This document shows positions 1-64,000 of a stretch of DNA of 64,000 nt, one piece after another. The stretch spans positions 7,837,815-7,901,814 of the forward strand of contig CAIIXF020000003.1 in assembly GCA_903813345.2 (NCBI GenBank), in the 5' to 3' direction. Source of the stretch: Owenia fusiformis (Eukaryota > Annelida > Polychaeta > Sabellida > Oweniidae). The notes under the pieces are model-generated. The model was not told the DNA's origin. It worked only from the letters and a program-made list of their open reading frames with translations, and searched no databases. Position numbers and translations under genes: made by a program. Positions within the stretch are counted from its first letter, which is position 1. Each line of letters starts with the position of its first letter.

Positions 1-1
1 A

Positions 2-757
2 GAAGGAAACTCCATACAACATAAGCGTAAGCAGAAAGACATGACATAAGTTTTTGCACAGCAAGTGGAACATTGTATGACAGCATCCTGCGAGGAAGCA
101 TTTGTCACAGAGTTTGCTAATCTAGACCCAGATGAACTACAAGATGGGATATCTATTATGACTGATGCACGCCATGGGTAGCGTAAGAATCCAAATGACT
201 GTGACATAGTATGCACTGGTCTAAGCTCCCACAAAGTTCTGAAAAGCTTGCATATTACAAAGGCTGATGATCCTATACCATAGCGTCATGAGATGGTTGG
301 TACCAGACATCTGTATGACTTTTTTTATGAGAAAGGCATTGATATAAAAGTCCACGCACATGATGCGAACCAATCTGTCAATAAATTTGTATGGGAACGA
401 GATGGTACAACGAATCAAAATGACACATGGCATGGTGGTAAATCCCTAAAGGAAATAGAGAAAGTAGGAAAGGGCACACAGTATAATCATGGCCAGATTT
501 GGCACATGGAACTCTCGGACAAAGTCATCCCAGTGCAAAAACAGTTTCACTGGGCTCTGAAAAACATTGAAGCCCAACAACATGATGGGCTGGATAATAT
601 ATTGTGCCATTTTAAAAATATTCATGATGATTGTGACCCACGATCAAGATGCAGAACAGATCCTAATAACCAAATTAGGTATATCATAATAAGGGATCCA
701 GATACTAGAGATATGTGGAAAAACTCGCTTGAGGTGCTAGTTTCTCTGGACATTTAA
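2..757 (+). pseudogene. Decayed DNA-transposase 3' part, copy 1
   Basis: One frame reads through the window edge to a stop at 755-757 and is broken at 47-49, 179-181 and 281-283. Visible blocks are TDARHG, HKVL, ITKADDP, RHEMVGTRHLYDFF, HDANQSVNKFV, NQNDTWHGGKSLK, ELSDKVIP, HFKNIHDDCDP and SRC. I recall this pattern from transposase-derived proteins that are abundant in aquatic animals, probably Kolobok-like, but the family name is uncertain. The 179-181 and 281-283 stops look like single-base changes (Trp and Gln codons). From about 335 on, the sequence is nearly identical to the copy at 8090. Confidence 0.6.
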
Positions 758-1244
758 ACTTTCAAACATGATAGTACATAATCTTTCAACTGACATTCTG
801 CTTTTATAGCGGAGCCCTGCCTTTAAGTGTCAGTTTATAACTAGTAACAAATGTAACATTGGCATGATATATTACTGACCTTTTATTGTGTTGATAAAAA
901 CAATCAGTGGACAAAATTAACCTAAAGGTAGGGGTTCAGTGAAAAAAAGCTTTTAAAATGAAGTTATACCTCAAAAAAGGCTGGTAATGGGTGACACGTT
1001 TTTTGTAAGGACACACTTTTTGAAAAAAATTCTTCGTTGACTTGTACAATACTAGCAAAACCAGTAAACACTTATTGAACTACTCTTGTGATATTGAAGA
1101 AATACAATCACATTTCTCACTTACCTTAACAATATAAAAAATAAGTAACTCCAACATTTTGTCAAAGTTGGAGTTAAAATAACCTTTGTAGTAAAATGTA
1201 GAAATCCTGGGATCATTACCAACAGATATAACATCAAAGGGACT
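335..1244 (+). repeat. 0.9-kb duplication, copy 1 (partner 8088-9052)
   Basis: The transposase tail plus about 490 bp of 3' flank is nearly identical to 8088-9052. Copy 1 lacks a 9-bp piece of the coding part (near 564) and about 29 bp near 1083 that copy 2 has. The flanks are unrelated outside the shared block. Confidence 0.9.
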
Positions 1245-1764
1245 AGTTTTGTAGTAAACCAGTCTAGTACTTAAAGGTTTGAAAGTGGCTGCTCGGTGGC
1301 CACTTGCATTTTATTTGATGTTGTAATCTTTACAAATATTTAAGTGGTGGGCGTTAAGTTTACTCAATAGATTTACTGATGTGCAGCAGAGTGAAGAACT
1401 GTAGATAAATTTAGGCTTAGATATGTCCAGTGTCCTAATTATCTGGTTAAATTGAATTTGAGGGCTTTCATATACAGCTGAAAAATACTATGAATTTAAA
1501 CATCCACTATAGCCCACAAGATATAAAACTTGCTCAATTTTGAGCAAGACGGTGTCTTTGTTGTACCTCATTATGCTACACATAATTTATTTTCTCTAAA
1601 TTCAAAATTACCTATAACTATTACTCATCTTCCTTTTAAGGCATCATTTCTGGTCAATACCATAAATGGAATCATTTCCGACTATGATTCATTCTTGTAT
1701 CAATTCTATCTTCATACGTAAATTACGTCACACGACCTCAACCAAAAATAGTATTCTTGAAACA

Positions 1765-1772
1765 TATATAAA
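1765..1772 (+). promoter_or_regulatory. TATA-box-like sequence
   Basis: TATATAAA followed by a purine/G-rich stretch lies about 570 bp upstream of the repeat ORF at 2338. It could drive that ORF through an intron ending at 2337. Only the motif and its position support this. Confidence 0.25.
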
Positions 1773-2175
1773 GGGGGAACTATAATTAAAGGGGGCTTTT
1801 TCTGGAGGAACGGAGGGATCGCAAACTCTTTTGGAACTTGGAACATATTTTGTAAGCTAGAATATTAACTGGGAACGCGATTTCAGGATAAGATCAAATT
1901 GGTTTTATGCATTATTCGTCTGAGCGTATTTCAACGTTTGAATAGCGGGAACATATTGCAAGAAACGAGAGCAATTCGTAGAAGATCCGCATTTTGAGTA
2001 TTGTATATATTTAACATATACCTTTATAATGCCATTGCATTAACTACATATGTAGTATTAATTTTATATTAAATCTAACTTTGTACGATTTACTATTTTA
2101 TCACAAGCCAAGCGAGATTGAAAATAGGTTAAAATAAATGATTAACTTCAAGAAATATATAGTCTATATATTAAA

Positions 2176-2260
2176 GAATTCCGAAGCTGTTGGAATATAC
2201 GCACTTGCCTTACACTTTGTGAACAATAAATAAATTATTTGCTCTGATTTTTTAATTAAT
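2176..2260 (+). repeat. 84-bp direct repeat, left copy
   Basis: It begins GAATTCCGAAGCTGTTGG, contains AATAAATAAATT and ends in a T/A-rich run. The partner at 4120-4203 is about 95% identical. Together they bracket the tandem-repeat ORF like short terminal repeats or duplicated 3' ends with polyadenylation signals. Confidence 0.85.
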
Positions 2261-2337
2261 ATAGAACATAGTCAGGGTGATGGAGGTTTGGTACAAGTAG
2301 AACATAATTGTATACATTCAAATGTCTTTACCTTCAG

Positions 2338-3999
2338 ATGAATACAACCTTAGAAGCCAACCTACACTACAATGACGAACCCATGAGATTCCTTGAAGAT
2401 CAAGAGCTAAATGACCTATGGAATGAGCTATTGAATACTTCGTCAATTACTCCAGATCTACAACAATCTACCTCCTTGAATGATACGTCTATGGCGACTG
2501 AACAATATCTATCAACTACTGGTGACACAAAACAATCTAACTCTTCAAATGATACTTCTATGGCGACTGAACAATATCTATCAACTACTGGTGACACAAA
2601 ACAATCTAACTCTTCAAATGATACTTCTATGGCAACTGAACAATATCTATCAACTACTGGTGACACAAAACAATCTAACTCTTCAAATGATACTTCTATG
2701 GCAACTGAACAATATCTATCACCTACTGGTGACACAAAACAATCTAACTCTTCAAATGATACTTCTATGGCAACTGAACAATATCTATCAACTACTGGTG
2801 ACACAAAACAATCTAACTCTTCAAATGATACTTCTATGGCAACTGAACAATATCTATCACCTACTGGTGACACAAAACAATCTAACTCTTCAAATGATAC
2901 TTCTATGGCAACTGAACAATATCTATCAACTACTGGTGACACAAAACAATCTAACTCTTCAAATGATACTTCTATGGCAACTGAACAATATCTATCACCT
3001 ACTGGTGACACAAAACAATCTAACTCTTCAAATGATACTTCTATGGCAACTGAACAATATCTATCAACTACTGGTGACACAAAACAATCTAACTCTTCAA
3101 ATGATACTTCTATGGCGACTGAACAATATCTATCAACTACTGGTGACACAAAACAATCTAACTCTTCAAATGATACTTCTATGGCAACTGAACAATATCT
3201 ATCAACTACTGGTGACACAAAACAATCTAACTCTTCAAATGATACTTCTATGGCAACTGAACAATATCTATCAACTACTAGTGACACAAAACAATCTAAC
3301 TCTTCAAATGATACTTCTATGGCAACTGAACAATATCTATCAACTACTGGTGACACAAAACAATCTAACTCTTCAAATGATACTTCTATGGCGACTGAAC
3401 AATATCTATCAACTACTGGTGACACAAAACAATCTAACTCTTCAAATGATACTTCTATGGCAACTGAACAATATCTATCAACTACTGGTGACACAAAATA
3501 ATCTAACTCTTCAAATGATACTTCTATGGCAACTGAACAATATCTATCAACTACTGGTGACACAAAACAATCTAACTCTTCAAATGATACTTCTATGGCG
3601 ACTGAACAATATCTATCAACTACTGGTGACACAAAACAATCTAACTCTTCGAATGATACTTCTATGGCGACGGAACAAAATAAAGAAACTACTAGTGACA
3701 CAAAGCAATTCGACTCCTTCAAACAACAGCAAACAACTTCACATAACTACAGACAAATAAGAAGAAGCCTATCATCGCCACCATCGGACACCCCAACACC
3801 TATAATAATAAACACACCCCCCACTTATCCAAATACCAGCATATTCCATGAAAGGGACAATTCCATTACAGTATATATGGGATCGAACGTAACAACCCAA
3901 TGTTTAGAATTAACAGCAAGTGGTATGGATAGACCATACGTACTTCATCTAACTGTACCAAGAGACCGAACTTTTAAGGTCCATTTTACCAAATGCTGA
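2338..3999 (+). pseudogene. Ser/Thr-rich tandem-repeat protein with one premature stop
   Basis: ATG at 2338 follows a possible splice acceptor. The frame encodes a non-repeated head (MNTTLEANLHYNDEPMRFLE onward), then 23-residue repeats containing SMATEQYLSTTGDTK and SNSSNDT, then a unique tail with YMGSNVTTQCLEL, MDRPYVLHLTVPRDR and a final TKC. A TAA at 3499-3501, a C-to-T change in a Gln codon, breaks the frame inside one repeat; reading resumes at once and stays open to 3999. No signal peptide or known domain is visible. Head and tail share this frame and the GCA/GCG variation is silent in it, which supports it over the other open frames. Function unknown. Confidence 0.5.
2488..3729 (+). 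repeat. 69-bp tandem array, 17 full periods
   Basis: TCTATGGC recurs every 69 bases from 2488 to 3661, exactly 17 periods, and a degenerate last unit follows. Units differ at a few sites only: GCA/GCG, ACT/CCT, GGT/AGT and the CAA/TAA nonsense change. The period is divisible by three, so several frames stay open. Confidence 0.95.
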
Positions 4000-4119
4000 C
4001 AACGTTTCTACATTATTTTTGCAACATGATTTCATTATTTACATACTAAGCATTTGCATATTGTCTACGTTCCAATCTTTGTTTGATAACTTAGTCAGTA
4101 ACCGTATTATTTATAAAAT

Positions 4120-4203
4120 GAATTCCAAAGCTGTTGGAATATACGTACTTGCCTTACACTTTGTGAACAATAAATAAATTATTTGTTCTGATTATTAATT
4201 AAT
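4120..4203 (+). repeat. 84-bp direct repeat, right copy
   Basis: It starts GAATTCCAAAGCTGTTGG and carries AATAAATAAATT, matching 2176-2260 with about four differences. It lies about 120 bp after the repeat ORF stop, so it may be that gene's polyadenylation region. Confidence 0.85.
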
Positions 4204-7200
4204 ACGTCTGTTATAATTATTTGAGATACATATTCCAATATTTTGGGGAATTCATAAATTACAATATTGATAGTATTTGGGTCTGTTTGCGAGTAACCGA
4301 TAACATCACGATCCCCGGGCAAATCGTTTTTATTAAATTCCTCAAGGGAGGGCTTACCGTGGGGGAGAAAAGCCAGTACAACATCTTATTGATCTATTCA
4401 ACTTTGACAGGTATTGTGTTTGGTTTGAATAGAGTAAGCGTGACCAGAGTAAATCAGGTAGATAAGGCACTGATATGGCTATTGCACATTGCAACACAAT
4501 TTATATACATGTATGTGTACATATATATGTGATTCATTTTGGTTAACTGTTCAGTTATCTTTACCAATTTACACATATATAATATCATTTGCAAAGAGAA
4601 AATATTTTATTTCATTTGACCATATCAAGCATGTGACTGTTTCTGTATATAAGTCCATTGTAAACACTTTAAGTATTGTAATTAAACAGTATACATTTTG
4701 TTTGTACATCTCCCTGGTTATTTGTAATGTGAAAATCAGTTATCACTCCGCAGACAGAATCTAAGACTATTATTCATAATTACAGTAATTATGTGAAAAG
4801 GTGTTTTGTAAAGTAGTGGGAGGGGGGGGGACACATGGACTAATACCTTGACTTACTGAATCTATCTGTGAAAGAAATTAATCAAGATTTAGACAAATGA
4901 AATCAATACATACAGTATGCATTCCAAATAATTATCAAAATGTTAACTATTGCAATTTATTTATTGATAAAATAAAATTCCCAAAAAACTCTAACATTCT
5001 TGTTTAGAAAATACTTTTTACTCATCTGATATAATGCTTTCAAAGAAGCAAAAGAAAATATTTTTTATGTCATGCAAATGTGTAATGCATAATTACATAT
5101 GAAAACAACGAGGCTTAAAATAGCACAATGTATGTTTTAACTTATTAAGGCATATTTTTTGTTTTCTTTTGTATTTGTTGCAATGATTATATGCATGGTA
5201 AAGCAGAGATAACATACATGTATAAACACATGTACAGTACCTGCATGTTAGGAGTATAATTACACAAGTTACACAATCGATAGGTCCAGGTGATATGTAT
5301 AGGAGATTGATATGCTAGGACCAAAATGTTACAATGTGTCTTCAGAAATATTTTAAAATATTAGAGTATCAAAGCAAAAAATATATTCTCTTGGATGATC
5401 TTTTCAACAGGCTTAAAACAAATTTAGAGGATTCAGAATGAGCGAAAAAATTAAGAAAATCGAACTTATTGAGATCAATTAAAAGACATGTTCATGAAAT
5501 CAAACTTGATCAAAGTGAAAGAACATGTAAAGTAGTGACATTGTTAGGTGTTAAAATTTGCAACCAACGGTCAAAACCAGCAGATAATAAAAATAACATT
5601 AGTGCTTCCTGCCAACACCACAAAACAAATAACATTCCATTAGTATATATAAGATAAAATAAAACAATTAGAAAGTGTTTTTTTCATGAGATCAATGTCG
5701 CTTGTATACATTCACATTTTAATTTTATGTATATATATCGCGTTTCAAATTTTTCATTTATGGTAATTTAAAATGTTTTTATAAAAACAAGGTATTCTCA
5801 AATATCTAAACGTTGTCTCTATTCGGGAAAAGGGAATATCTTGTTTAATTCATAACATACATGAATTGCAATCATACACTACTCAAACAATGCGTAGCAA
5901 TTACTCATTTAACTACAGTTACTTTAGAAATCGTTTAATTTTCAATAACATAATGCAATGCGATTATTTTTCATGATGTTCATTTAATAAATATCAATAA
6001 ATTAAAAAACAAAACAAAAAACATTGTTATCATTATGTCAATTGATGTCACCATAATCAACCTGGCGTTATATTAGTCAGTTGACATTAAATTGACATTT
6101 TCCATCTTTCTCATAAAGCTCCATTATAATCAAATGCTCTATATTTGCATCAGGAGTGATATTAAGAAAGATTGATTAATGACGGCATGTTTTACATCTT
6201 TTATATTTTACAACACCGTTATTAAAAACATTTTGGGGACCAAAATAGTAAAAACTAATAAAAAACAATCATATATCATTAATTTATTCTTTTACTTTTT
6301 AATTTTACTTTTTGCATTCATGTTATGATTCACTAAACGATTTAAATCAACTGTTCATTGCTCACTCTGTTCAACATCATTAAACATTGTTGAATCAGAC
6401 AAAATGCTTCAGGCTACGTACATATTTTGTTTACCATTTCAAATTACACATATTAATATCTGACCAATTATATTTCATATTCAAAATAAAAAGCCTTCCA
6501 TCAATTTACCAATAATATAAATGCCAACATTTGACATCCATAACCTAGGGGTTTATGTGGGAGGAAGATAACATTGTGCCGTTACAAAAAAGCAGAATCT
6601 AACAATAATAAATGATGAGGTCAACAATGTGACTAGTGTAGCTGTGCAAAATGCACAAAATTTGTCACTTCAAACATTAAAATTTGCGACCAATGGTCAA
6701 AACCAGCAGATAATAAAATAAATAGGGGGTTTAATTCTGGGAACGGAAGGAAGAACTGGGGAGAACAACTTAGGAGGAAAACTTGGAAGGAAAGATTTGA
6801 GGGAACAACTTAGGAGGAAAACTTGGAAGGAAAGATTTGAGGGAACATTTTTGAGGAAACATTTTGAAGGTGAGAGTTGGGGAAAACATTTGAGGGAGAT
6901 TTTGAAGACTTAAACATTTGATAAGAACTTGAAAAATCATCTTGAACTTTTGAATGTAAAAATTCTTGAATACAATTACAAAGTTAAGTATCATTTACGG
7001 ATCGCGCACTTATTGATAATTTATTTATTTAATTATTTTTTATTCTGAAACCTTGAATAAAATCAGAATAATTTGACTTTATTTTGCTCATCTTTTTATT
7101 CGCGCTATCAAGTTCATGTAAAATCACAAAAGAGGTTTCAGCGGCATCGATCTCATGATTTTATATTATTACATTATCTTATTATCGCAATATCAATGCA

Positions 7201-7688
7201 TTAACATATTATTATAGTATTGATATCAACAGTTCAAATTATATCACGAATGGAATAAAGTTTTTGAGTTTTCGACAATAATTCAAATAGTACTCCAAAT
7301 TGTCTTTACTCGGGTTTTGATTGTAATTGCGTATTGGAATTTTTAATCCTCTCCCGTATTTTAGGAGATGGAGAATAAATAACATTGTATTATTTAAAAA
7401 GGTTGTTTTCTTTTTATTGACATATATATAGTATTATTATTTCAGAATCGTTCATGTTAAGTTCAAATCATATTCTTATCCTTTAGCGACTTTATTTGTT
7501 TCTTCATACTTCCGAGTAAGCTAGTTCTTCAAACGATCCTCATCACGAATTGCCAAGCAAAAGTTAAAAATTTTAGTATAAAAAGCCCCTTTATAACAAC
7601 AGCGAGAGAAAACTCGTTACAACAGAATCATTACAGAAATAAATTCTCAAAGGAACATTGGAAAAGAATATGTATTTTCGAGTATTAA
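4204..7688. other. AT-rich region without a supportable gene
   Basis: Only short ORFs without recognisable domains occur. A roughly 42-bp direct repeat (rich in TCAAAACCAGCAGATAAT) lies at 5559-5601 and 6680-6721. A 40-bp purine-rich unit is tandemly doubled at about 6767-6846. A TATAAAAAG motif lies at 7577-7585. Confidence 0.5.
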
Positions 7689-8099
7689 TTTTGTAAATAT
7701 TATGTAACTAAGCCGATCAATCTCGATGCCTATGAGGATATACTGCAGAGAAAGTGGGAATTCTATGCAAACTGCCAGGAAGCCAAGAAGATAGGAAACT
7801 CTCTTACAAATAAAATAAAGGAAGATATAAAAAACAATAAGGAAAGATTGCAAGTTGCCAAACTACAAAACTCAGTCTATGTCAGAGGAAATCTAAAGCA
7901 TATTGCGACAGTATTAGACAAAGACATTCTGGAGGAATTAACTCTTTATTTTTCACAGAGTGTTCACAATGTTAAAGTTGGTCCTACTGTATCAACATCT
8001 GAAATACAGGTGAACATAGAATTATGTAGCGAAGAATATACATTTTCTACCTACAGCTTCTGTAATGTTATTGAAGGATGTCTCGCAAAGCATGATTAA
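7689..8099 (+). CDS. Unidentified lysine-rich ORF
   Basis: The frame is open from 7689 to TAA at 8097-8099, with no in-frame ATG near its start. It contains AYEDILQRKWEFYANCQEAK, IKEDIKNNKERLQVAKLQNS, VYVRGNLKHIATVLDKDILE and SQSVHNVKVGPTVSTSEIQV. It reads like a real, mostly helical protein segment, possibly an internal exon or a piece of a mobile-element protein. Its 3' end runs into the transposase duplication at about 8088, so it is probably truncated. I do not recognise the family. Confidence 0.4.
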   Translation, partial: FCKYYVTKPINLDAYEDILQRKWEFYANCQEAKKIGNSLTNKIKEDIKNNKERLQVAKLQNSVYVRGNLKHIATVLDKDILEELTLYFSQSVHNVKVGPTVSTSEIQVNIELCSEEYTFSTYSFCNVIEGCLAKHD

Positions 8100-9052
8100 T
8101 ATAAAAGTCCACGAACATGATGCGAACCAATCTGTCAATAAATTTGTATGGGAACGAGATGGTACAACGAATCAAAATGACACATGGCATGGTGGTAAAT
8201 CCCTAAAGGAAATAGAGAAAGAAGGAAAGGGCACACAGTATAATCATGGGCAGATTTGGCACATGGAACTCTCGGACAAAGTCATCCCAGTGCAAAAACA
8301 GTTTCACTGGGCTCTGAAAAATTGTAACAACATTGAAGCCCAACAACATGATGGGCTGGATAATATATTGTGCCATTTTAAAAATATTCATGATGATTGT
8401 GATCCACAATCAAGATGCAGAACAGATCCTCATTACCAAAAAATTAGGTATATCATAATAAGGGATCCAGATACTAGAGATATGTGGAAAAACTCGTTTG
8501 AGGTGCTAGTTTCTCTGGACATTTAAACTTTCAAGCATGATAGTACATAATCTTTCAACTGACATTCTGCTTTTATAGCGGAGCCCTGCCTTTAAGTGTC
8601 AGTTTATAACTAGTAACAAATGTAACATTGGCATGATATATTACTGACCTTTTATTGTGTTGATAAAAACAATCAGTGGACAAAATTAACCTAAAGGTAG
8701 GGGTTCAGTGAAAAAAAGCTTTTAAAATGAAGTTATACCTCAAAAAAGGCTGGTAATGGGTGACACGTTTTTTGTAAGGACACACTTTTTGAAAAAAATT
8801 CTTCGTTGACTTGTACAATAATAGCAAAACCAGTAAACACTTATTGAACTACAGCTGATGGACTTGTTCATCAACTAAAATCGTGTGATATTGAAGAAGT
8901 TCAATCACATTTCTCACTTACCTTAACAATATAAAAAAAATAAAAAAATAAGTAACTCCAACATTTTGTCAAAGTTGGAGTTAAAATAACCTTTGTAGTA
9001 AAATGTAGAAATACTGTGATCATTACACACAGATAAAACATCAAAGGGACTA
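8088..9052 (+). repeat. 0.9-kb duplication, copy 2 (partner 335-1244)
   Basis: This is nearly identical to 335-1244, including the non-coding tail with its tract of A bases. It ends 31 bases from the last base of OPLAH exon 25, so the repeat abuts the splice donor inside the intron. Confidence 0.9.
8090..8526 (+). pseudogene. Decayed DNA-transposase tail, copy 2
   Basis: The frame is open to the stop at 8524-8526, with blocks HDANQSVNKFVWERDGTTNQ, NDTWHGGKSLK, HFHWALKN-like QKQFHWALKNCNNIEAQ and HFKNIHDDCDPQSRC. It keeps three residues (around NCN) that copy 1 has lost. The upstream transposase sequence is absent, so this is a 5'-truncated copy in the opposite orientation to OPLAH. Confidence 0.6.
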
Positions 9053-9083
9053 TCTGAAATATGAAAAGATTAAAGGGTCTCAC

Positions 9084-9233
9084 CTGTGATGCTGCACACA
9101 CGCCAAATGCCTTTAAGATGACATCTACGATTCTCTGTGAGGTCAGTACATTTCCTCCCACTACAGCCGCATGTTCTGAAGGGTCCAGCATACATCCCTT
9201 GGGTATGATGACATGTACAGGCTTCAGGCAACC
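9084..9233 (-). CDS. OPLAH: OPLAH window exon 25 (last found)
   Basis: This 150-bp, phase-0 exon has acceptor cttgtag and donor GTGAGA. It encodes [40 protein letters not shown] and [10 protein letters not shown]. An intact donor shows that the transcript continues. The expected next block (GCMNN-type) was not found in the 9 kb that remain. Confidence 0.96.
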
Positions 9234-12200
9234 CTACAAGATCATACAAGCGTTTATTAGTCTTTTTTGCTCTAATGAGCGGAATGTATCCTTCTTTTTC
9301 CATGAACAAATTTCCCTGAAAGTAAGTTCATTTGAGAACATATTTGTTTTTATACATGATTCCATTCAATTAGTTCACAAAAGTATGCAAACAATTGATT
9401 GCCATATACAGTCAAAACAGAAATGTTTGTGACTACTTTGAATTTAAAAAATAAGCAATCAAATGACCATATTGAAACAGTTTATGTAAAAATAGAAACA
9501 TTTATATTTATCCTAATTTTTGTATATTTCAGATAGAGTAGATTTCATGGCCTGACTTTGTCGGTATAACTTGAAAAATAAGATTTACCTGAAGATTGGG
9601 AGTTTTACTTACCCTCTAGAGGTTAGAACACACATTTTAATGAAACCATATCAGCTATGTTTTGTTCATGATGAAGCATAAGCACAGTACTTGATTGAAA
9701 TTTGTGTTAATGCTTCTTGGACTTTTCCATTTTCCTCGTGTTTACTTCCGGGACGACGTTGCCTCTATTACGAAATAATGTATTGACCTTGAACTTTAAT
9801 TTTGTGACATATCATCCAACCATGTCTAATGTAACAATAATAAAAATATTAGAAAAGAATGTTTTGTGGTCTCTTTTGCAGATGAGTTTAGGACAGGGTA
9901 GAGGAGAATGGCCTGTTCTAAGATAGAAAAAGTTCAACTATTGGTCTGAATGAAATGCTGCGCGGAAAGTATGAATATGTCGTCTGCTGTATTAGTCTAT
10001 TAATATTCTAGGACCTGTTTGTGATGTTTTATAATTTTGACCAAAGTGTAGACGAATACACGCACGTGTAAATTATAAAATCAACGAACAAAGATTCAAT
10101 TTTCACAAATGTTCGGTAATTTATCGTATTGAAACTTCTGGAACTTACTAGGAAATCATTCATTTTCACGATCCATAATTTACCTCTTTGATATTGTGCT
10201 GAATGCTCTATAGTTGACGCAACAAAGGTGATAAGGTTTCATTAAAATGTGTGTTCTAACCTCTAGAGGGTAAGTAAGACTCCTAATCTTCAGGAAAATC
10301 TTATTTTTCAAGTTCTACCGACGAAGTCAGGCCATGAAATCTACTCTAGTAATGTATAATGTGCAGCAAAGCTGTGGCCTGTTGTAATTAAGGGAGTTTC
10401 AGCCATGTTAATTTTTACGAAAATAACATGGCAGAGAAGTATCAAAATATAAGAGGACACAGATATGATAGCTAAACTTCAAAACAAACTAAAATATACA
10501 AAAGTTAGGATAAATAAGTTTTTATTTTTACATAAACTGTTTCAATATGGTCATTTGATTGCTTATTTTTTAAATTCAAAGTAGTCACAAACATTTCTGT
10601 TTTGACTATAAAAACATTAGTGGATATAAAGAAGTTATTCACCAGAGAATAACGACCTTATACCATTATGGTCAAGAGCAATATCTACCTAAAATCCTCT
10701 GTTGAATAAGAAAAATTTATGAAAAATGAATTTTTTTTGAAAAATGAAAATTTTGAAAAAATGAAAATTTTTGAAGTAATGGATTTTTTGAAAATGCAAA
10801 AATATTGAATAAATACCTGGGTTAATATCCATATCATCCATCTAATCCCGATATCATCCCTAATATCATCCCTATCCAAAATTAGTGATTTATCACTTGC
10901 TATTATATACTTGATATTTCACACTGATGATTCTGAATGACTGACCTAACCTGATCCATCTGAATATTCCAAATGACTGAATACACTGGTTTTACTGATT
11001 GTATTTTACCTAGCAATCCTTTGTTACTATGATAAGACAAGTCTTCCTATTGGCCAATTTGCTATCTTGTAATTGGCTAGATAACTACACGAGTGGATGC
11101 CTTTGGAATTCTATGATTTCATGCCACTGGTTTTAGTGATTGTATTTTACCTAGCTCTAATTTGTCACTTTCCTATTGGCCAATAAGCTCACCAATAATT
11201 GGCTATTTAAGTACACAATGATTGCCTAGATGATTACAACAGTGAATGCCTTGTGAATTCTGTTCTCATGACAAGCCTCAGATGTAATACCTTAAAACAA
11301 CACAACATAACTGGTGTCTGAAGCAGTAATCTCTATGACTTAAAATCATTGAATAAACATTTGCAACAGTTGTCAACCTTAAAACAACACTGGTGTCAAC
11401 ATAACTGGCAGAATTAATAATTATCTCTTAATATTATCAATAAACATTAACAAAATTTCTTAATTACAGCCATAAAAACAATAATCCAAAGGCAACCTTT
11501 GTGATTCCTTGGAGATGGGCTGTTATGATTAATTAACATTATGTAACTTATCATGAAAAGAATCATTGGTCTATTGTTCTGAGGGTCTGAATCTTTGTAG
11601 TTGAATGCTGTAAGAGTACTACATTTACACACTATACAAAGTGATCACACCAATTTCAAATGGTAGTGGTAAAGATGAACCATAACGACTAAAAAACCCC
11701 CAAAAAACAGAAAAGTTTGGAACCATATTTTTGAAGTCGTATTTCTATTTTGCATTCTAGGCTAGCTACAAGTCCTTGTGAGCCCCCCCCCCAATACACA
11801 CCCCCTTGTGTGAGAAGGTATGTAGTTTTAGAAGTAGTAGGATATCTTTCATTCAAACAGCTTTATTTATTCTTCAATCATGGAAAGAAGTGAAATACCC
11901 TTGGACCAAGGATGAGTGGGAGGGGATATGCAAAACTTGTGTATTAAAGGCCATTAACAGATGTTTTCAATATTCCGACCCCCCCCCCTCCAATCTTCTT
12001 TATATGTAATGTGTTTTATAAGTAGATAAAGGGGTGGGGTCCACAGTCTTGATGCAAGAATAATAGTACAGATGTCACTGCTGTATATAGAATGTGAATT
12101 ATTTTCAAAACTGTCCTCATGTAGCATTCATTAAAATGTCATTAATCCTGTTAATGGCAGCATTAATGGACACTTAACCAGCAGCTTCACATTGCACATG

Positions 12201-15200
12201 ATATCAATATTGGTGAATTTATAAAATCTCACTGTCTAAGGTATACAGCATCTTGATCCATCCATCCAGGTATGGTATTACATACCTGGGGGGGGGGGGT
12301 CACTCCAAATAATTTGGGTAGGTATGTGCAGCACGGCCAATTTTGTCTTTGAGCATAAAACATGGAAATTGGCCAATCTAAAAGGAAAAAAAACATGGAA
12401 AATTGTCGAGGGAAGTACCTTTTTAAGTCAAATTTCAGTCTTTCTTCAAAAGAATTGTACTAAAATCGTCAAATCAGTTGTTAAGGCCTGGAACAAATCA
12501 CTAGAAAAGTTGATTTTTTAGTCAATTATAAGTCTCAGAGGAATTAAACATGGAAAACTTCAATCTTGAGAGGAAATTGACATGGAAAAATGCTCAAAAA
12601 TGGGGTCTTTGGAGCGACACATAGGTATCAAGAAGTATATTGGAGTGAACCCCCCCGGGATTACATATGACTCAGGGGCGTAACAAGCTTTCAGAAAAAT
12701 TTTGTGACAGATTTTCTTGTCACTCTGAAAACCTGTCACTCCAAGTAAAGGTTCAGCATCAACTTCACTGATTTTAATTTCAATTCCTAGATTTAAACTT
12801 AAATTCACCTTTTCAATTTGCTTGCCAATAAGTTCAACAATGAAACATATCATCCATGTACAATGTATCACAACAATATGTAACATATGGGACCATATGG
12901 TGCAATTATCAGATAGATGTGAAACATGATATGTATAAAATACCATCAACAGGGTTCGAATTCGTTCACCTTTTTCAAAATGAACTTCCCTGACATTTCC
13001 AGGCATTTAAAAGGCAAGACTTATTATGAAACATTTTGGGTTAGTCCTTTAGTACCATTTCTCATGACTTTGGCCGTCTTATTCACCAATTTATTCCTGA
13101 ACATTATATTCTCAATTTTACATATTTACATTGCATAAGGCCAAAGGTAAACATACATGTACAGGGGGCATAGCCAACAAGTGTCAAGGGGGTGCAACTT
13201 TTGGGGTTTGCATCACTGCGAGCGAAGGAAACCCAAAAGGGGGATACGGGGGTTCACCCCCGTAAATGTTTTAAAATTGACAATTGTATATGGTGCATTC
13301 TAAGCATTTCAAACTAGAAAATGGCAACTCCACGGAGTAGCAAATCCCAAAGAACATTATATAAATCATCAATCTGTACAGCCACAATGTAATATTTACT
13401 ATCTACTCTTACCTTCAATAAATATTTTAAATCATTGTAGTATCATGTAACCATACTTTCAGGATAACTCTAAGTAATTGCGAATTTCTGCTCTAGTCAG
13501 CCATTTTGAATTTTCAGAGGTGAAAATCAGAAAAACAATGCCATAATTGTGATCTACTCTGAAATACCTTCAATTTGAGTATAATATAGCCATACTTTTA
13601 AGAGATTAGAAAATAATTGCGAAATCCCGCATTAGGCAGCCATTTTGAATTTTTTGAGGCCCAAATCAAAAAAACGCTACAATATTTACAATCTCCTCTA
13701 AACTGCCTTTCATTTGAGTATAATAAAGCTATACTTCAAAGACATCTCAAAATTAACGCAAATTCCTGTTTTCCCGATCCCCAATTTACGGCCCCTGGGA
13801 GTCAGGGTGAAACACCCAGGATATATATGAAATAGATAGATGTTGTTAATATACTACCAAAATTTCAATTAATAATATTCATCATTTTAGTTTGAAATGA
13901 AAAACATAAGATTTTTGTGAAAAATTCCCGCCATTTTCAAACTGGCGGCCATCTTGAAAAAAAATTTTTAGCGTAAAACTATTCACCAATATACATCTTT
14001 TCACCAAATATGGAGAAAATCTGTCCACTTGTATTCGAGTTATCTTCCGGACAGACGGACTGACTGATGGACTGACGGACTGACGGCTTCACTATATCCC
14101 TACAGAACTTTGTTCGTTGGGATAACTACTAGTATAATCAAACTATAATCTGTTAATGTTTTATAATGAATGCAAATAAAACCAAAACTTAAAAATGTTG
14201 ATCTAAAGAAAAATAGCAACTACCTTGAGGGGCAATTTCAACCTAATGAAACATATTTTACCGAATACAATCATTGTGAACATTGTATGAAAAATTGCAA
14301 CTGTCTTCTTATACAGTAACAATAACAAAAACATTGCGATCACCAAAATATTTTCGGTTTTCAGTCAGGGGGGTGCGACAGTGGCATAAACAAGCCAAAA
14401 ATAAAATTTATTTTGAATTTCACAAAATTGTTGCAATTTCCTTCAAAATTGAGCTAGAACCTTCAAATAAAAAGCATTCTAAAGCACCCATCACCCCCTC
14501 CCCCCCTGGCTACGCCTATGATGTATCAGAATGCCTGATCACTGATATAGGCATAAGAGTTGACAATGATGGCAAAATTGTGAAAATGAGAATTTAGACA
14601 AAAAACCCTAAGGAAAAATACCTTGAAAGGTTGTAACCCTGCAATTTGATAGATACTAATCTTTGATTACATCTTATCTTTTGACACTTTAATTGGCTAA
14701 TTATCTTTAATTACAAGTGACTTGTGACATTATAGACTGAGATAATAACACTTAATCTAGAATTGTTTTGATTGAGTTAAGAACTTATCTAAACATTAAC
14801 ATAAATTTGTCTAATATGGCATCCAATAATGCTTCTGCTCATGTCATGTTATGTGACTATTGGCTCTGCAAGGGAGGGGGAGGGGGGGGGTATGGACCAG
14901 GTAGCCAGATTTTGCGAGAAACTTTCTGGCGATAAATATACTGTGTCTGACTGAATTGAAGGTTCCATTTCACCATTCTAATAAGCCCCCTAAAAATTTA
15001 AGAAGTGCTGATCCAACTTTACTAAAAAAAAATTCTAAATCTTTAATAAGAAAGTTAAGTTGGGCATTTGGAACAGGTTTTGAGAATTTTTTGGAGACCA
15101 ACTTTGAGTGACATCTTGTCCCATAATGTAACTATTAAAATATATAGGACTGTCACATCCCACAATGCACTTCAGATATTTCGGGTTAAAAGGCACTCCA

Positions 15201-18200
15201 TGTCCCAGCCCATCACGTACATGACATAAATCGTGGAGAAGTACATCATATCCCATAATGCACCTGAGAAATGACAAATATACTTGGTTAAGAGAGATTC
15301 CATGTCCAAGGTATAAAAACATAGGGATGTAATTTCCCACAATGCACCAAATAAGTTATACAGACCTACCTGGTTTAAAGGGACATCATCTCCCACAATG
15401 CACCTGAGAAGTGACAAATGCACTTGGTTAATGAGATGCCATGTCCAAGGTATAAAGATATATTCAGAGGGATGTAATTTCCCACAATGCACTTAAGAAG
15501 TTATACAGACTTACCTGGTTTAAAGGGACATCATGTCCCACCATGCACCTGAGGCAGTAGATGAGGGCTGAGAGTGTCACTGCACGTGGAGCATTACAGT
15601 TGCCATGTACCTCATACCCAGTACCAGTAAAATCAACCACAGCTGTTCCCTGGAAAAAACAAATTTAATTCTGTTTATTGGTAAATCTGCATATATCAGA
15701 TCATTTTGAGTGATATCATTTTCATTGATGAGTTGATATCATACACTGGCGGATCTGGAAGGGGGGACCTAGAAAAAAATTGGGCCCAAAAAGGCCTTGG
15801 GGCCCACAAAGTAGACCTCTTTGGCCACAATTGGACCTTTTAAGGCCATTTATTTAATATAAGGCCAAATTTTGAAGAAAAAGGGCCTTAAATTTTGGCC
15901 CCTCCTTGTTGGTTCCCAGTTCTGCCCCTGTAATACTGTAAAACACTTTAAATTCGCGGGTGCAATTTTCACGAATTTGTACATATGATTCTTTTCGCGT
16001 ATTCATGTTTTCGCGATTTACCACCACAATACGCGAATAATAAATCAATTCTGTGTTGTAAAATAAATGTTAACAAAGTTAATTGTCAAACTGCATTGAA
16101 ATGTGATAAGGAATAAAACCTGTTTCGGAAATATTTAGTGTAAGATATGATTGTTTTGGATTAATATTCTAATTGGTTGTATCTCAGGGTATTATCTTGT
16201 TAATAAATAAGACAGATTGCCACCTGTTGTTTTTCGATTGAAAATAAAACTCATGATAAGTTAGAAATAATCTTACAAACTTGCTTGCCATGAGTTAATA
16301 CCCATTCATTGGAATTGTGTGTATGGAGGAATCAAGTCCTAGGGGAAAGAATGATTTCAACATTTCACCTCAACTTAAATTATTACTATGACGATTTCTT
16401 AACACATTACTTTATCTACCAAACTTTGTTTTTAACTAACTTCATAAAGAACAATTGTTTTATTGTTTAAAACATAGCATGCAGTATTTCAATAGACAAA
16501 TATATTTCAACATGACGTTTGAATTTTGACATTGTTTTCACGCTTGTTTTATAATTGCATACAACGCTTGAATAAGAGGAACAAAACACATTTAAAAATA
16601 TTGTATATTACTTACAAGTAGTATATTTTATTCTTCATTCACGTTACCCAGGAAAAAAATGTGATGTCCAATTTTGAATTCGCGGGATCCTGAATTCGCG
16701 ATTTAACACTCACGCGAATATACGCGAATTCAAGATGCTCGCGAATTTAACATGTTTTACAGTAACCCTCATAAAGTCACTGGACTGGCATATCTGGAGA
16801 ATACGAGAAAACAGAGCTCAAACTGTAAACTGGGTAATGTTCTCTGCACAGTCCCACTCAGCTCATATTTCTGGTTGTAATGACAAGCTCTGAATTCTTA
16901 TTTAAGATACTTAGACTGATAGTAATGGCAGTCTATGGCAGATTGAAAATGGAACTGAAAAAATGTTCTCATTGAGAAATGTTCAGATAAGGCCAGGGTA
17001 CATGTTGGAATCTTTTTGCAATTTTGAAAAGTAAACCACTGAATATTCTAGTTATTCAAACATTCTGAAGAATCATCAACCCTCAATTGATAGTCTAGTT
17101 ACACTAATGCATCTTTTGTGCAGGAACGAAAGATGTATATGATGTGTGGAATGAGTTATGTTTATCTAAAAAATAGCACATGGACATGAAATCTCATCAA
17201 AGTGCACCCTGACCTTAAAAGAGATGTTTGGGTGTACCACAGTTGGGTATACAGGTTGGCTCAGGTTTTACTGTAGCTGCAAATGTCCTGCAATATTGAA
17301 AGGTGAAGATATATCCTACATTGCATCCAAAAGTGATACTTTAAATGTCATCTATGGGCTAAATGTTCCATAACTTTATGTAATCTTCAAATTCCAACAG
17401 TTCTAAAGTATATCCAAATATAGTCACAAATCCGATGCTGTCACACCAGAGACATTTAGAGAGGTTTACTCCCGATTTATTTCTCTCTTAATATCACAGT
17501 GACCAAGTGCTAACAGTGGATATTGTCCTGGACGTGTTTTTTTCAACCGATTAAGACATGTTTTTTGGAAAATTTGAGAGGTAGGTTGATAAATTTAGTT
17601 ATGAAATTGCTGTCACTTGACTTTATGTAAATGTAAGTAATTTATATTGCTAACCATAATATATATCCTAACTTCAGGTATCTGCAAATGTGTTATTTGC
17701 ATGAATCTTATGCTATAGCCTTGTTTAATCGAAAAATGCGATTCTGGCAGTGTTACACATATTTATGCCTGAAAATCACTAGCCTGCCATGTATTCAATG
17801 AATACAACGATTCATAAGGAAAGTACTCACAATATGTGCGAAAACCACTAATTAAAAGAGCTTAAATAAGTAGCAATTGACCAAATATTTTTATGGATTT
17901 AACTTTTTGTATGTGTCCAAGGATATCCCTTCTCCATCGTTAACTCCACTTTCTACATTTACAGTCATTTATGGCAATTTTAAGATAAAGATAGTTAAAA
18001 CACCATCTTTAGAGAAGTGAATATTATTCCACGTTGTTGAATGGATAGTCTGTTTAAACTTAATTTAATAACACCAAATGCAAATTTAGTACATATTTCT
18101 GGCATTTTTGGTACATAATTGCGATTACTATGAAGTATGATGGAATGATCACCAAAATAGATACGTGGGTATGAAGAACATCTTAGGTAGAAGTCAAGTA

Positions 18201-21200
18201 TTATTAGTTTGTGAAATATAAAATATTCTTACCTTTTTGCTCCATTCTAATGAATGTTGTATTCCATGTTCTTACAAAACACGTCCTGAACAATTTCCAT
18301 TGTTAAGACTTGAGCACGGTGAATATCGTTAATTAGTGGTTTTTGCTTAGTATTTATTATGTGTCTCTGGTCACACAGAATCCCAAAGTATGTTCATCTT
18401 TTCATACATCCTACATTTAACCATGTCACATCAAAGGAAAGACATGAGATTAAACATCAAATTAGAGCAAATCTAATTTCCATGTTCACTTTGAAACAAC
18501 TATGCTGTATTGTAATGAGATACAGCAGACAGTGCACTTGTGAACAGGAAATGACCCTTGCATGAAAGTTCTAAACGTTGACAAAAATATACACTTTTTA
18601 AACAAGATACTGTTTATTTATCTATTTGTAAACAAAATATGCATTAGGAACACTGATACTTATCATACTTATTGCAGTATTTTATTCCAGCTATTATATA
18701 AGTACATATCTCAAAAGCCTAATATCCTGTATTAACTTTCATGCTATACAATATAAGAAAGGGTAAGTTGTTGGGTTGGTGCAAATTTAATATTCAAATG
18801 TTTGAACCAGATAACCAGAGTTATGTCATAAGCATCTTGGATTACACAGTATGAATTTGTAAACTAGTATGAGGCTTATGTGCCCCTAGCCAGTTTTGCC
18901 AATGGGGGGGGGGAGTTACTTTTAAAAAGAATCTAGAAATATTCAAAGGATCAGATAGCCCAGGGTTATGGCATACATGTATGCATCTTGGATTACCAAT
19001 ATGAACTAGTAAACTAGTAATACAGGGGTTTCATTAGCAACAGGCAACAGGTGATCTTTCATTTACTTAACCTGTTGCGAGAAATTCTAGTGAAACCCTG
19101 GTAGTATGAGGCTTATGTGTCCCTAGCCAGGTTTTGCCAATGGGGGGGGGTCACTTTTAAAAATTATCTAAGAGGATTCAAAGGATCCATTACCCCACAG
19201 GCCCATAGCCCGAACCATGCGAACCCCCCCCCCCCCCTGGCCAAAAATTCTTTCAAAATCATGCAGTTTTTCACCATTCTGAGCACTTTCTAAGTGATTT
19301 TGGCCCTTTTTGTACCAAAATTGTCAAAAGTGAACCCCCCCTGGAATTTTCCAAAAAGTGAACCCCCCCTTGGCAAATCCTGGCTACGGGCCTGCCCCAT
19401 GTACCTAAAGATGCCCCCAAAGGTTTCATTAAAAATAATATAGAAATAGTAACTTTTATCAATATATTTATGAACATATCCAAAAAAAATTAGGTCATTG
19501 GAATTTAAACTAAGGTCATTCAGTGCATTTAAGTTTGGCTATGCAAATCATTCTTAATATAATTTTATGGGTATGTTAGTCTTCATTAATGACCATAAGC
19601 ATAAAAGACCATAAAATACCCATAAGCACCTGGATATCACTTTAGATCAAAAACTAACCTTTAAAGAGCATATAAATGAATTAATAAAACAGTCTAAAGC
19701 TTTGCTAAACCCTTTTAAAAGGTTGACTCATGTTTTAAGATCTAAACACTTAGAAACCATTTATAATGCCTTTATTTTGAGTCGAATTGACTATGGTGAT
19801 ATCTTATATTCTAGTGCTCCTGAATTATCTTTGATTAAGTTAAACAGACTTCAATATAATGCAGCTTGCTTGATAACTGGCGCTTCGTTTGGCTCCAACA
19901 CTAAGAAGTAGAGGTGTGCACTGTTGGTAAATCACTTAATCGATTAACAAAATATTTTAATCGATTAATCATCGATTAATCATTCTAACATAAACGATGG
20001 AGATCTGACATAATTTCCCTTCAATTTTCTAATTCTTTAGTACTAGGCGATAATTCATTCGTTTGATTTGATTGCATACCTCTATTTAATATATACGAGT
20101 ATATATCAATATAAGATGTATCAGTGAAACACAAAAAAGAGGTAACCGTCGGGCTTAGGCTAAGCTTGTTTGGCAGTTTGAGTTTTAAGCTTGGCATGTC
20201 AACCTGACAAATCAGGTCTCAATCAGTCAGTGAAATCAAGTAAGCTTACTCACAGCAGGATATTGAAGATTATCTTTTTAAGATCAGTTAATTGAGTATT
20301 AAAAATCTTAATCGATTAAACTTGTGTCGATCAATTAATCGATGATCGATTAAAAATTCACACCTCTACTGAGAAGGTATTAGATATTTTAAATTGGACA
20401 AAGTTACCAGATAGAAGAAAATGTCATTTATGTACTTTTCTTTTCAAAAGCAGGCATAATTTAATAGCACCATATGTAAGTCAGGTTTTCAATGGTTGCA
20501 GAAATATTCCAACTCAAACTCCAAGAGCTTTCAGAGAAAAAATATTCCTTTAAACATAAGTAAAAGGTTCGAGAAATCTTGGAATAGTTTACCTGATGAT
20601 ATAAGAAATTGTGAGCGAATTTCAATTTTCAAACGTAGGATCAAGGCACACTAAATAAAACAAGTAAAAATGGCAACCATTTTCAAAATGGTCGCTCACT
20701 AACCAAATTATCATAAGACAGTGAATTATGCTTATGAGTATTCACATATCAAATATGAACAAAATCGCTCAATTACTTTTTGAGTTTTAGTGAAAAATGT
20801 AAAATAACGCTTGCAAAATGGCGGCCATTTTCAAAATGACTGCATTCTAGCCAAAGTGTCATAAAACAGTGTGCCATGCTAATAAGTGGTCAAATATCAA
20901 ATATGAACAATATCGCTCCACTACTTTTCAAGTTATAGCAAAAATTGTAAAATAGCGTGTAAAAACTGCAATTTTTCAAGTTGACTGCCATGTGTTAAAT
21001 ATTTACATGTCTAGCTTTTTTAATGTCCTATATAACTTTTTTACATTTAACACACATTGCTATTTCGGTTTTATATACTGTATCTAAATAACTGTAAAAT
21101 GGGTACTAAAATGGCCATCATTTTGAAACGAGTGGCCATTTTGAAAATCGGCTTTCGAGCAGAACTCCCACTCCCACAGGGCACACGTGTATAAATATGA

Positions 21201-24200
21201 ACAAAATCGGGCCAACGGTATTTGAGTTATTGACCAGACGGATGGAAGGAAGAACATACGTACGTGCGGACGGAGGCATTCCCTATATCCCTCTGAACTT
21301 TGTTCGATGGGATAACAAAGTCTGGGAAACAATCTCTATTTTCTAATGATGGATTGTGCAGGCTGTGTCTCCTATAATGGTGAACCTAAGCCGCTTGAAA
21401 CTAGATTTCCAATGCCCCTCCCCCCTACCCCCATTCTTTCATATAGCCCTATAGAGTTGGGATATTGCCTCACCTCGGTGGCATCAATATTTATGTTGAG
21501 CGTAATCTGTGAACCATCGTCCATATGATCAGTGGCCGATAGAGTCGTTGTTCCTGTCCTTTCTTTCGTCTTCCTGGCTATCTCTTGGAGCATTTCCTTT
21601 ACTGCAACTTCAGCATTGTTCTGCAAGGCAAAAAAATGTCACTTGTTGACATATATTTTCAATCGCATTCATTTGGAGGATGTGGATGTTCAACTTTAGC
21701 TATTTAACCCCAGTATTTACCCAACTAAAGTAGATAAAGTAGAAAGGATGGGTATCGATATGGCAAACTTTTTGAACAATGTTTCTCTAAACCAGCCATC
21801 AAAAAATTCTGAAAATCTTACACAGTGTCAATTTAATGGTCATCTTTTGAATGGTACAATGGAACCTGTTATTATATGGAACACCTCTGTTAGCTGGAGA
21901 TTCGACGTGTTCGTGTGAACCCCGTCAAAATTTCCTAAAATTTCCCTAAGAGTCATTTCATGTAGTGTACGGGGAGTTTCAGTAAAGACATGGACAACCC
22001 CCCAAAATTCTGATCAAATTTGGTAAACACCTGCCAGCTTTTCCAAAATAGCCCTAGGTTTTTAGAAAATATGCCTCACAATATTTTTTATTCTTTTCAA
22101 GGCTCCAACGTTTTTTTGCACAGGTTTGAGAACTCATTTGTTTGCCCAACTATTGGAAATGGTAGTAATTGGTCACTACCCTTTACAAGAGCCAAACTTC
22201 ATATACCTCTTAACATGAGATATGATTCTGTGTAAACCCTATCCTATAAGAACATGACATTGTACAAGCAACTGCAATTAAGTTACATTTCAGATCATTG
22301 GGATCTTAGGGAGTATAAAATCAGTTGGAACGTTAGACTGTGAAATCAGGGCTCATGATCCAGGTCCTTAACCAAGGGGGGGGGGGGGGGGTAAATGATT
22401 TTAACCTCCCCTGGTTAAAAACTTTCAAAATCATGCAGTATTTCACCATTCTGAGCAGGGCCTGTGATTACAATAACTTTTAGGATGTCAATAGATGGCA
22501 CAGAAATCAATGGGTTTAATCAAATACTTTAACATTTAAAATTGCTCAACATAATAACGTTTCTTTACATGTACCTGAATATGAGTCATATATGCTTGGA
22601 CCACATCAAGTCCATATTCATCAATCAGCTCACGCACGAGGTTAATTCCCTGAAAAACATGAGATTTCAATGACGCGAGGAAATATTTTGACTAAATTTC
22701 AATTGCAGTTAATCATTAAATGAGATTGACTGACAGAGGGTTGTTAATTTTCATTGCTCAAGTGATGTCATCAAGTGCGGCTTCAACAAAATTTTGAAAC
22801 AGGCTTCGAATAATATTATGTTCATTTCTGGCGTGTTAACCAATATCATAGCCTTTTATTCCACATCAAGATAAATAAAAAAGGTGTACGGGATATGCCT
22901 ACATCAATTAAAACATCACATCGAAATATAGTATTTGGATACTAGCCAGTGAAAACCCTAACAAACAAAGGTAAGCAAGAGACGTAATTATGTCTGACAT
23001 CTCTAAAGCTCTGGGGCTTTCCCTCCTCTTGAATCTATAGTAAAGATTATGGAAAGTGAATAATTCTTACCTTTTGATTGGCTGCAACTTGAGCACGAAG
23101 GTCACTTAGGTTATCATGGAGGTTACGTGTTGCACTACTGCCATCTATATTACCTGGTTCATTCAACGCTGCGGTCACAGCTAAAATATCAGAAAAATAA
23201 GTGCAGGGTTCGTACACCTTTTTCAAAATAAATTTCCCTGACAATTCCCTGACATTTCCAGGCAAAAAAGGAAATTTCCAGATCTAGTTTTCCTTGCACA
23301 GCCTAATTAAAAAGACATGACTTATTATGAAACTTTTTGGGATTGTCCTTTAGCACCACTACTCATGACTTAACTTTACTTCTACAGTCTTATCACCAAT
23401 TTATTCCTGATATATTATATTCTCAATTTTACATATAAGGCCAAAGGTAAACAAACATGTACAGGGGCGTAGCCAGCAAGTTTCAAGGGGGTGCAATTTT
23501 TGGGGTTTACAACACTGCGAAAGAAAGAAACCCATGAGGGGGGGTAAGGGGGAATTTTTTCAAAATTGACATTGTATATGGTGCATTCTAAGCATTTCAA
23601 ACTTTAATTTGTTAATGTTTTGTAATGAATCCAAATAAAAACTGAAACTTCAAAATTTTCATCTAAATCCTACTAGAAAAATAGCAACTCCCTTGAGGGG
23701 CAATTCCCATCTAATGAAACATATTTTATCCAATACTGATCATTGTGAACATTATATGAAAAATGTCAAGTGTCTTCTTGAGCAGAGGCTCTATATACAG
23801 TGTGTATCAAAAAAACGCAACAGATTGTTATCTCGGAAATGCACAAAACCAGTGATAACAGCATTGATTTCATTCAATGCACCATAAAGCCATGTTTCTC
23901 CTCTTTACAATGATATATCATTCATTGAAATTTGGTCATGGTTGGGCGAGTAATCATTCCATTTGCAAAGTGGGCCAAAATTAGCTTGAGGCCAAGTTAT
24001 AAACATCGCTAAAGTCAGTGTTAGGAGCCCGATGCAATATTGGAAGAAAACATAAAACCAATGCTGACTGCATCCTTTTCATTCAATGTACCAAAAAACC
24101 AAATTAGTCCTCTTTGCAATGGAATATCATTCATTCACAGGGAGTCATCTCTGGCCGAATAATCATTAATTTTGCAAAATGGGGCAAAATTCAGCTCGGA

Positions 24201-27200
24201 CACAAGTTTTAAACATTGCAAAAGTCAGTACAAGGGGCACAGGGGCTATTGCAAGAATACATCCTATACCCTTCAAATTGCCGCCACTTCCTTGCACATG
24301 AAGATGGGCTCATCTGTCCACATCATGCATAGTTCAGCCCTGAATCATGTGTGGGTTAAAGCAGAGAAAAGCAGCCCAGGGGCAATTCATTTGCAATATC
24401 TGGTGGAGGAATTGTGAGCACAGATGCTCCCGAGATAGCTCCAAAAGAAAAAGTCACAACATTTCAAGTCAGGGGAACTTCCATTGGCACTCAGCCCTTG
24501 CACTGATTTTTTCAATATCTAAAACTTGGTGCAGAGCTGATTTTGACCCACTGTGCAAATGGAAGGATTCCTCACCCAACCATTACCAAATGTGAATGAA
24601 TGACATATCATTGCAAAGAGGAGAGACATGGCTTTATGATGCATTGAATGAAATTGATGTAGTCATCACTAGTTTTGGTATTTTACGAGATATCTACTTG
24701 TTGCGTTTTTTGATACGCCCTGTACAGTGTCAAACATTGGTATATAAAATTTTAAGCAAATCTGTCAACTGATATTTGAGTCATCGCCCTGATAGATGAA
24801 TAGACTGAAAATGACCAGACTGTCGAACAGACAGCTTCTTAATTAAATATAAATATAATTTTAAACTGTAAAGAGTTCCCAGAATTTTTTGTTTTTCACC
24901 TCCCGCCCTCCTCAGATTAACCCCTCAACAAACCATGAAACATATACCAGTAATTAATGTTGAATGGTCTTAGACTTACTGTAGATTGGGTTAATTTGGC
25001 GCTACTTAATTTGGCGATTATGCCATTTTTGGCATATTGGCGGCTATTTAATTTGGTGGATATGCAAAAAATGTTAAACTTACGCGCTGTTTGGGAATTA
25101 CCATGTAAATGGGCATGTTTGGCTATGTTCATTTTTTCTTTTGAGGACCACTGGCGATATTCACCACATTTGTACATTTTTATGAGATCATCCTTTACAT
25201 TTTGCACCTCGATCGATGCCGCTACTTTTCCCTGAGTATTCATGTGACTGACCAGTTCTCGTGTGTGTTCTGAGCCAATTTATGAGAGACATTTATTCAT
25301 ATTTTTGGAAAAACCAAACCGGATGTGACCTAAATACACTGGACGAAATACCCTAGATGATTCCCGGGGATTCATTCTAAATTTTGGCGAAGATTTATAT
25401 TGGCGAATTTTTCAATTTCGCCAAATTCGCCAAATTAAAGCGGGCGCCAAATTAACCCAATCTACAGTACTTACTACATGGAAGGCATAATTGTATTGAA
25501 CCATCTATACATATTCTTTATTGTTCGGTTTCAGAATAATTTTCACACTGTTAGATTTGCAATTTGTGGAAACAACTAAATGTTAGATTTTGGATTTCAT
25601 TGATATCCTGCCATCGCCTTAAAATGTATTTTGCTGGAACATTATTTTTTCAACAATGATACAAAATTCCCTGACATTTCCCTGACACATCTACTGTTTC
25701 AAAATTCCCTGACATTTTTGGCCTTTTTTGACCCAATTTTAAAATTCCCTGACATTTCCAGCACCTGGAAAAATAAATCAATTTCCCTGACATTTCCAGG
25801 TGTGTACGAACCCTGAAGTGATATAATGGTATTAAGCTCATTCAAATAAATACGGATTTGATCATCTTAACGATCTCTAATGCAAGTTTTTTCTGAGGTT
25901 TGATATTGAAAATTGTCGGGTAATTAAAAAAATATCAAAAAAATATGAGATATTGTGGGCTTTAGCTCTTTAGTACCACTGACTTTAAAAAAATAATCAC
26001 AGATTTGAAACTCATCTTAATGATCTCAAATGATTTATCTCCTATTTTCAGAGGGAATAGTGAGTATGTTAACATATTGAAAAGGGTAGTAAGCTTACCT
26101 TCCTCTTGGAAGACCCCGTCTTTGACAAGATAGAAAGACTTGAAAACAGCGCCCTCTTGGTGGATGGATGTGGAATGTGGGGGCATCGAGCCTGGAGTGG
26201 TGCCACCTATATCAGCATGGTGCCCCCTACTGGCAACAAAAAACACCGGGCTTTTTGTTCCTTTATAAAATACCTAAAAGCAATTGTTGTTTTCTATCAG
26301 CATGGCAATCCTTTACTGGTAACAAAGAACACTATGTCTTTTCTTTTTATTAAAAATCTATAAAAAAAGTTTTGAAAAAGAATGAGGAAACTCAAGTGTT
26401 CTAATGTCTTCTCAACCTTTTCTAAACTGTGCAAATTCTTATTTTACCAAGAAATGTTTCATTTAAATTCTCAGCAAAAAGTAAGGTATTTTCATTCCAA
26501 ATAGCAAAACCCCTTTTTAGTGGTTTTTTCTCATCACGGTACTTAATCCTAATCTTTCAAGTCCACCCGCTATGGCTCAGTGGCAGAGAGAGTCAAGGTT
26601 ACCAATATCGCTTGGCCCCGGGTTCGATTCCCGGTTCAGACAAGTTTGTTTGTGCGTTATGTAATTCTGGGTGTTTGACTGAGTGGTTCACGACTCGTAT
26701 AAAAGGCTGTGGTGTGTACCTGTATGTCTGTGTACCTGTGCACATAAAAGAAAACAGGGCTCCTCCAAGGAGGGGTTTCTGGCTCTATCTTCGAGTGTAA
26801 AATACGTAAAATACGGAATATACCAATGAGGTATTGCTTGCCAAATATGGCGGTAACCAGATTTCTGCAAGTGCTCTAATATTAGGTGGGACTACTGCCA
26901 ATACCTAGACTGATAAAAGTACAACCCCATTGATGTATCACTGGGGAGATCAAACTAGATATATGCTATATACATGTACAGCGATCTCCCCATGTCACTT
27001 TTACCAGGGGGGGTCATACTTGAAACCAAAGGCCCCCCAGATGGCACCCTGCACTCCAACTTCTGATTTGCAAAATAAGTGAAGAAAGCACCCACCTAGA
27101 GATATCGCTAGTGTAGCAGGCACAGGTTTTTTCAAAATTTTCAAATTTTTCATTTGGGGAGAACACTGATGTACTTACTGGAGTAATGACTGTGAGGTCA

Positions 27201-30200
27201 GGAAGATGGCTCCCCCCAGCCATTGGATGATTACTAAGGATGACATCCCCCTCTTTGAGACTATTTCCAAGTTGTCTCATCTGAAAAATAAACGAGGCAT
27301 TAACATGCATAATGTCACCACCCGCCATTTGTTACAGACAACGACTGCCAAAAGGTTGAAGACTATAATAACATGTCACCATATATGGAGTATCAATTAA
27401 GCACGACAATACTAATGTGGGGGTGACATAAAAACAAGACACGCAGTGCAGTGATATCACACTTTACCCAGCATGCCCTATCAGATGTTGGCATTAATCT
27501 GTTCCAACGGCTTCAAATATTTCAAGTTGAACAGATTTTTCATGAATATTGATGACAATAATTTTATGGCTCCCATTGTCAACCACGCACCCACACAGAT
27601 GCAAGTGATAACGATATAATATACAAATTGCCATAAAAACTTGCCTGAAAAAACGAAAATATCTTACTTGATACTGGACTGTCTCTTGCATGGCTCCTAG
27701 ATGAACTGGAATATGTGGAGCATTCGCAACAAGTCCTCCATCGTGTCCAAACAAAGCGCAGGAGAAGTCTAGACGTTCCTGATAAAGTATTTATTAAATA
27801 GATATATACTCAAATATCACAAAATCAAATAAATTTAAAACCTAAATTGGATAAATATATTAGTGAATGCTTATGTATATAATAACTACTTTATACAAAT
27901 ACCATGTGAAACAAGAACAAGAAACACACCTTTCTATGAACTATGCGAGGAACTTGCATGCATTTACATATACCATAAACTCAACATAAATGTGGTGTTC
28001 AAGCTCATAATCTTTGGTACTCTCCAAAATTTGGTGAGAATTGTAAACAAAACACATAGTGTTTAAATAGAGTTAAATATCACAATTTTTGTCCAAAATT
28101 CAAAATGGCCATCAGGTAATTTATTAAGCATCCTCGAGACCTTATCAGATCTTGCCACTACTGTAGTCTGCTCTTGCATCAGTATAAAGAATTTTCCTGA
28201 AAATTGGATACAAGAACACAAATGTGTACAAAATGTCCCCACCAATGGGTGATCCCATCAAATGGTTATCCTGAAAATGAGTAGACAAGACTTTACCAAC
28301 ACAATTTTAGGACGGAAAATCCAAAATGGCCACCTTAAAATTTACCCAGAATGCCCAAAATTTAGTCAGTTCTAGATTTTCAAACTAAGAACCACCCTTG
28401 AAAATTTTTAATTGATCCGTCACACAGTTAACTAGAAAACATGTAAACAAGACTTTACAGACAAGATTTTAGGATGGAAAATCCAAGATGGCTGCCTTGA
28501 CATTTACCCAGAATGTCAAAAAACTAATCTGTTCCTAGATTTTCATACTAAGAATAATCCCTGAAAATATGACATTGATCTACCAAATGGTTCACCTGAA
28601 AACGTGTAGACAAGACTTTACAGACAAGATTTTAGGACAGAAAATCCAAAATGGCTGCCATCACATTTACACAGAATGCCAAAAAACTAATCAGATGTAG
28701 ATTTTCACACTAAGAATCATCCCTGAAAATTTGAAATTGATCTACCAAACGGTTCACCTAAAAACGCGTAGACAAGACTTTACAGGCAAGATTTTAAGAC
28801 AGAAAATCCAAAATGGCTGCCTTGACATTTGCCCAGAATGCCAAAAAACTAATCAGTTCTACATTTTCATACTAAGAATCATCTCTGAAAATTTGAAATT
28901 GATCTACCAAACGGTTCACCTGAAAACGCGTAGACAAGACTTTACAGACAAGATTTTAGGACGGAAAATCCAAAATGGCTGCCTTGACATTTACCAAGAA
29001 TGCCAAAAAACAAATCAGATCTAGATTTTCATACTAAGAATCATCCCTGAAAATTTGAAATTGATCTACCAAACGGTTCACCTGAAAACACGTAGACAAG
29101 ACTTCACAGACAAGATTTTAGGATGGAAAAATCCAAAATGGCCGACAATAAAAAAGTGATTATGTGTTTTTGCTGATTTCTTCTTACAAAATTATCACAT
29201 ATAACTACTGTTAACAATAACATAGGCTTTTACAACAAAGTATATCTGAAATTATTTATAAAGCTATTAAATAGTTAAAGTATGAAAACTCAAAAACACC
29301 ATTCAATATGATACAAAGTATTATCGTGCGCTAACTTTTCTTAAGACATTCAAAATGGCTGACATGACTGAGCTAACAGGTCCAAAACCTAATCAGATCT
29401 AGAATGAAGTGAGCTGAACAAGATGTTAAAGTTTTAAAAGCAACTGTGAAGCCGTTTTTCTTAAAGTTTGCAGACAAGGATTTTAGCATTTGACTTCAAA
29501 ATGGCCGACAGGAAGTAGGTATCGAGTTAAAATTTTTTCATCCACATCTGTATGCACTCATAAGTTATCCCTGAAAATTTGAAGGTGATATCTGTAGCAG
29601 TTTTGGAGAAAACTCCCGGACGTACGGACAGACGGACGGACGGACGTACGAACAGACAGACGGACGCGCCTAGGCCGACAATATGGCCCCACACTATGTG
29701 GTGGGGACATAAAAAGACAGATGGATGGACACATTTCCATCAGAACAAGATGACAATATGAAAAATTTTCAAACTGCATTTAAGATTGAGGATTTTTCAC
29801 TCATTTGAGAATAATTGGAAGAAGAGTACTATAGAAATAAACGATACATGTACCTTGATGTTGGTCGATATTGAAGTCCTTTGGAGTATTCTACCCATTT
29901 GTTCAGCAGTACTCATAAACCTATGTGAGAATATAGAGAGTTGAATCGCATCTAGCTCAGTGCCAATGCTATGGTGAATTTCACTACCAATCTGAAAATA
30001 AATGGATGGATTCTGTAAATAATGTCATCTTTAGTTTGACAATGTTTTGACAATGTCATTCTCACAGTTTCAGGGCAGAAATGGGATGAACTTTTTGTAA
30101 ATTTTCGAAAAAGTTTGTTGGCTTTATTAACCTCAACCTGGTCAGGACATCCTAGGTATTTCTAAAGTACAGTAAAATCTAAGCGCCTAGCTCTTATCTG

Positions 30201-33200
30201 AACATTTCTATATGTGAGTACTTGGTCCAAGTTGTGAGTACTTTTGGTCAAAGTTGTGAGTCCAAGTTGTGAGTACTTTTGGTCCAAGTTGTGAGTACTT
30301 TTGGTCCAAGTTTTCAGTTTGCCAGACTTTAATTTTAACCTCAAAATATGAACAAGACCTGCCAACCTGGTTTTTGGCCAGTTTCAATGATGTTCGGATG
30401 TGACAGGTTTTACTGTATGAGGTTGCAGGGCTTATTAAAGTGGTCCATGAGAAGGAAATTACCACAATATTTGGAGATTGGGTTTCTACAGTTAATCTTA
30501 CCTTTATTTTGATATCTCCCCTTTCAGTGATTGTGGCTTCACAGTTTGGTTCAATGAGGATTGTACTGAAAAAAGTTAAATGTTCCTTTAAATAATATTT
30601 AAGTAATTACCTGAAAGTACTTTAATTCTAAAATCTTAAAATACATTCCAGCATTCAGTGAATGTTTCTAAATATTATTGAAATATTTTTCAGTGTTCTC
30701 AACAGGATTTTTAACTCTAGTGGATGCAAAATTCTCATTTTCACAATTCAAAATATGTCTGTTTTTCTCAACTTTTCTCATTTTCAAGTTGGTGCAAATT
30801 GATTTTCAGGTGGGTGCAAGCCTGTTTTTAAAATCTCAGGTGAGTGCTACATCCACTTGCTTAATACTAGAGAGAACACTGCTTCTACATTTACATCTTC
30901 ATACATGTACTTAGACCCATTTTAGAGTTTTGAAAAACGTTTTATTATGAGAAACTGATTTGCCTTAGAATAACAACCAGGAACAACCCCCCCCACACAC
31001 ACCAAGACATCCTCCACATACCTGTTCTGGTCAATGATGATAGCTGGACCCTGTATAAGATGCCCCTTCTGGAGGTCTCCTAGAATATAGATATCTGTAG
31101 CTTGATACCCTCCCTCAAAGTAACATTGCACTGTCTGAAAATATTACCATAAAACATATGATAGCTGAAAGATTATTATAGTCATTCAAAACTCATTGCA
31201 AAATAATAGAAAAAAGAATTCCAAAAATCCCAGATAGTCTAAAAGCCGGTTTATTCAGATACTGTTGTCACAAATGGCAGACATGACCGTCGCTTCAACT
31301 CTTCAATAACTTCTATTCATCCTCATTTAATGGGACTTTATCGTCACAAATTCTGTGCATGTATTAAGCTCTTGTGATGTTGTATCATATGAAATCCCAA
31401 TTTCAATCAAATTGGCTGATTCTACTTGTGTTCTTAAAAGTCAGCCCAGGAAAACTTGAATTTCCAAAATCACAGAATACATTGCACAACTTGCTTCTAT
31501 TCAACAATTGCACTAGTGAAACCTTAACGCCTGTTTTCAAAACTTAATTTATTAACTCTGTGAGTCTTAATATACCCTAAAATCCATTTAATTTACTGTT
31601 TCAGCTTTAGGCGGATGGGTGGCATTTGGAAATTTTCACAAAATAACTGCATTAGAGAATGTTTAGTCTGTTTTCCTAACTATACTGTAAAATGTATAAA
31701 TTGTAAGTCTAAAATTTATTTAATTTACCGTTTCAGCTTTAGGCGGGTGGGTAGCATTTGGAAGTGGATTAGTCACCCCTACATGTGTCTTTCCAATGCC
31801 CCGTACCCTGATGTCATCCACACAGATTTTACGCCCATCAATAGTAAACCCAAACTCTGTCTTGTATCTGAAATAAAGAGATTTGAATTCTGAGTTTCTT
31901 TTTTCATTCTTATTTCAATGACAGTCATAACAAAAATTCTGCAGTAATTATTTCAAAACTAAAACTGATTGTAGCACAGGCCCTTCAGGCCCGTAGCCCC
32001 CCCCCCTGGCCAAAAATTCTTTCAAAATCATGCAGTTTTTCACTATTTTGAGCACTTCTCAAGTGATTTTCACCATATTTAGGCCAAAATTGTAAAATGT
32101 GAACCAACCCTGGAAATTTTTGAAAACTGAACCCCCCTTGGCAAATCCTGGCTACGGGCCTGCCCTCCCAAAGGATTTCCAAAGGGAGGCGGTGACTTTT
32201 GTGTTCAGATGGGCTATATTGCCACTGACATCTCCTTCTTAAGGGCCTGATGCATGAGATGACATGGCATTCACTAGTTGCATTGTATGCTAGCATAAAC
32301 TCTTAACAGTCTATGTGCAAACAATACAGCCTTTTCATTAGCTCAATTAATAATGGGTTTTCATTCTAAAATCCTCCAAGAAATCTTAGCAGACACTCTT
32401 TCAATTTGATGCTGTCTACTACAGACCCATAGCCCCAGGCCCTATTATCTTTCCTTTCAAAACCATGCAGTTCTTCACCATTCTGAATACTTTTCAAGTG
32501 ATTTGGCCATTTTTGGGCCAAAGTTGTCAAAAGTGATCCCGCTGGAATTCTTTTTAAAAAGTGATCACCCCTTGGCAATTCCTGACTAAAGGCCTGTACT
32601 ATTTCCCAATTATATGTATTTTGAAAAAGTGTTCTTATCTGCAGACAGCAGGGAAAAGACCAATTTTCGACTTTATTCCATGCCATACTAAGAGTTAACA
32701 AGGCATTAACATGACAAAATGTCACCACCTAGTTGCTCACAATATTATGAGTTCAAACTTAAGTCAGATTTGAATTTCTGAGAACTTGTAAAGTCAAATT
32801 TGATGTAGATGATTTTGAAAAAAAAATTTGGTCAATTTGAAAGTTGAAAACAGACCTTTTTGACCTTTTTTGACCTTGAGAAGGTCATTAAAGGTCAAAT
32901 GTCAAATATAAAGTCAGATTTTAATTTCTGAGAACATGTAGATGATTTTGAAAAAAAAAATTAGTCAATTTGAAGCAAGTTGAAAAAAGACCTTTTTGAC
33001 CTTTTTTGACCTTGAGAAGGTCATTGAAGGTCAAATGTCAAATCTAAAGTCATATTTGAATTTCTGAGAACATGTATATGATTTTGAAAAAAGATTTAGT
33101 CATTTTGATGCAAGATGAAAAAATACCTTTTTGACCTTTTTTGACATTGAGAAGGTCATTGAAGGTCAAATGTCAAATCTAAAGTCAGATTTAAATTTCT

Positions 33201-36200
33201 GAGAACATGTAGATGATTTTGAAAAAAAAATTTAGTCAATTTGAAGCAAGTTGAAAAAAGACCCTTTTGACCTTTTTTGACTTTGAGAAGGTCATTGAAG
33301 GTCAAATGTCAAATCTTAAGTCAAATCTAAAGTCAGATTTGAATTTCTGAGAACACGTAGATGATTTTGAAAAAATTTTTTAGTTTGAATTTCTGAGAAC
33401 ATGTAGATGATTTTGAAAAAAAAATTTAGTCAATTTGAAGCAAGTTGAAAAAAGACCTTTTTGACCTTTTTTGACTTTGAGAAGGTCATTGAAGGTCAAA
33501 TGTCAAATCTTAAGTCAAATCTAAAGTCAGATTTGAATTTCTGAGAACACGTAGATGATTTTGAAAAAAAAATTTAGTCAATTTGAAGCAAGTTGAAAAC
33601 AGACCTTTTTGACCTTTTTTGACCTTGAGAAGGTCATTGAAGGTCAAATGTCAAATCTAAAGTCAGATTTGAATTTCTGAGAACATGTAGATGATTTTGA
33701 AAAAAAAATTTAGTCAATTTGAAGCAAGTTGAAAAAAGACCTTTTTGACCTTTTTTGACTTTGAGAAGGTCATTGAAGGTCAAATGTCAAATCTTAAGTC
33801 AAATCTAAAGTCAGATTTGAATTTCTGAGAACACGTAGATGATTTTGAAAATTTTTTTTAGTCAATTTGAAGCAAGTTGAAAACAGACCTTTTTGACCTT
33901 TTTTGACCTTGAGAAGGTCATTGAAGGTCAAATGTCAAATCTTAAGTCAAATCTTAAGTCAGATTTGAATTTGTGAGAACACGTAGATAATTTTGAAAAA
34001 AAAATTTAGTCAATTTGAAGCAAGTTGAAAACAGACCTTTTTGACCTTTTTTGACCTTGAGAAGGTCATTGAAGGTCAAATGTCAAATCTAAAGTCAGAT
34101 TTGAAGGTCAAATCTAAAGTCAGATTTGAATTTCTGAGAACATGTAGATGATTTTGAAAAAAAATTTAGTCAATGTGAAGCAAGTTGAAAAAAGACCTTT
34201 TTGACCTTGAGAAGGTCATTGAAGGTCAAATGTCAAATCTAAAGTCAGATTTGAACTTCTGAGAACATGTAGATGATTTAGAAAAAAATTGAAGTCAGTC
34301 TAAACAGTATTTGTTAAGTTATAGGAAGTTGTAAGAAATTGTTACAGACGCCAACCGCCGGACGCCAACCACCAACCGCCGTCGCAAAAAAACGGAGACC
34401 ATAACAATATGTCACCACTTTTGGTGGTGACATAATAAAAATTAAATAGATACCTCTCCAGGAAAGCCTGCTGGAAGTTCCCATGGTGACAAGAATATGT
34501 TGTTTTGTGTTGTGTGGGGTCAGTTGATACCATAAGAGCACAATCCGTGCCTTCGTATCTCATATGTAGGAAGGCTTCACATTCAATCTCCTCTCTGAAA
34601 TCAGATATTTCACAAAAATATGGATGTTATTCCATAAGTATTCAAGTGTTTACATTTTTGGAAAAATGAAGCTAATTCCATTGTGGGTTAGCCCCCTTCC
34701 TCCCACTATATTTTTTGATAATAATTTACCTTCTTCTCAAGGAAAATCATGATTTATCCCTCCCAAATTTGACTAACCTCAATTTCTATGAAATATCATT
34801 AAGTGCATCCATAAAATCTAGGAAATTTTGCAAATACTAATTATTACTATGACATACCTTTTATCTCTACTCCTTGTTTAAATTGGCTTATCAAAATGAT
34901 CTATCAAAGTGATCTAACAAAGTGATCTATCAAAGTGATCTAACAAAGTGATCTATCAAAGTGATCTTACAAAGTGATCTGACAAAGTGATCTATCAAAG
35001 TGATCAATCAAAGTGATCTATCAATGTGATCTATCAAAGTGATCTAACAGAGTGATCTAACAAAGTGATCTATCAAGGTGATCCGCCAAAGTGATCTATC
35101 AAGGTGATCTAACAAAGTGATCTATCAAGGTGATCTTACAAAGTGATCTGACAAAGTGATCTAACAAAGTGATCAATCAAAGTGATCTATCAATGTGATC
35201 GATCAAAGTGATCTAACAGAGTGATCTAACAAAGTGATCTATCAAGGTGATCCGCCAAAGTGATCTATCAAGGTGATCTAACAAAGTGATCTATCAAGGT
35301 GATCTACCAAAGTGATCTAACAAAGTGATCTATCAAAGTGATCTTTCAAAGTGATCTAACAGAGTGATCTATCAAGGTGATCTACCAAAGTGATCCGCCA
35401 AAGTGATCTATCAAAGTGATCAATCAAAGTGATCTATCAATGTGATCCGCCAAAGTGATCTATCAAAGTGATCTAACAGAGTGATCTAACAAAGTGATCT
35501 ATCAAGGTGATCCGCCAAAGTGATCTATCAAGGTGATCTAACAAAGTGATCTATCAAGGTGATCTACCAAAGTGATCTAACAAAGTGATCTATCAAAGTG
35601 ATCTTTCAAAGTGATCTAACAGAGTGATCTATCAAGGTGATCTACCAAAGTGATCCGCCAAAGTGATCTATCAAGGTGATATAACAAAGTGATCTATCAA
35701 GGTGATCCGCCAAAGTGATCTATCAAAGTGATCTAACAGAGTGATCTAACAAAGTGATCTATCAAGGTGATCCGCCAAAGTGATCTATCAAGGTGATCTA
35801 ACAAAGTGATCTATCAAGGTGATCTACCAAAGTGATCTAACAAAGTGATCTATCAAAGTGATCCGCCAAAGTGATCTATCAAAGTGATCTATCAAGGTGA
35901 TCTACCAAAGTGATCTAACAAAGTGATCTATCAAGGTGATCCGCCAAAGTGATCTATCAAGGTGATCTAACAAAGTGATCTATCAAAGTGATCTTACAAA
36001 GTTATCTGACAAAGTGATCTATCAAAGTGATCAATCAAAGTGATCTAACAAAGTGATCTATCAAAGTGATCCGCCAAAGTGATCTATCAAGGTGATCTAA
36101 CAAAGTGATCTATCAAAGTGATCTTACAAAGTGATCTGACAAAGTGATCTATCAAGGTGATCTACCAAAGTGATCTAACAAAGTGATCTATCAAAGTGAT

Positions 36201-39200
36201 CCGCCAAAGTGATCTATCAAAGTGATCTATCAAGGTGATCTACCAAAGTGATCTAACAAAGTGATCTATCAAGGTGATCCGCCAAAGTGATCTATCAAGG
36301 TGATCTAACAAAGTGATCTATCAAAGTGATCTTACAAAGTGATCTGACAAAGTGATCTATCAAGGTGATCCGCCAAAGTGATCTATCAAGGTGTTCTTAA
36401 AAAGTGATCTATCAAAGTGATCTTTCAAAGTGATCTAACAAAGTGATCTATCAAAGTGATCAATCAAAGTGATCTATCAATGTGATCTATCAAAGTGATC
36501 TAACAGAGTGATCTAACAAAGTGATCTATCAAGGTGATCCGCCAAAGTGATCTATCAAGGTGATCTAACAAAGTGATCTATCAAGGTGATCTACCAAAGT
36601 GATCTAACAAAGTGATCTATCAAAGTGATCCGCCAAAGTGATCTATCAAAGTGATCTATCAAGGTGATCTACCAAAGTGATCTAACAAAGTGATCTATCA
36701 AGGTGATCCGCCAAAGTGATCTATCAAGGTGATCTAACAAAGTGATCTATCAAGGTGATCTACCAAAGTGATCTAACAAAGTGATCTATCAAGGTGATCC
36801 GCCAAAGTGATCTAACAAAGTGATCTATCAAGGTGATCCGCCAAAGTGATCTAACAAAGTGATCTATCAAAGTGATCTATCAAGGTGATCCGCCAAAGTG
36901 ATCTAACAAAGTGATCTATCAAGGTGATCTATCAAAGTGATCTAACAAAGTGATCTAACAAAGTGATCTAACAAAGTGATCTATCAAGGTGATCTACCAA
37001 AGTGATCTGTCCAGTTTATATGATATGAACTTACAGTTTAAATCCTTGAGTTTGTAATTGCTCTGTACACTGTTTAGTAAGAACATCCAGCCTGTCATCT
37101 ATGTGAGGGAATGCCTCTGGAAAATATTCCAACAACTTGAAAACCTTTGCAATAGCTAAAGGGAGAGGGAATGGGGGTTAAGTCCTTTTTCAGAAAAGTA
37201 TTTAGACTTAACAATGTTTATGGTTATACATTCATTTAATGAAGAAAAAATGACTACATGGTGCAGGATGGGGTGTTTTGTTTTTAGATTGTTTTAAATA
37301 CTTGGGATTTGTTTTCCAATGGAATTGTTGTACTATTTAATGTTTCATTTCCTTTCAATGGTGAAGTAATACACTGCCAATCTCAAACAGAATCAAACAG
37401 CGCTGTTAATGAAACAGTGCTGGACAGCGCTGTAAAAACAGTACTGTACATCGCTGTTTTGAAAAACAGTACCATACAGTGCTATAAAACAGTACTGAAC
37501 TGCGCTGTTCAAAACAGGTGATGCTAGAATAGCACTGTACATCACTGTGCTTGAACTGTACTGTTCAGTACTGTTTACAGCACTGTACAGCACTGTACAG
37601 CGCTGCAGAATGATGTTGCGGATTGGGGGTGTAATAATTGACATTTTGTCTTTTTTAGATGTTTCAATACTCAGGTATAAAGGGGGTGCCTTATAAATAA
37701 AGCAAACCCGTGACTGAATGCACTACAATATGCTTACTTGGTTCATAGTGGGAAGCACATGGCTCTTGGGCCTCCTGAACAACATCAGCTAAGGCCATTC
37801 CATAGGCTGAGAGTATACCTGCATATCTGGAAAACAGAGATTACCGAGACATGATGATTGTATTGTATTTTGTTTACCACCAATGAAGGTGAGCACCTCA
37901 GCCTATTTACGAGTTGTGGATCATGATATGAGAGCTTGATATGAGGGCTTGATCTGTAAAATATCCAATGTATTGGGTGTCCATTCAAGAAGATAATTTG
38001 TTAAAAATAATGAAATATTTGATTGAACATAAATCAGAGGATATTGCTCTGCAAAATCTGATATGAAAAGCATGGACTTACTTATGTACAAAGACCATGC
38101 TCATGCCTAATGACCTTGCAATAGCACAAGCATGTTGACCACCTGCTCCGCCAAAACATGCAAGAACATGACGTGACGTATCGTGACCTTTAGCTTGGGT
38201 AAGTGCTCTGATTGGTCGACACATGGCCTCGTTAGCAACACGAATGAAACCCATAGCGATCTCCTCAATGGACATATGACCGTGGGTGGCGCCATCTGGT
38301 TGACTCAATGCAAACTCATTCACCTGAACAAAAAAAAAAAATTTCATTCTGCTGCTCCATTTACGCGTACACTGTGAATATGAACACATTTAAAATGGTT
38401 AATTAGTATTCTAATATATTTCAAACACTGTATTAGATATACTAGATACATATATCTATACTAGATACATGTAGTATAAGGGTTATGTACTGGGAGGTTT
38501 TGCATACATGTTTTATTCCAAGGTAAATACGTTTCTCTAAGAACCACATATTTTTCGAGTGCTAAACCCTAGATTCAAAACTGCCATGAAGTAAAATCAA
38601 GTAAACTACATATATAAAACATCACCCTAACCTCTGTTTTCATTTTCTCAAAGGCTCTCACAGTAGATGCCTTGTCCAGTGGCTGTTTCTCATCAGGCCC
38701 AAATATCTTGGGAAAATACTGAGGTAAAATACGCCCAAGTACAAGATTGGCGTCAGTTACTGCCAAAGGGCCACCTGAAGGAAACCATTATATATAATGA
38801 GTTCAGATGCAAAACAAAATTAATCAATATTTAAAGGATTGACTAGAGGGATAGACATTTTGATGATCTTACATTTTCCTTAAAAAGCACAATATTTTGA
38901 TGGTCTTATTGACAAAGCACACATCTTAGCATTTTTAAGTAATGATGTCATTTATCTCTCAATAATCCTCAGTGTATACATATAGAGTACATACATTATA
39001 TACAAACAAGACATTATCATGTCACCACCTAGTTGCTCACAATATAATGAGTTCAAATCTTAAGTCAGATTTGAACTTTTGATAACTTAAAGCTGATCAC
39101 ATCAGTATTTGGTCAATTTGAAGCAAGTTGAAAAAGACCTTTTGTGCCTAGAGAAGGTCAAATCTAAAGTCAGATTTGAAAAATTGAAGTCAGTCTCGAT

Positions 39201-42200
39201 CTCAACAGTATTTGTTAGATTATTGGAAGTAGAAACAATTTGTTATAAATGCTGACTGCCAACAACTGTCACAAAAAATGGAGATCATAACAATAATCAA
39301 AAAAAAAAAAAATTACAGACCTTTCATGTAACACACTGGTCCTGGATGTGCCCCTGCAGACTCTGGTCCTACAACAAACAGTCCAGCTCTAAAGAACAGT
39401 TGAGAACCTCCACCTGCAGCCACTGTATTGATGTCTAACTGAAAATACAAAAAATAATATACACTTAAAATATTTGTATTAAAGTCTATTGATGCAACTT
39501 ATTAAAATTATTTTGAATTTCTTTCATTTTGGTGTATTTTTGGGTAAAGCAACACATAAACATACTAGCAATTGCAATTCCTCACAACAATGAGGTAACA
39601 TGCATAGCTATGCAAGGCTATTGCTACATACACTTAAGTCTTTATTACCTGAGGGGCTTGTATAGTTACTCCAGCAGTTGTGGTCTCAAAGACATGCTCA
39701 TATTGTCCAGCATAGCGGCTTACATCAGTAGATGTACCTAAAAGACATATTACATTACAGGCCCGTAGCCAGGGGGGTTCGCGGGGTTCGGATGAACCCC
39801 CCCCCTGGGCCAAAATTCTTTCAAAATCATGCAGTTTTTCACCATTTTGAGCACTTCCCAAGTGATTTTAGCCATATTTGGGCCAAAATTGTCAAATGTG
39901 AACCCCCCCTGGAAAATTTTGAAAACTGAACCCCCCCTTGGCAAATCCTGGCTATGGGCCTGCATTAATTAAAAACTTACTCTCCATATATTATCTTTGA
40001 ACCTGAACATATTTGACATATTTAAATATTACACCTGCCTAATGCTCCTTACCATGTGAGCCAAAATGAGACAGCATACAGTACAGTTCTTGCACCACAT
40101 CACACGCCGGTGCGCCGCGGCGCAGAAGTTCGGTGCATCTACCGGTGCATCGGCGCATCTAATTCGGTGCACCGACCGGTGCATCGACCGGCGCATCTGG
40201 AGAAACGATCGATGCACCGATCGGTGCAACGGTGAAATCTGTCGGTGCATCGAAGGTTGCTCCGACCGGCGCATTTTGCTATTCGTTGCATCGATCGGTG
40301 CATAGACATTGTTTATTACTTACCGATCATTAATAATTACATTTTGAAATCACGACGACGGGAAAATCACTGCTGCACAAATAAAATATATAATTTAATA
40401 GAGATTCGATATTTGAGAGATTTTTAGAAATACATTTCTAAAAATTATATTCCAAATTCACTAGTAAACTGTACGTACATCGTACGTATCTGGATTTCGT
40501 TCATAATTGATTAATCTGTTAGTGCGTTCCTCTAAGTAAATGAAACAATCATCACATCGTGTTTATAAGTGTAATTCAAGGGCGTATAATCTAACATGTC
40601 TAATGCTACTCATTTCATGGTATTACTTTCCGATCATTTGATAAAATAGAATACAATCAACATGTGGAAATCACGGATGACGGGAAAAACAATATTGTAT
40701 AAATAGAATATGTATTTTAATAAGAGATTCGTAATGTAAGAGATTCGATATTTAACAGATGTTTAGAATGAATTGCGACATTATATTCCAAATTCATGAA
40801 TAAACTGTACGTATCTGAATTTCGTTCATAATTGTTTAATGGTTCCTCATAGATAGTAATAAAGTCATCACATCAGGTTCATTAGTGTTAATTCGAGGTT
40901 GGATAATGTTTTTATAATATGATGTTATAATTTTACATTTTATTTGTGTGTCTGAGTGAGGCTAAATTGAAAGTAAAACCTGTATAATCAGACGGGCAAA
41001 TCACGATGAGGACAAATGATTATTTAAATTAGATAGATAAGTCTGTACATGTAGATTGTTCGTTGAAGTTGGACCGTCGGTGACTTTTATTCCTACATTT
41101 CGTGTCCCTCTCAAACAAATAAGTCAAAGCCAAATATAGTTGAACTGTTTTCGGGATTATTATTCATTTGTTGTAATACAGATTGACTTATAGACTGATA
41201 TTGTAATGGGTTGTGCTTGGGATTCACAGAATTATTCTATGATAGTCTCAGGATATATTGGAATGCGGATGTTTACATTAAAGATCTTGTTTTCAAACAA
41301 AAATTTTGAAGTACGATATAAGATCGGATGTTAGCGTACCCCAGTGGAAAAGAATCAAAAGATATTCCAATTTAACGCACTGCACAATAATTTGTCATTT
41401 TGGAAATTCGTCAATATGACCTTACCATTTTGATCTTAATAATTCAAAATTTAAACAAGCCCCCCCCCCCGGAACTTGATTTTCTCTGACTCGGAATAGT
41501 TGAAATGATAAACATAAATTGCAATTATTATTATTTTGCTCTTTCATTTTGCTCAGTCATGATCAACGCCTTCAAATTTTTTGTCAGATCATCGATCCCA
41601 GACTTCAGCAAATATTCCAATCATATTTTGCGTTTTATCGTCTTCCCCAAAAGCTATACGAATATGGTACTACAACTACTTAATGACAGTGGTTTATCGT
41701 TATTTTTGCAAATATGGATGTTTACACTGCTTGAATCTTATTCTAGGAAGTTTTATAGAGACGGGACTTCCTTTTCACAATGCAATTATATCTGTTTTGT
41801 AGGTTCCCGTGGGTAAGATACACACAAGAACAATACGGCCCATCCAAAAGGGACAGATCCGTCAGTGGCGTTCTTCAAATTATAGCCCGTGGAGATATAG
41901 TTTATGAATCTTGCCTCAAGTGAAGTGTTAAATCCCATGGGTTTGAGAAAGGGGTATACACAGCCCGATACACAGTTGCTCGATACAAGTGCAAACTATG
42001 AAATAACCATAATATAACAATTATAGATAAATGTTTGGCATGCATTGTTTCTGTTTAATTGCTAAATTATTTGATAACTTATGATAAGCAGACAAGTTGC
42101 TTTTCAGGTATTAAGCGGCGATTAAGGACTGAAAACCAGCGTCACACATTTCCTCGGATATTGCTCCATAAGTAGATATACGTACCTGTTTGCATGTTTT

Positions 42201-45200
42201 AATTTTGATTTGATTTGATTGTTTGAATTAGATAAAGTCTTTAAAATGTTACCAGTGTTTGGGGGGGGGGGGGGGCTGAGATTTCATGTAGGAATTAAAA
42301 TTAGAATAAGATTTAAATACGATCTGTTTTGTTTGCATCGTTGTAAAACGTTGATAAAACACAAAGGGCAGCATTGGAATTACAAAATTGTGCGATTCCC
42401 TACCTCCCAAAATTATTCAAAATTATATTTCTGTCATTCTGATTTCCGTGTCGGGACATTCTGATCTATTAGAGTCTCACTTTATCTAACGCTTTGGTAT
42501 TCCAAAGGATTGTACTTGCCCGGGAGTACTTGCTGTATATCACGTCGGGAGATTAAACCAGTGAATGTTCCGATCGTCGCAACATTCGATACACCGAGAG
42601 ATTTCCCAGATTCATACATGCATACTGTATATTCAGCAGGAATTTTACATACTTTATCATTCCGTTCTTAATATATCGTACAATATTTGTATTCTGTTTC
42701 ACAGATTCCCCTTGAAATAGACTAGATGCGAGTAGAAATAATCTTGATTTACGTCATTAAATATTCAAAATTCAGTCAAAGTGATGTCATAATTTGAAAT
42801 CTACATGAAAAAGTACATCTAAAAATACGGTTTCGAAAATTGTTTATCAAATTTGAAAATTACGACAACACGGGCAATATATGGCAGGTTAAATGAATCG
42901 TCAAGATTATAACACGCCGGTCTTTATGTTATAGTTTATGAAAATTGCCTCAAGTACAATGTCAAAATCTCATGATGATTTCTTCCGACCTGTGTTTACT
43001 GACAAGAGAGGGGTGCGCAGTTGTTGAAGCGAGTATAAACTTAGAAAAATCCAAAGTCCGATAATTAATTAATTGGCATGGATCTGCTAATTGTTTTCGT
43101 TATTGTTACTTGTTCTATCTAGACGGTTTTATCTGCATCGAGATGGCTGATTATAAGGCATGAACATTTTTTCCAGTTGTGTTAATTGTTATTCCTTAAT
43201 AAGCGGATTTATATGTTTGAAATATTTATTAATCCATTTTTCATTTTGATATACTTTTCAAAGGACTTTTTGTTCTATCTATGTGTTTTGTTTATACTAA
43301 TCTTTAACAGGAGTTAGCTTACAAGGAATTCCATATAGCCTACAATTGATTTTAATTCATAAAGTTTGCTGATAATTGACTTAAGTATGGTAAAGCTCTC
43401 GAAGAGAGCATGGGCATGATCGCCAATAAAATTGCATTCTTTGTTTTGTTTTGACAGTTAGTTTAGAACTTTAGCCACGCGAAGTATACACGCAAACGCT
43501 TGTCTACTTTTGAAACATTAATTTGTAAGGCTTCAAAGTCATTTCCATCTCCTCCGGTGTTATTTCTGTGGTAGAGGTTTTTCAAAAATAATTTAAAACT
43601 TTTTTATACGATCAAATCACATGTCCTTCTATTTTTAGTTTTTTTCCTGAAGGATAAGAAAATAAAAATCAAACATAGAGAGGCAAAGACGTAAAAATGT
43701 GGGGAAGTTATTTAATTTATGAATATAGTTGCGACCTCCATGACATTTGACAAAGTCAGACCCCTAGTCAGAGAAGGGGGGGTTCAAGAACGCCTCTCTC
43801 CAAAATTTATTTAAAATCGTGCAGTTTTTCATCATTCTGAGCTTTTTTTAACTTAAGTGATGACCAATGTTGTTTAATGTGGACCCCCTGCCCCCATCAC
43901 TCTGGAGGTGATCATGATACATTCAATCCACAAGGTGGGTCTAAAGATGAAAACCTAGACGATCTCTGTAATCAAAGGCTAAGACGATATTTTCTATAAT
44001 CAGAGTCCTAGACGACTTCTGCTGCAATCAGAGTCCTGGATGATGTTTAGACTTTTCTGTAATCAAAGTAGCAAAACATCCGCAGAGCACGGAAATTGAT
44101 GGATTAGTGAATGGTCTTTTGTTTGTTTTCTTAACTATTGTAAGGAATAAAATTAAGATTTAAATGTTCACCCCCCCCCTCCTCCGTTTAATTTCGATTC
44201 AAACAAGATCAAACGGGAATGATTATCTTACAAGGTAGGCTGAGACTTAAGACAATAAAAGACGATAATTAACCTGATTGCATCCTGTGTCTTATTAGCG
44301 TCTGTTATTTATTACTGCTTGACCAGTACCAGACTGATTGCGTATTGATAATCAAACCGGTCGTGGGATGCAATGATATATCTAAATTTATCCCATGATA
44401 CTACTTCCCGATGAATAACACCTTGGAATATTTTTGATTTTGAAAGAAAATCGTATTGTCCCGTACCCTGCGTGCAGAGTCTAGTTAAACTACACGGAAG
44501 ACAGAACTCTCTTTTAAGAAGTGAAGTCGAACGAATGCAAAGGGTAATTGTCCCGCCAAATCCCGCTCACGAAAATGATATACTCCCATTTGAAAATTAA
44601 GAGATTTTGAGACGTAAGGAGTATGAAGCCACCTATTAAGCATAGTGTAATTGTAATTCCATGCTCTGACATAGCATACCAGTGTTTTCCTTCAGTCATA
44701 CAATATTGTAATACCTTGATGGATCAAGATGCTGATAAGACAGTTAAAGTCGTAGAAACCTTAGCAATAGCGAATGTGTTTGGTCCCTCTAATTAATATA
44801 ATATGAATATTGTTACAATATAACTGTATTGAATTTTTCTATGTTTATGATATATATCTACAATAAAAATTTTATATTTCAAAATTCCATACAGTTAAGT
44901 CACCGGACATTTTGTAGACTAATAATATAACAGACTTCTGGTTTTGTTCCATTGCAATTTAGATAAGGATTGTGAACTTTAGATTTTATGAAGAGAGTTA
45001 TTTATATCTATATAATTACGTTTTGAGTTGGAGGAAATTTACTCAATATCACTTTGATGTCTCGGTCACCTGGCCATAAAAGGCATTTGCTTAATATGAT
45101 ATTCATTTTTTACAGGTTGTTTCCATTATCGGGGTGATACAGGCATGTGAAGTGTTTGGCTATGCATGGACCTCAAGGATGACACGGGGTGGAAGAGGGG

Positions 45201-48200
45201 CAAGGGTTGGTGCAAGTCCCGGGGTGCAAGTCTGCACTCCCAGACTCCAGATAGGAGTGAAACGCATCATGGGATTGAATGCATTCGTTGAAGTTTACAG
45301 AAACAGTTGAATACGTATAATTCAGAATTTAAGTGAATCCACATGATCATTTGCGTTCAACAATGCATTTATAGAGAGGTTTCGCAAGTTTTTAGCTCAA
45401 CGTGTTGTGTTCACCAGATTTATTACCCTTTACATTCGTTCGACTTCACTTCTTAATTAAAAGAGAGCTTCATCTTCTGTAGTTTATTTCTAGGCTCTGC
45501 GCGTAGGGTACAGCACTAAAACGAGTTGAGGTTAATCCATTGTGCGAAACCTCTCTAATACCAGAGGGGTTATTCATCAAGCTAAATGACCCCTCGAGGC
45601 GATATATATGTTATGTTACAGTTACATGTTACAGTTACATGTTAAATTGTTAAGACTTGAAAGTTAATAATTAAGTTTTTTGCGTTATCTTTCAGATACC
45701 TATAATTAGTACACGTTGCTCTCTATGTTGGCGGTGATGACACGTTCTGCTTTCTTTTCAAGAAGCTGCAGTCTAATCTTTAAATGTATTCAGTTTATTG
45801 GTTTTGCATGTTGCATACATATTGATAAGTGTTTACATTCATAATTCAAAAAAAGCTTTGTTTTGATTTATTATTTAAAAAAATATTTGGCTAGCAAATC
45901 GCACCCCCACCCCATTCTGACTGAAAACCGAATTTTTAAGGGGCAATCGCATCCCCCCCTGACTGAAAGTTGGCTACGCCCCTGTGTTTCCCTTTGTCCC
46001 CTTTCATTTATCTTCTGTAAACTTGTTTGAACAATTTAATACTAGTACTACAAAGATAACTTCATTCGAAACGCATGCAATTCACTCCAATTATATTTAT
46101 TCATGTATTTCCATTAGTGAGGGTAAGGGATTTGATTATAAAATTGACGGTGGTTGCGAAGTTGTGATTTGGATGGGAGGGGTATACTATACTAAGGTGT
46201 TATAAGACCCAATAATTAATATAAACAACTAAACGCCTTCCTGATTGCATCCTAGCTCATCCTGTCCGCCAGTCTATCTCGATCGCATTTGATCAATGAA
46301 TTTATAATTCCTGATTAAACTGACTCTTGATTTTAAAATAGGAATTCTAAATCTGTTACTAGTATTTAAAAGTTGGTGTCTATTATGATACTGGAAATTG
46401 GAATACTATATTTTGTATTACTATTCTATCTCGATCTATAGTATATAAATATGGATTTCTAGGTCTACAGTCTGTCATTCCCACATGGGCTTCATTGAAA
46501 CATACGACATTGCAAAGTTTATCCATTTCAAACAAGCCAGGAAAACAGATAACTTGTATTGCATCAGGCCCCGCAAATGTCCCATTTTTCTCTCGGGAAA
46601 TACATAAATATCAGAGACATATTTCATAGCCAGAGGCCAAAAATGTCAAAATCGATATAAAATCTAAAAAGGATAAAATGTCCCCCCGAATACGGTACCT
46701 AGGTAATTAAATCTAATATTTCATAGTTCCCGCATAATAAGCATAAAACTTTAATTTACCGCTGTATCGAAATTCACGTGATCCCTTATTGAAATTTTAC
46801 TAAATAATTGAGTTTGATCATTTAATGCTGTTGGATAGAATATAATCAAAATTTTAGCCCATGTCTGAGCGAATGGTATAAATTCACATAGTTCTGATTA
46901 CAATGAGAATTCTAAAAAATTTCCTGGCATTTCCTTTACGTTTATAATCACGTATCATGCTTATTAACTAGATCAATACAGACTCGATTCCCTTTGCCCA
47001 CCTTCAACATTGTTATGTAATGACGGGAAACAGTCACTGTAATCTTCTAATCAGCCGTTTGTTTTTATTGTAATTGGGAAACTAGTCAATTTTGATTTAG
47101 TATTGTTTCAATGAACAAAAAGCACATTAGTTCAGCATTTCAAGGAAGGGGGGTGTAAACAATTACTGACTGTCAAGTACATGTATCTCTCACGGGGCCC
47201 TATTTCCCCAACCCTCAATTCATGCATACGCCTATTATATAATGGATAGGGAAATATATAACATTCCAACAGATACTGTCTGGACCTCCTACCCTTTTTA
47301 CCCTTTGCATTCGTTTGACTTCACTTCTTAAAAGAGAGCTTCGTCTAGTTTAACTAGACTCTGCACGCAGGGTAACCCTTTTACACCGGGTCTCTTCTTG
47401 AACCCCTCCCATATTCTAATGTTTCTCGAAACTGCTCATGTAAACTTTGTAAGGCAATGCAGGGTTTGCTACGGGTGTGACTTGCAATGTATAACTTACT
47501 TGTACTGTATAAGAAATAAAAACAAATAAACAAACATAAAAACTTGTGCTCATAATTAATACGGTGATAAGCAACAAAACGTCAAAATAAAATTTTGAAG
47601 TTTCAAAAACAGCCATGCACTACCCTGCATTTTAGCTGAAATTAAGTTTATTCCAAATAACTTATGTAACGAAATGGAAATGATTCGAAAAATAAAAATT
47701 CGATGAACATTTCACAATGAAGCAAACAAAACCAGATAGTAAAGAATTATTCTAATTTAAACCGACGTGAAACCTCAACCCTAAAGACACTGGTGACATT
47801 TGAAAGACTAATTTCTTAATCTAATTTCAACAAAACAAATCAAAACGTAAACAGGTTGACGGTCGTTGTAGTTTATAGACCATGCTAACAAAGTTTAAAC
47901 ATTTTATTTACGGCTTATTTAAAACATGCAAACGGGTGTATTTACTGAAGGAATATGTTAGGAAATATATTTAAAGTGTATTCATGCCTGCAATCATCGC
48001 TGGTAACACCTGAAAACAACTTCTTAAAATACAAACATAATTCACTGCACTGCTGTATACGTCTACCTGCTCTCAAATCTAATAATGAAACGAAAAAAAT
48101 AATGCATGCCAAACTTTTATCTATTGTAATATTATCTATGGTTATTTCAAAGTTTTACTCTTGCATCAAGCAACTGTGCCATTTCCCCATCGGTCCTGTC

Positions 48201-51200
48201 TTTAAGGGCTAACACTTTACTTGAGGCAAGATGCATAAACTTGAACTCCCTGGGCTATAACTTGAAGAACGGCGTATTGTTCTTCAAACTGGACTTGAAA
48301 TCTCAATTGTCACTGCTTGTGTGTCAGAACTCATTGGCACCTGCAAAACAGAATAATAAAATAAGAATAACATCATGATGATATCAGATATCATATTTCA
48401 TTTGGAGCCTTAAATATTAAACAAGGCATAAACATGAAAAATGTCACCACCCGCCATTTGTTACAGACGCTGAACGCCGACCCCAGACGCTAAACACCGT
48501 ACATAAAAAAGTTGGAGACTTTAACAATATATGACCACTTTTGTGGGTGACATAAAAAGGGGAAGTCCCGTCTAAATAAAACTCCTGATTTCAAGTTTTT
48601 TGTAAACATACACCATTGCATGTTGATGGTTGGCATGACCTGCAGGTCACGATGACAAATGAATGTTAGGTTGTCAATAGAATATAGCGTTTGACCCTCT
48701 CTGATCATAAAAATGAGTTGATAGAAATTCAAGTAACATGTATCAAGTTCATTTTATCACGGACTACAACTATTGATTCCAAATCTGGTTCACTGAACGG
48801 CTCAATAATTAGTAGTAAAGCGTATTTTATAGAGTCCGTAGTCTGGTGGCAGTTTATAAATCCCGCATTCGAACACTTATAATACTCCTAGATCTTAATA
48901 TAACAATTTACGGTTTTTGCAATACGTTGTTTTTAATCACCTGTAGACGCACCTGGTGATCGGAAAATATGAACGGATCGGAGGGGGTGGGGTTGGTGAA
49001 GATTTGTTGAATTTTCTATCAAAAATGGGCTGACCTCCCTCCTCCGTTCATTTTGTCCGATCGCTGGGCGTGATAGATAATGTATTGAACGTTTTTATGT
49101 GTTTCTTATCGAACAAAATGTGTATTTTGGACTAATAATGTAATTCATAATAAATACAAGTATTTCAAGAATTGCCATACTGCACGTAAAACGGGTAGCC
49201 GTAGCTTCTTCACTGATGTACGATCGGATATACTACATGTACTTAAAAAAGTTGCGACTAATAAAACAGATCATCTTTAATGTAAAAATAACAGGTACAC
49301 TTCATATAATCAATTTTAGATACTGTATTTAGTAATATTATCAATCCCAAACACAACGCATTAATTAAATGCATGTTTAAGTGTCAATTAGCGTATTAGA
49401 ATAAAAATATTAAAACTATTATGAACAGATAATTCATTGATATGTATTTATTCAACTCTAATGGGCTTTTCTCTTTTAACTGCTACATGACTCTCGATTT
49501 ACAGATATACAGATTTCGAGCCATCAAAGTCAGATAAGGCGGAGCCCTTATCCTCAATTAAAAAATAATATTGGTAAGGAAGTCGGACATGTTTGATACC
49601 GTTTCTTATCTCTTTTCTGCTTTTAAAATACCGACTTGAATCTGATCACAATTTGTGTACGATCATTGCATCAGATCTGAAAATATCAATATTGTACTCA
49701 CTGGTTTTGTGATCGAAAGGTAGTATATGAGTTATAGATTATATAATTTGTGTGTTTTTTATGAAAAATAACATGCTCCGAGCAGGTGACAAATATTTCG
49801 ACCACAGCCATACTGTTTTATTTAACTCGTATTTGAAAACAGATTGCAGAGAGACTGAATTGTTCATTTTCTTTTAAAAAATATACGACTGAAAACTTAC
49901 TTCGTCAAATTTTGGCCATTGCTATCCCCCCAGCCCCCGGATACATTCCAATATAAAAATAAATTAACACCATCAAATCTTTTCATTCCAAAACACAAAA
50001 CGCCTACATGTAGGCGCGTGTCGGTGTGATTTCAGGCATGATCAGTACTGTACATTTCTTAGAAGAAATGAGATGTCATGGTTTATCATGATGCATTCTC
50101 CGATCCACGTTGGAGTTGGCCAATGCATCGAGGAGTGCACCGACCGACGTAGCCAGCTTTCAGTCAGAGATTTTTCCCAAATAAAATTAAAAAAAATTGA
50201 AGAAGAATCTGGACAGAATTCCCACTTCTTGCAGTCGATCAATCCAATAAACAATATCAAGTTTAAAATCAGACAATATGCGCCGGCCGTAAAAGTTTCT
50301 GAATTTAATAACAAAGCACATGTGACTGTGTAATTATATCCATTGATGTTGTAAACTAGACGACATGTAGGTTCAGGTAGAAACATATACAACTGCTATA
50401 TATCTCTGGTTAAAGCAAAACAATTAATTTAGCTTTTAATTATCGATCCTCTGTATATTACACGATCGACCAGGAATAATCGCCACTGTACAGTAGCATT
50501 CGATTTAGGCGGCTTTTATTAATTCATGAATTTTGTTTCAAGAATATGATTTAAATATAAAATACATTGAACAATTGCCGGTTGAATTAGACTCACAGTT
50601 GCCCTGTCTTAATTTTGCATCGATCGATGCATTCCTCGATCCACCGATGCACATTGGACGTTGCATCGAGAAATGCGTCGATCGGCGCATAAAACGTGCC
50701 GATCGGTGCATCGTTAAAATGCGCCGAGATGCATTTCGGCGCGCCGATGTTGCATCGATCGTCGCATCGATCGTTGCACCGGTCGGTGCGTCGATCGGTG
50801 CATCTATCGTCGCACCGAGGTGTGATGGCCGCTCTGGTCTGTACTGTACTTCAAACAAGACATCAACATGAAAAAAATGTCACCCCATGGCTGCAATTGC
50901 AACGGTGTAATAACAATATGTTACATACACCAAATGCTCACACTCTCACCAGGCCCGTAGCCAGGATTTGCCAAGGGGGGTTCACTTTTTGTAAAATTCC
51001 AGGGGGGTTCAAAACCACTTAAAAAGTGCTCAGAATGGTGAATTTGAATTATTATTTTTGGCGAGCGAACCCACAGAACCCCCCCTGGCTAGGAACCTGC
51101 TCACCAATAAGAATATGTTGAAACCAAATGGTGGAGACATTATAAATTGAAAAAAATTCAATAAAGGGTGACATGAGGTGTCTACTTGTGAACATTGCAT

Positions 51201-54200
51201 ATAAAGCTTACCTCCCATATCAAACCCTATAACTGGTAACTGTGTCTCCTTCTGGTATGTTGTCATAGCATAGCCTACCACCCCTCCTGCAGGACCTGAT
51301 AGTATTGCCTTCGATCCCGTGAATCTGAAATGTGTGAAGAAGCATGATGATTCTGTATGATGTAAAAATAATAATTATCAATTTACCTGTTACAATCTGC
51401 CAAGAACTTAAATGTTTTAATGCATAACAGATTTTAAGACCATCCTTTTACCTATTTACTAAAGGAAGGGCATTTTTCACCTAATTACTGGCTTAAAACT
51501 ATTATAGCTCACATTTAGCTAATTATTGGTGCAAAATCAGAACACTTTACATATTTGGTGGTGCAAGTCCATTATAGAATGTACATTTTACTGATGTAAG
51601 ACTACAACACATATTTACCTACATAGTGTTGAAAGACCATTAGAATGGAGACAATTACAACACACATTTTCCTTTTAGTGGTGAAAGATCAATAGCACAT
51701 TTACCTATTTAGTGGTGAAAGACCATTAGAATATATGTTTACCTATTCATTGGTGTAAGACCATTAGAATGGAGACAATTACAACACACATTTTCCTATT
51801 TAGTGGTGAAAGATCAATAGAATATTTACCTATTTAGTGGTGAAAGACCATTACAATACACATTTACGATGTAGCGATGTAGACCATATAATTTAAGTGA
51901 ACAAAAGATAACCCCTCACTTGCTCGCGATTTCACGGGGCCTGGATAGTCACCGTGAGTATAAGACCATCACAAAAAACATTTACCTATTAAGTGGTGAA
52001 AGGCCTTTAGAATGTTTATTTACCTATTTACTGGTGTAAGACCATATTAGAATATTCATTTGCCTATTTACTAGTGTAAGACCATATTAGAATGTTCATT
52101 TACCTATTTACTAGTGTAAGACCATATTAGAATGTTCATTTACCTATTTACTAGTATTAGACCATATTAGAATGTTCATTTACCTATTTACTAGTGTAAG
52201 ACAATATTAGAAGTGTAAGACCATATTAGAAAGTTTATTCAGCTATTTATTAGTGTAAGACCATATTAGAATGTTAATTTACCTATTTACTGATGTAAGA
52301 CCATATTAGAATTTTATTTACCCATTTATTAGTATAAGCCATATTAGAATGTTCATTTACCTATTTACGAGTGTAAGACCATATTAGAATGTTCATTTAT
52401 CTATTTACTAGTGTAAGGCCATATTAGAATGTTCATTTACCTAATTACTAGTGTAAGACCATATTAGAATGTTCATTTACCTATTTACTAGTGTAAGACC
52501 ATATTAGAATGTTCATTTACCTATTTACTAGTATTAGACCATATTAGAATGTTCATTTACCTATTTACTAGTGTAAGACATTATTAGAAGTGTAAGACCA
52601 TATTAGAAAGTTTATTCAGCTATTTATTAGTGTAAGACCATATTAGAATGTTAATTTACCTATTTACTGATGTAAGACCATATTAGAATTTTATTTACCC
52701 ATTTATTAGTATAAGCCATATTAGAATGTTCATTTACCTATTTACCAGTGTAAGACCATATTAGAATGTTCATTTATCTATTTACTAGTGTAAGACCATA
52801 TTAGAATGTTCATTTATCTATTTACTAGTGTAAGACCATATTAGAATGTTCATTTACCTATTTACTAGTGTAAGACCATATTGGAATGTTCATTTACCTA
52901 TTTACAAGTATTAGATCATATTAGAATGTTCATTTACCTATTTACTAGTGTAAGACCATATTAGAATGTTCATTTACCTATTTACTAGTATTAGACCATA
53001 TTAGAATGTTCATTTACCTATTTACTAGTGTAAGACCATATTAGAATGTTAATTTACCTATTTACTGATGTAAGACCATATTAGAATTTTATTTACCCAT
53101 TTATTAGTATAAGCCATATTAGAATGTTCATTTACCTATTTACGAGTGTAAGACCATATTAGAATGTTCATTTATCTATTTACTAGTGTAAGACCATATT
53201 AGAATGTTCATTTACCTATTTACGAGTGTAAGACCATATTAGAATGTTCATTTACCTATTTACTAGTGTAAGACCATATTAGAATGTTCATTTACCTATT
53301 TACTAGTATTAGACCATATTAGAATGTTCATTCACCTATTTACTAGTGTAAGACAATATTAGAAGTGTAAGACCATATTAGAAAGTTTATTCAGCTATTT
53401 ATTAGTGTAAGACCATATTATAATGTTCATTTGCCTATTTACTGATGTAAGACCATATTAGAATTTTATTTACCCATTTATTAGTATAAGCCATATTAGA
53501 ATGTTCATTTACCTATTTACGAGTGTAAGACCATATTAGAATGTTCATTTATCTATTTACTAGTGTAAGACCATATTAGAATGTTCATTTACCTATTTAC
53601 TAGTGTAAGACCATATTAGAATGTTCATTTACCTATTTACTGGTGTAAGACCTCCATCGGACTGCATGAACATCACTCGCATTTTCTATAACAAGAGTTT
53701 TTAGATTTCGCATTGCAGATAAAACGAGATAAATGAAAAAATGCCATAATATGGACTTTTTTAAAACCTCCTTTACTTTCCCGGTCATAAAGCAACAAGG
53801 CACCATCAAAAATAGTCAGTATTATTCAAAATGGTCACAATATAAGGTTTATCTTCGAAATACAATGCTTCCACAATGCATATATAAATACCTCTATATC
53901 TTTGAAACCACTTGAAAAACCTTTCACATAGCGCTTTATACAGGGTGTCAGGTATGCATCAGCACATGCTGAAATATACATTTGTACAATTTTTTATACA
54001 GGGTGTCAGGTATAAGCTCAGAAAATATGTAAACATTGCATACAAAGGAGATGTATCTCAATACAGGGTGTCCATTGTATTAGCCCAACTGGTGGCTGTG
54101 TTGTGTTGAGCCACATTTAAAATTGGTTTGTCCCTGCAAAAAGTAGAAAATATTATGATATATTTGCGTCTGGTTGAGAAATGACACAGAGTGTAAAAAC

Positions 54201-55548
54201 ATCTCACACTGAATGCAAAATGGCCACTTACTACACAAAATGCCCAGTTAATCAAATGAAAAAAAATGTCTAGCTATCTTGATGACAAGATTCATTGTGC
54301 TTTAAGTGAAGCTCTTTCAATTCAGCAATTTAGCAGTTTGCATAAAATCTTGTAATACTTGTATGGATACCTGTAAATCCTCTGGGTACGATTCTAACCA
54401 TTGGCATAACTTCAGATGACAGAGACACTTGAGTAAAGCCCATTTTCTCAGCCAAATCTCTGATTGCTCTTTCGTGTGCATCATACCTAGATAGATAGAA
54501 TTGAATAGATTGAAATAAATTCAACATTGAGAAGATGCCAAAAGTGAGCAACTAACTTGCTAACTTGGTTGCTCAGTAAGTCATACTAATATTTCAATTG
54601 GAAAAGATTAAGCCACTACTTTTAAAATTATATTGTATAGTATAATCGTTCAGTATATATTAGACACAAAGGGAAATCTTGAGTGAATAGATTATTGTCT
54701 GTTTGAATATACTTACGTATAGGAATGCATAAGGACTACAGCAAGGCTTCGAATCCCTTTATCAAGTATGCCTTGGAGGTCTGCTTTCAACTTAAGGGTA
54801 TCCAAAGGGTGCCATATCTCCAACTACCAGTCAGCACAAAACACCAAATAATTTATGCATGCGTTTTATACTACTTCATATGCAGGCCTCCTAGACTTCC
54901 ATCTTCACAAACACCAGTTCCGACCACGCAAACACCAGTTCCGACCACGCAAACACCAGTTCTGTCCACGCAAACACCAGTTCCGACCTTCCTTGCATTA
55001 GAACCATGATTCTCACATTACGAACGTGAGGTCAGAACTGATGTTCACGTTGATGATAGTATAGGAGCCCTGATAAATCTACTTCACACTAATGTCAATT
55101 TCCAAGGTTTCATTCATTTATAGTTTATATACTCATATAATTATTTCAACATCAATGATATCAAATAAACAAATAAAATTAATGAAAAAATGTTGGAATA
55201 GTAATAGAATGATTTTTAAAGATATCTATGGACTTTAAAACATTTAAATACAAAGTGTTCCACTTAGGAGGTGTTCTACTACTTATAGAGGTTCATTTAA
55301 CAATGAGTCTGAAAAATGGTTCACTAAAAGAGATGTTCCACTGTACTTGATATATTTTAGAGGATCAGTTTCTCTTTTATCCTTTTCACATGCATAATTA
55401 AAAATGATCAAGTTTAACAAACCTTCTCTTCTGTAGCCCCAGTAACTGTTACAAAATCTTTGTTTATCTGACATTTCTCCTGACTCAGTACAATTCTCTC
55501 ATCCACCTCAATGACTTCTTCATATAACACATCGGGAGTAACAATCTC
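9084..55548 (-). CDS. OPLAH: 5-oxoprolinase (ATP-hydrolysing), 25 internal exons, partial gene
   Basis: The encoded enzyme converts 5-oxo-L-proline plus ATP and water to L-glutamate in the cytosolic gamma-glutamyl (glutathione) cycle. Twenty-five minus-strand exons with GT-AG boundaries and matching phases give 998 uninterrupted codons. They follow the animal OPLAH order: [72 protein letters not shown] (hydantoinase-A, ASKHA-type ATP-binding region), [34 protein letters not shown], then hydantoinase-B blocks [66 protein letters not shown] and [11 protein letters not shown]. Against a family length of about 1290 residues (known from memory), roughly 120 N-terminal and 170 C-terminal residues are missing. 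No internal stop or frameshift was found, so the gene looks functional. No other host gene is recognisable nearby. Confidence 0.96.
9410..10607. mobile_element. 1.2-kb element with ~240-bp inverted repeats
   Basis: AGTCAAAACAGAAATG at 9410 pairs with its complement ending at 10607. The arms 9410-9530 and 10484-10607 match, as do inner arms 9535-9648 and 10236-10352 (about 95%). A 130-bp insert interrupts the right arm between 10352 and 10484. No transposase ORF is present. It lies in the intron between OPLAH exons 24 and 25. Confidence 0.8.
10608..12284. other. Intron sequence without a gene
   Basis: A diverged direct duplication sits at about 10984-11070 and 11131-11200 (shared TTTTACCTAG and TTCCTATTGGCCAAT). 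Two C-rich tracts lie near 11780 and 11980. Nothing coding is supported. Confidence 0.5.
12285..12659. mobile_element. 375-bp MITE with 8-bp target duplication
   Basis: The left end is CCTGGGGGG...TCACTCCAA and the right end TTGGAGTGAACCCCCCCGGG. The flanks carry a perfect 8-bp duplication ATTACATA (12277-12284 and 12660-12667), as hAT-type elements make. The interior has no coding capacity. Confidence 0.8.
12950..14632. mobile_element. CAGGGTTCG-type element, copy with nested insert
   Basis: 12950-13314 and 14140-14320 align with 23204-23600 and 23606-23785. The copy therefore carries an inserted block at about 13315-14139. AACCCTG at 14626-14632 may be the right end, but no clear target duplication was seen. 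Confidence 0.55.
13315..14129. mobile_element. Nested GGGATAAC-ending repeat
   Basis: It contains repeated CCATTTTGAATTTT blocks, a GGACTGACGGACTGACGG stretch and an end CCCTACAGAACTTTGTTCG...GGGATAAC. The same ending occurs in the element at 20660-21316. It interrupts the 12950 element. Confidence 0.55.
15117..15514 (-). repeat. Tandem copies of the OPLAH exon 24 donor junction
   Basis: TCCCAYAATGCAC-like blocks recur at about 15118, 15157, 15249, 15336, 15391 and 15479 before the exon's own copy at 15536. The 15352-15408 copy matches the exon-intron junction over about 52 bases. It encodes [13 protein letters not shown] (exon: [13 protein letters not shown]) and keeps a donor GTAGGT. Confidence 0.9.
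15515..15649 (-). CDS. OPLAH: OPLAH window exon 24
   Basis: This 135-bp, phase-0 exon has acceptor ttccag and donor GTAAGT. It encodes [40 protein letters not shown] and VPLNQ, with the DFSGTGxEVxGNxNAPxAVTxSA motif. The 3' end of the exon and its donor are repeated in the following intron. Confidence 0.97.
15936..16762. mobile_element. 827-bp TIR element, TA target site
   Basis: CTGTAAAACA...TTAAATTCGCG at the left is inverted at the right (CGCGAATTTAACATGTTTTACAG), and TA lies on both sides. This fits a Tc1/mariner-type non-autonomous element. Both ends are rich in TTCGCG/CGCGAA motifs, and there is no transposase ORF. Confidence 0.8.
16763..17440. other. Intron sequence, nothing recognised
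   Basis: This is mixed-composition intron DNA between two TIR elements. No ORF with a recognisable domain and no clear repeat were seen. Confidence 0.4.
17441..18375. mobile_element. Diverged inverted-repeat element
   Basis: TCACACCAGAGACA at 17441 is complemented by TGTCTCTGGTCACA at about 18362-18375. Inner arms near 17500-17555 and 18265-18325 also pair at about 80% (CAGGACGTGTTTT). No coding sequence is present, and target duplications are not clear. Confidence 0.5.
18863..19197 (+). repeat. ~100-bp segment present twice
   Basis: About 18863-18965 and 19101-19197 share GTATGAGGCTTATGTG, CCTAGCCAG and TTTTGCCAATGGGGG, with later divergence. The second copy runs up to the MITE at 19198. 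Confidence 0.7.
19198..19394 (+). mobile_element. CAGGCCCGTAGCC MITE, copy 1
   Basis: The 13-bp TIRs are CAGGCCCATAGCC and GGCTACGGGCCTG. The flanking 5-bp duplication CCCCA is perfect (19193-19197 and 19395-19399). The interior holds CATGCAGTTTTTCACCAT and C-rich tracts shared by all copies. Confidence 0.9.
19627..20654 (+). pseudogene. LINE reverse-transcriptase C-terminal fragment
   Basis: Reads [34 protein letters not shown] and [18 protein letters not shown]. It resumes after an inserted element with [20 protein letters not shown], then shifts frame near 20540 to [15 protein letters not shown] and stops at 20652-20654. This is the usual ending of non-LTR retrotransposon ORF2 proteins. 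It is 5'-truncated, split by the hAT-type MITE and frameshifted, so inactive. Confidence 0.85.
19909..20368. mobile_element. 460-bp hAT-type MITE inside the LINE fragment
   Basis: TIRs TAGAGGTGTG and CACACCTCTA are flanked by an 8-bp duplication (CTAAGAAG/CTGAGAAG, 7 of 8). The interior has many TTAATCGATTAA palindromes near both ends. The LINE reading frame continues across the insertion point. Confidence 0.88.
20660..21316. mobile_element. Repeat with AAAATGGC blocks ending GGGATAAC
   Basis: A unit of about 150 bp is doubled (about 20668-20960), with CAAATATGAACAAAATCGCTC. It ends in a GACGGA-type stretch and CCCTCTGAACTTTGTTCGATGGGATAAC-like sequence, the same ending as 13315-14129. Family unknown. 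Confidence 0.55.
21474..21620 (-). CDS. OPLAH: OPLAH window exon 23
   Basis: This 147-bp, phase-0 exon has acceptor ttgcag and donor GTGAGG. It encodes [40 protein letters not shown] and LNINIDATE. The DHMDDGSxIxL motif is typical of hydantoinase B. Confidence 0.96.
21621..22574. other. Intron between exons 22 and 23
   Basis: No gene is present. A G-run and ATCATGCAGTATTTCACCATTCTGAGCA at about 22377-22458 look like a decayed piece of the CAGGCCCGTAGCC MITE family. Confidence 0.5.
22575..22649 (-). CDS. OPLAH: OPLAH window exon 22
   Basis: This 75-bp, phase-0 exon has acceptor tttcag and donor GTACAT. It encodes [20 protein letters not shown], then MTHIQ, matching the family segment between the VAANQ and NAE blocks. 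Confidence 0.95.
23071..23180 (-). CDS. OPLAH: OPLAH window exon 21
   Basis: This 110-bp exon has acceptor attttag and donor GTAAGA. It encodes [20 protein letters not shown], then [16 protein letters not shown], including the [19 protein letters not shown] signature. Confidence 0.97.
23798..24722. mobile_element. 925-bp mariner-like element with ~155-bp TIRs
   Basis: Ends are CAGTGTGTATCAAAAAAACG and CGTTTTTTGATACGCCCTG, between TA dinucleotides. The arms 23798-23955 and 24570-24722 pair at about 80%. A third, direct copy of the arm lies at about 24060-24170. No transposase was found. Confidence 0.8.
24979..25467. mobile_element. 489-bp TIR element, TA target site
   Basis: CTGTAGATTGGGTTAATTTG at the left is complemented at the right, with about 44 bp of inverted repeat and TA on each side. 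TTTGGCGA-like motifs occur throughout. It is non-coding. Confidence 0.88.
26099..26273 (-). CDS. OPLAH: OPLAH window exon 20
   Basis: This 175-bp exon has acceptor gcttttag and donor GTAAGC. It encodes [40 protein letters not shown] and [18 protein letters not shown]. The [11 protein letters not shown] block is one of the best conserved in the family. The start was fixed by VFYKGTK fitting the family and by phase. Confidence 0.96.
26563..26805 (+). mobile_element. tRNA-derived SINE
   Basis: The tRNA-like head has box A TGGCTCAGTGGCAGAG and box B GGTTCGATTCCC with about tRNA spacing (26571-26642). A roughly 160-bp unrelated body follows, with CTCCTCCAAGGAGGGG. It lies in the intron between OPLAH exons 19 and 20, in the opposite orientation. 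The 3' boundary is approximate. Confidence 0.75.
27179..27280 (-). CDS. OPLAH: OPLAH window exon 19
   Basis: This 102-bp, phase-0 exon follows tttttcag and ends at GTAAGT. It encodes [20 protein letters not shown], then [14 protein letters not shown]. [20 protein letters not shown] is a core hydantoinase-B motif. Confidence 0.97.
27300..27390. mobile_element. ATGTCACCACC element, short form
   Basis: Ends and core (ATGTCACCACCCGCCATTTG, TTACAGACAACGACTGCC, ATAACATGTCACC) match the outer parts of 32697-34433, without any array. Confidence 0.6.
27668..27778 (-). CDS. OPLAH: OPLAH window exon 18
   Basis: This 111-bp, phase-0 exon has acceptor tatcag and donor GTAAGA. It encodes [20 protein letters not shown], then [17 protein letters not shown], the conserved [10 protein letters not shown] and APHIPVHLG region of hydantoinase B. 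Confidence 0.97.
28231..29711. mobile_element. Element with ATGTCCCCACC ends and internal 160-bp array
   Basis: AATGTCCCCACC at the left and GGTGGGGACAT at the right are inverted. Between them, a unit of about 160 bp is repeated about six times (TAGACAAGACTTTACAGAC, ATCCAAAATGGC, AATTGATCTACCAAA). A GGACGGACGGACG stretch lies near the right end. Confidence 0.75.
29854..29991 (-). CDS. OPLAH: OPLAH window exon 17 (start of hydantoinase-B domain)
   Basis: This 138-bp exon is phase 0 at both ends, with acceptor tttcag and donor GTACAT. It encodes [40 protein letters not shown] and [24 protein letters not shown] is the canonical opening of the hydantoinase-B half. Confidence 0.97.
30170..30415. 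mobile_element. 246-bp TA element carrying a minisatellite
   Basis: CAGTAAAATCT and AGGTTTTACTG ends lie between TA dinucleotides. Inside, GTTGTGAGTACTTTTGGTC is repeated about five times (about 30206-30312). It is in the OPLAH intron between exons 16 and 17. Confidence 0.7.
30502..30565 (-). CDS. OPLAH: OPLAH window exon 16 (64 bp)
   Basis: The acceptor is tttcag and the donor is GTAAGA. The exon encodes [20 protein letters not shown] plus K, which matches the TI-LVEPGCEA-IT-GDI segment that closes the hydantoinase-A/linker region. Confidence 0.95.
31022..31134 (-). CDS. OPLAH: OPLAH window exon 15
   Basis: This 113-bp exon starts in phase 0 after ttttcag and ends at GTATGT. It encodes [20 protein letters not shown], then [17 protein letters not shown]. 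The QCYFEGGYQ and GPAIIID blocks are conserved in the family. Confidence 0.96.
31577..31630 (-). repeat. Copy of the OPLAH exon 14 donor junction
   Basis: About 54 bases match the exon 14 end plus donor (31711-31764) at about 88%, including GCTGAAAC followed by a GTAAAT-type donor. It lies about 134 bp downstream of the true donor, inside the intron. Confidence 0.85.
31729..31867 (-). CDS. OPLAH: OPLAH window exon 14
   Basis: This 139-bp exon has acceptor atttcag and donor GTAAAT. It encodes [40 protein letters not shown] and PPKAET. The final 35 or so exon bases and the donor are duplicated about 134 bp downstream (31577-31630). Confidence 0.95.
31986..32162 (+). mobile_element. CAGGCCCGTAGCC MITE, copy 2
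   Basis: Ends and interior match copy 1. Flanks CCCTT and CCCTC are a near-perfect 5-bp duplication. It lies upstream of OPLAH exon 14 in the same intron as the 32.7-34.4 kb array. Confidence 0.88.
32422..32596 (+). mobile_element. CAGGCCCGTAGCC MITE, copy 3 (diverged)
   Basis: Ends are CAGACCCATAGCC and a decayed AAAGGCCTG. The 5-bp target duplication TACTA is perfect on both sides (32417-32421 and 32597-32601). Confidence 0.85.
32697..34433. mobile_element. ATGTCACCACC element with expanded internal array
   Basis: The left end has ATGTCACCACC (32719) and the right GGTGGTGACAT (34433). The middle holds about eight units of 140-190 bp (TCTGAGAACATGTAGATG, TTTAGTCAATTTGAAGCA, GACCTTTTTTGACCTT). 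Short forms of the family occur at 27305 and 48421. Confidence 0.8.
34454..34594 (-). CDS. OPLAH: OPLAH window exon 13
   Basis: This 141-bp exon has acceptor tttcag and donor GTATCT. It encodes [40 protein letters not shown] and QQAFLE. The [16 protein letters not shown] block is diagnostic for 5-oxoprolinase. Confidence 0.96.
34891..37009. repeat. 13-bp GATC minisatellite, ~160 units
   Basis: The unit is CAAAGTGATCTAT with frequent variants (AAGGTGATC, CCGCC, AACAG). About 2.1 kb gives roughly 160 copies, with longer blocks repeated as higher-order units. It fills most of the intron between OPLAH exons 12 and 13. The 13-base period and lack of a long ORF rule out coding. Confidence 0.95.
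37035..37155 (-). CDS. OPLAH: OPLAH window exon 12
   Basis: This 121-bp exon has acceptor cctttag and donor GTAAGT. It encodes [20 protein letters not shown], then [19 protein letters not shown]. The segment is poorly conserved, but phase and position fit. A 13-bp GATC array begins 25 bases beyond its donor. Confidence 0.9.
37380..37612. repeat. Cluster of ACAGYRCTGT palindromes
   Basis: ACAGCGCTGT, ACAGTACTGT and near variants occur more than a dozen times in about 230 bp, in irregular spacing. Each is self-complementary or nearly so. The cluster lies in the intron between OPLAH exons 11 and 12. Confidence 0.85.
37738..37826 (-). CDS. OPLAH: OPLAH window exon 11
   Basis: This 89-bp exon has acceptor tttccag and donor GTAAGC. 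It encodes [20 protein letters not shown], then EPCASHYEP, the conserved SGLLSA-G-ALADVVHEAQEP region. Confidence 0.95.
38082..38323 (-). CDS. OPLAH: OPLAH window exon 10 (largest)
   Basis: This 242-bp exon begins in phase 0 after a T-rich tract and gttcag, and ends at GTAAGT. It encodes [60 protein letters not shown] and [20 protein letters not shown]. It covers the [10 protein letters not shown] and [10 protein letters not shown] signatures near the end of the hydantoinase-A half. Confidence 0.97.
38632..38774 (-). CDS. OPLAH: OPLAH window exon 9
   Basis: This 143-bp exon has acceptor ccttcag and donor GTTAGG. It encodes [20 protein letters not shown] and continues through [15 protein letters not shown] to [15 protein letters not shown] is a strongly conserved family motif. 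Confidence 0.96.
39001..39295. mobile_element. ATGTCACCACC element, one-unit form
   Basis: It shares the left end and the AAGTCAGATTTGAA/GGTCAATTTGAAGCAAG unit of 32697-34433, but has essentially one unit and a decayed right end. It lies between OPLAH exons 8 and 9. Confidence 0.7.
39321..39438 (-). CDS. OPLAH: OPLAH window exon 8
   Basis: This 118-bp exon has acceptor ttttcag and donor GTCTGT. It encodes [20 protein letters not shown], then [19 protein letters not shown]. The GGGS and [11 protein letters not shown] blocks are hallmarks of hydantoinase-A proteins. Confidence 0.96.
39649..39737 (-). CDS. OPLAH: OPLAH window exon 7
   Basis: This 89-bp exon has acceptor cttttag and donor GTAATA. 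It encodes [20 protein letters not shown], then [10 protein letters not shown], completing the phosphate-binding DMGGTSTDVS motif. A TIR element (39758-39962) begins only 20 bases upstream of its splice acceptor. Confidence 0.96.
39758..39962 (+). mobile_element. CAGGCCCGTAGCC MITE, copy 4, next to a splice acceptor
   Basis: TIRs CAGGCCCGTAGCC and GGCTATGGGCCTG have perfect CATTA duplications (39753-39757 and 39963-39967). The insertion is 20 bases upstream of OPLAH exon 7, so the element may now supply the branch-point region. Confidence 0.92.
40098..40310. repeat. Left GGTGCATCGATC-rich terminal block
   Basis: About nine GGTGCATC/GATGCACC motifs lie in about 210 bp, and the block is GC- and CpG-rich against AT-rich surroundings. 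Many motifs overlap CGATCG palindromes. Confidence 0.85.
40320..40910 (+). repeat. ~300-bp direct duplication near the left end
   Basis: 40320-40600 and 40630-40910 align with indels: GATCATT, AAATCACG...GACGGG, TTCGATATTT, TATTCCAAATTCA, AAACTGTACGTA, TTTCGTTCATAATTG. A weaker third piece follows at about 40970-41045. Confidence 0.8.
44464..44546 (+). mobile_element. 83-bp TACCCT...GGGTA mini-element, copy 1
   Basis: It begins TACCCTGCGTGCAGAGTC and ends GAATGCAAAGGGTA. Related copies are at 45424-45510 and 47299-47374, both in the opposite orientation. All three lie within the 10.8-kb candidate element. Confidence 0.75.
45424..45510 (-). mobile_element. TACCCT...GGGTA mini-element, copy 2
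   Basis: Inverse orientation to 44464. It shares TTCGTTCGACTTCACTTCTT, AAAAGAGAGCTTC and GCTCTGCGCGTAGGGTA. Confidence 0.75.
47299..47374 (-). mobile_element. TACCCT...GGGTA mini-element, copy 3
   Basis: Inverse orientation to 44464. It shares TACCCTTTGCATTCG, TTCACTTCTTAAAAGAGAGC and GACTCTGCACGCAGGGTA. Confidence 0.75.
48421..48553. mobile_element. ATGTCACCACC element, short form 2
   Basis: This 130-bp copy has ATGTCACCACCCGCCATTTG at the left and TGTGGGTGACAT at the right, with no internal array. It lies inside the 10.8-kb candidate element. Confidence 0.75.
50100..50827. repeat. Right GGTGCATCGATC-rich terminal block
   Basis: The dense part is 50610-50820, with TGCATCGATCG and CGATCGGTGCAT motifs. 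A small outlier with the same motifs lies at 50119-50145. The composition is like the left block and unlike the interior. Confidence 0.85.
50950..51099 (-). mobile_element. CAGGCCCGTAGCC MITE, copy 5 (inverted)
   Basis: This 150-bp copy is in the opposite orientation. Ends are CAGGCCCGTAGCC and GGCTAGGAACCTG, with perfect CTCAC duplications (50945-50949 and 51100-51104). It lies 112 bp downstream of the OPLAH exon 6 donor. Confidence 0.9.
51212..51324 (-). CDS. OPLAH: OPLAH window exon 6
   Basis: This 113-bp exon has acceptor tttcag and donor GTAAGC. It encodes [20 protein letters not shown], then [17 protein letters not shown]. The glycine-rich blocks belong to the hydantoinase-A nucleotide-binding fold. 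The DMGGTSTD motif is split between this exon and the next, across the 11.5-kb intron. Confidence 0.96.
51440..53640 (-). repeat. 40-bp array grown from the OPLAH exon 5 donor junction
   Basis: On the minus strand each unit reads GGTCTTACACTAGTAAATAG followed by GTAAATGAACATTCTAATAT. The first half is the last 20 bases of exon 5 with one change, and the second begins with its splice donor. About 50 units are present. Those near the exon are regular, while those beyond about 52000 are diverged. A longer block with TTCAGCTATTTATTAGTG recurs as a higher-order unit. Confidence 0.95.
53633..53685 (-). CDS. OPLAH: OPLAH window exon 5 (53 bp)
   Basis: The acceptor ttatag precedes AAAATGCGA and the donor is AG|GTAAATG. 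The exon encodes [17 protein letters not shown] plus two bases of an Arg codon finished in the next exon. The last 20 bases of the exon, its donor and the following intron bases form the terminal unit of the 40-bp tandem array that fills the downstream intron. Confidence 0.95.
53892..53968 (-). CDS. OPLAH: OPLAH window exon 4
   Basis: This 77-bp exon is too short to show as a long ORF. The acceptor is tttcag before CATGTGC and the donor is GTATTT. It encodes [20 protein letters not shown], then FKDIE, matching the conserved DAYLTP block. A 21-base stretch of the exon is repeated exactly in the upstream intron at 53993-54013. Confidence 0.93.
53993..54013 (-). repeat. Exact 21-bp copy of OPLAH exon 4 sequence
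   Basis: 53993-54013 equals 53935-53955 inside exon 4. A similar continuation includes an acceptor-like TTTTCTGAG. A third, shorter copy of ATACAGGGTGTC lies at 54061-54072. All are in the intron upstream of exon 4. Confidence 0.8.
54371..54486 (-). CDS. OPLAH: OPLAH window exon 3
   Basis: This 116-bp exon follows the acceptor tatctag and ends before the donor GTATCC. It completes the previous Thr codon and encodes [19 protein letters not shown], then [19 protein letters not shown]. The phase passes correctly to the next exon, where the shared codon becomes Ala. Confidence 0.95.
54717..54823 (-). CDS. OPLAH: OPLAH window exon 2
   Basis: This 107-bp exon starts in phase 0 after ctggtag and ends two bases into a codon before GTAAGT. 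It encodes [16 protein letters not shown], then [20 protein letters not shown]. The second block is strongly conserved in 5-oxoprolinases. Confidence 0.95.
54906..54988. repeat. 21-bp minisatellite, ~4 units
   Basis: CAAACACCAGTTCCGACCACG is repeated about four times with one variant (TCTGTCC). It lies upstream of OPLAH exon 2 in its intron. Confidence 0.9.
55423..55548 (-). CDS. OPLAH: OPLAH window exon 1
   Basis: This 126-bp exon is phase 0 at both ends. The acceptor is cttgcag before GAGATTGTT and the donor is GTTTGT. It encodes [20 protein letters not shown] and continues to TGATEEK, which lies just after the N-terminal hydantoinase segment. The first 19 bases and the acceptor recur four times upstream in a tandem repeat that ends near 56330. 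Confidence 0.95.
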
Positions 55549-56330
55549 CTGCAAGTACATTAACATAAATGCATATTATAAACTTGCAATTAGGTCACCA
55601 TGTATGATATGAATACAAGGCATCCTTCTTAAATGTACATGTTGTAAAGTTGTAATTTAATGGAATAATTCACCATATAGGATATAGAGCCAACAAAAAG
55701 TTCTAAAAAGCATCGGGAGTAACAATCTCCTGCAAGTACATTAACATAAATGCATATTATAAACTTGTAGTTAGATCACCATGTATGATATGAACGCAAG
55801 GCATCCTTTTAAAATGTACATGTTGTAAAGTTGCAATTTAATGGAATAATTCACCATATAGGATATAGAGCCAATAAAAAGTTCTAAAAAGCATCTGGGG
55901 TAACAATCTCCTGCAAGTATATTAACATATGATATGAACGCAAGGCATCCTTTTAAAATGTACATGTTGTAAAGTTTCAATTAAATGGAATAATTCACCA
56001 TATAGGATATAGAGCCAATAAAAAGTTCTAAAAAGCATCTGGGGTAACAATCTCCTGCAAGTATATTAACATATGATATGAACGCAAGGCATCCTTTTAA
56101 AATGTACATGTTGTAAAGTTTCAATTTAATAGAATAATTCACCATATAGGGTATAAAGCCAACAAAAAGTTCTAAAAAGCATCTGGAGTAACAATCGCCT
56201 GCAAGTACCTTAACATAAATGCATATTATAAACTTGCAAGCAAAACGTCATGTATGACATGTATGATACGAATGCAAGGCATCCTTCTAAAAGGAGATGT
56301 AAAGTTTTAATTAAATTGATTAGTTCACCA
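55530..56330 (-). repeat. Tandem repeat carrying the OPLAH exon 1 acceptor
   Basis: Units start at about 55531, 55712, 55893, 56037 and 56181 (spacing 181, 181, 144, 144). Each holds, on the minus strand, cttgcag then G(A/C)GATTGTTAC(T/C)CC(C/A)GATG, which is the exon 1 acceptor with its first 19 bases. The first unit is the exon itself. The other four are upstream in the intron. Confidence 0.93.
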
Positions 56331-56468
56331 TAGGGCATATAACTGCAAATAGTGTAACTTTAAATAATATGGATTAAATCAACATGTCCGAAAATATAAA
56401 TGTAACGCCTAATTATATATGCGGAAACTGACAATAGACTAAAATTATTATCTTTATTTAGACACCAA

Positions 56469-58097
56469 GTGGCCACCACCTACGTTGGACATCTTTTTGA
56501 GGTACTTCCTCTGCCAACTGATGAGGCCATACTGGCAGCATCGAGGAGGGAGATACGACTGCTCCTAGAGCCGTACAGTGAAGAGAGGCGAAAGGTAATC
56601 CGCAAAAGAAGTATGTGCCTCCTTAAGAAGGAGAAAACCAAGAGGAATAACGAAAGTAGAAAAGAGCTTCAAAGAACACAAGCAGAACTCCACACAGAAA
56701 GAGAAAGAAGGCACGCCCTTGAGGCTAAGGTGGATAGCCTGAGGAGACAAAGAAGACACTTGGAGGAGCACATTAGGGCCCTAGAAAGGGACTTGGGAAA
56801 GGCATACATGGAAGAGAACATTGTCCGCAATGCCGTTGAACATCTACTTCTGAGTAAAATTATAGAATGGAAAATCATGGAAGTTCGTCCAAAATGGGAA
56901 GATATATCATCATTATCTCCAGTGCATAAAGCATATTGGTCACAATGGAATCAGATTCACCTTATAAAGGGAGTATTATACCGTAAATGGATACCTTCAA
57001 AGGGAAAGAAAATTGTTTGGCAGTTAGTAGTACCAAAATGTCTGCAAACTGAAGTTTTGGAACAGCTTTTGGAGGCCCCTTAGGAGTTAAACATACTCAG
57101 GATAGAGTACAAGGAATAGTATACTGGCACAACTATATTGTAGATGTAGAAAAATGGGTCAAAGGTTGTATACGTTGTCAGCGCAGGAAACATCCAGCAA
57201 AACACCCCAAAGCTAAAATGAAATCATATAATGTTGGATATCCATTAGAGAGAGTAGGAATGTATATACTGGGCCCTATTAGGAGAAGTCGTCATTATAA
57301 AAATAAGTACATATTAGTAATACAGGATTACTTCAGCAAATATGCGGAAGCTATTCCCTTACCTAACAGAAGCAGTAACTGTTGCAAGAGCTTTTATAGA
57401 TGGATTTATATCTAAATTTGGTGTGTCACTTTCACTTCAAACAGATATGGGATCACAATTCCGTTCTAACATGTTCAAAGAACTGTGCTCCTTATTAGGC
57501 ATTACTCAGACATTTAATAGCCCGTATCATAGCCAGTCAGGAGGTCAAGTAGAAAGGACAAATAGAGTTGTGGAAGATATGCTAAGCAAATATGTTAATG
57601 ATTGCCAAGATGACTGGGATGAAGATCTTCAAATGTTGATGCTATCCTATCGTTCTTCAGTGCATGAAAGTACAGGGTTCAGCCCAAATGAACTCATGAT
57701 GGGACGAGAGGCTATCTTACCTCCGGATTTATTGCTTGGAAAGTGTCCAATAGAAAGGGAATTTGAATCATATAGTGAATATAACAATGCTCTCGTAGAT
57801 CATCTATATTTAATTCATGAGCAAACTAGGATTAACCAATCAAAGGCCACAGAGCGTCATAGGAGGAAATATGACCAAAACATACAATTGAATTACTACA
57901 AAGTAGGTGATGCAGTAATGATTTACACACCTAAGTGTAAAGTAGGCCATTCTGCCAAATTAACATCTTATTGGAGTGGACCTTATTATATTATAGAAAA
58001 ACTAAGTGACTTTGTTTACGTCAAAAGGAAAAACAAACACAGCAAAGTGCAAGTTGTTAACCATAACAGAATGAAACTGTACCATCAACGAAGTTAG
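56469..58097 (+). pseudogene. Ty3/gypsy integrase region, frameshifted
   Basis: Three pieces are present in alternating frames. 56469-57083 has a charged coiled coil, then HKAYWSQWNQIHLIKGVLYR and a stop. 57074-57415 has the zinc-finger half (GVKHTQ...CIRCQRRKH) and FSKYAEAIPL. From about 57375 to 58097 come LQTDMGSQFRSNMF, YHSQSGGQVERTN, a WSGPYYI (GPY/F-like) motif and the end. Frames change near 57075 and 57370. The first catalytic Asp is replaced by Tyr (GMYILGP), while the second Asp and the Glu are visible. LTRs were not identified. It is clearly inactive. Confidence 0.88.
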
Positions 58098-58402
58098 GAT
58101 GACCCCATAGTAGAAATATAGTAAACAAAAGGTTTCATTAACAGTTAATAGTAACTGAGTAAAAGTTTGTTGATACTGTAAGTGAAAATATAGTAAACAA
58201 AGTTATCTTATTTCATCATGGAAATGAAAATTCAAATATGTTTAAACACTTTAATGTAAATGTAACTGCGACTTTTAGAGTCTGGCTCAAAACTTAGCTC
58301 ATTTATATGTAATACTATAATTGAGTGTACATGTATATTGAATATTATAATACTTGTAATTATGTTATTCTACAATTGCAGTAAAACTGGATTAACACGA
58401 CA

Positions 58403-58576
58403 ATGGATCCTTATATTATACCCAAAGACCCATATGTGAGATCCTCCAAGATTAGAGAAATAAAAGACATTTTGAAGAACTTAAAGAAAGAAAACGAAGA
58501 ACTTCAGCAGGCATTTGATGATGGATACATTTCAGCAAAATGTTTTTTAAAATTCATTTTACTTATTGGGCAGTAA
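58403..58576 (+). CDS. Small 57-residue ORF, unassigned
   Basis: ATG at 58403 to TAA at 58574-58576. It contains MDPYIIPKDPYVRSSKIREI, then ILKNLKKENEELQQAFDDGY, a short Lys/Glu/Leu coiled-coil-like segment. It lies 0.3 kb after the integrase fragment and may be an element accessory ORF or chance. Confidence 0.3.
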   Translation: MDPYIIPKDPYVRSSKIREIKDILKNLKKENEELQQAFDDGYISAKCFLKFILLIGQ

Positions 58577-58819
58577 GGAAAGGTATTTTGAGTACTATAT
58601 AGAACTGCTTACTGTAGCAGACTCAATTATTTTCTTTTAAAGTGACTTTTTAGATTACGAAACATACTTAAATACATTTAAAGTGATCTCGTGAAGTGAC
58701 TCCTTGGATTACATATTGCACAGTACTTGTATACTGTCAAAGTGATTACTTGCCAATGGATTACTGATTATAGTTATCTGATATTAAAGCGATTAATTGG
58801 ATTTAAAGCAGATTTAACA

Positions 58820-59197
58820 ATGGAATGCTTTAATTGCAAGGAGCAAGTAAATACAATCATGGAGTGGGTGACGCATGTCTTTAACACACATATAGGACAT
58901 TTACATTGCGCGACATGTGATAAAACAGTGTCAATTAAGAACTTACAGGAAGGCTGCCATCATATTATGGATTATCAAACATCGGTACAAAAGAATCTAT
59001 CATCATCATCCCATCATATTTCTACCAGGGATGTTTTTGAAAAAGACAATGGAAATAATGGCTCAGACAAAGAAGAAACATCGCAGAACACTTCTAACAC
59101 CAAAAATAAAACTCCAAATCCCACCAAACCCCAAACTCTCTCTAAATTTAGTTATTGGCCAACAACAGAATTTCCCCAGAGCCGAAACGCAAAATAA
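58820..59197 (+). CDS. Small Cys/His-rich ORF, unassigned
   Basis: ATG at 58820 (the frame is open further upstream without an ATG) to a stop at 59195-59197, 125 residues. The N-terminus has MECFNCKEQVNTIMEWVTHV and HIGHLHCATCDKTV, with paired CxxC and His residues that could bind zinc. The C-terminal half is low-complexity Ser/Asn/Thr/Pro. An A-rich tract at 59600-59635 lies downstream. Possibly an accessory ORF of the neighbouring retroelement. Confidence 0.4.
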   Translation: MECFNCKEQVNTIMEWVTHVFNTHIGHLHCATCDKTVSIKNLQEGCHHIMDYQTSVQKNLSSSSHHISTRDVFEKDNGNNGSDKEETSQNTSNTKNKTPNPTKPQTLSKFSYWPTTEFPQSRNAK

Positions 59198-61928
59198 TCA
59201 AACCCAGTCCAGTTTATAGTAGTTTCCATGAATGCGATACGTGTCTATATAGATGCGCACAAAATACTATAAGGTTTTCTGATGATTCCTAAGGCATTGT
59301 CATAATTCCTTGTTGTATGGCCTTGTGCAAAATATTTGCATTGCATATGCCAGTAAGGCTAGGTCATGTTGGATTGTTTAGGTAATTTAACATTAGTTAC
59401 TAGGCAACTGCTTAGTTAAACATAAACATTTCTACGATTTTAGTTTGACTTGGAGACCTTTGTCCTAATTGGTTCATTTGGTTTGCATTGCTATGATTTT
59501 AATTTGGATTCATACATCTACTTCTGACCTTCAGGTTGGAATCTATCTCCTAAGACTTTCATAGACTGACATACTTTTGTATTTATATCAATATCAAGGA
59601 AATTGAAATAAATTGAAAAAAAATAAAAAAAAAATAATTGGACATCAATAGTAAACAGTTGTGAATTTTTAATAACACATGATTGTGTTACTAAGTGTAC
59701 TTAAATTTCACAACTTCAAATATCACTATTTAACCATACATGTTCGTTTATACTGTTGATATACTGCTTTAAGAAAACATACCATGCATAATTTTGCATT
59801 GAAAAAAATGAAACAAAAATTGTAAAAGAAACCTTTATTAAATATTAATGCGTTTGAAGAACAGTTATTATATGGAGTAAAACTCTGTAAAACTTTGTTG
59901 TAATTGCAAAGTTGGTGGTAATGAAACATTGTTGTTTTTTATTGAATATTTTAGTTAACAATGTTTATCGCACAAATATTTTGTGTTTGAGGACAAACAA
60001 TTTTAATTAAGTTGGGGGTAATGAAACAGGGTTTAGGCTTCTCATACATTAAATTTTGGTACAAACTTCATTTTTTATATTGCATTGATTTTTAGGTTTC
60101 AATATATATTTTATTGTTCTATACATTTGATGTACATCATTTCTATTCTTCATTCCTCTTTAGTACATCTGCACTCAATACATGATATCATTCATAAATA
60201 ACATTAAAATCTTGGCTCATTTCATATTGTTTTGTCTTTTCTATCAGGAAAGTCCCAAATCCAATAAAGGAGAATCTTAAGTTCAAGAAATTCTAGTTTA
60301 TTACATAATCTACTTGACTTTCTATTGGTTCATGTTGGTTCCTTATGGGAACCAACATTTGCCTCCATTTAGAGGAGGTTTAGGAAGTCCAGTAGATTTT
60401 AATTTGATATTATCTGTTATTTGTTCATTATTGCTTCATTTATTTGGTAATTATGGGAAATTATTATTCGCCTCCTTTTTGGAACCTTCCCTGTGGAACT
60501 TTCCATACTTTCGGACTTTTCTTGATTATCATCTCAGAATATCATCTTCAGAACAGTTTTTATCAACGATCACAACACAACGTAGGGAAATATGTAAAAT
60601 ATTGTATTTGGATTGAATTTTAAACTTGGATTATAGAAAATAAACTTTTAGGCCTTTTACTTACTTTTCATGTTACTTTATTAGAACTTAAAAAACTGTT
60701 TCAATTGGTATTGCTCAAAATAAATTGGGAGAAAAATAAGGCTTTCAAAATATAATCTGGAGAAAAATTGAGAATGCTGAGAATAATCAGGACAAAAAAT
60801 TGGGGTTTACAAAAATAATCGGGAGAAAATTGGGATTGCTACATGTGAGAATAATCGGGGAAAAAATGCTCATATGAAGCCAGGCAGAATTTTCAAACAT
60901 AAGACAACTGGAGATGTAACCACAACAGTTGTTACCACTCACTTTTTGACATTAATTAGTCAATTAATTAATTTACTATATTATTTGATATCATTGATAT
61001 TTATACCAATATTGTAAGGAATCTGATAGTAATTGTTACTATTTTGTATTATGTTGGTTCAATCAGGTAGCAGTCGATGGAGTTAATATTTGATTGACAC
61101 CTGAGATTGTACTTGATAACTTGATACTAGTTTAAACCTGTTGAGCTAATTATAGTACAAGATTCTATTTTAAGCTTATTCTGTCAGGTGGAACTAATAT
61201 ATCAGTAACCACTTTTAGCGGGTTTCGAACAGGTTTCTGATGCAATATGCGTGGGCGATTGTGCAATTATTGCACAAGTTTTGCCTATTATTGCGCAATC
61301 CTGACAGAATGATTTATGTAATTTTACTTGCAACCACGGATTCACAATCAAACATTCTGAATTGGGATCGCCTTCTGAAACATTCAACACTTGGATCACA
61401 ACTACTATACTCTAAATTCATATTTTGGATCGCACAATCTGATGTTCTAATACGGGATCACCTTCACAAGTACTCTTGAGCTGAGGATACAACAACTCTT
61501 AGAAGGAAGAATTATCTCAAAGACGTAAAAGATTGTGAATCCAGGTTGCAGATGAAGACATAAATAAAGAATAAACAATCTACAACAACTTTTGTTAATC
61601 GATATCGTGATGAGATACCTGTGAGTACCGGAAACCTACAAGATCCCGGAATAATCGAACATCGATCACGTAACCGTCACGGGTGATTGGGTTCACAGGA
61701 ATCTATGATATTGGCTCCAGTGTAACTTTAATGTCATATAATTTTTTTACAAGAAATTTTGAACATGAGTCGAGTCTACAAAGACAAAAGGATTAAAATC
61801 ACACGTACAAATGGTTCTGGAATTCAATACAAATGGTAGTCTCATCACAACTTTAACCATGGACAACAATTACACAAAGTGCCAACCTGACTGACCTTTT
61901 CTCAAACCCAATCGCTGATTTGTGATAA
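59198..61928. other. AT-rich stretch with no gene
   Basis: It contains an A-rich tract (59597-59635), a degenerate AATAATCGGGAGAAAA repeat at about 60720-60870 and AATAAAGAATAAAC at 61563-61576. No supportable coding sequence was seen on either strand. Confidence 0.5.
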
Positions 61929-62150
61929 AAAAAAAATTTCTGCAAAACTATTAGAGATACAGCCAAACACTATCATTGTGTAATGTGTCAGTTAGGTAGA
62001 AATTCCTGCTTGAAACATATTAAGATGTTCCATAGCTGCACTTATGAGGATATAAAAAAGACATGCAGACATGTCAAAACTACATGGAGATATCTTCTCA
62101 CTGCTACAAATGCTGCTGTTAAGGCAGTTTCTGCAGTGGTTCTAAGATAG
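61929..62150 (+). CDS. Short open frame with a CxxC-HxxxxH pattern
   Basis: It is open between stops, with YHCVMCQLGRNSCLKHIKMF followed by His, matching a loose C2H2/BED-like finger, and ends VKAVSAVVLR at TAG 62148-62150. It may be a remnant of a transposon protein. Weak evidence. Confidence 0.25.
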   Translation, partial: KKNFCKTIRDTAKHYHCVMCQLGRNSCLKHIKMFHSCTYEDIKKTCRHVKTTWRYLLTATNAAVKAVSAVVLR

Positions 62151-62163
62151 GCCATAGTGAGTC

Positions 62164-62266
62164 AAATCAACAGAAAGAGTGTTTTGGCTTCCTCCATGAA
62201 ACTGCCCACAGCTCTACAATTGAGATAGTACAACTGCACAATATTGATCTCTGGACTGTAACTTGA
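62164..62266 (+). repeat. ~103-bp duplication, copy 1
   Basis: It shares AAATCAACAGAA, CTGCCCACAGCTCTACAATT and GGATTGTAACTT-type sequence with 62898-63003 at about 85-90%. Confidence 0.8.
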
Positions 62267-62897
62267 ATAAATCATGGATATCCATCCCTACATGTCTCTT
62301 CGAATGTGGCAAACTTCATGTAGCAAGAAGTCCATGTCTGAAATATACAAAAGCACATGCAACTACAAAGTTCCCCAGCAGGGTGTCAAAGTCTGATAAG
62401 TTATTTGAAAGAACAAAGTAAAGCCTCATAGAAATTTAGAAATTAATGCAATTATTTTTGTTATTGTGCGTTCATGGAGATTCCATGGTAAAAAAAGGTG
62501 GTAAGTAATGTAAGTGTATTGCAGCTGAATATAATACTGTAAAGTTTGACCAATGTCTCCAATTGATGAACTATTAATTAATTGTACTTCAAACACTATT
62601 TCAAAGTGTGACACTATCATAGACATACATATATCATAGATATATACAATATCATTCAAGGATATCCTGATGATAGCGATTAAAATAACTGTCAAACAAT
62701 GGATATATACAATATCACTCAAGGATATTCTGATGAAAGAAATTGTGGAAGTGATATAAAGTGATATTGTAGAAGTGATATAAAGCAAATGAAGGTGACT
62801 AGAACCTCAAAGATCAAGGGACTGTGGTCCTTATCTGTGACTTTCATCGAGAAAAGGCATGGACAGAGTGGATTTCTTAGATAGATAATGGAGTGTC

Positions 62898-63003
62898 AAA
62901 TCAACAGAAGGAGTGTTTCGCCTACCTCCATGTAACTGCCCACAGCTCTACAATTGGGCAATACAAATGCACAATTCTGATCTTTGGATTGTAACTTCAT
63001 TTG
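62898..63003 (+). repeat. ~103-bp duplication, copy 2
   Basis: Partner of 62164-62266, same orientation. The interval between them holds smaller repeats (GATATATACAATATCA at about 62639 and 62702). Confidence 0.8.
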
Positions 63004-63199
63004 TAATTTTTTAAATATTTATGAATTCTGAACGTTCGTTACTGTGAAGGTACAAAAGACTCTCTTATTTAAACATTGTCTGACATCACTCCATTGTTTG
63101 GATAAAGAGAAGAACCAGCAAGCATCCAATCAAGTTCAACACAATTCTAGTTTTTGTGTAGAACACACTGTCTAAAATGGGTTAGACATACAATCTCTT

Positions 63200-63382
63200 A
63201 TGGACTTTGCTCTTGCTACACTCAACAAGGGTGCTCCTTTGAACAACTGCTGGGGGTTCATTGATGGCACTGTAAGGCCAATTTGTAGACCATTGAAAGG
63301 TAAAAGATTTTTTAGTGGTAACAAGAGAACACAGGGTTTCAGACTTCTGTCAGTTGTTGGGATATGGTATGCTATAAGGTGA
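63200..63382 (+). pseudogene. PIF/Harbinger-like transposase fragment
   Basis: It reads LNNCWGFIDGTVRPICRPLK, then GNKRTQGFRLLSVVGIWYAI. The GFIDGTVRPICRP block with its catalytic Asp is typical of Harbinger-derived DDE nucleases such as HARBI1. Only about 60 residues remain and the rest of the catalytic triad is missing. Confidence 0.75.
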
Positions 63383-64000
63383 TCTTTTTCCCTTTAATGA
63401 TTGTTTTGAATAAATTCAATAAAATTAATAATTTAATCAATCGATTAAATAATTAAAGCTTATATGGCATTATCAAATCAACATATCGAAACCCTCTTCA
63501 TCTATAGCTTCTAATAATTGGAATTTCATTGTTTTTTAAAGTTTTTATAAAATCATGGTTTGTAACAAGGATATCTAATTTTTGCTCATTTCAACAAAAT
63601 TCTCAATTTTGTATAATTGTATGGATCAAATTTTAAGAGTGTTACTTTCGTTAACATTCCTTATTGAAAAGAGGCAGTCTTAACATTCTTTTGAATCTGG
63701 TTTCTTTCCAGTTAAGAATCACTTTTCCGACATTTTTGGTTTAAGCAACATTAACTTCTCATTGAGATATAAACTTCAAAACTATGTGACTTACTATAAA
63801 AATTCTAAATTATATTAAAACCATCAGCATATATACGCTGAGAACCAGGATGTAATCATTATAATTATCATCGTTAGAGTTGGATTAATCCTGAACATTA
63901 CTATAAATAAACATTGAACACTATTCCATATTTTATGTTGATTTTTATACAGAATCAACACTTCGAAACTACAGCTTAATATAACGTGGTTAATACATAA
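63383..64000. other. AT-rich tail, nothing recognised
   Basis: AT-rich DNA with TTAATCAATCGATTAA near 63433 and no coding signal. Confidence 0.4.

Follow-up and report, generated by a model that had tools for sequence, protein, structure and literature searches.

Tandem repeats that span exon boundaries have been published under the name of mirages for several amphioxus genes. The cases named in excerpts of the two papers concerned are Adh3, the globin genes BflGb6 and BflGb9, troponin C and PGBD5 (PMC3087553, PMC3902484), the last two being contributed by PMC3902484, and the mirages reportedly leave splicing undisturbed, according to an excerpt of PMC3087553. By its title, a paper of Turri et al. 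1995 (cited in PMC3618361) described a minisatellite that supplies multiple splice donors. A related process is intron gain by tandem duplication of AGGT (Rogers 1989 and Hellsten 2011, as referred to in an excerpt of PMC4974935); the same excerpt mentions several 24-bp copies in fission-yeast intron gain, and Drosophila cases are mentioned in an excerpt of PMC2891723. The locus considered here lies in the window, a stretch of 64,000 nucleotides of the Owenia fusiformis genome (G000:C3:7837815-7901814), in which an earlier note had seen copies of exon-intron junctions and had taken them for a pattern not described before. That claim of novelty failed, because boundary-spanning tandem repeats were already in print as mirages. 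The arrays at the exon ends of the OPLAH gene are real and of this known kind, and the present analysis extended them to further genes.

The minus strand of the window was occupied by OPLAH (5-oxoprolinase), for which 25 exons were obtained, with GT-AG introns throughout. The exons were found by tblastn with four bacterial 5-oxoprolinases chosen among 66 long frames, and the model was set by hand; its exon numbers agree with those of the earlier note. The joined frame of 998 codons was open over every join. Exon 5 showed no tblastn match to bacterial OPLAH, and its position was deduced from the frame and the splice sites. Exon 1 (55423-55548, minus strand), located by tblastn with bacterial OPLAH and by the open joined frame, is not the true first exon of the gene, and its acceptor AG sits immediately above 55548. 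N-terminal exons were sought in the 30 kb upstream, to the right of the window, and were not found there. The final exon inside the window was exon 25 (9084-9233, minus strand, tblastn and joined frame), and four further exons were located past the left window edge, at coordinates of about -25069 to -29703. Genome-wide searches covered an assembly of 498 Mb in 525 contigs. Two other features of the window were observed. At 2462-3709 there was a 69-bp unit repeated 18 times with 97% identity, whose plus-strand frame appears open and possibly coding, and which by eye would give a Ser/Thr-rich repeat of 23 residues. At about 56440-58100, upstream of exon 1, an integrase-like frame was seen, by eye a retroelement fragment.

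At each end of every OPLAH exon, the terminal 40 nt were aligned with the neighbouring intron over a length of 1500 nt at most. Strong local copies were found at 5 of 50 exon ends: the donors of exon 24 (score 68) and exon 14 (58), the acceptor side of exon 4 (42), the acceptor of exon 1 (38) and the donor of exon 5 (35). These were exactly the five ends for which the earlier note had listed copies in the adjoining introns. The sixth-ranked end scored 21, and the top shuffle score was 25 among the 16 rows listed; chance similarity as the source of the five matches was thereby ruled out. It had also been stated that every copy carries exon sequence together with a splice site, which was true of exons 1, 5, 14 and 24 and incorrect for exon 4. 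The unit spanned the exon-intron boundary in the arrays at the exon 1 acceptor and at the donors of exons 5, 24 and 28, the last lying beyond the window, while exon 14 had a single copy only. Because exons 1, 14, 24 and 28 match bacterial OPLAH up to their copied ends, the exon sequence was regarded as the source of the copies.

At exon 1, four intronic copies of the acceptor were located at 55711-56238 (minus strand), each with up to 40 nt of intron and 19 nt of exon; they were spaced 181, 144 and 144 bp apart, and AG was retained in all of them. For exon 4 (53892-53968, minus strand, placed by the open joined frame), an exact copy of 21 nt, corresponding to exon positions +14 to +34 and devoid of a splice site, was found in the upstream intron (53993-54013, minus strand). 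Exon 5, 53 nt in length (53633-53685, minus strand, also placed by the open joined frame), ends in GGTCTTACACCAGTAAATAG followed by GTAAATG. Its donor array (51432-53652, minus strand) has a 40-bp unit made of 20 nt from the end of exon 5 and 20 nt from the start of intron 5. It covers about 95% of the intron, which is 2308 bp long, and is broken once, over ∼115 bp. With a minimum of 16 matching bases in the 28-base core, 54 matches were found in the intron; 3 were truncated, and the other 51 included 37 with the donor GT intact (the tally is 41 if the real exon and the truncated units are included). Twenty distinct variants were present among 40 full-length units. The authentic donor 9-mer occurred 28 times in intron 5 and not once in the other introns between exons 1 and 25. 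The units do not reach exon 6, which begins at 51324, the last of them starting at 51471.

Exon 14 (31729-31867, minus strand, open joined frame) was accompanied by a single 55-bp copy of its donor region (31577-31631, minus strand; 35 nt of exon and 20 nt of intron), with 50/55 identity across the junction; it lies 132 bp downstream, isolated from the original. At exon 24 (15515-15649, minus strand, open joined frame), a tandem array with a 145-bp unit crosses the donor (15137-15553, minus strand). It contained one good copy with the donor (15320-15408, 82/89), a short one (15243-15268, 23/26) and an old one (15137-15216, 66/96). Introns 12 and 13 are filled to a large extent by a 13/26-bp array (34889-37008) and a 136-bp array (32803-34288) near exon ends, in which no copy of the neighbouring exon ends was detected. 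In intron 6, a stretch of ∼10.7 kb at about 40100-50840, flanked by related GC-rich sequences of the gcaccgatcggtgcat type, resembles by eye a large inserted element.

The largest case in the gene was found outside the window, at the donor of exon 28 (L083:739-3325, i.e. G000:C3:7808556-7811142). By TRF it comprised 62 copies of a 42-bp unit that holds the last 13-15 nt of exon 28 and its donor, and it occupied most of the 2909-bp intron 28. Its score was 32, slightly below the threshold, because very little exon is copied. The exact donor 9-mer was present 53 times in intron 28 and absent from the other introns between exons 1 and 29. The donor GT was kept in 51/53 units, and 26 of the 53 units were distinct.

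A control sample was drawn from the same genome by searching nine protein families, from which 27 stretches were taken and 26 scored, L110 having no match. The 147 protein-family matches yielded 139 exons with 277 exon ends after leaving out 3 metH tandem copies, 4 matches outside the stretches and 1 that ran over the edge of a stretch; the splice-site positions came from a small weight matrix and are wrong in some cases. Seven of the 277 ends exceeded the OPLAH threshold, and 6 were judged by inspection to be junction-spanning; at the remaining end (metH, L088) the donor prediction was off, and the array sets in at about the real donor. The arrays comprised a donor array of pyc (37 bp, 27 copies), an acceptor array of alaS (76-77 bp, ∼13 units) and an acceptor array of metH (144 bp, 3.8 copies). 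A gene for an RNA-polymerase large subunit on contig C4, which we take to be similar to RPB1, had a 108-bp donor unit in 10 copies and also a 38-bp acceptor unit, and another such gene on contig C1 had a donor array of 3 copies. Donors were thus involved at exons 5, 14, 24 and 28 of OPLAH, in pyc and in both polymerase genes, and acceptors at exon 1, in alaS, in metH and in the C4 polymerase gene. The recurrence in independent introns, pointed out in the earlier note, was confirmed and goes beyond both the window (exon 28) and the gene (pyc, alaS, metH, polymerases). A peculiarity of OPLAH alone was rejected, since other genes carry the same arrays. As a separate observation, a diverged copy (50/66) of the pyc exon end was seen ∼0.7 kb downstream (L112, G000:C8:1785945-1786007), perhaps an alternative exon.

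The divergence of the units from the true junction tended to rise with distance. For exon 5 the Spearman coefficient was 0.55 (p 0.00015), and the same trend was seen for alaS (0.57, p 0.04), the C4 polymerase gene (0.60, p 0.07) and pyc (0.36, p 0.08). Exon 28 was without polarity (0.08), and exon 1, with 4 units only, gave 0.32 (p 0.68). In 17 comparisons made with other arrays, using a slightly looser unit match, the median was 0.13 (range -0.86 to 0.55). The numbers are small, but the trend is somewhat in favour of growth close to a unit preserved at the exon. As for the copied splice sites, the donor GT was intact in 29/40 full units of exon 5 and 14/24 of pyc, and five other arrays kept all sites; among 34 hand-picked exon 5 units, position +1 was the most variable of 40. 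The copied sites are neither clearly retained nor clearly purged. Selection against decoy splice sites was discarded as a general rule, as the donors of exon 5 and pyc vary and the five other arrays are intact.

The arrays are probably best regarded as minisatellites of the mirage type, produced by local tandem duplication straddling exon ends, tolerated and later expanded. Tandem copies are common in introns, where random points fall on them in 15-16% of cases in OPLAH and in about 8% in other genes, and frequent intronic tandem duplication would occasionally catch a unit straddling an exon end. The splice-site copy beside the exon would stay intact and in use, and the duplicated exon end with its splice site would become intron; we infer that the authentic site is the one used in RNA. 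Such a duplication may be neutral enough to persist, because the exon-adjacent splice site remains intact and usable. This agrees with the earlier suggestion that tandem copies are tolerated while the extra splice sites remain intronic, with which the anatomy is consistent. Subsequent slippage or unequal exchange could enlarge the arrays until they make up most of introns 5 and 28, and selection on the protein and on the splice site would preserve the exon-bound unit, which might serve as a permanent fresh seed for the array. Template switching may be needed for exons 14 and 4, because their copies are isolated patches and not contiguous units.

A different reading, which we consider possible but rather unlikely, is that exon ends are preferred starts or survivors of arrays. 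Either splice sites would be fragile in connection with transcription or replication, or the unit at the exon would be immune to decay or deletion, with arrays arising or expanding more readily at exon ends as a result. Point coverage gave no sign of such a preference. Copies were found at 5/50 OPLAH exon ends versus the 15-16% of random intronic points, and at 7/277 control ends versus about 8%. Coverage climbed with distance into the intron, from 10% at the junction to 22% at 300 nt in OPLAH and from 2.5% to 11% in the control genes, and the peak of copies at the junction that anchoring would lead one to look for was seen neither in OPLAH nor in the control sample. The values were 4/50 versus 12.5% (OPLAH) and 7/277 versus 6.9% (sample) with 25-nt ends, and 3/50 versus 16.3% and 8/277 versus 8.6% with 60-nt ends. 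When junction-crossing alignments were required, 5/58 versus 14-15% was obtained for OPLAH and, depending on the threshold, 9 or 8/278 versus 8.7 or 7.6% for the sample, in which one extra match at the edge of L089 was taken without inspection. A circular-shift test gave a mean of 7.4 (SD 3.9), the real positions being read as 4 instead of 5 because of its 10-bp grid. The point-coverage null is biased against anchoring, because the growth of an array adds intronic points and never junctions. It was dropped as a refutation for that bias, and a collapsed-array null was added.

In the collapsed-array null, each TRF array from both strands was reduced to one unit and placed randomly outside exons. 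For the whole of OPLAH, 4/36 arrays spanned junctions versus 0.87 expected (P 0.009), with the reservation that OPLAH had been picked for having the feature, the exon 28 array being unseen by the selector. For the window part of the gene the result was 3/23 versus 0.94 (P 0.06), and for the unselected sample 7/75 versus 3.76 (P 0.07), where two of the seven spanning arrays (L094, L106), with units of 20-21 bp and a length below 45 bp, were counted without inspection. In the C1 polymerase gene (L106), the TRF footprint of the 587-bp array starts inside the intron, and this array was for that reason not counted as spanning. Sample arrays of at least 500 bp gave 4/9 versus 1.46 (P 0.035, without correction for the six length cut-offs), and cut-offs from 60 to 300 bp gave P 0.14-0.26. 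A one-strand TRF run, which missed the exon 24 and pyc arrays and was replaced by the use of both strands, had given 2/21 versus 0.99 for OPLAH (P 0.26) and 6/73 versus 4.49 for the sample (P 0.29). With full-length arrays placed instead, 3 were observed versus 0.98 expected (P 0.07), or versus 0.56 for arrays of at least 100 bp (P 0.014). With OPLAH and the sample taken together, the 11 junction-spanning arrays were longer than the 102 others (Mann-Whitney P 0.001). The greater length of the spanning arrays and the excess in OPLAH suggest that junctions may matter beyond being a chance target, and a modest excess of arrays at junctions is possible. The anchoring at junctions proposed in the earlier note did not find consistent support: the collapsed-array excess in whole OPLAH speaks for it, point coverage is lower at junctions, and the sample (P 0.07) gave no more than a hint. 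It is likewise conceivable, though we hold it doubtful, that exon-anchored minisatellites form a class of their own, in which an undecaying seed makes arrays more frequent or persistent and larger, and which would be one of the main ways in which introns have grown in this lineage.

A functional role of the copies, by increased U1 binding, by stepwise (ratchet) splicing or by alternative in-frame exon ends, is very improbable. The confinement of the authentic donor 9-mers to introns 5 and 28 would fit such a role, and so would the exon 28 unit, whose length of 42 bp is divisible by three: use of its first copy would add 14 codons in frame. With the second copy (+84) the extension would be 28 codons, the donor of this copy being apparently altered to judge from the translation, and a stop follows at +95. 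The donor GT, however, was not specially conserved in the units of exon 5 or pyc, and skipping of the exon 5, 14 or 24 donor would lead to a stop at +1, +6 or +48, respectively.

Least probable of all is an assembly or haplotype artefact with repeats collapsed or over-expanded: long arrays are hard to size, their copy numbers are possibly wrong, and one amphioxus mirage was apparently misassembled in a draft (an excerpt of PMC3087553), but the units bear distinct substitutions (as counted above for exons 5 and 28), the 5.1-kb stretch from exon 1 to exon 6 was matched in full once when 40 of 746 candidates were scored, and the arrays lie in several genes on different contigs. A dispersed element as the source of the units was unsupported among the candidates scored for exons 1-6 and exon 24. 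No dispersed copies of the exon 1-6 arrays were present among those 40 of 746 candidates, common words being skipped, and for exon 24 the matches elsewhere in the genome were a decayed fragment of the exon and a stretch of 57 bp. A short dispersed element with dozens of genome matches was observed at 55233-55346 of the window, and all listed off-locus matches of the exon 1-6 stretch fall in it. The decayed copy of exon 24 (77%; L101, G000:C3:8526850-8527047) lies ∼0.67 Mb from OPLAH and includes some intron with the beginning of the downstream repeat; the alignment contained no full array.

To return to the reading as mirage-type minisatellites, the most striking outcome is that two introns, 5 and 28, consist largely of repeats of the donor at their own start. 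Identical 9-nt copies, 28 in the former and 53 in the latter, are set in competition with the authentic donors there, which amounts to a natural test of site choice, and the arrays are useful for the study of splice-site choice and of intron growth. If the junction excess were true genome-wide, selection on exon ends would shape where introns grow.

The Owenia arrays and the amphioxus mirages, as far as excerpts of the latter reports go, have in common that minisatellite-like repeats lie over exon-intron boundaries, at 5' and 3' ends of exons and in several genes, and that many units keep AG or GT. Unlike the amphioxus cases in those excerpts, OPLAH has arrays at four junctions (exons 1, 5, 24 and 28) and in addition single copies at exons 14 and 4. 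The numbers of units also differ, about 54 (exon 5) and 62 (exon 28) versus 6 and 3 in two BflGb6 haplotypes. The transcript with the minisatellite-borne donors is reportedly that of IFI6. That minisatellite is likewise a tandem unit with a splice donor; to judge from the title of the report, its copies serve as donors of the transcript, whereas those of OPLAH are putative donors. As in intron gain by AGGT duplication, in the portions of the literature consulted, duplicated exon sequence with splice motifs turns into intron in OPLAH. In contrast to that process, for which copies at both ends of the intron would be expected, no unit of intron 5 arrives at exon 6, and the OPLAH arrays enlarge introns that already exist, with no new intron shown.
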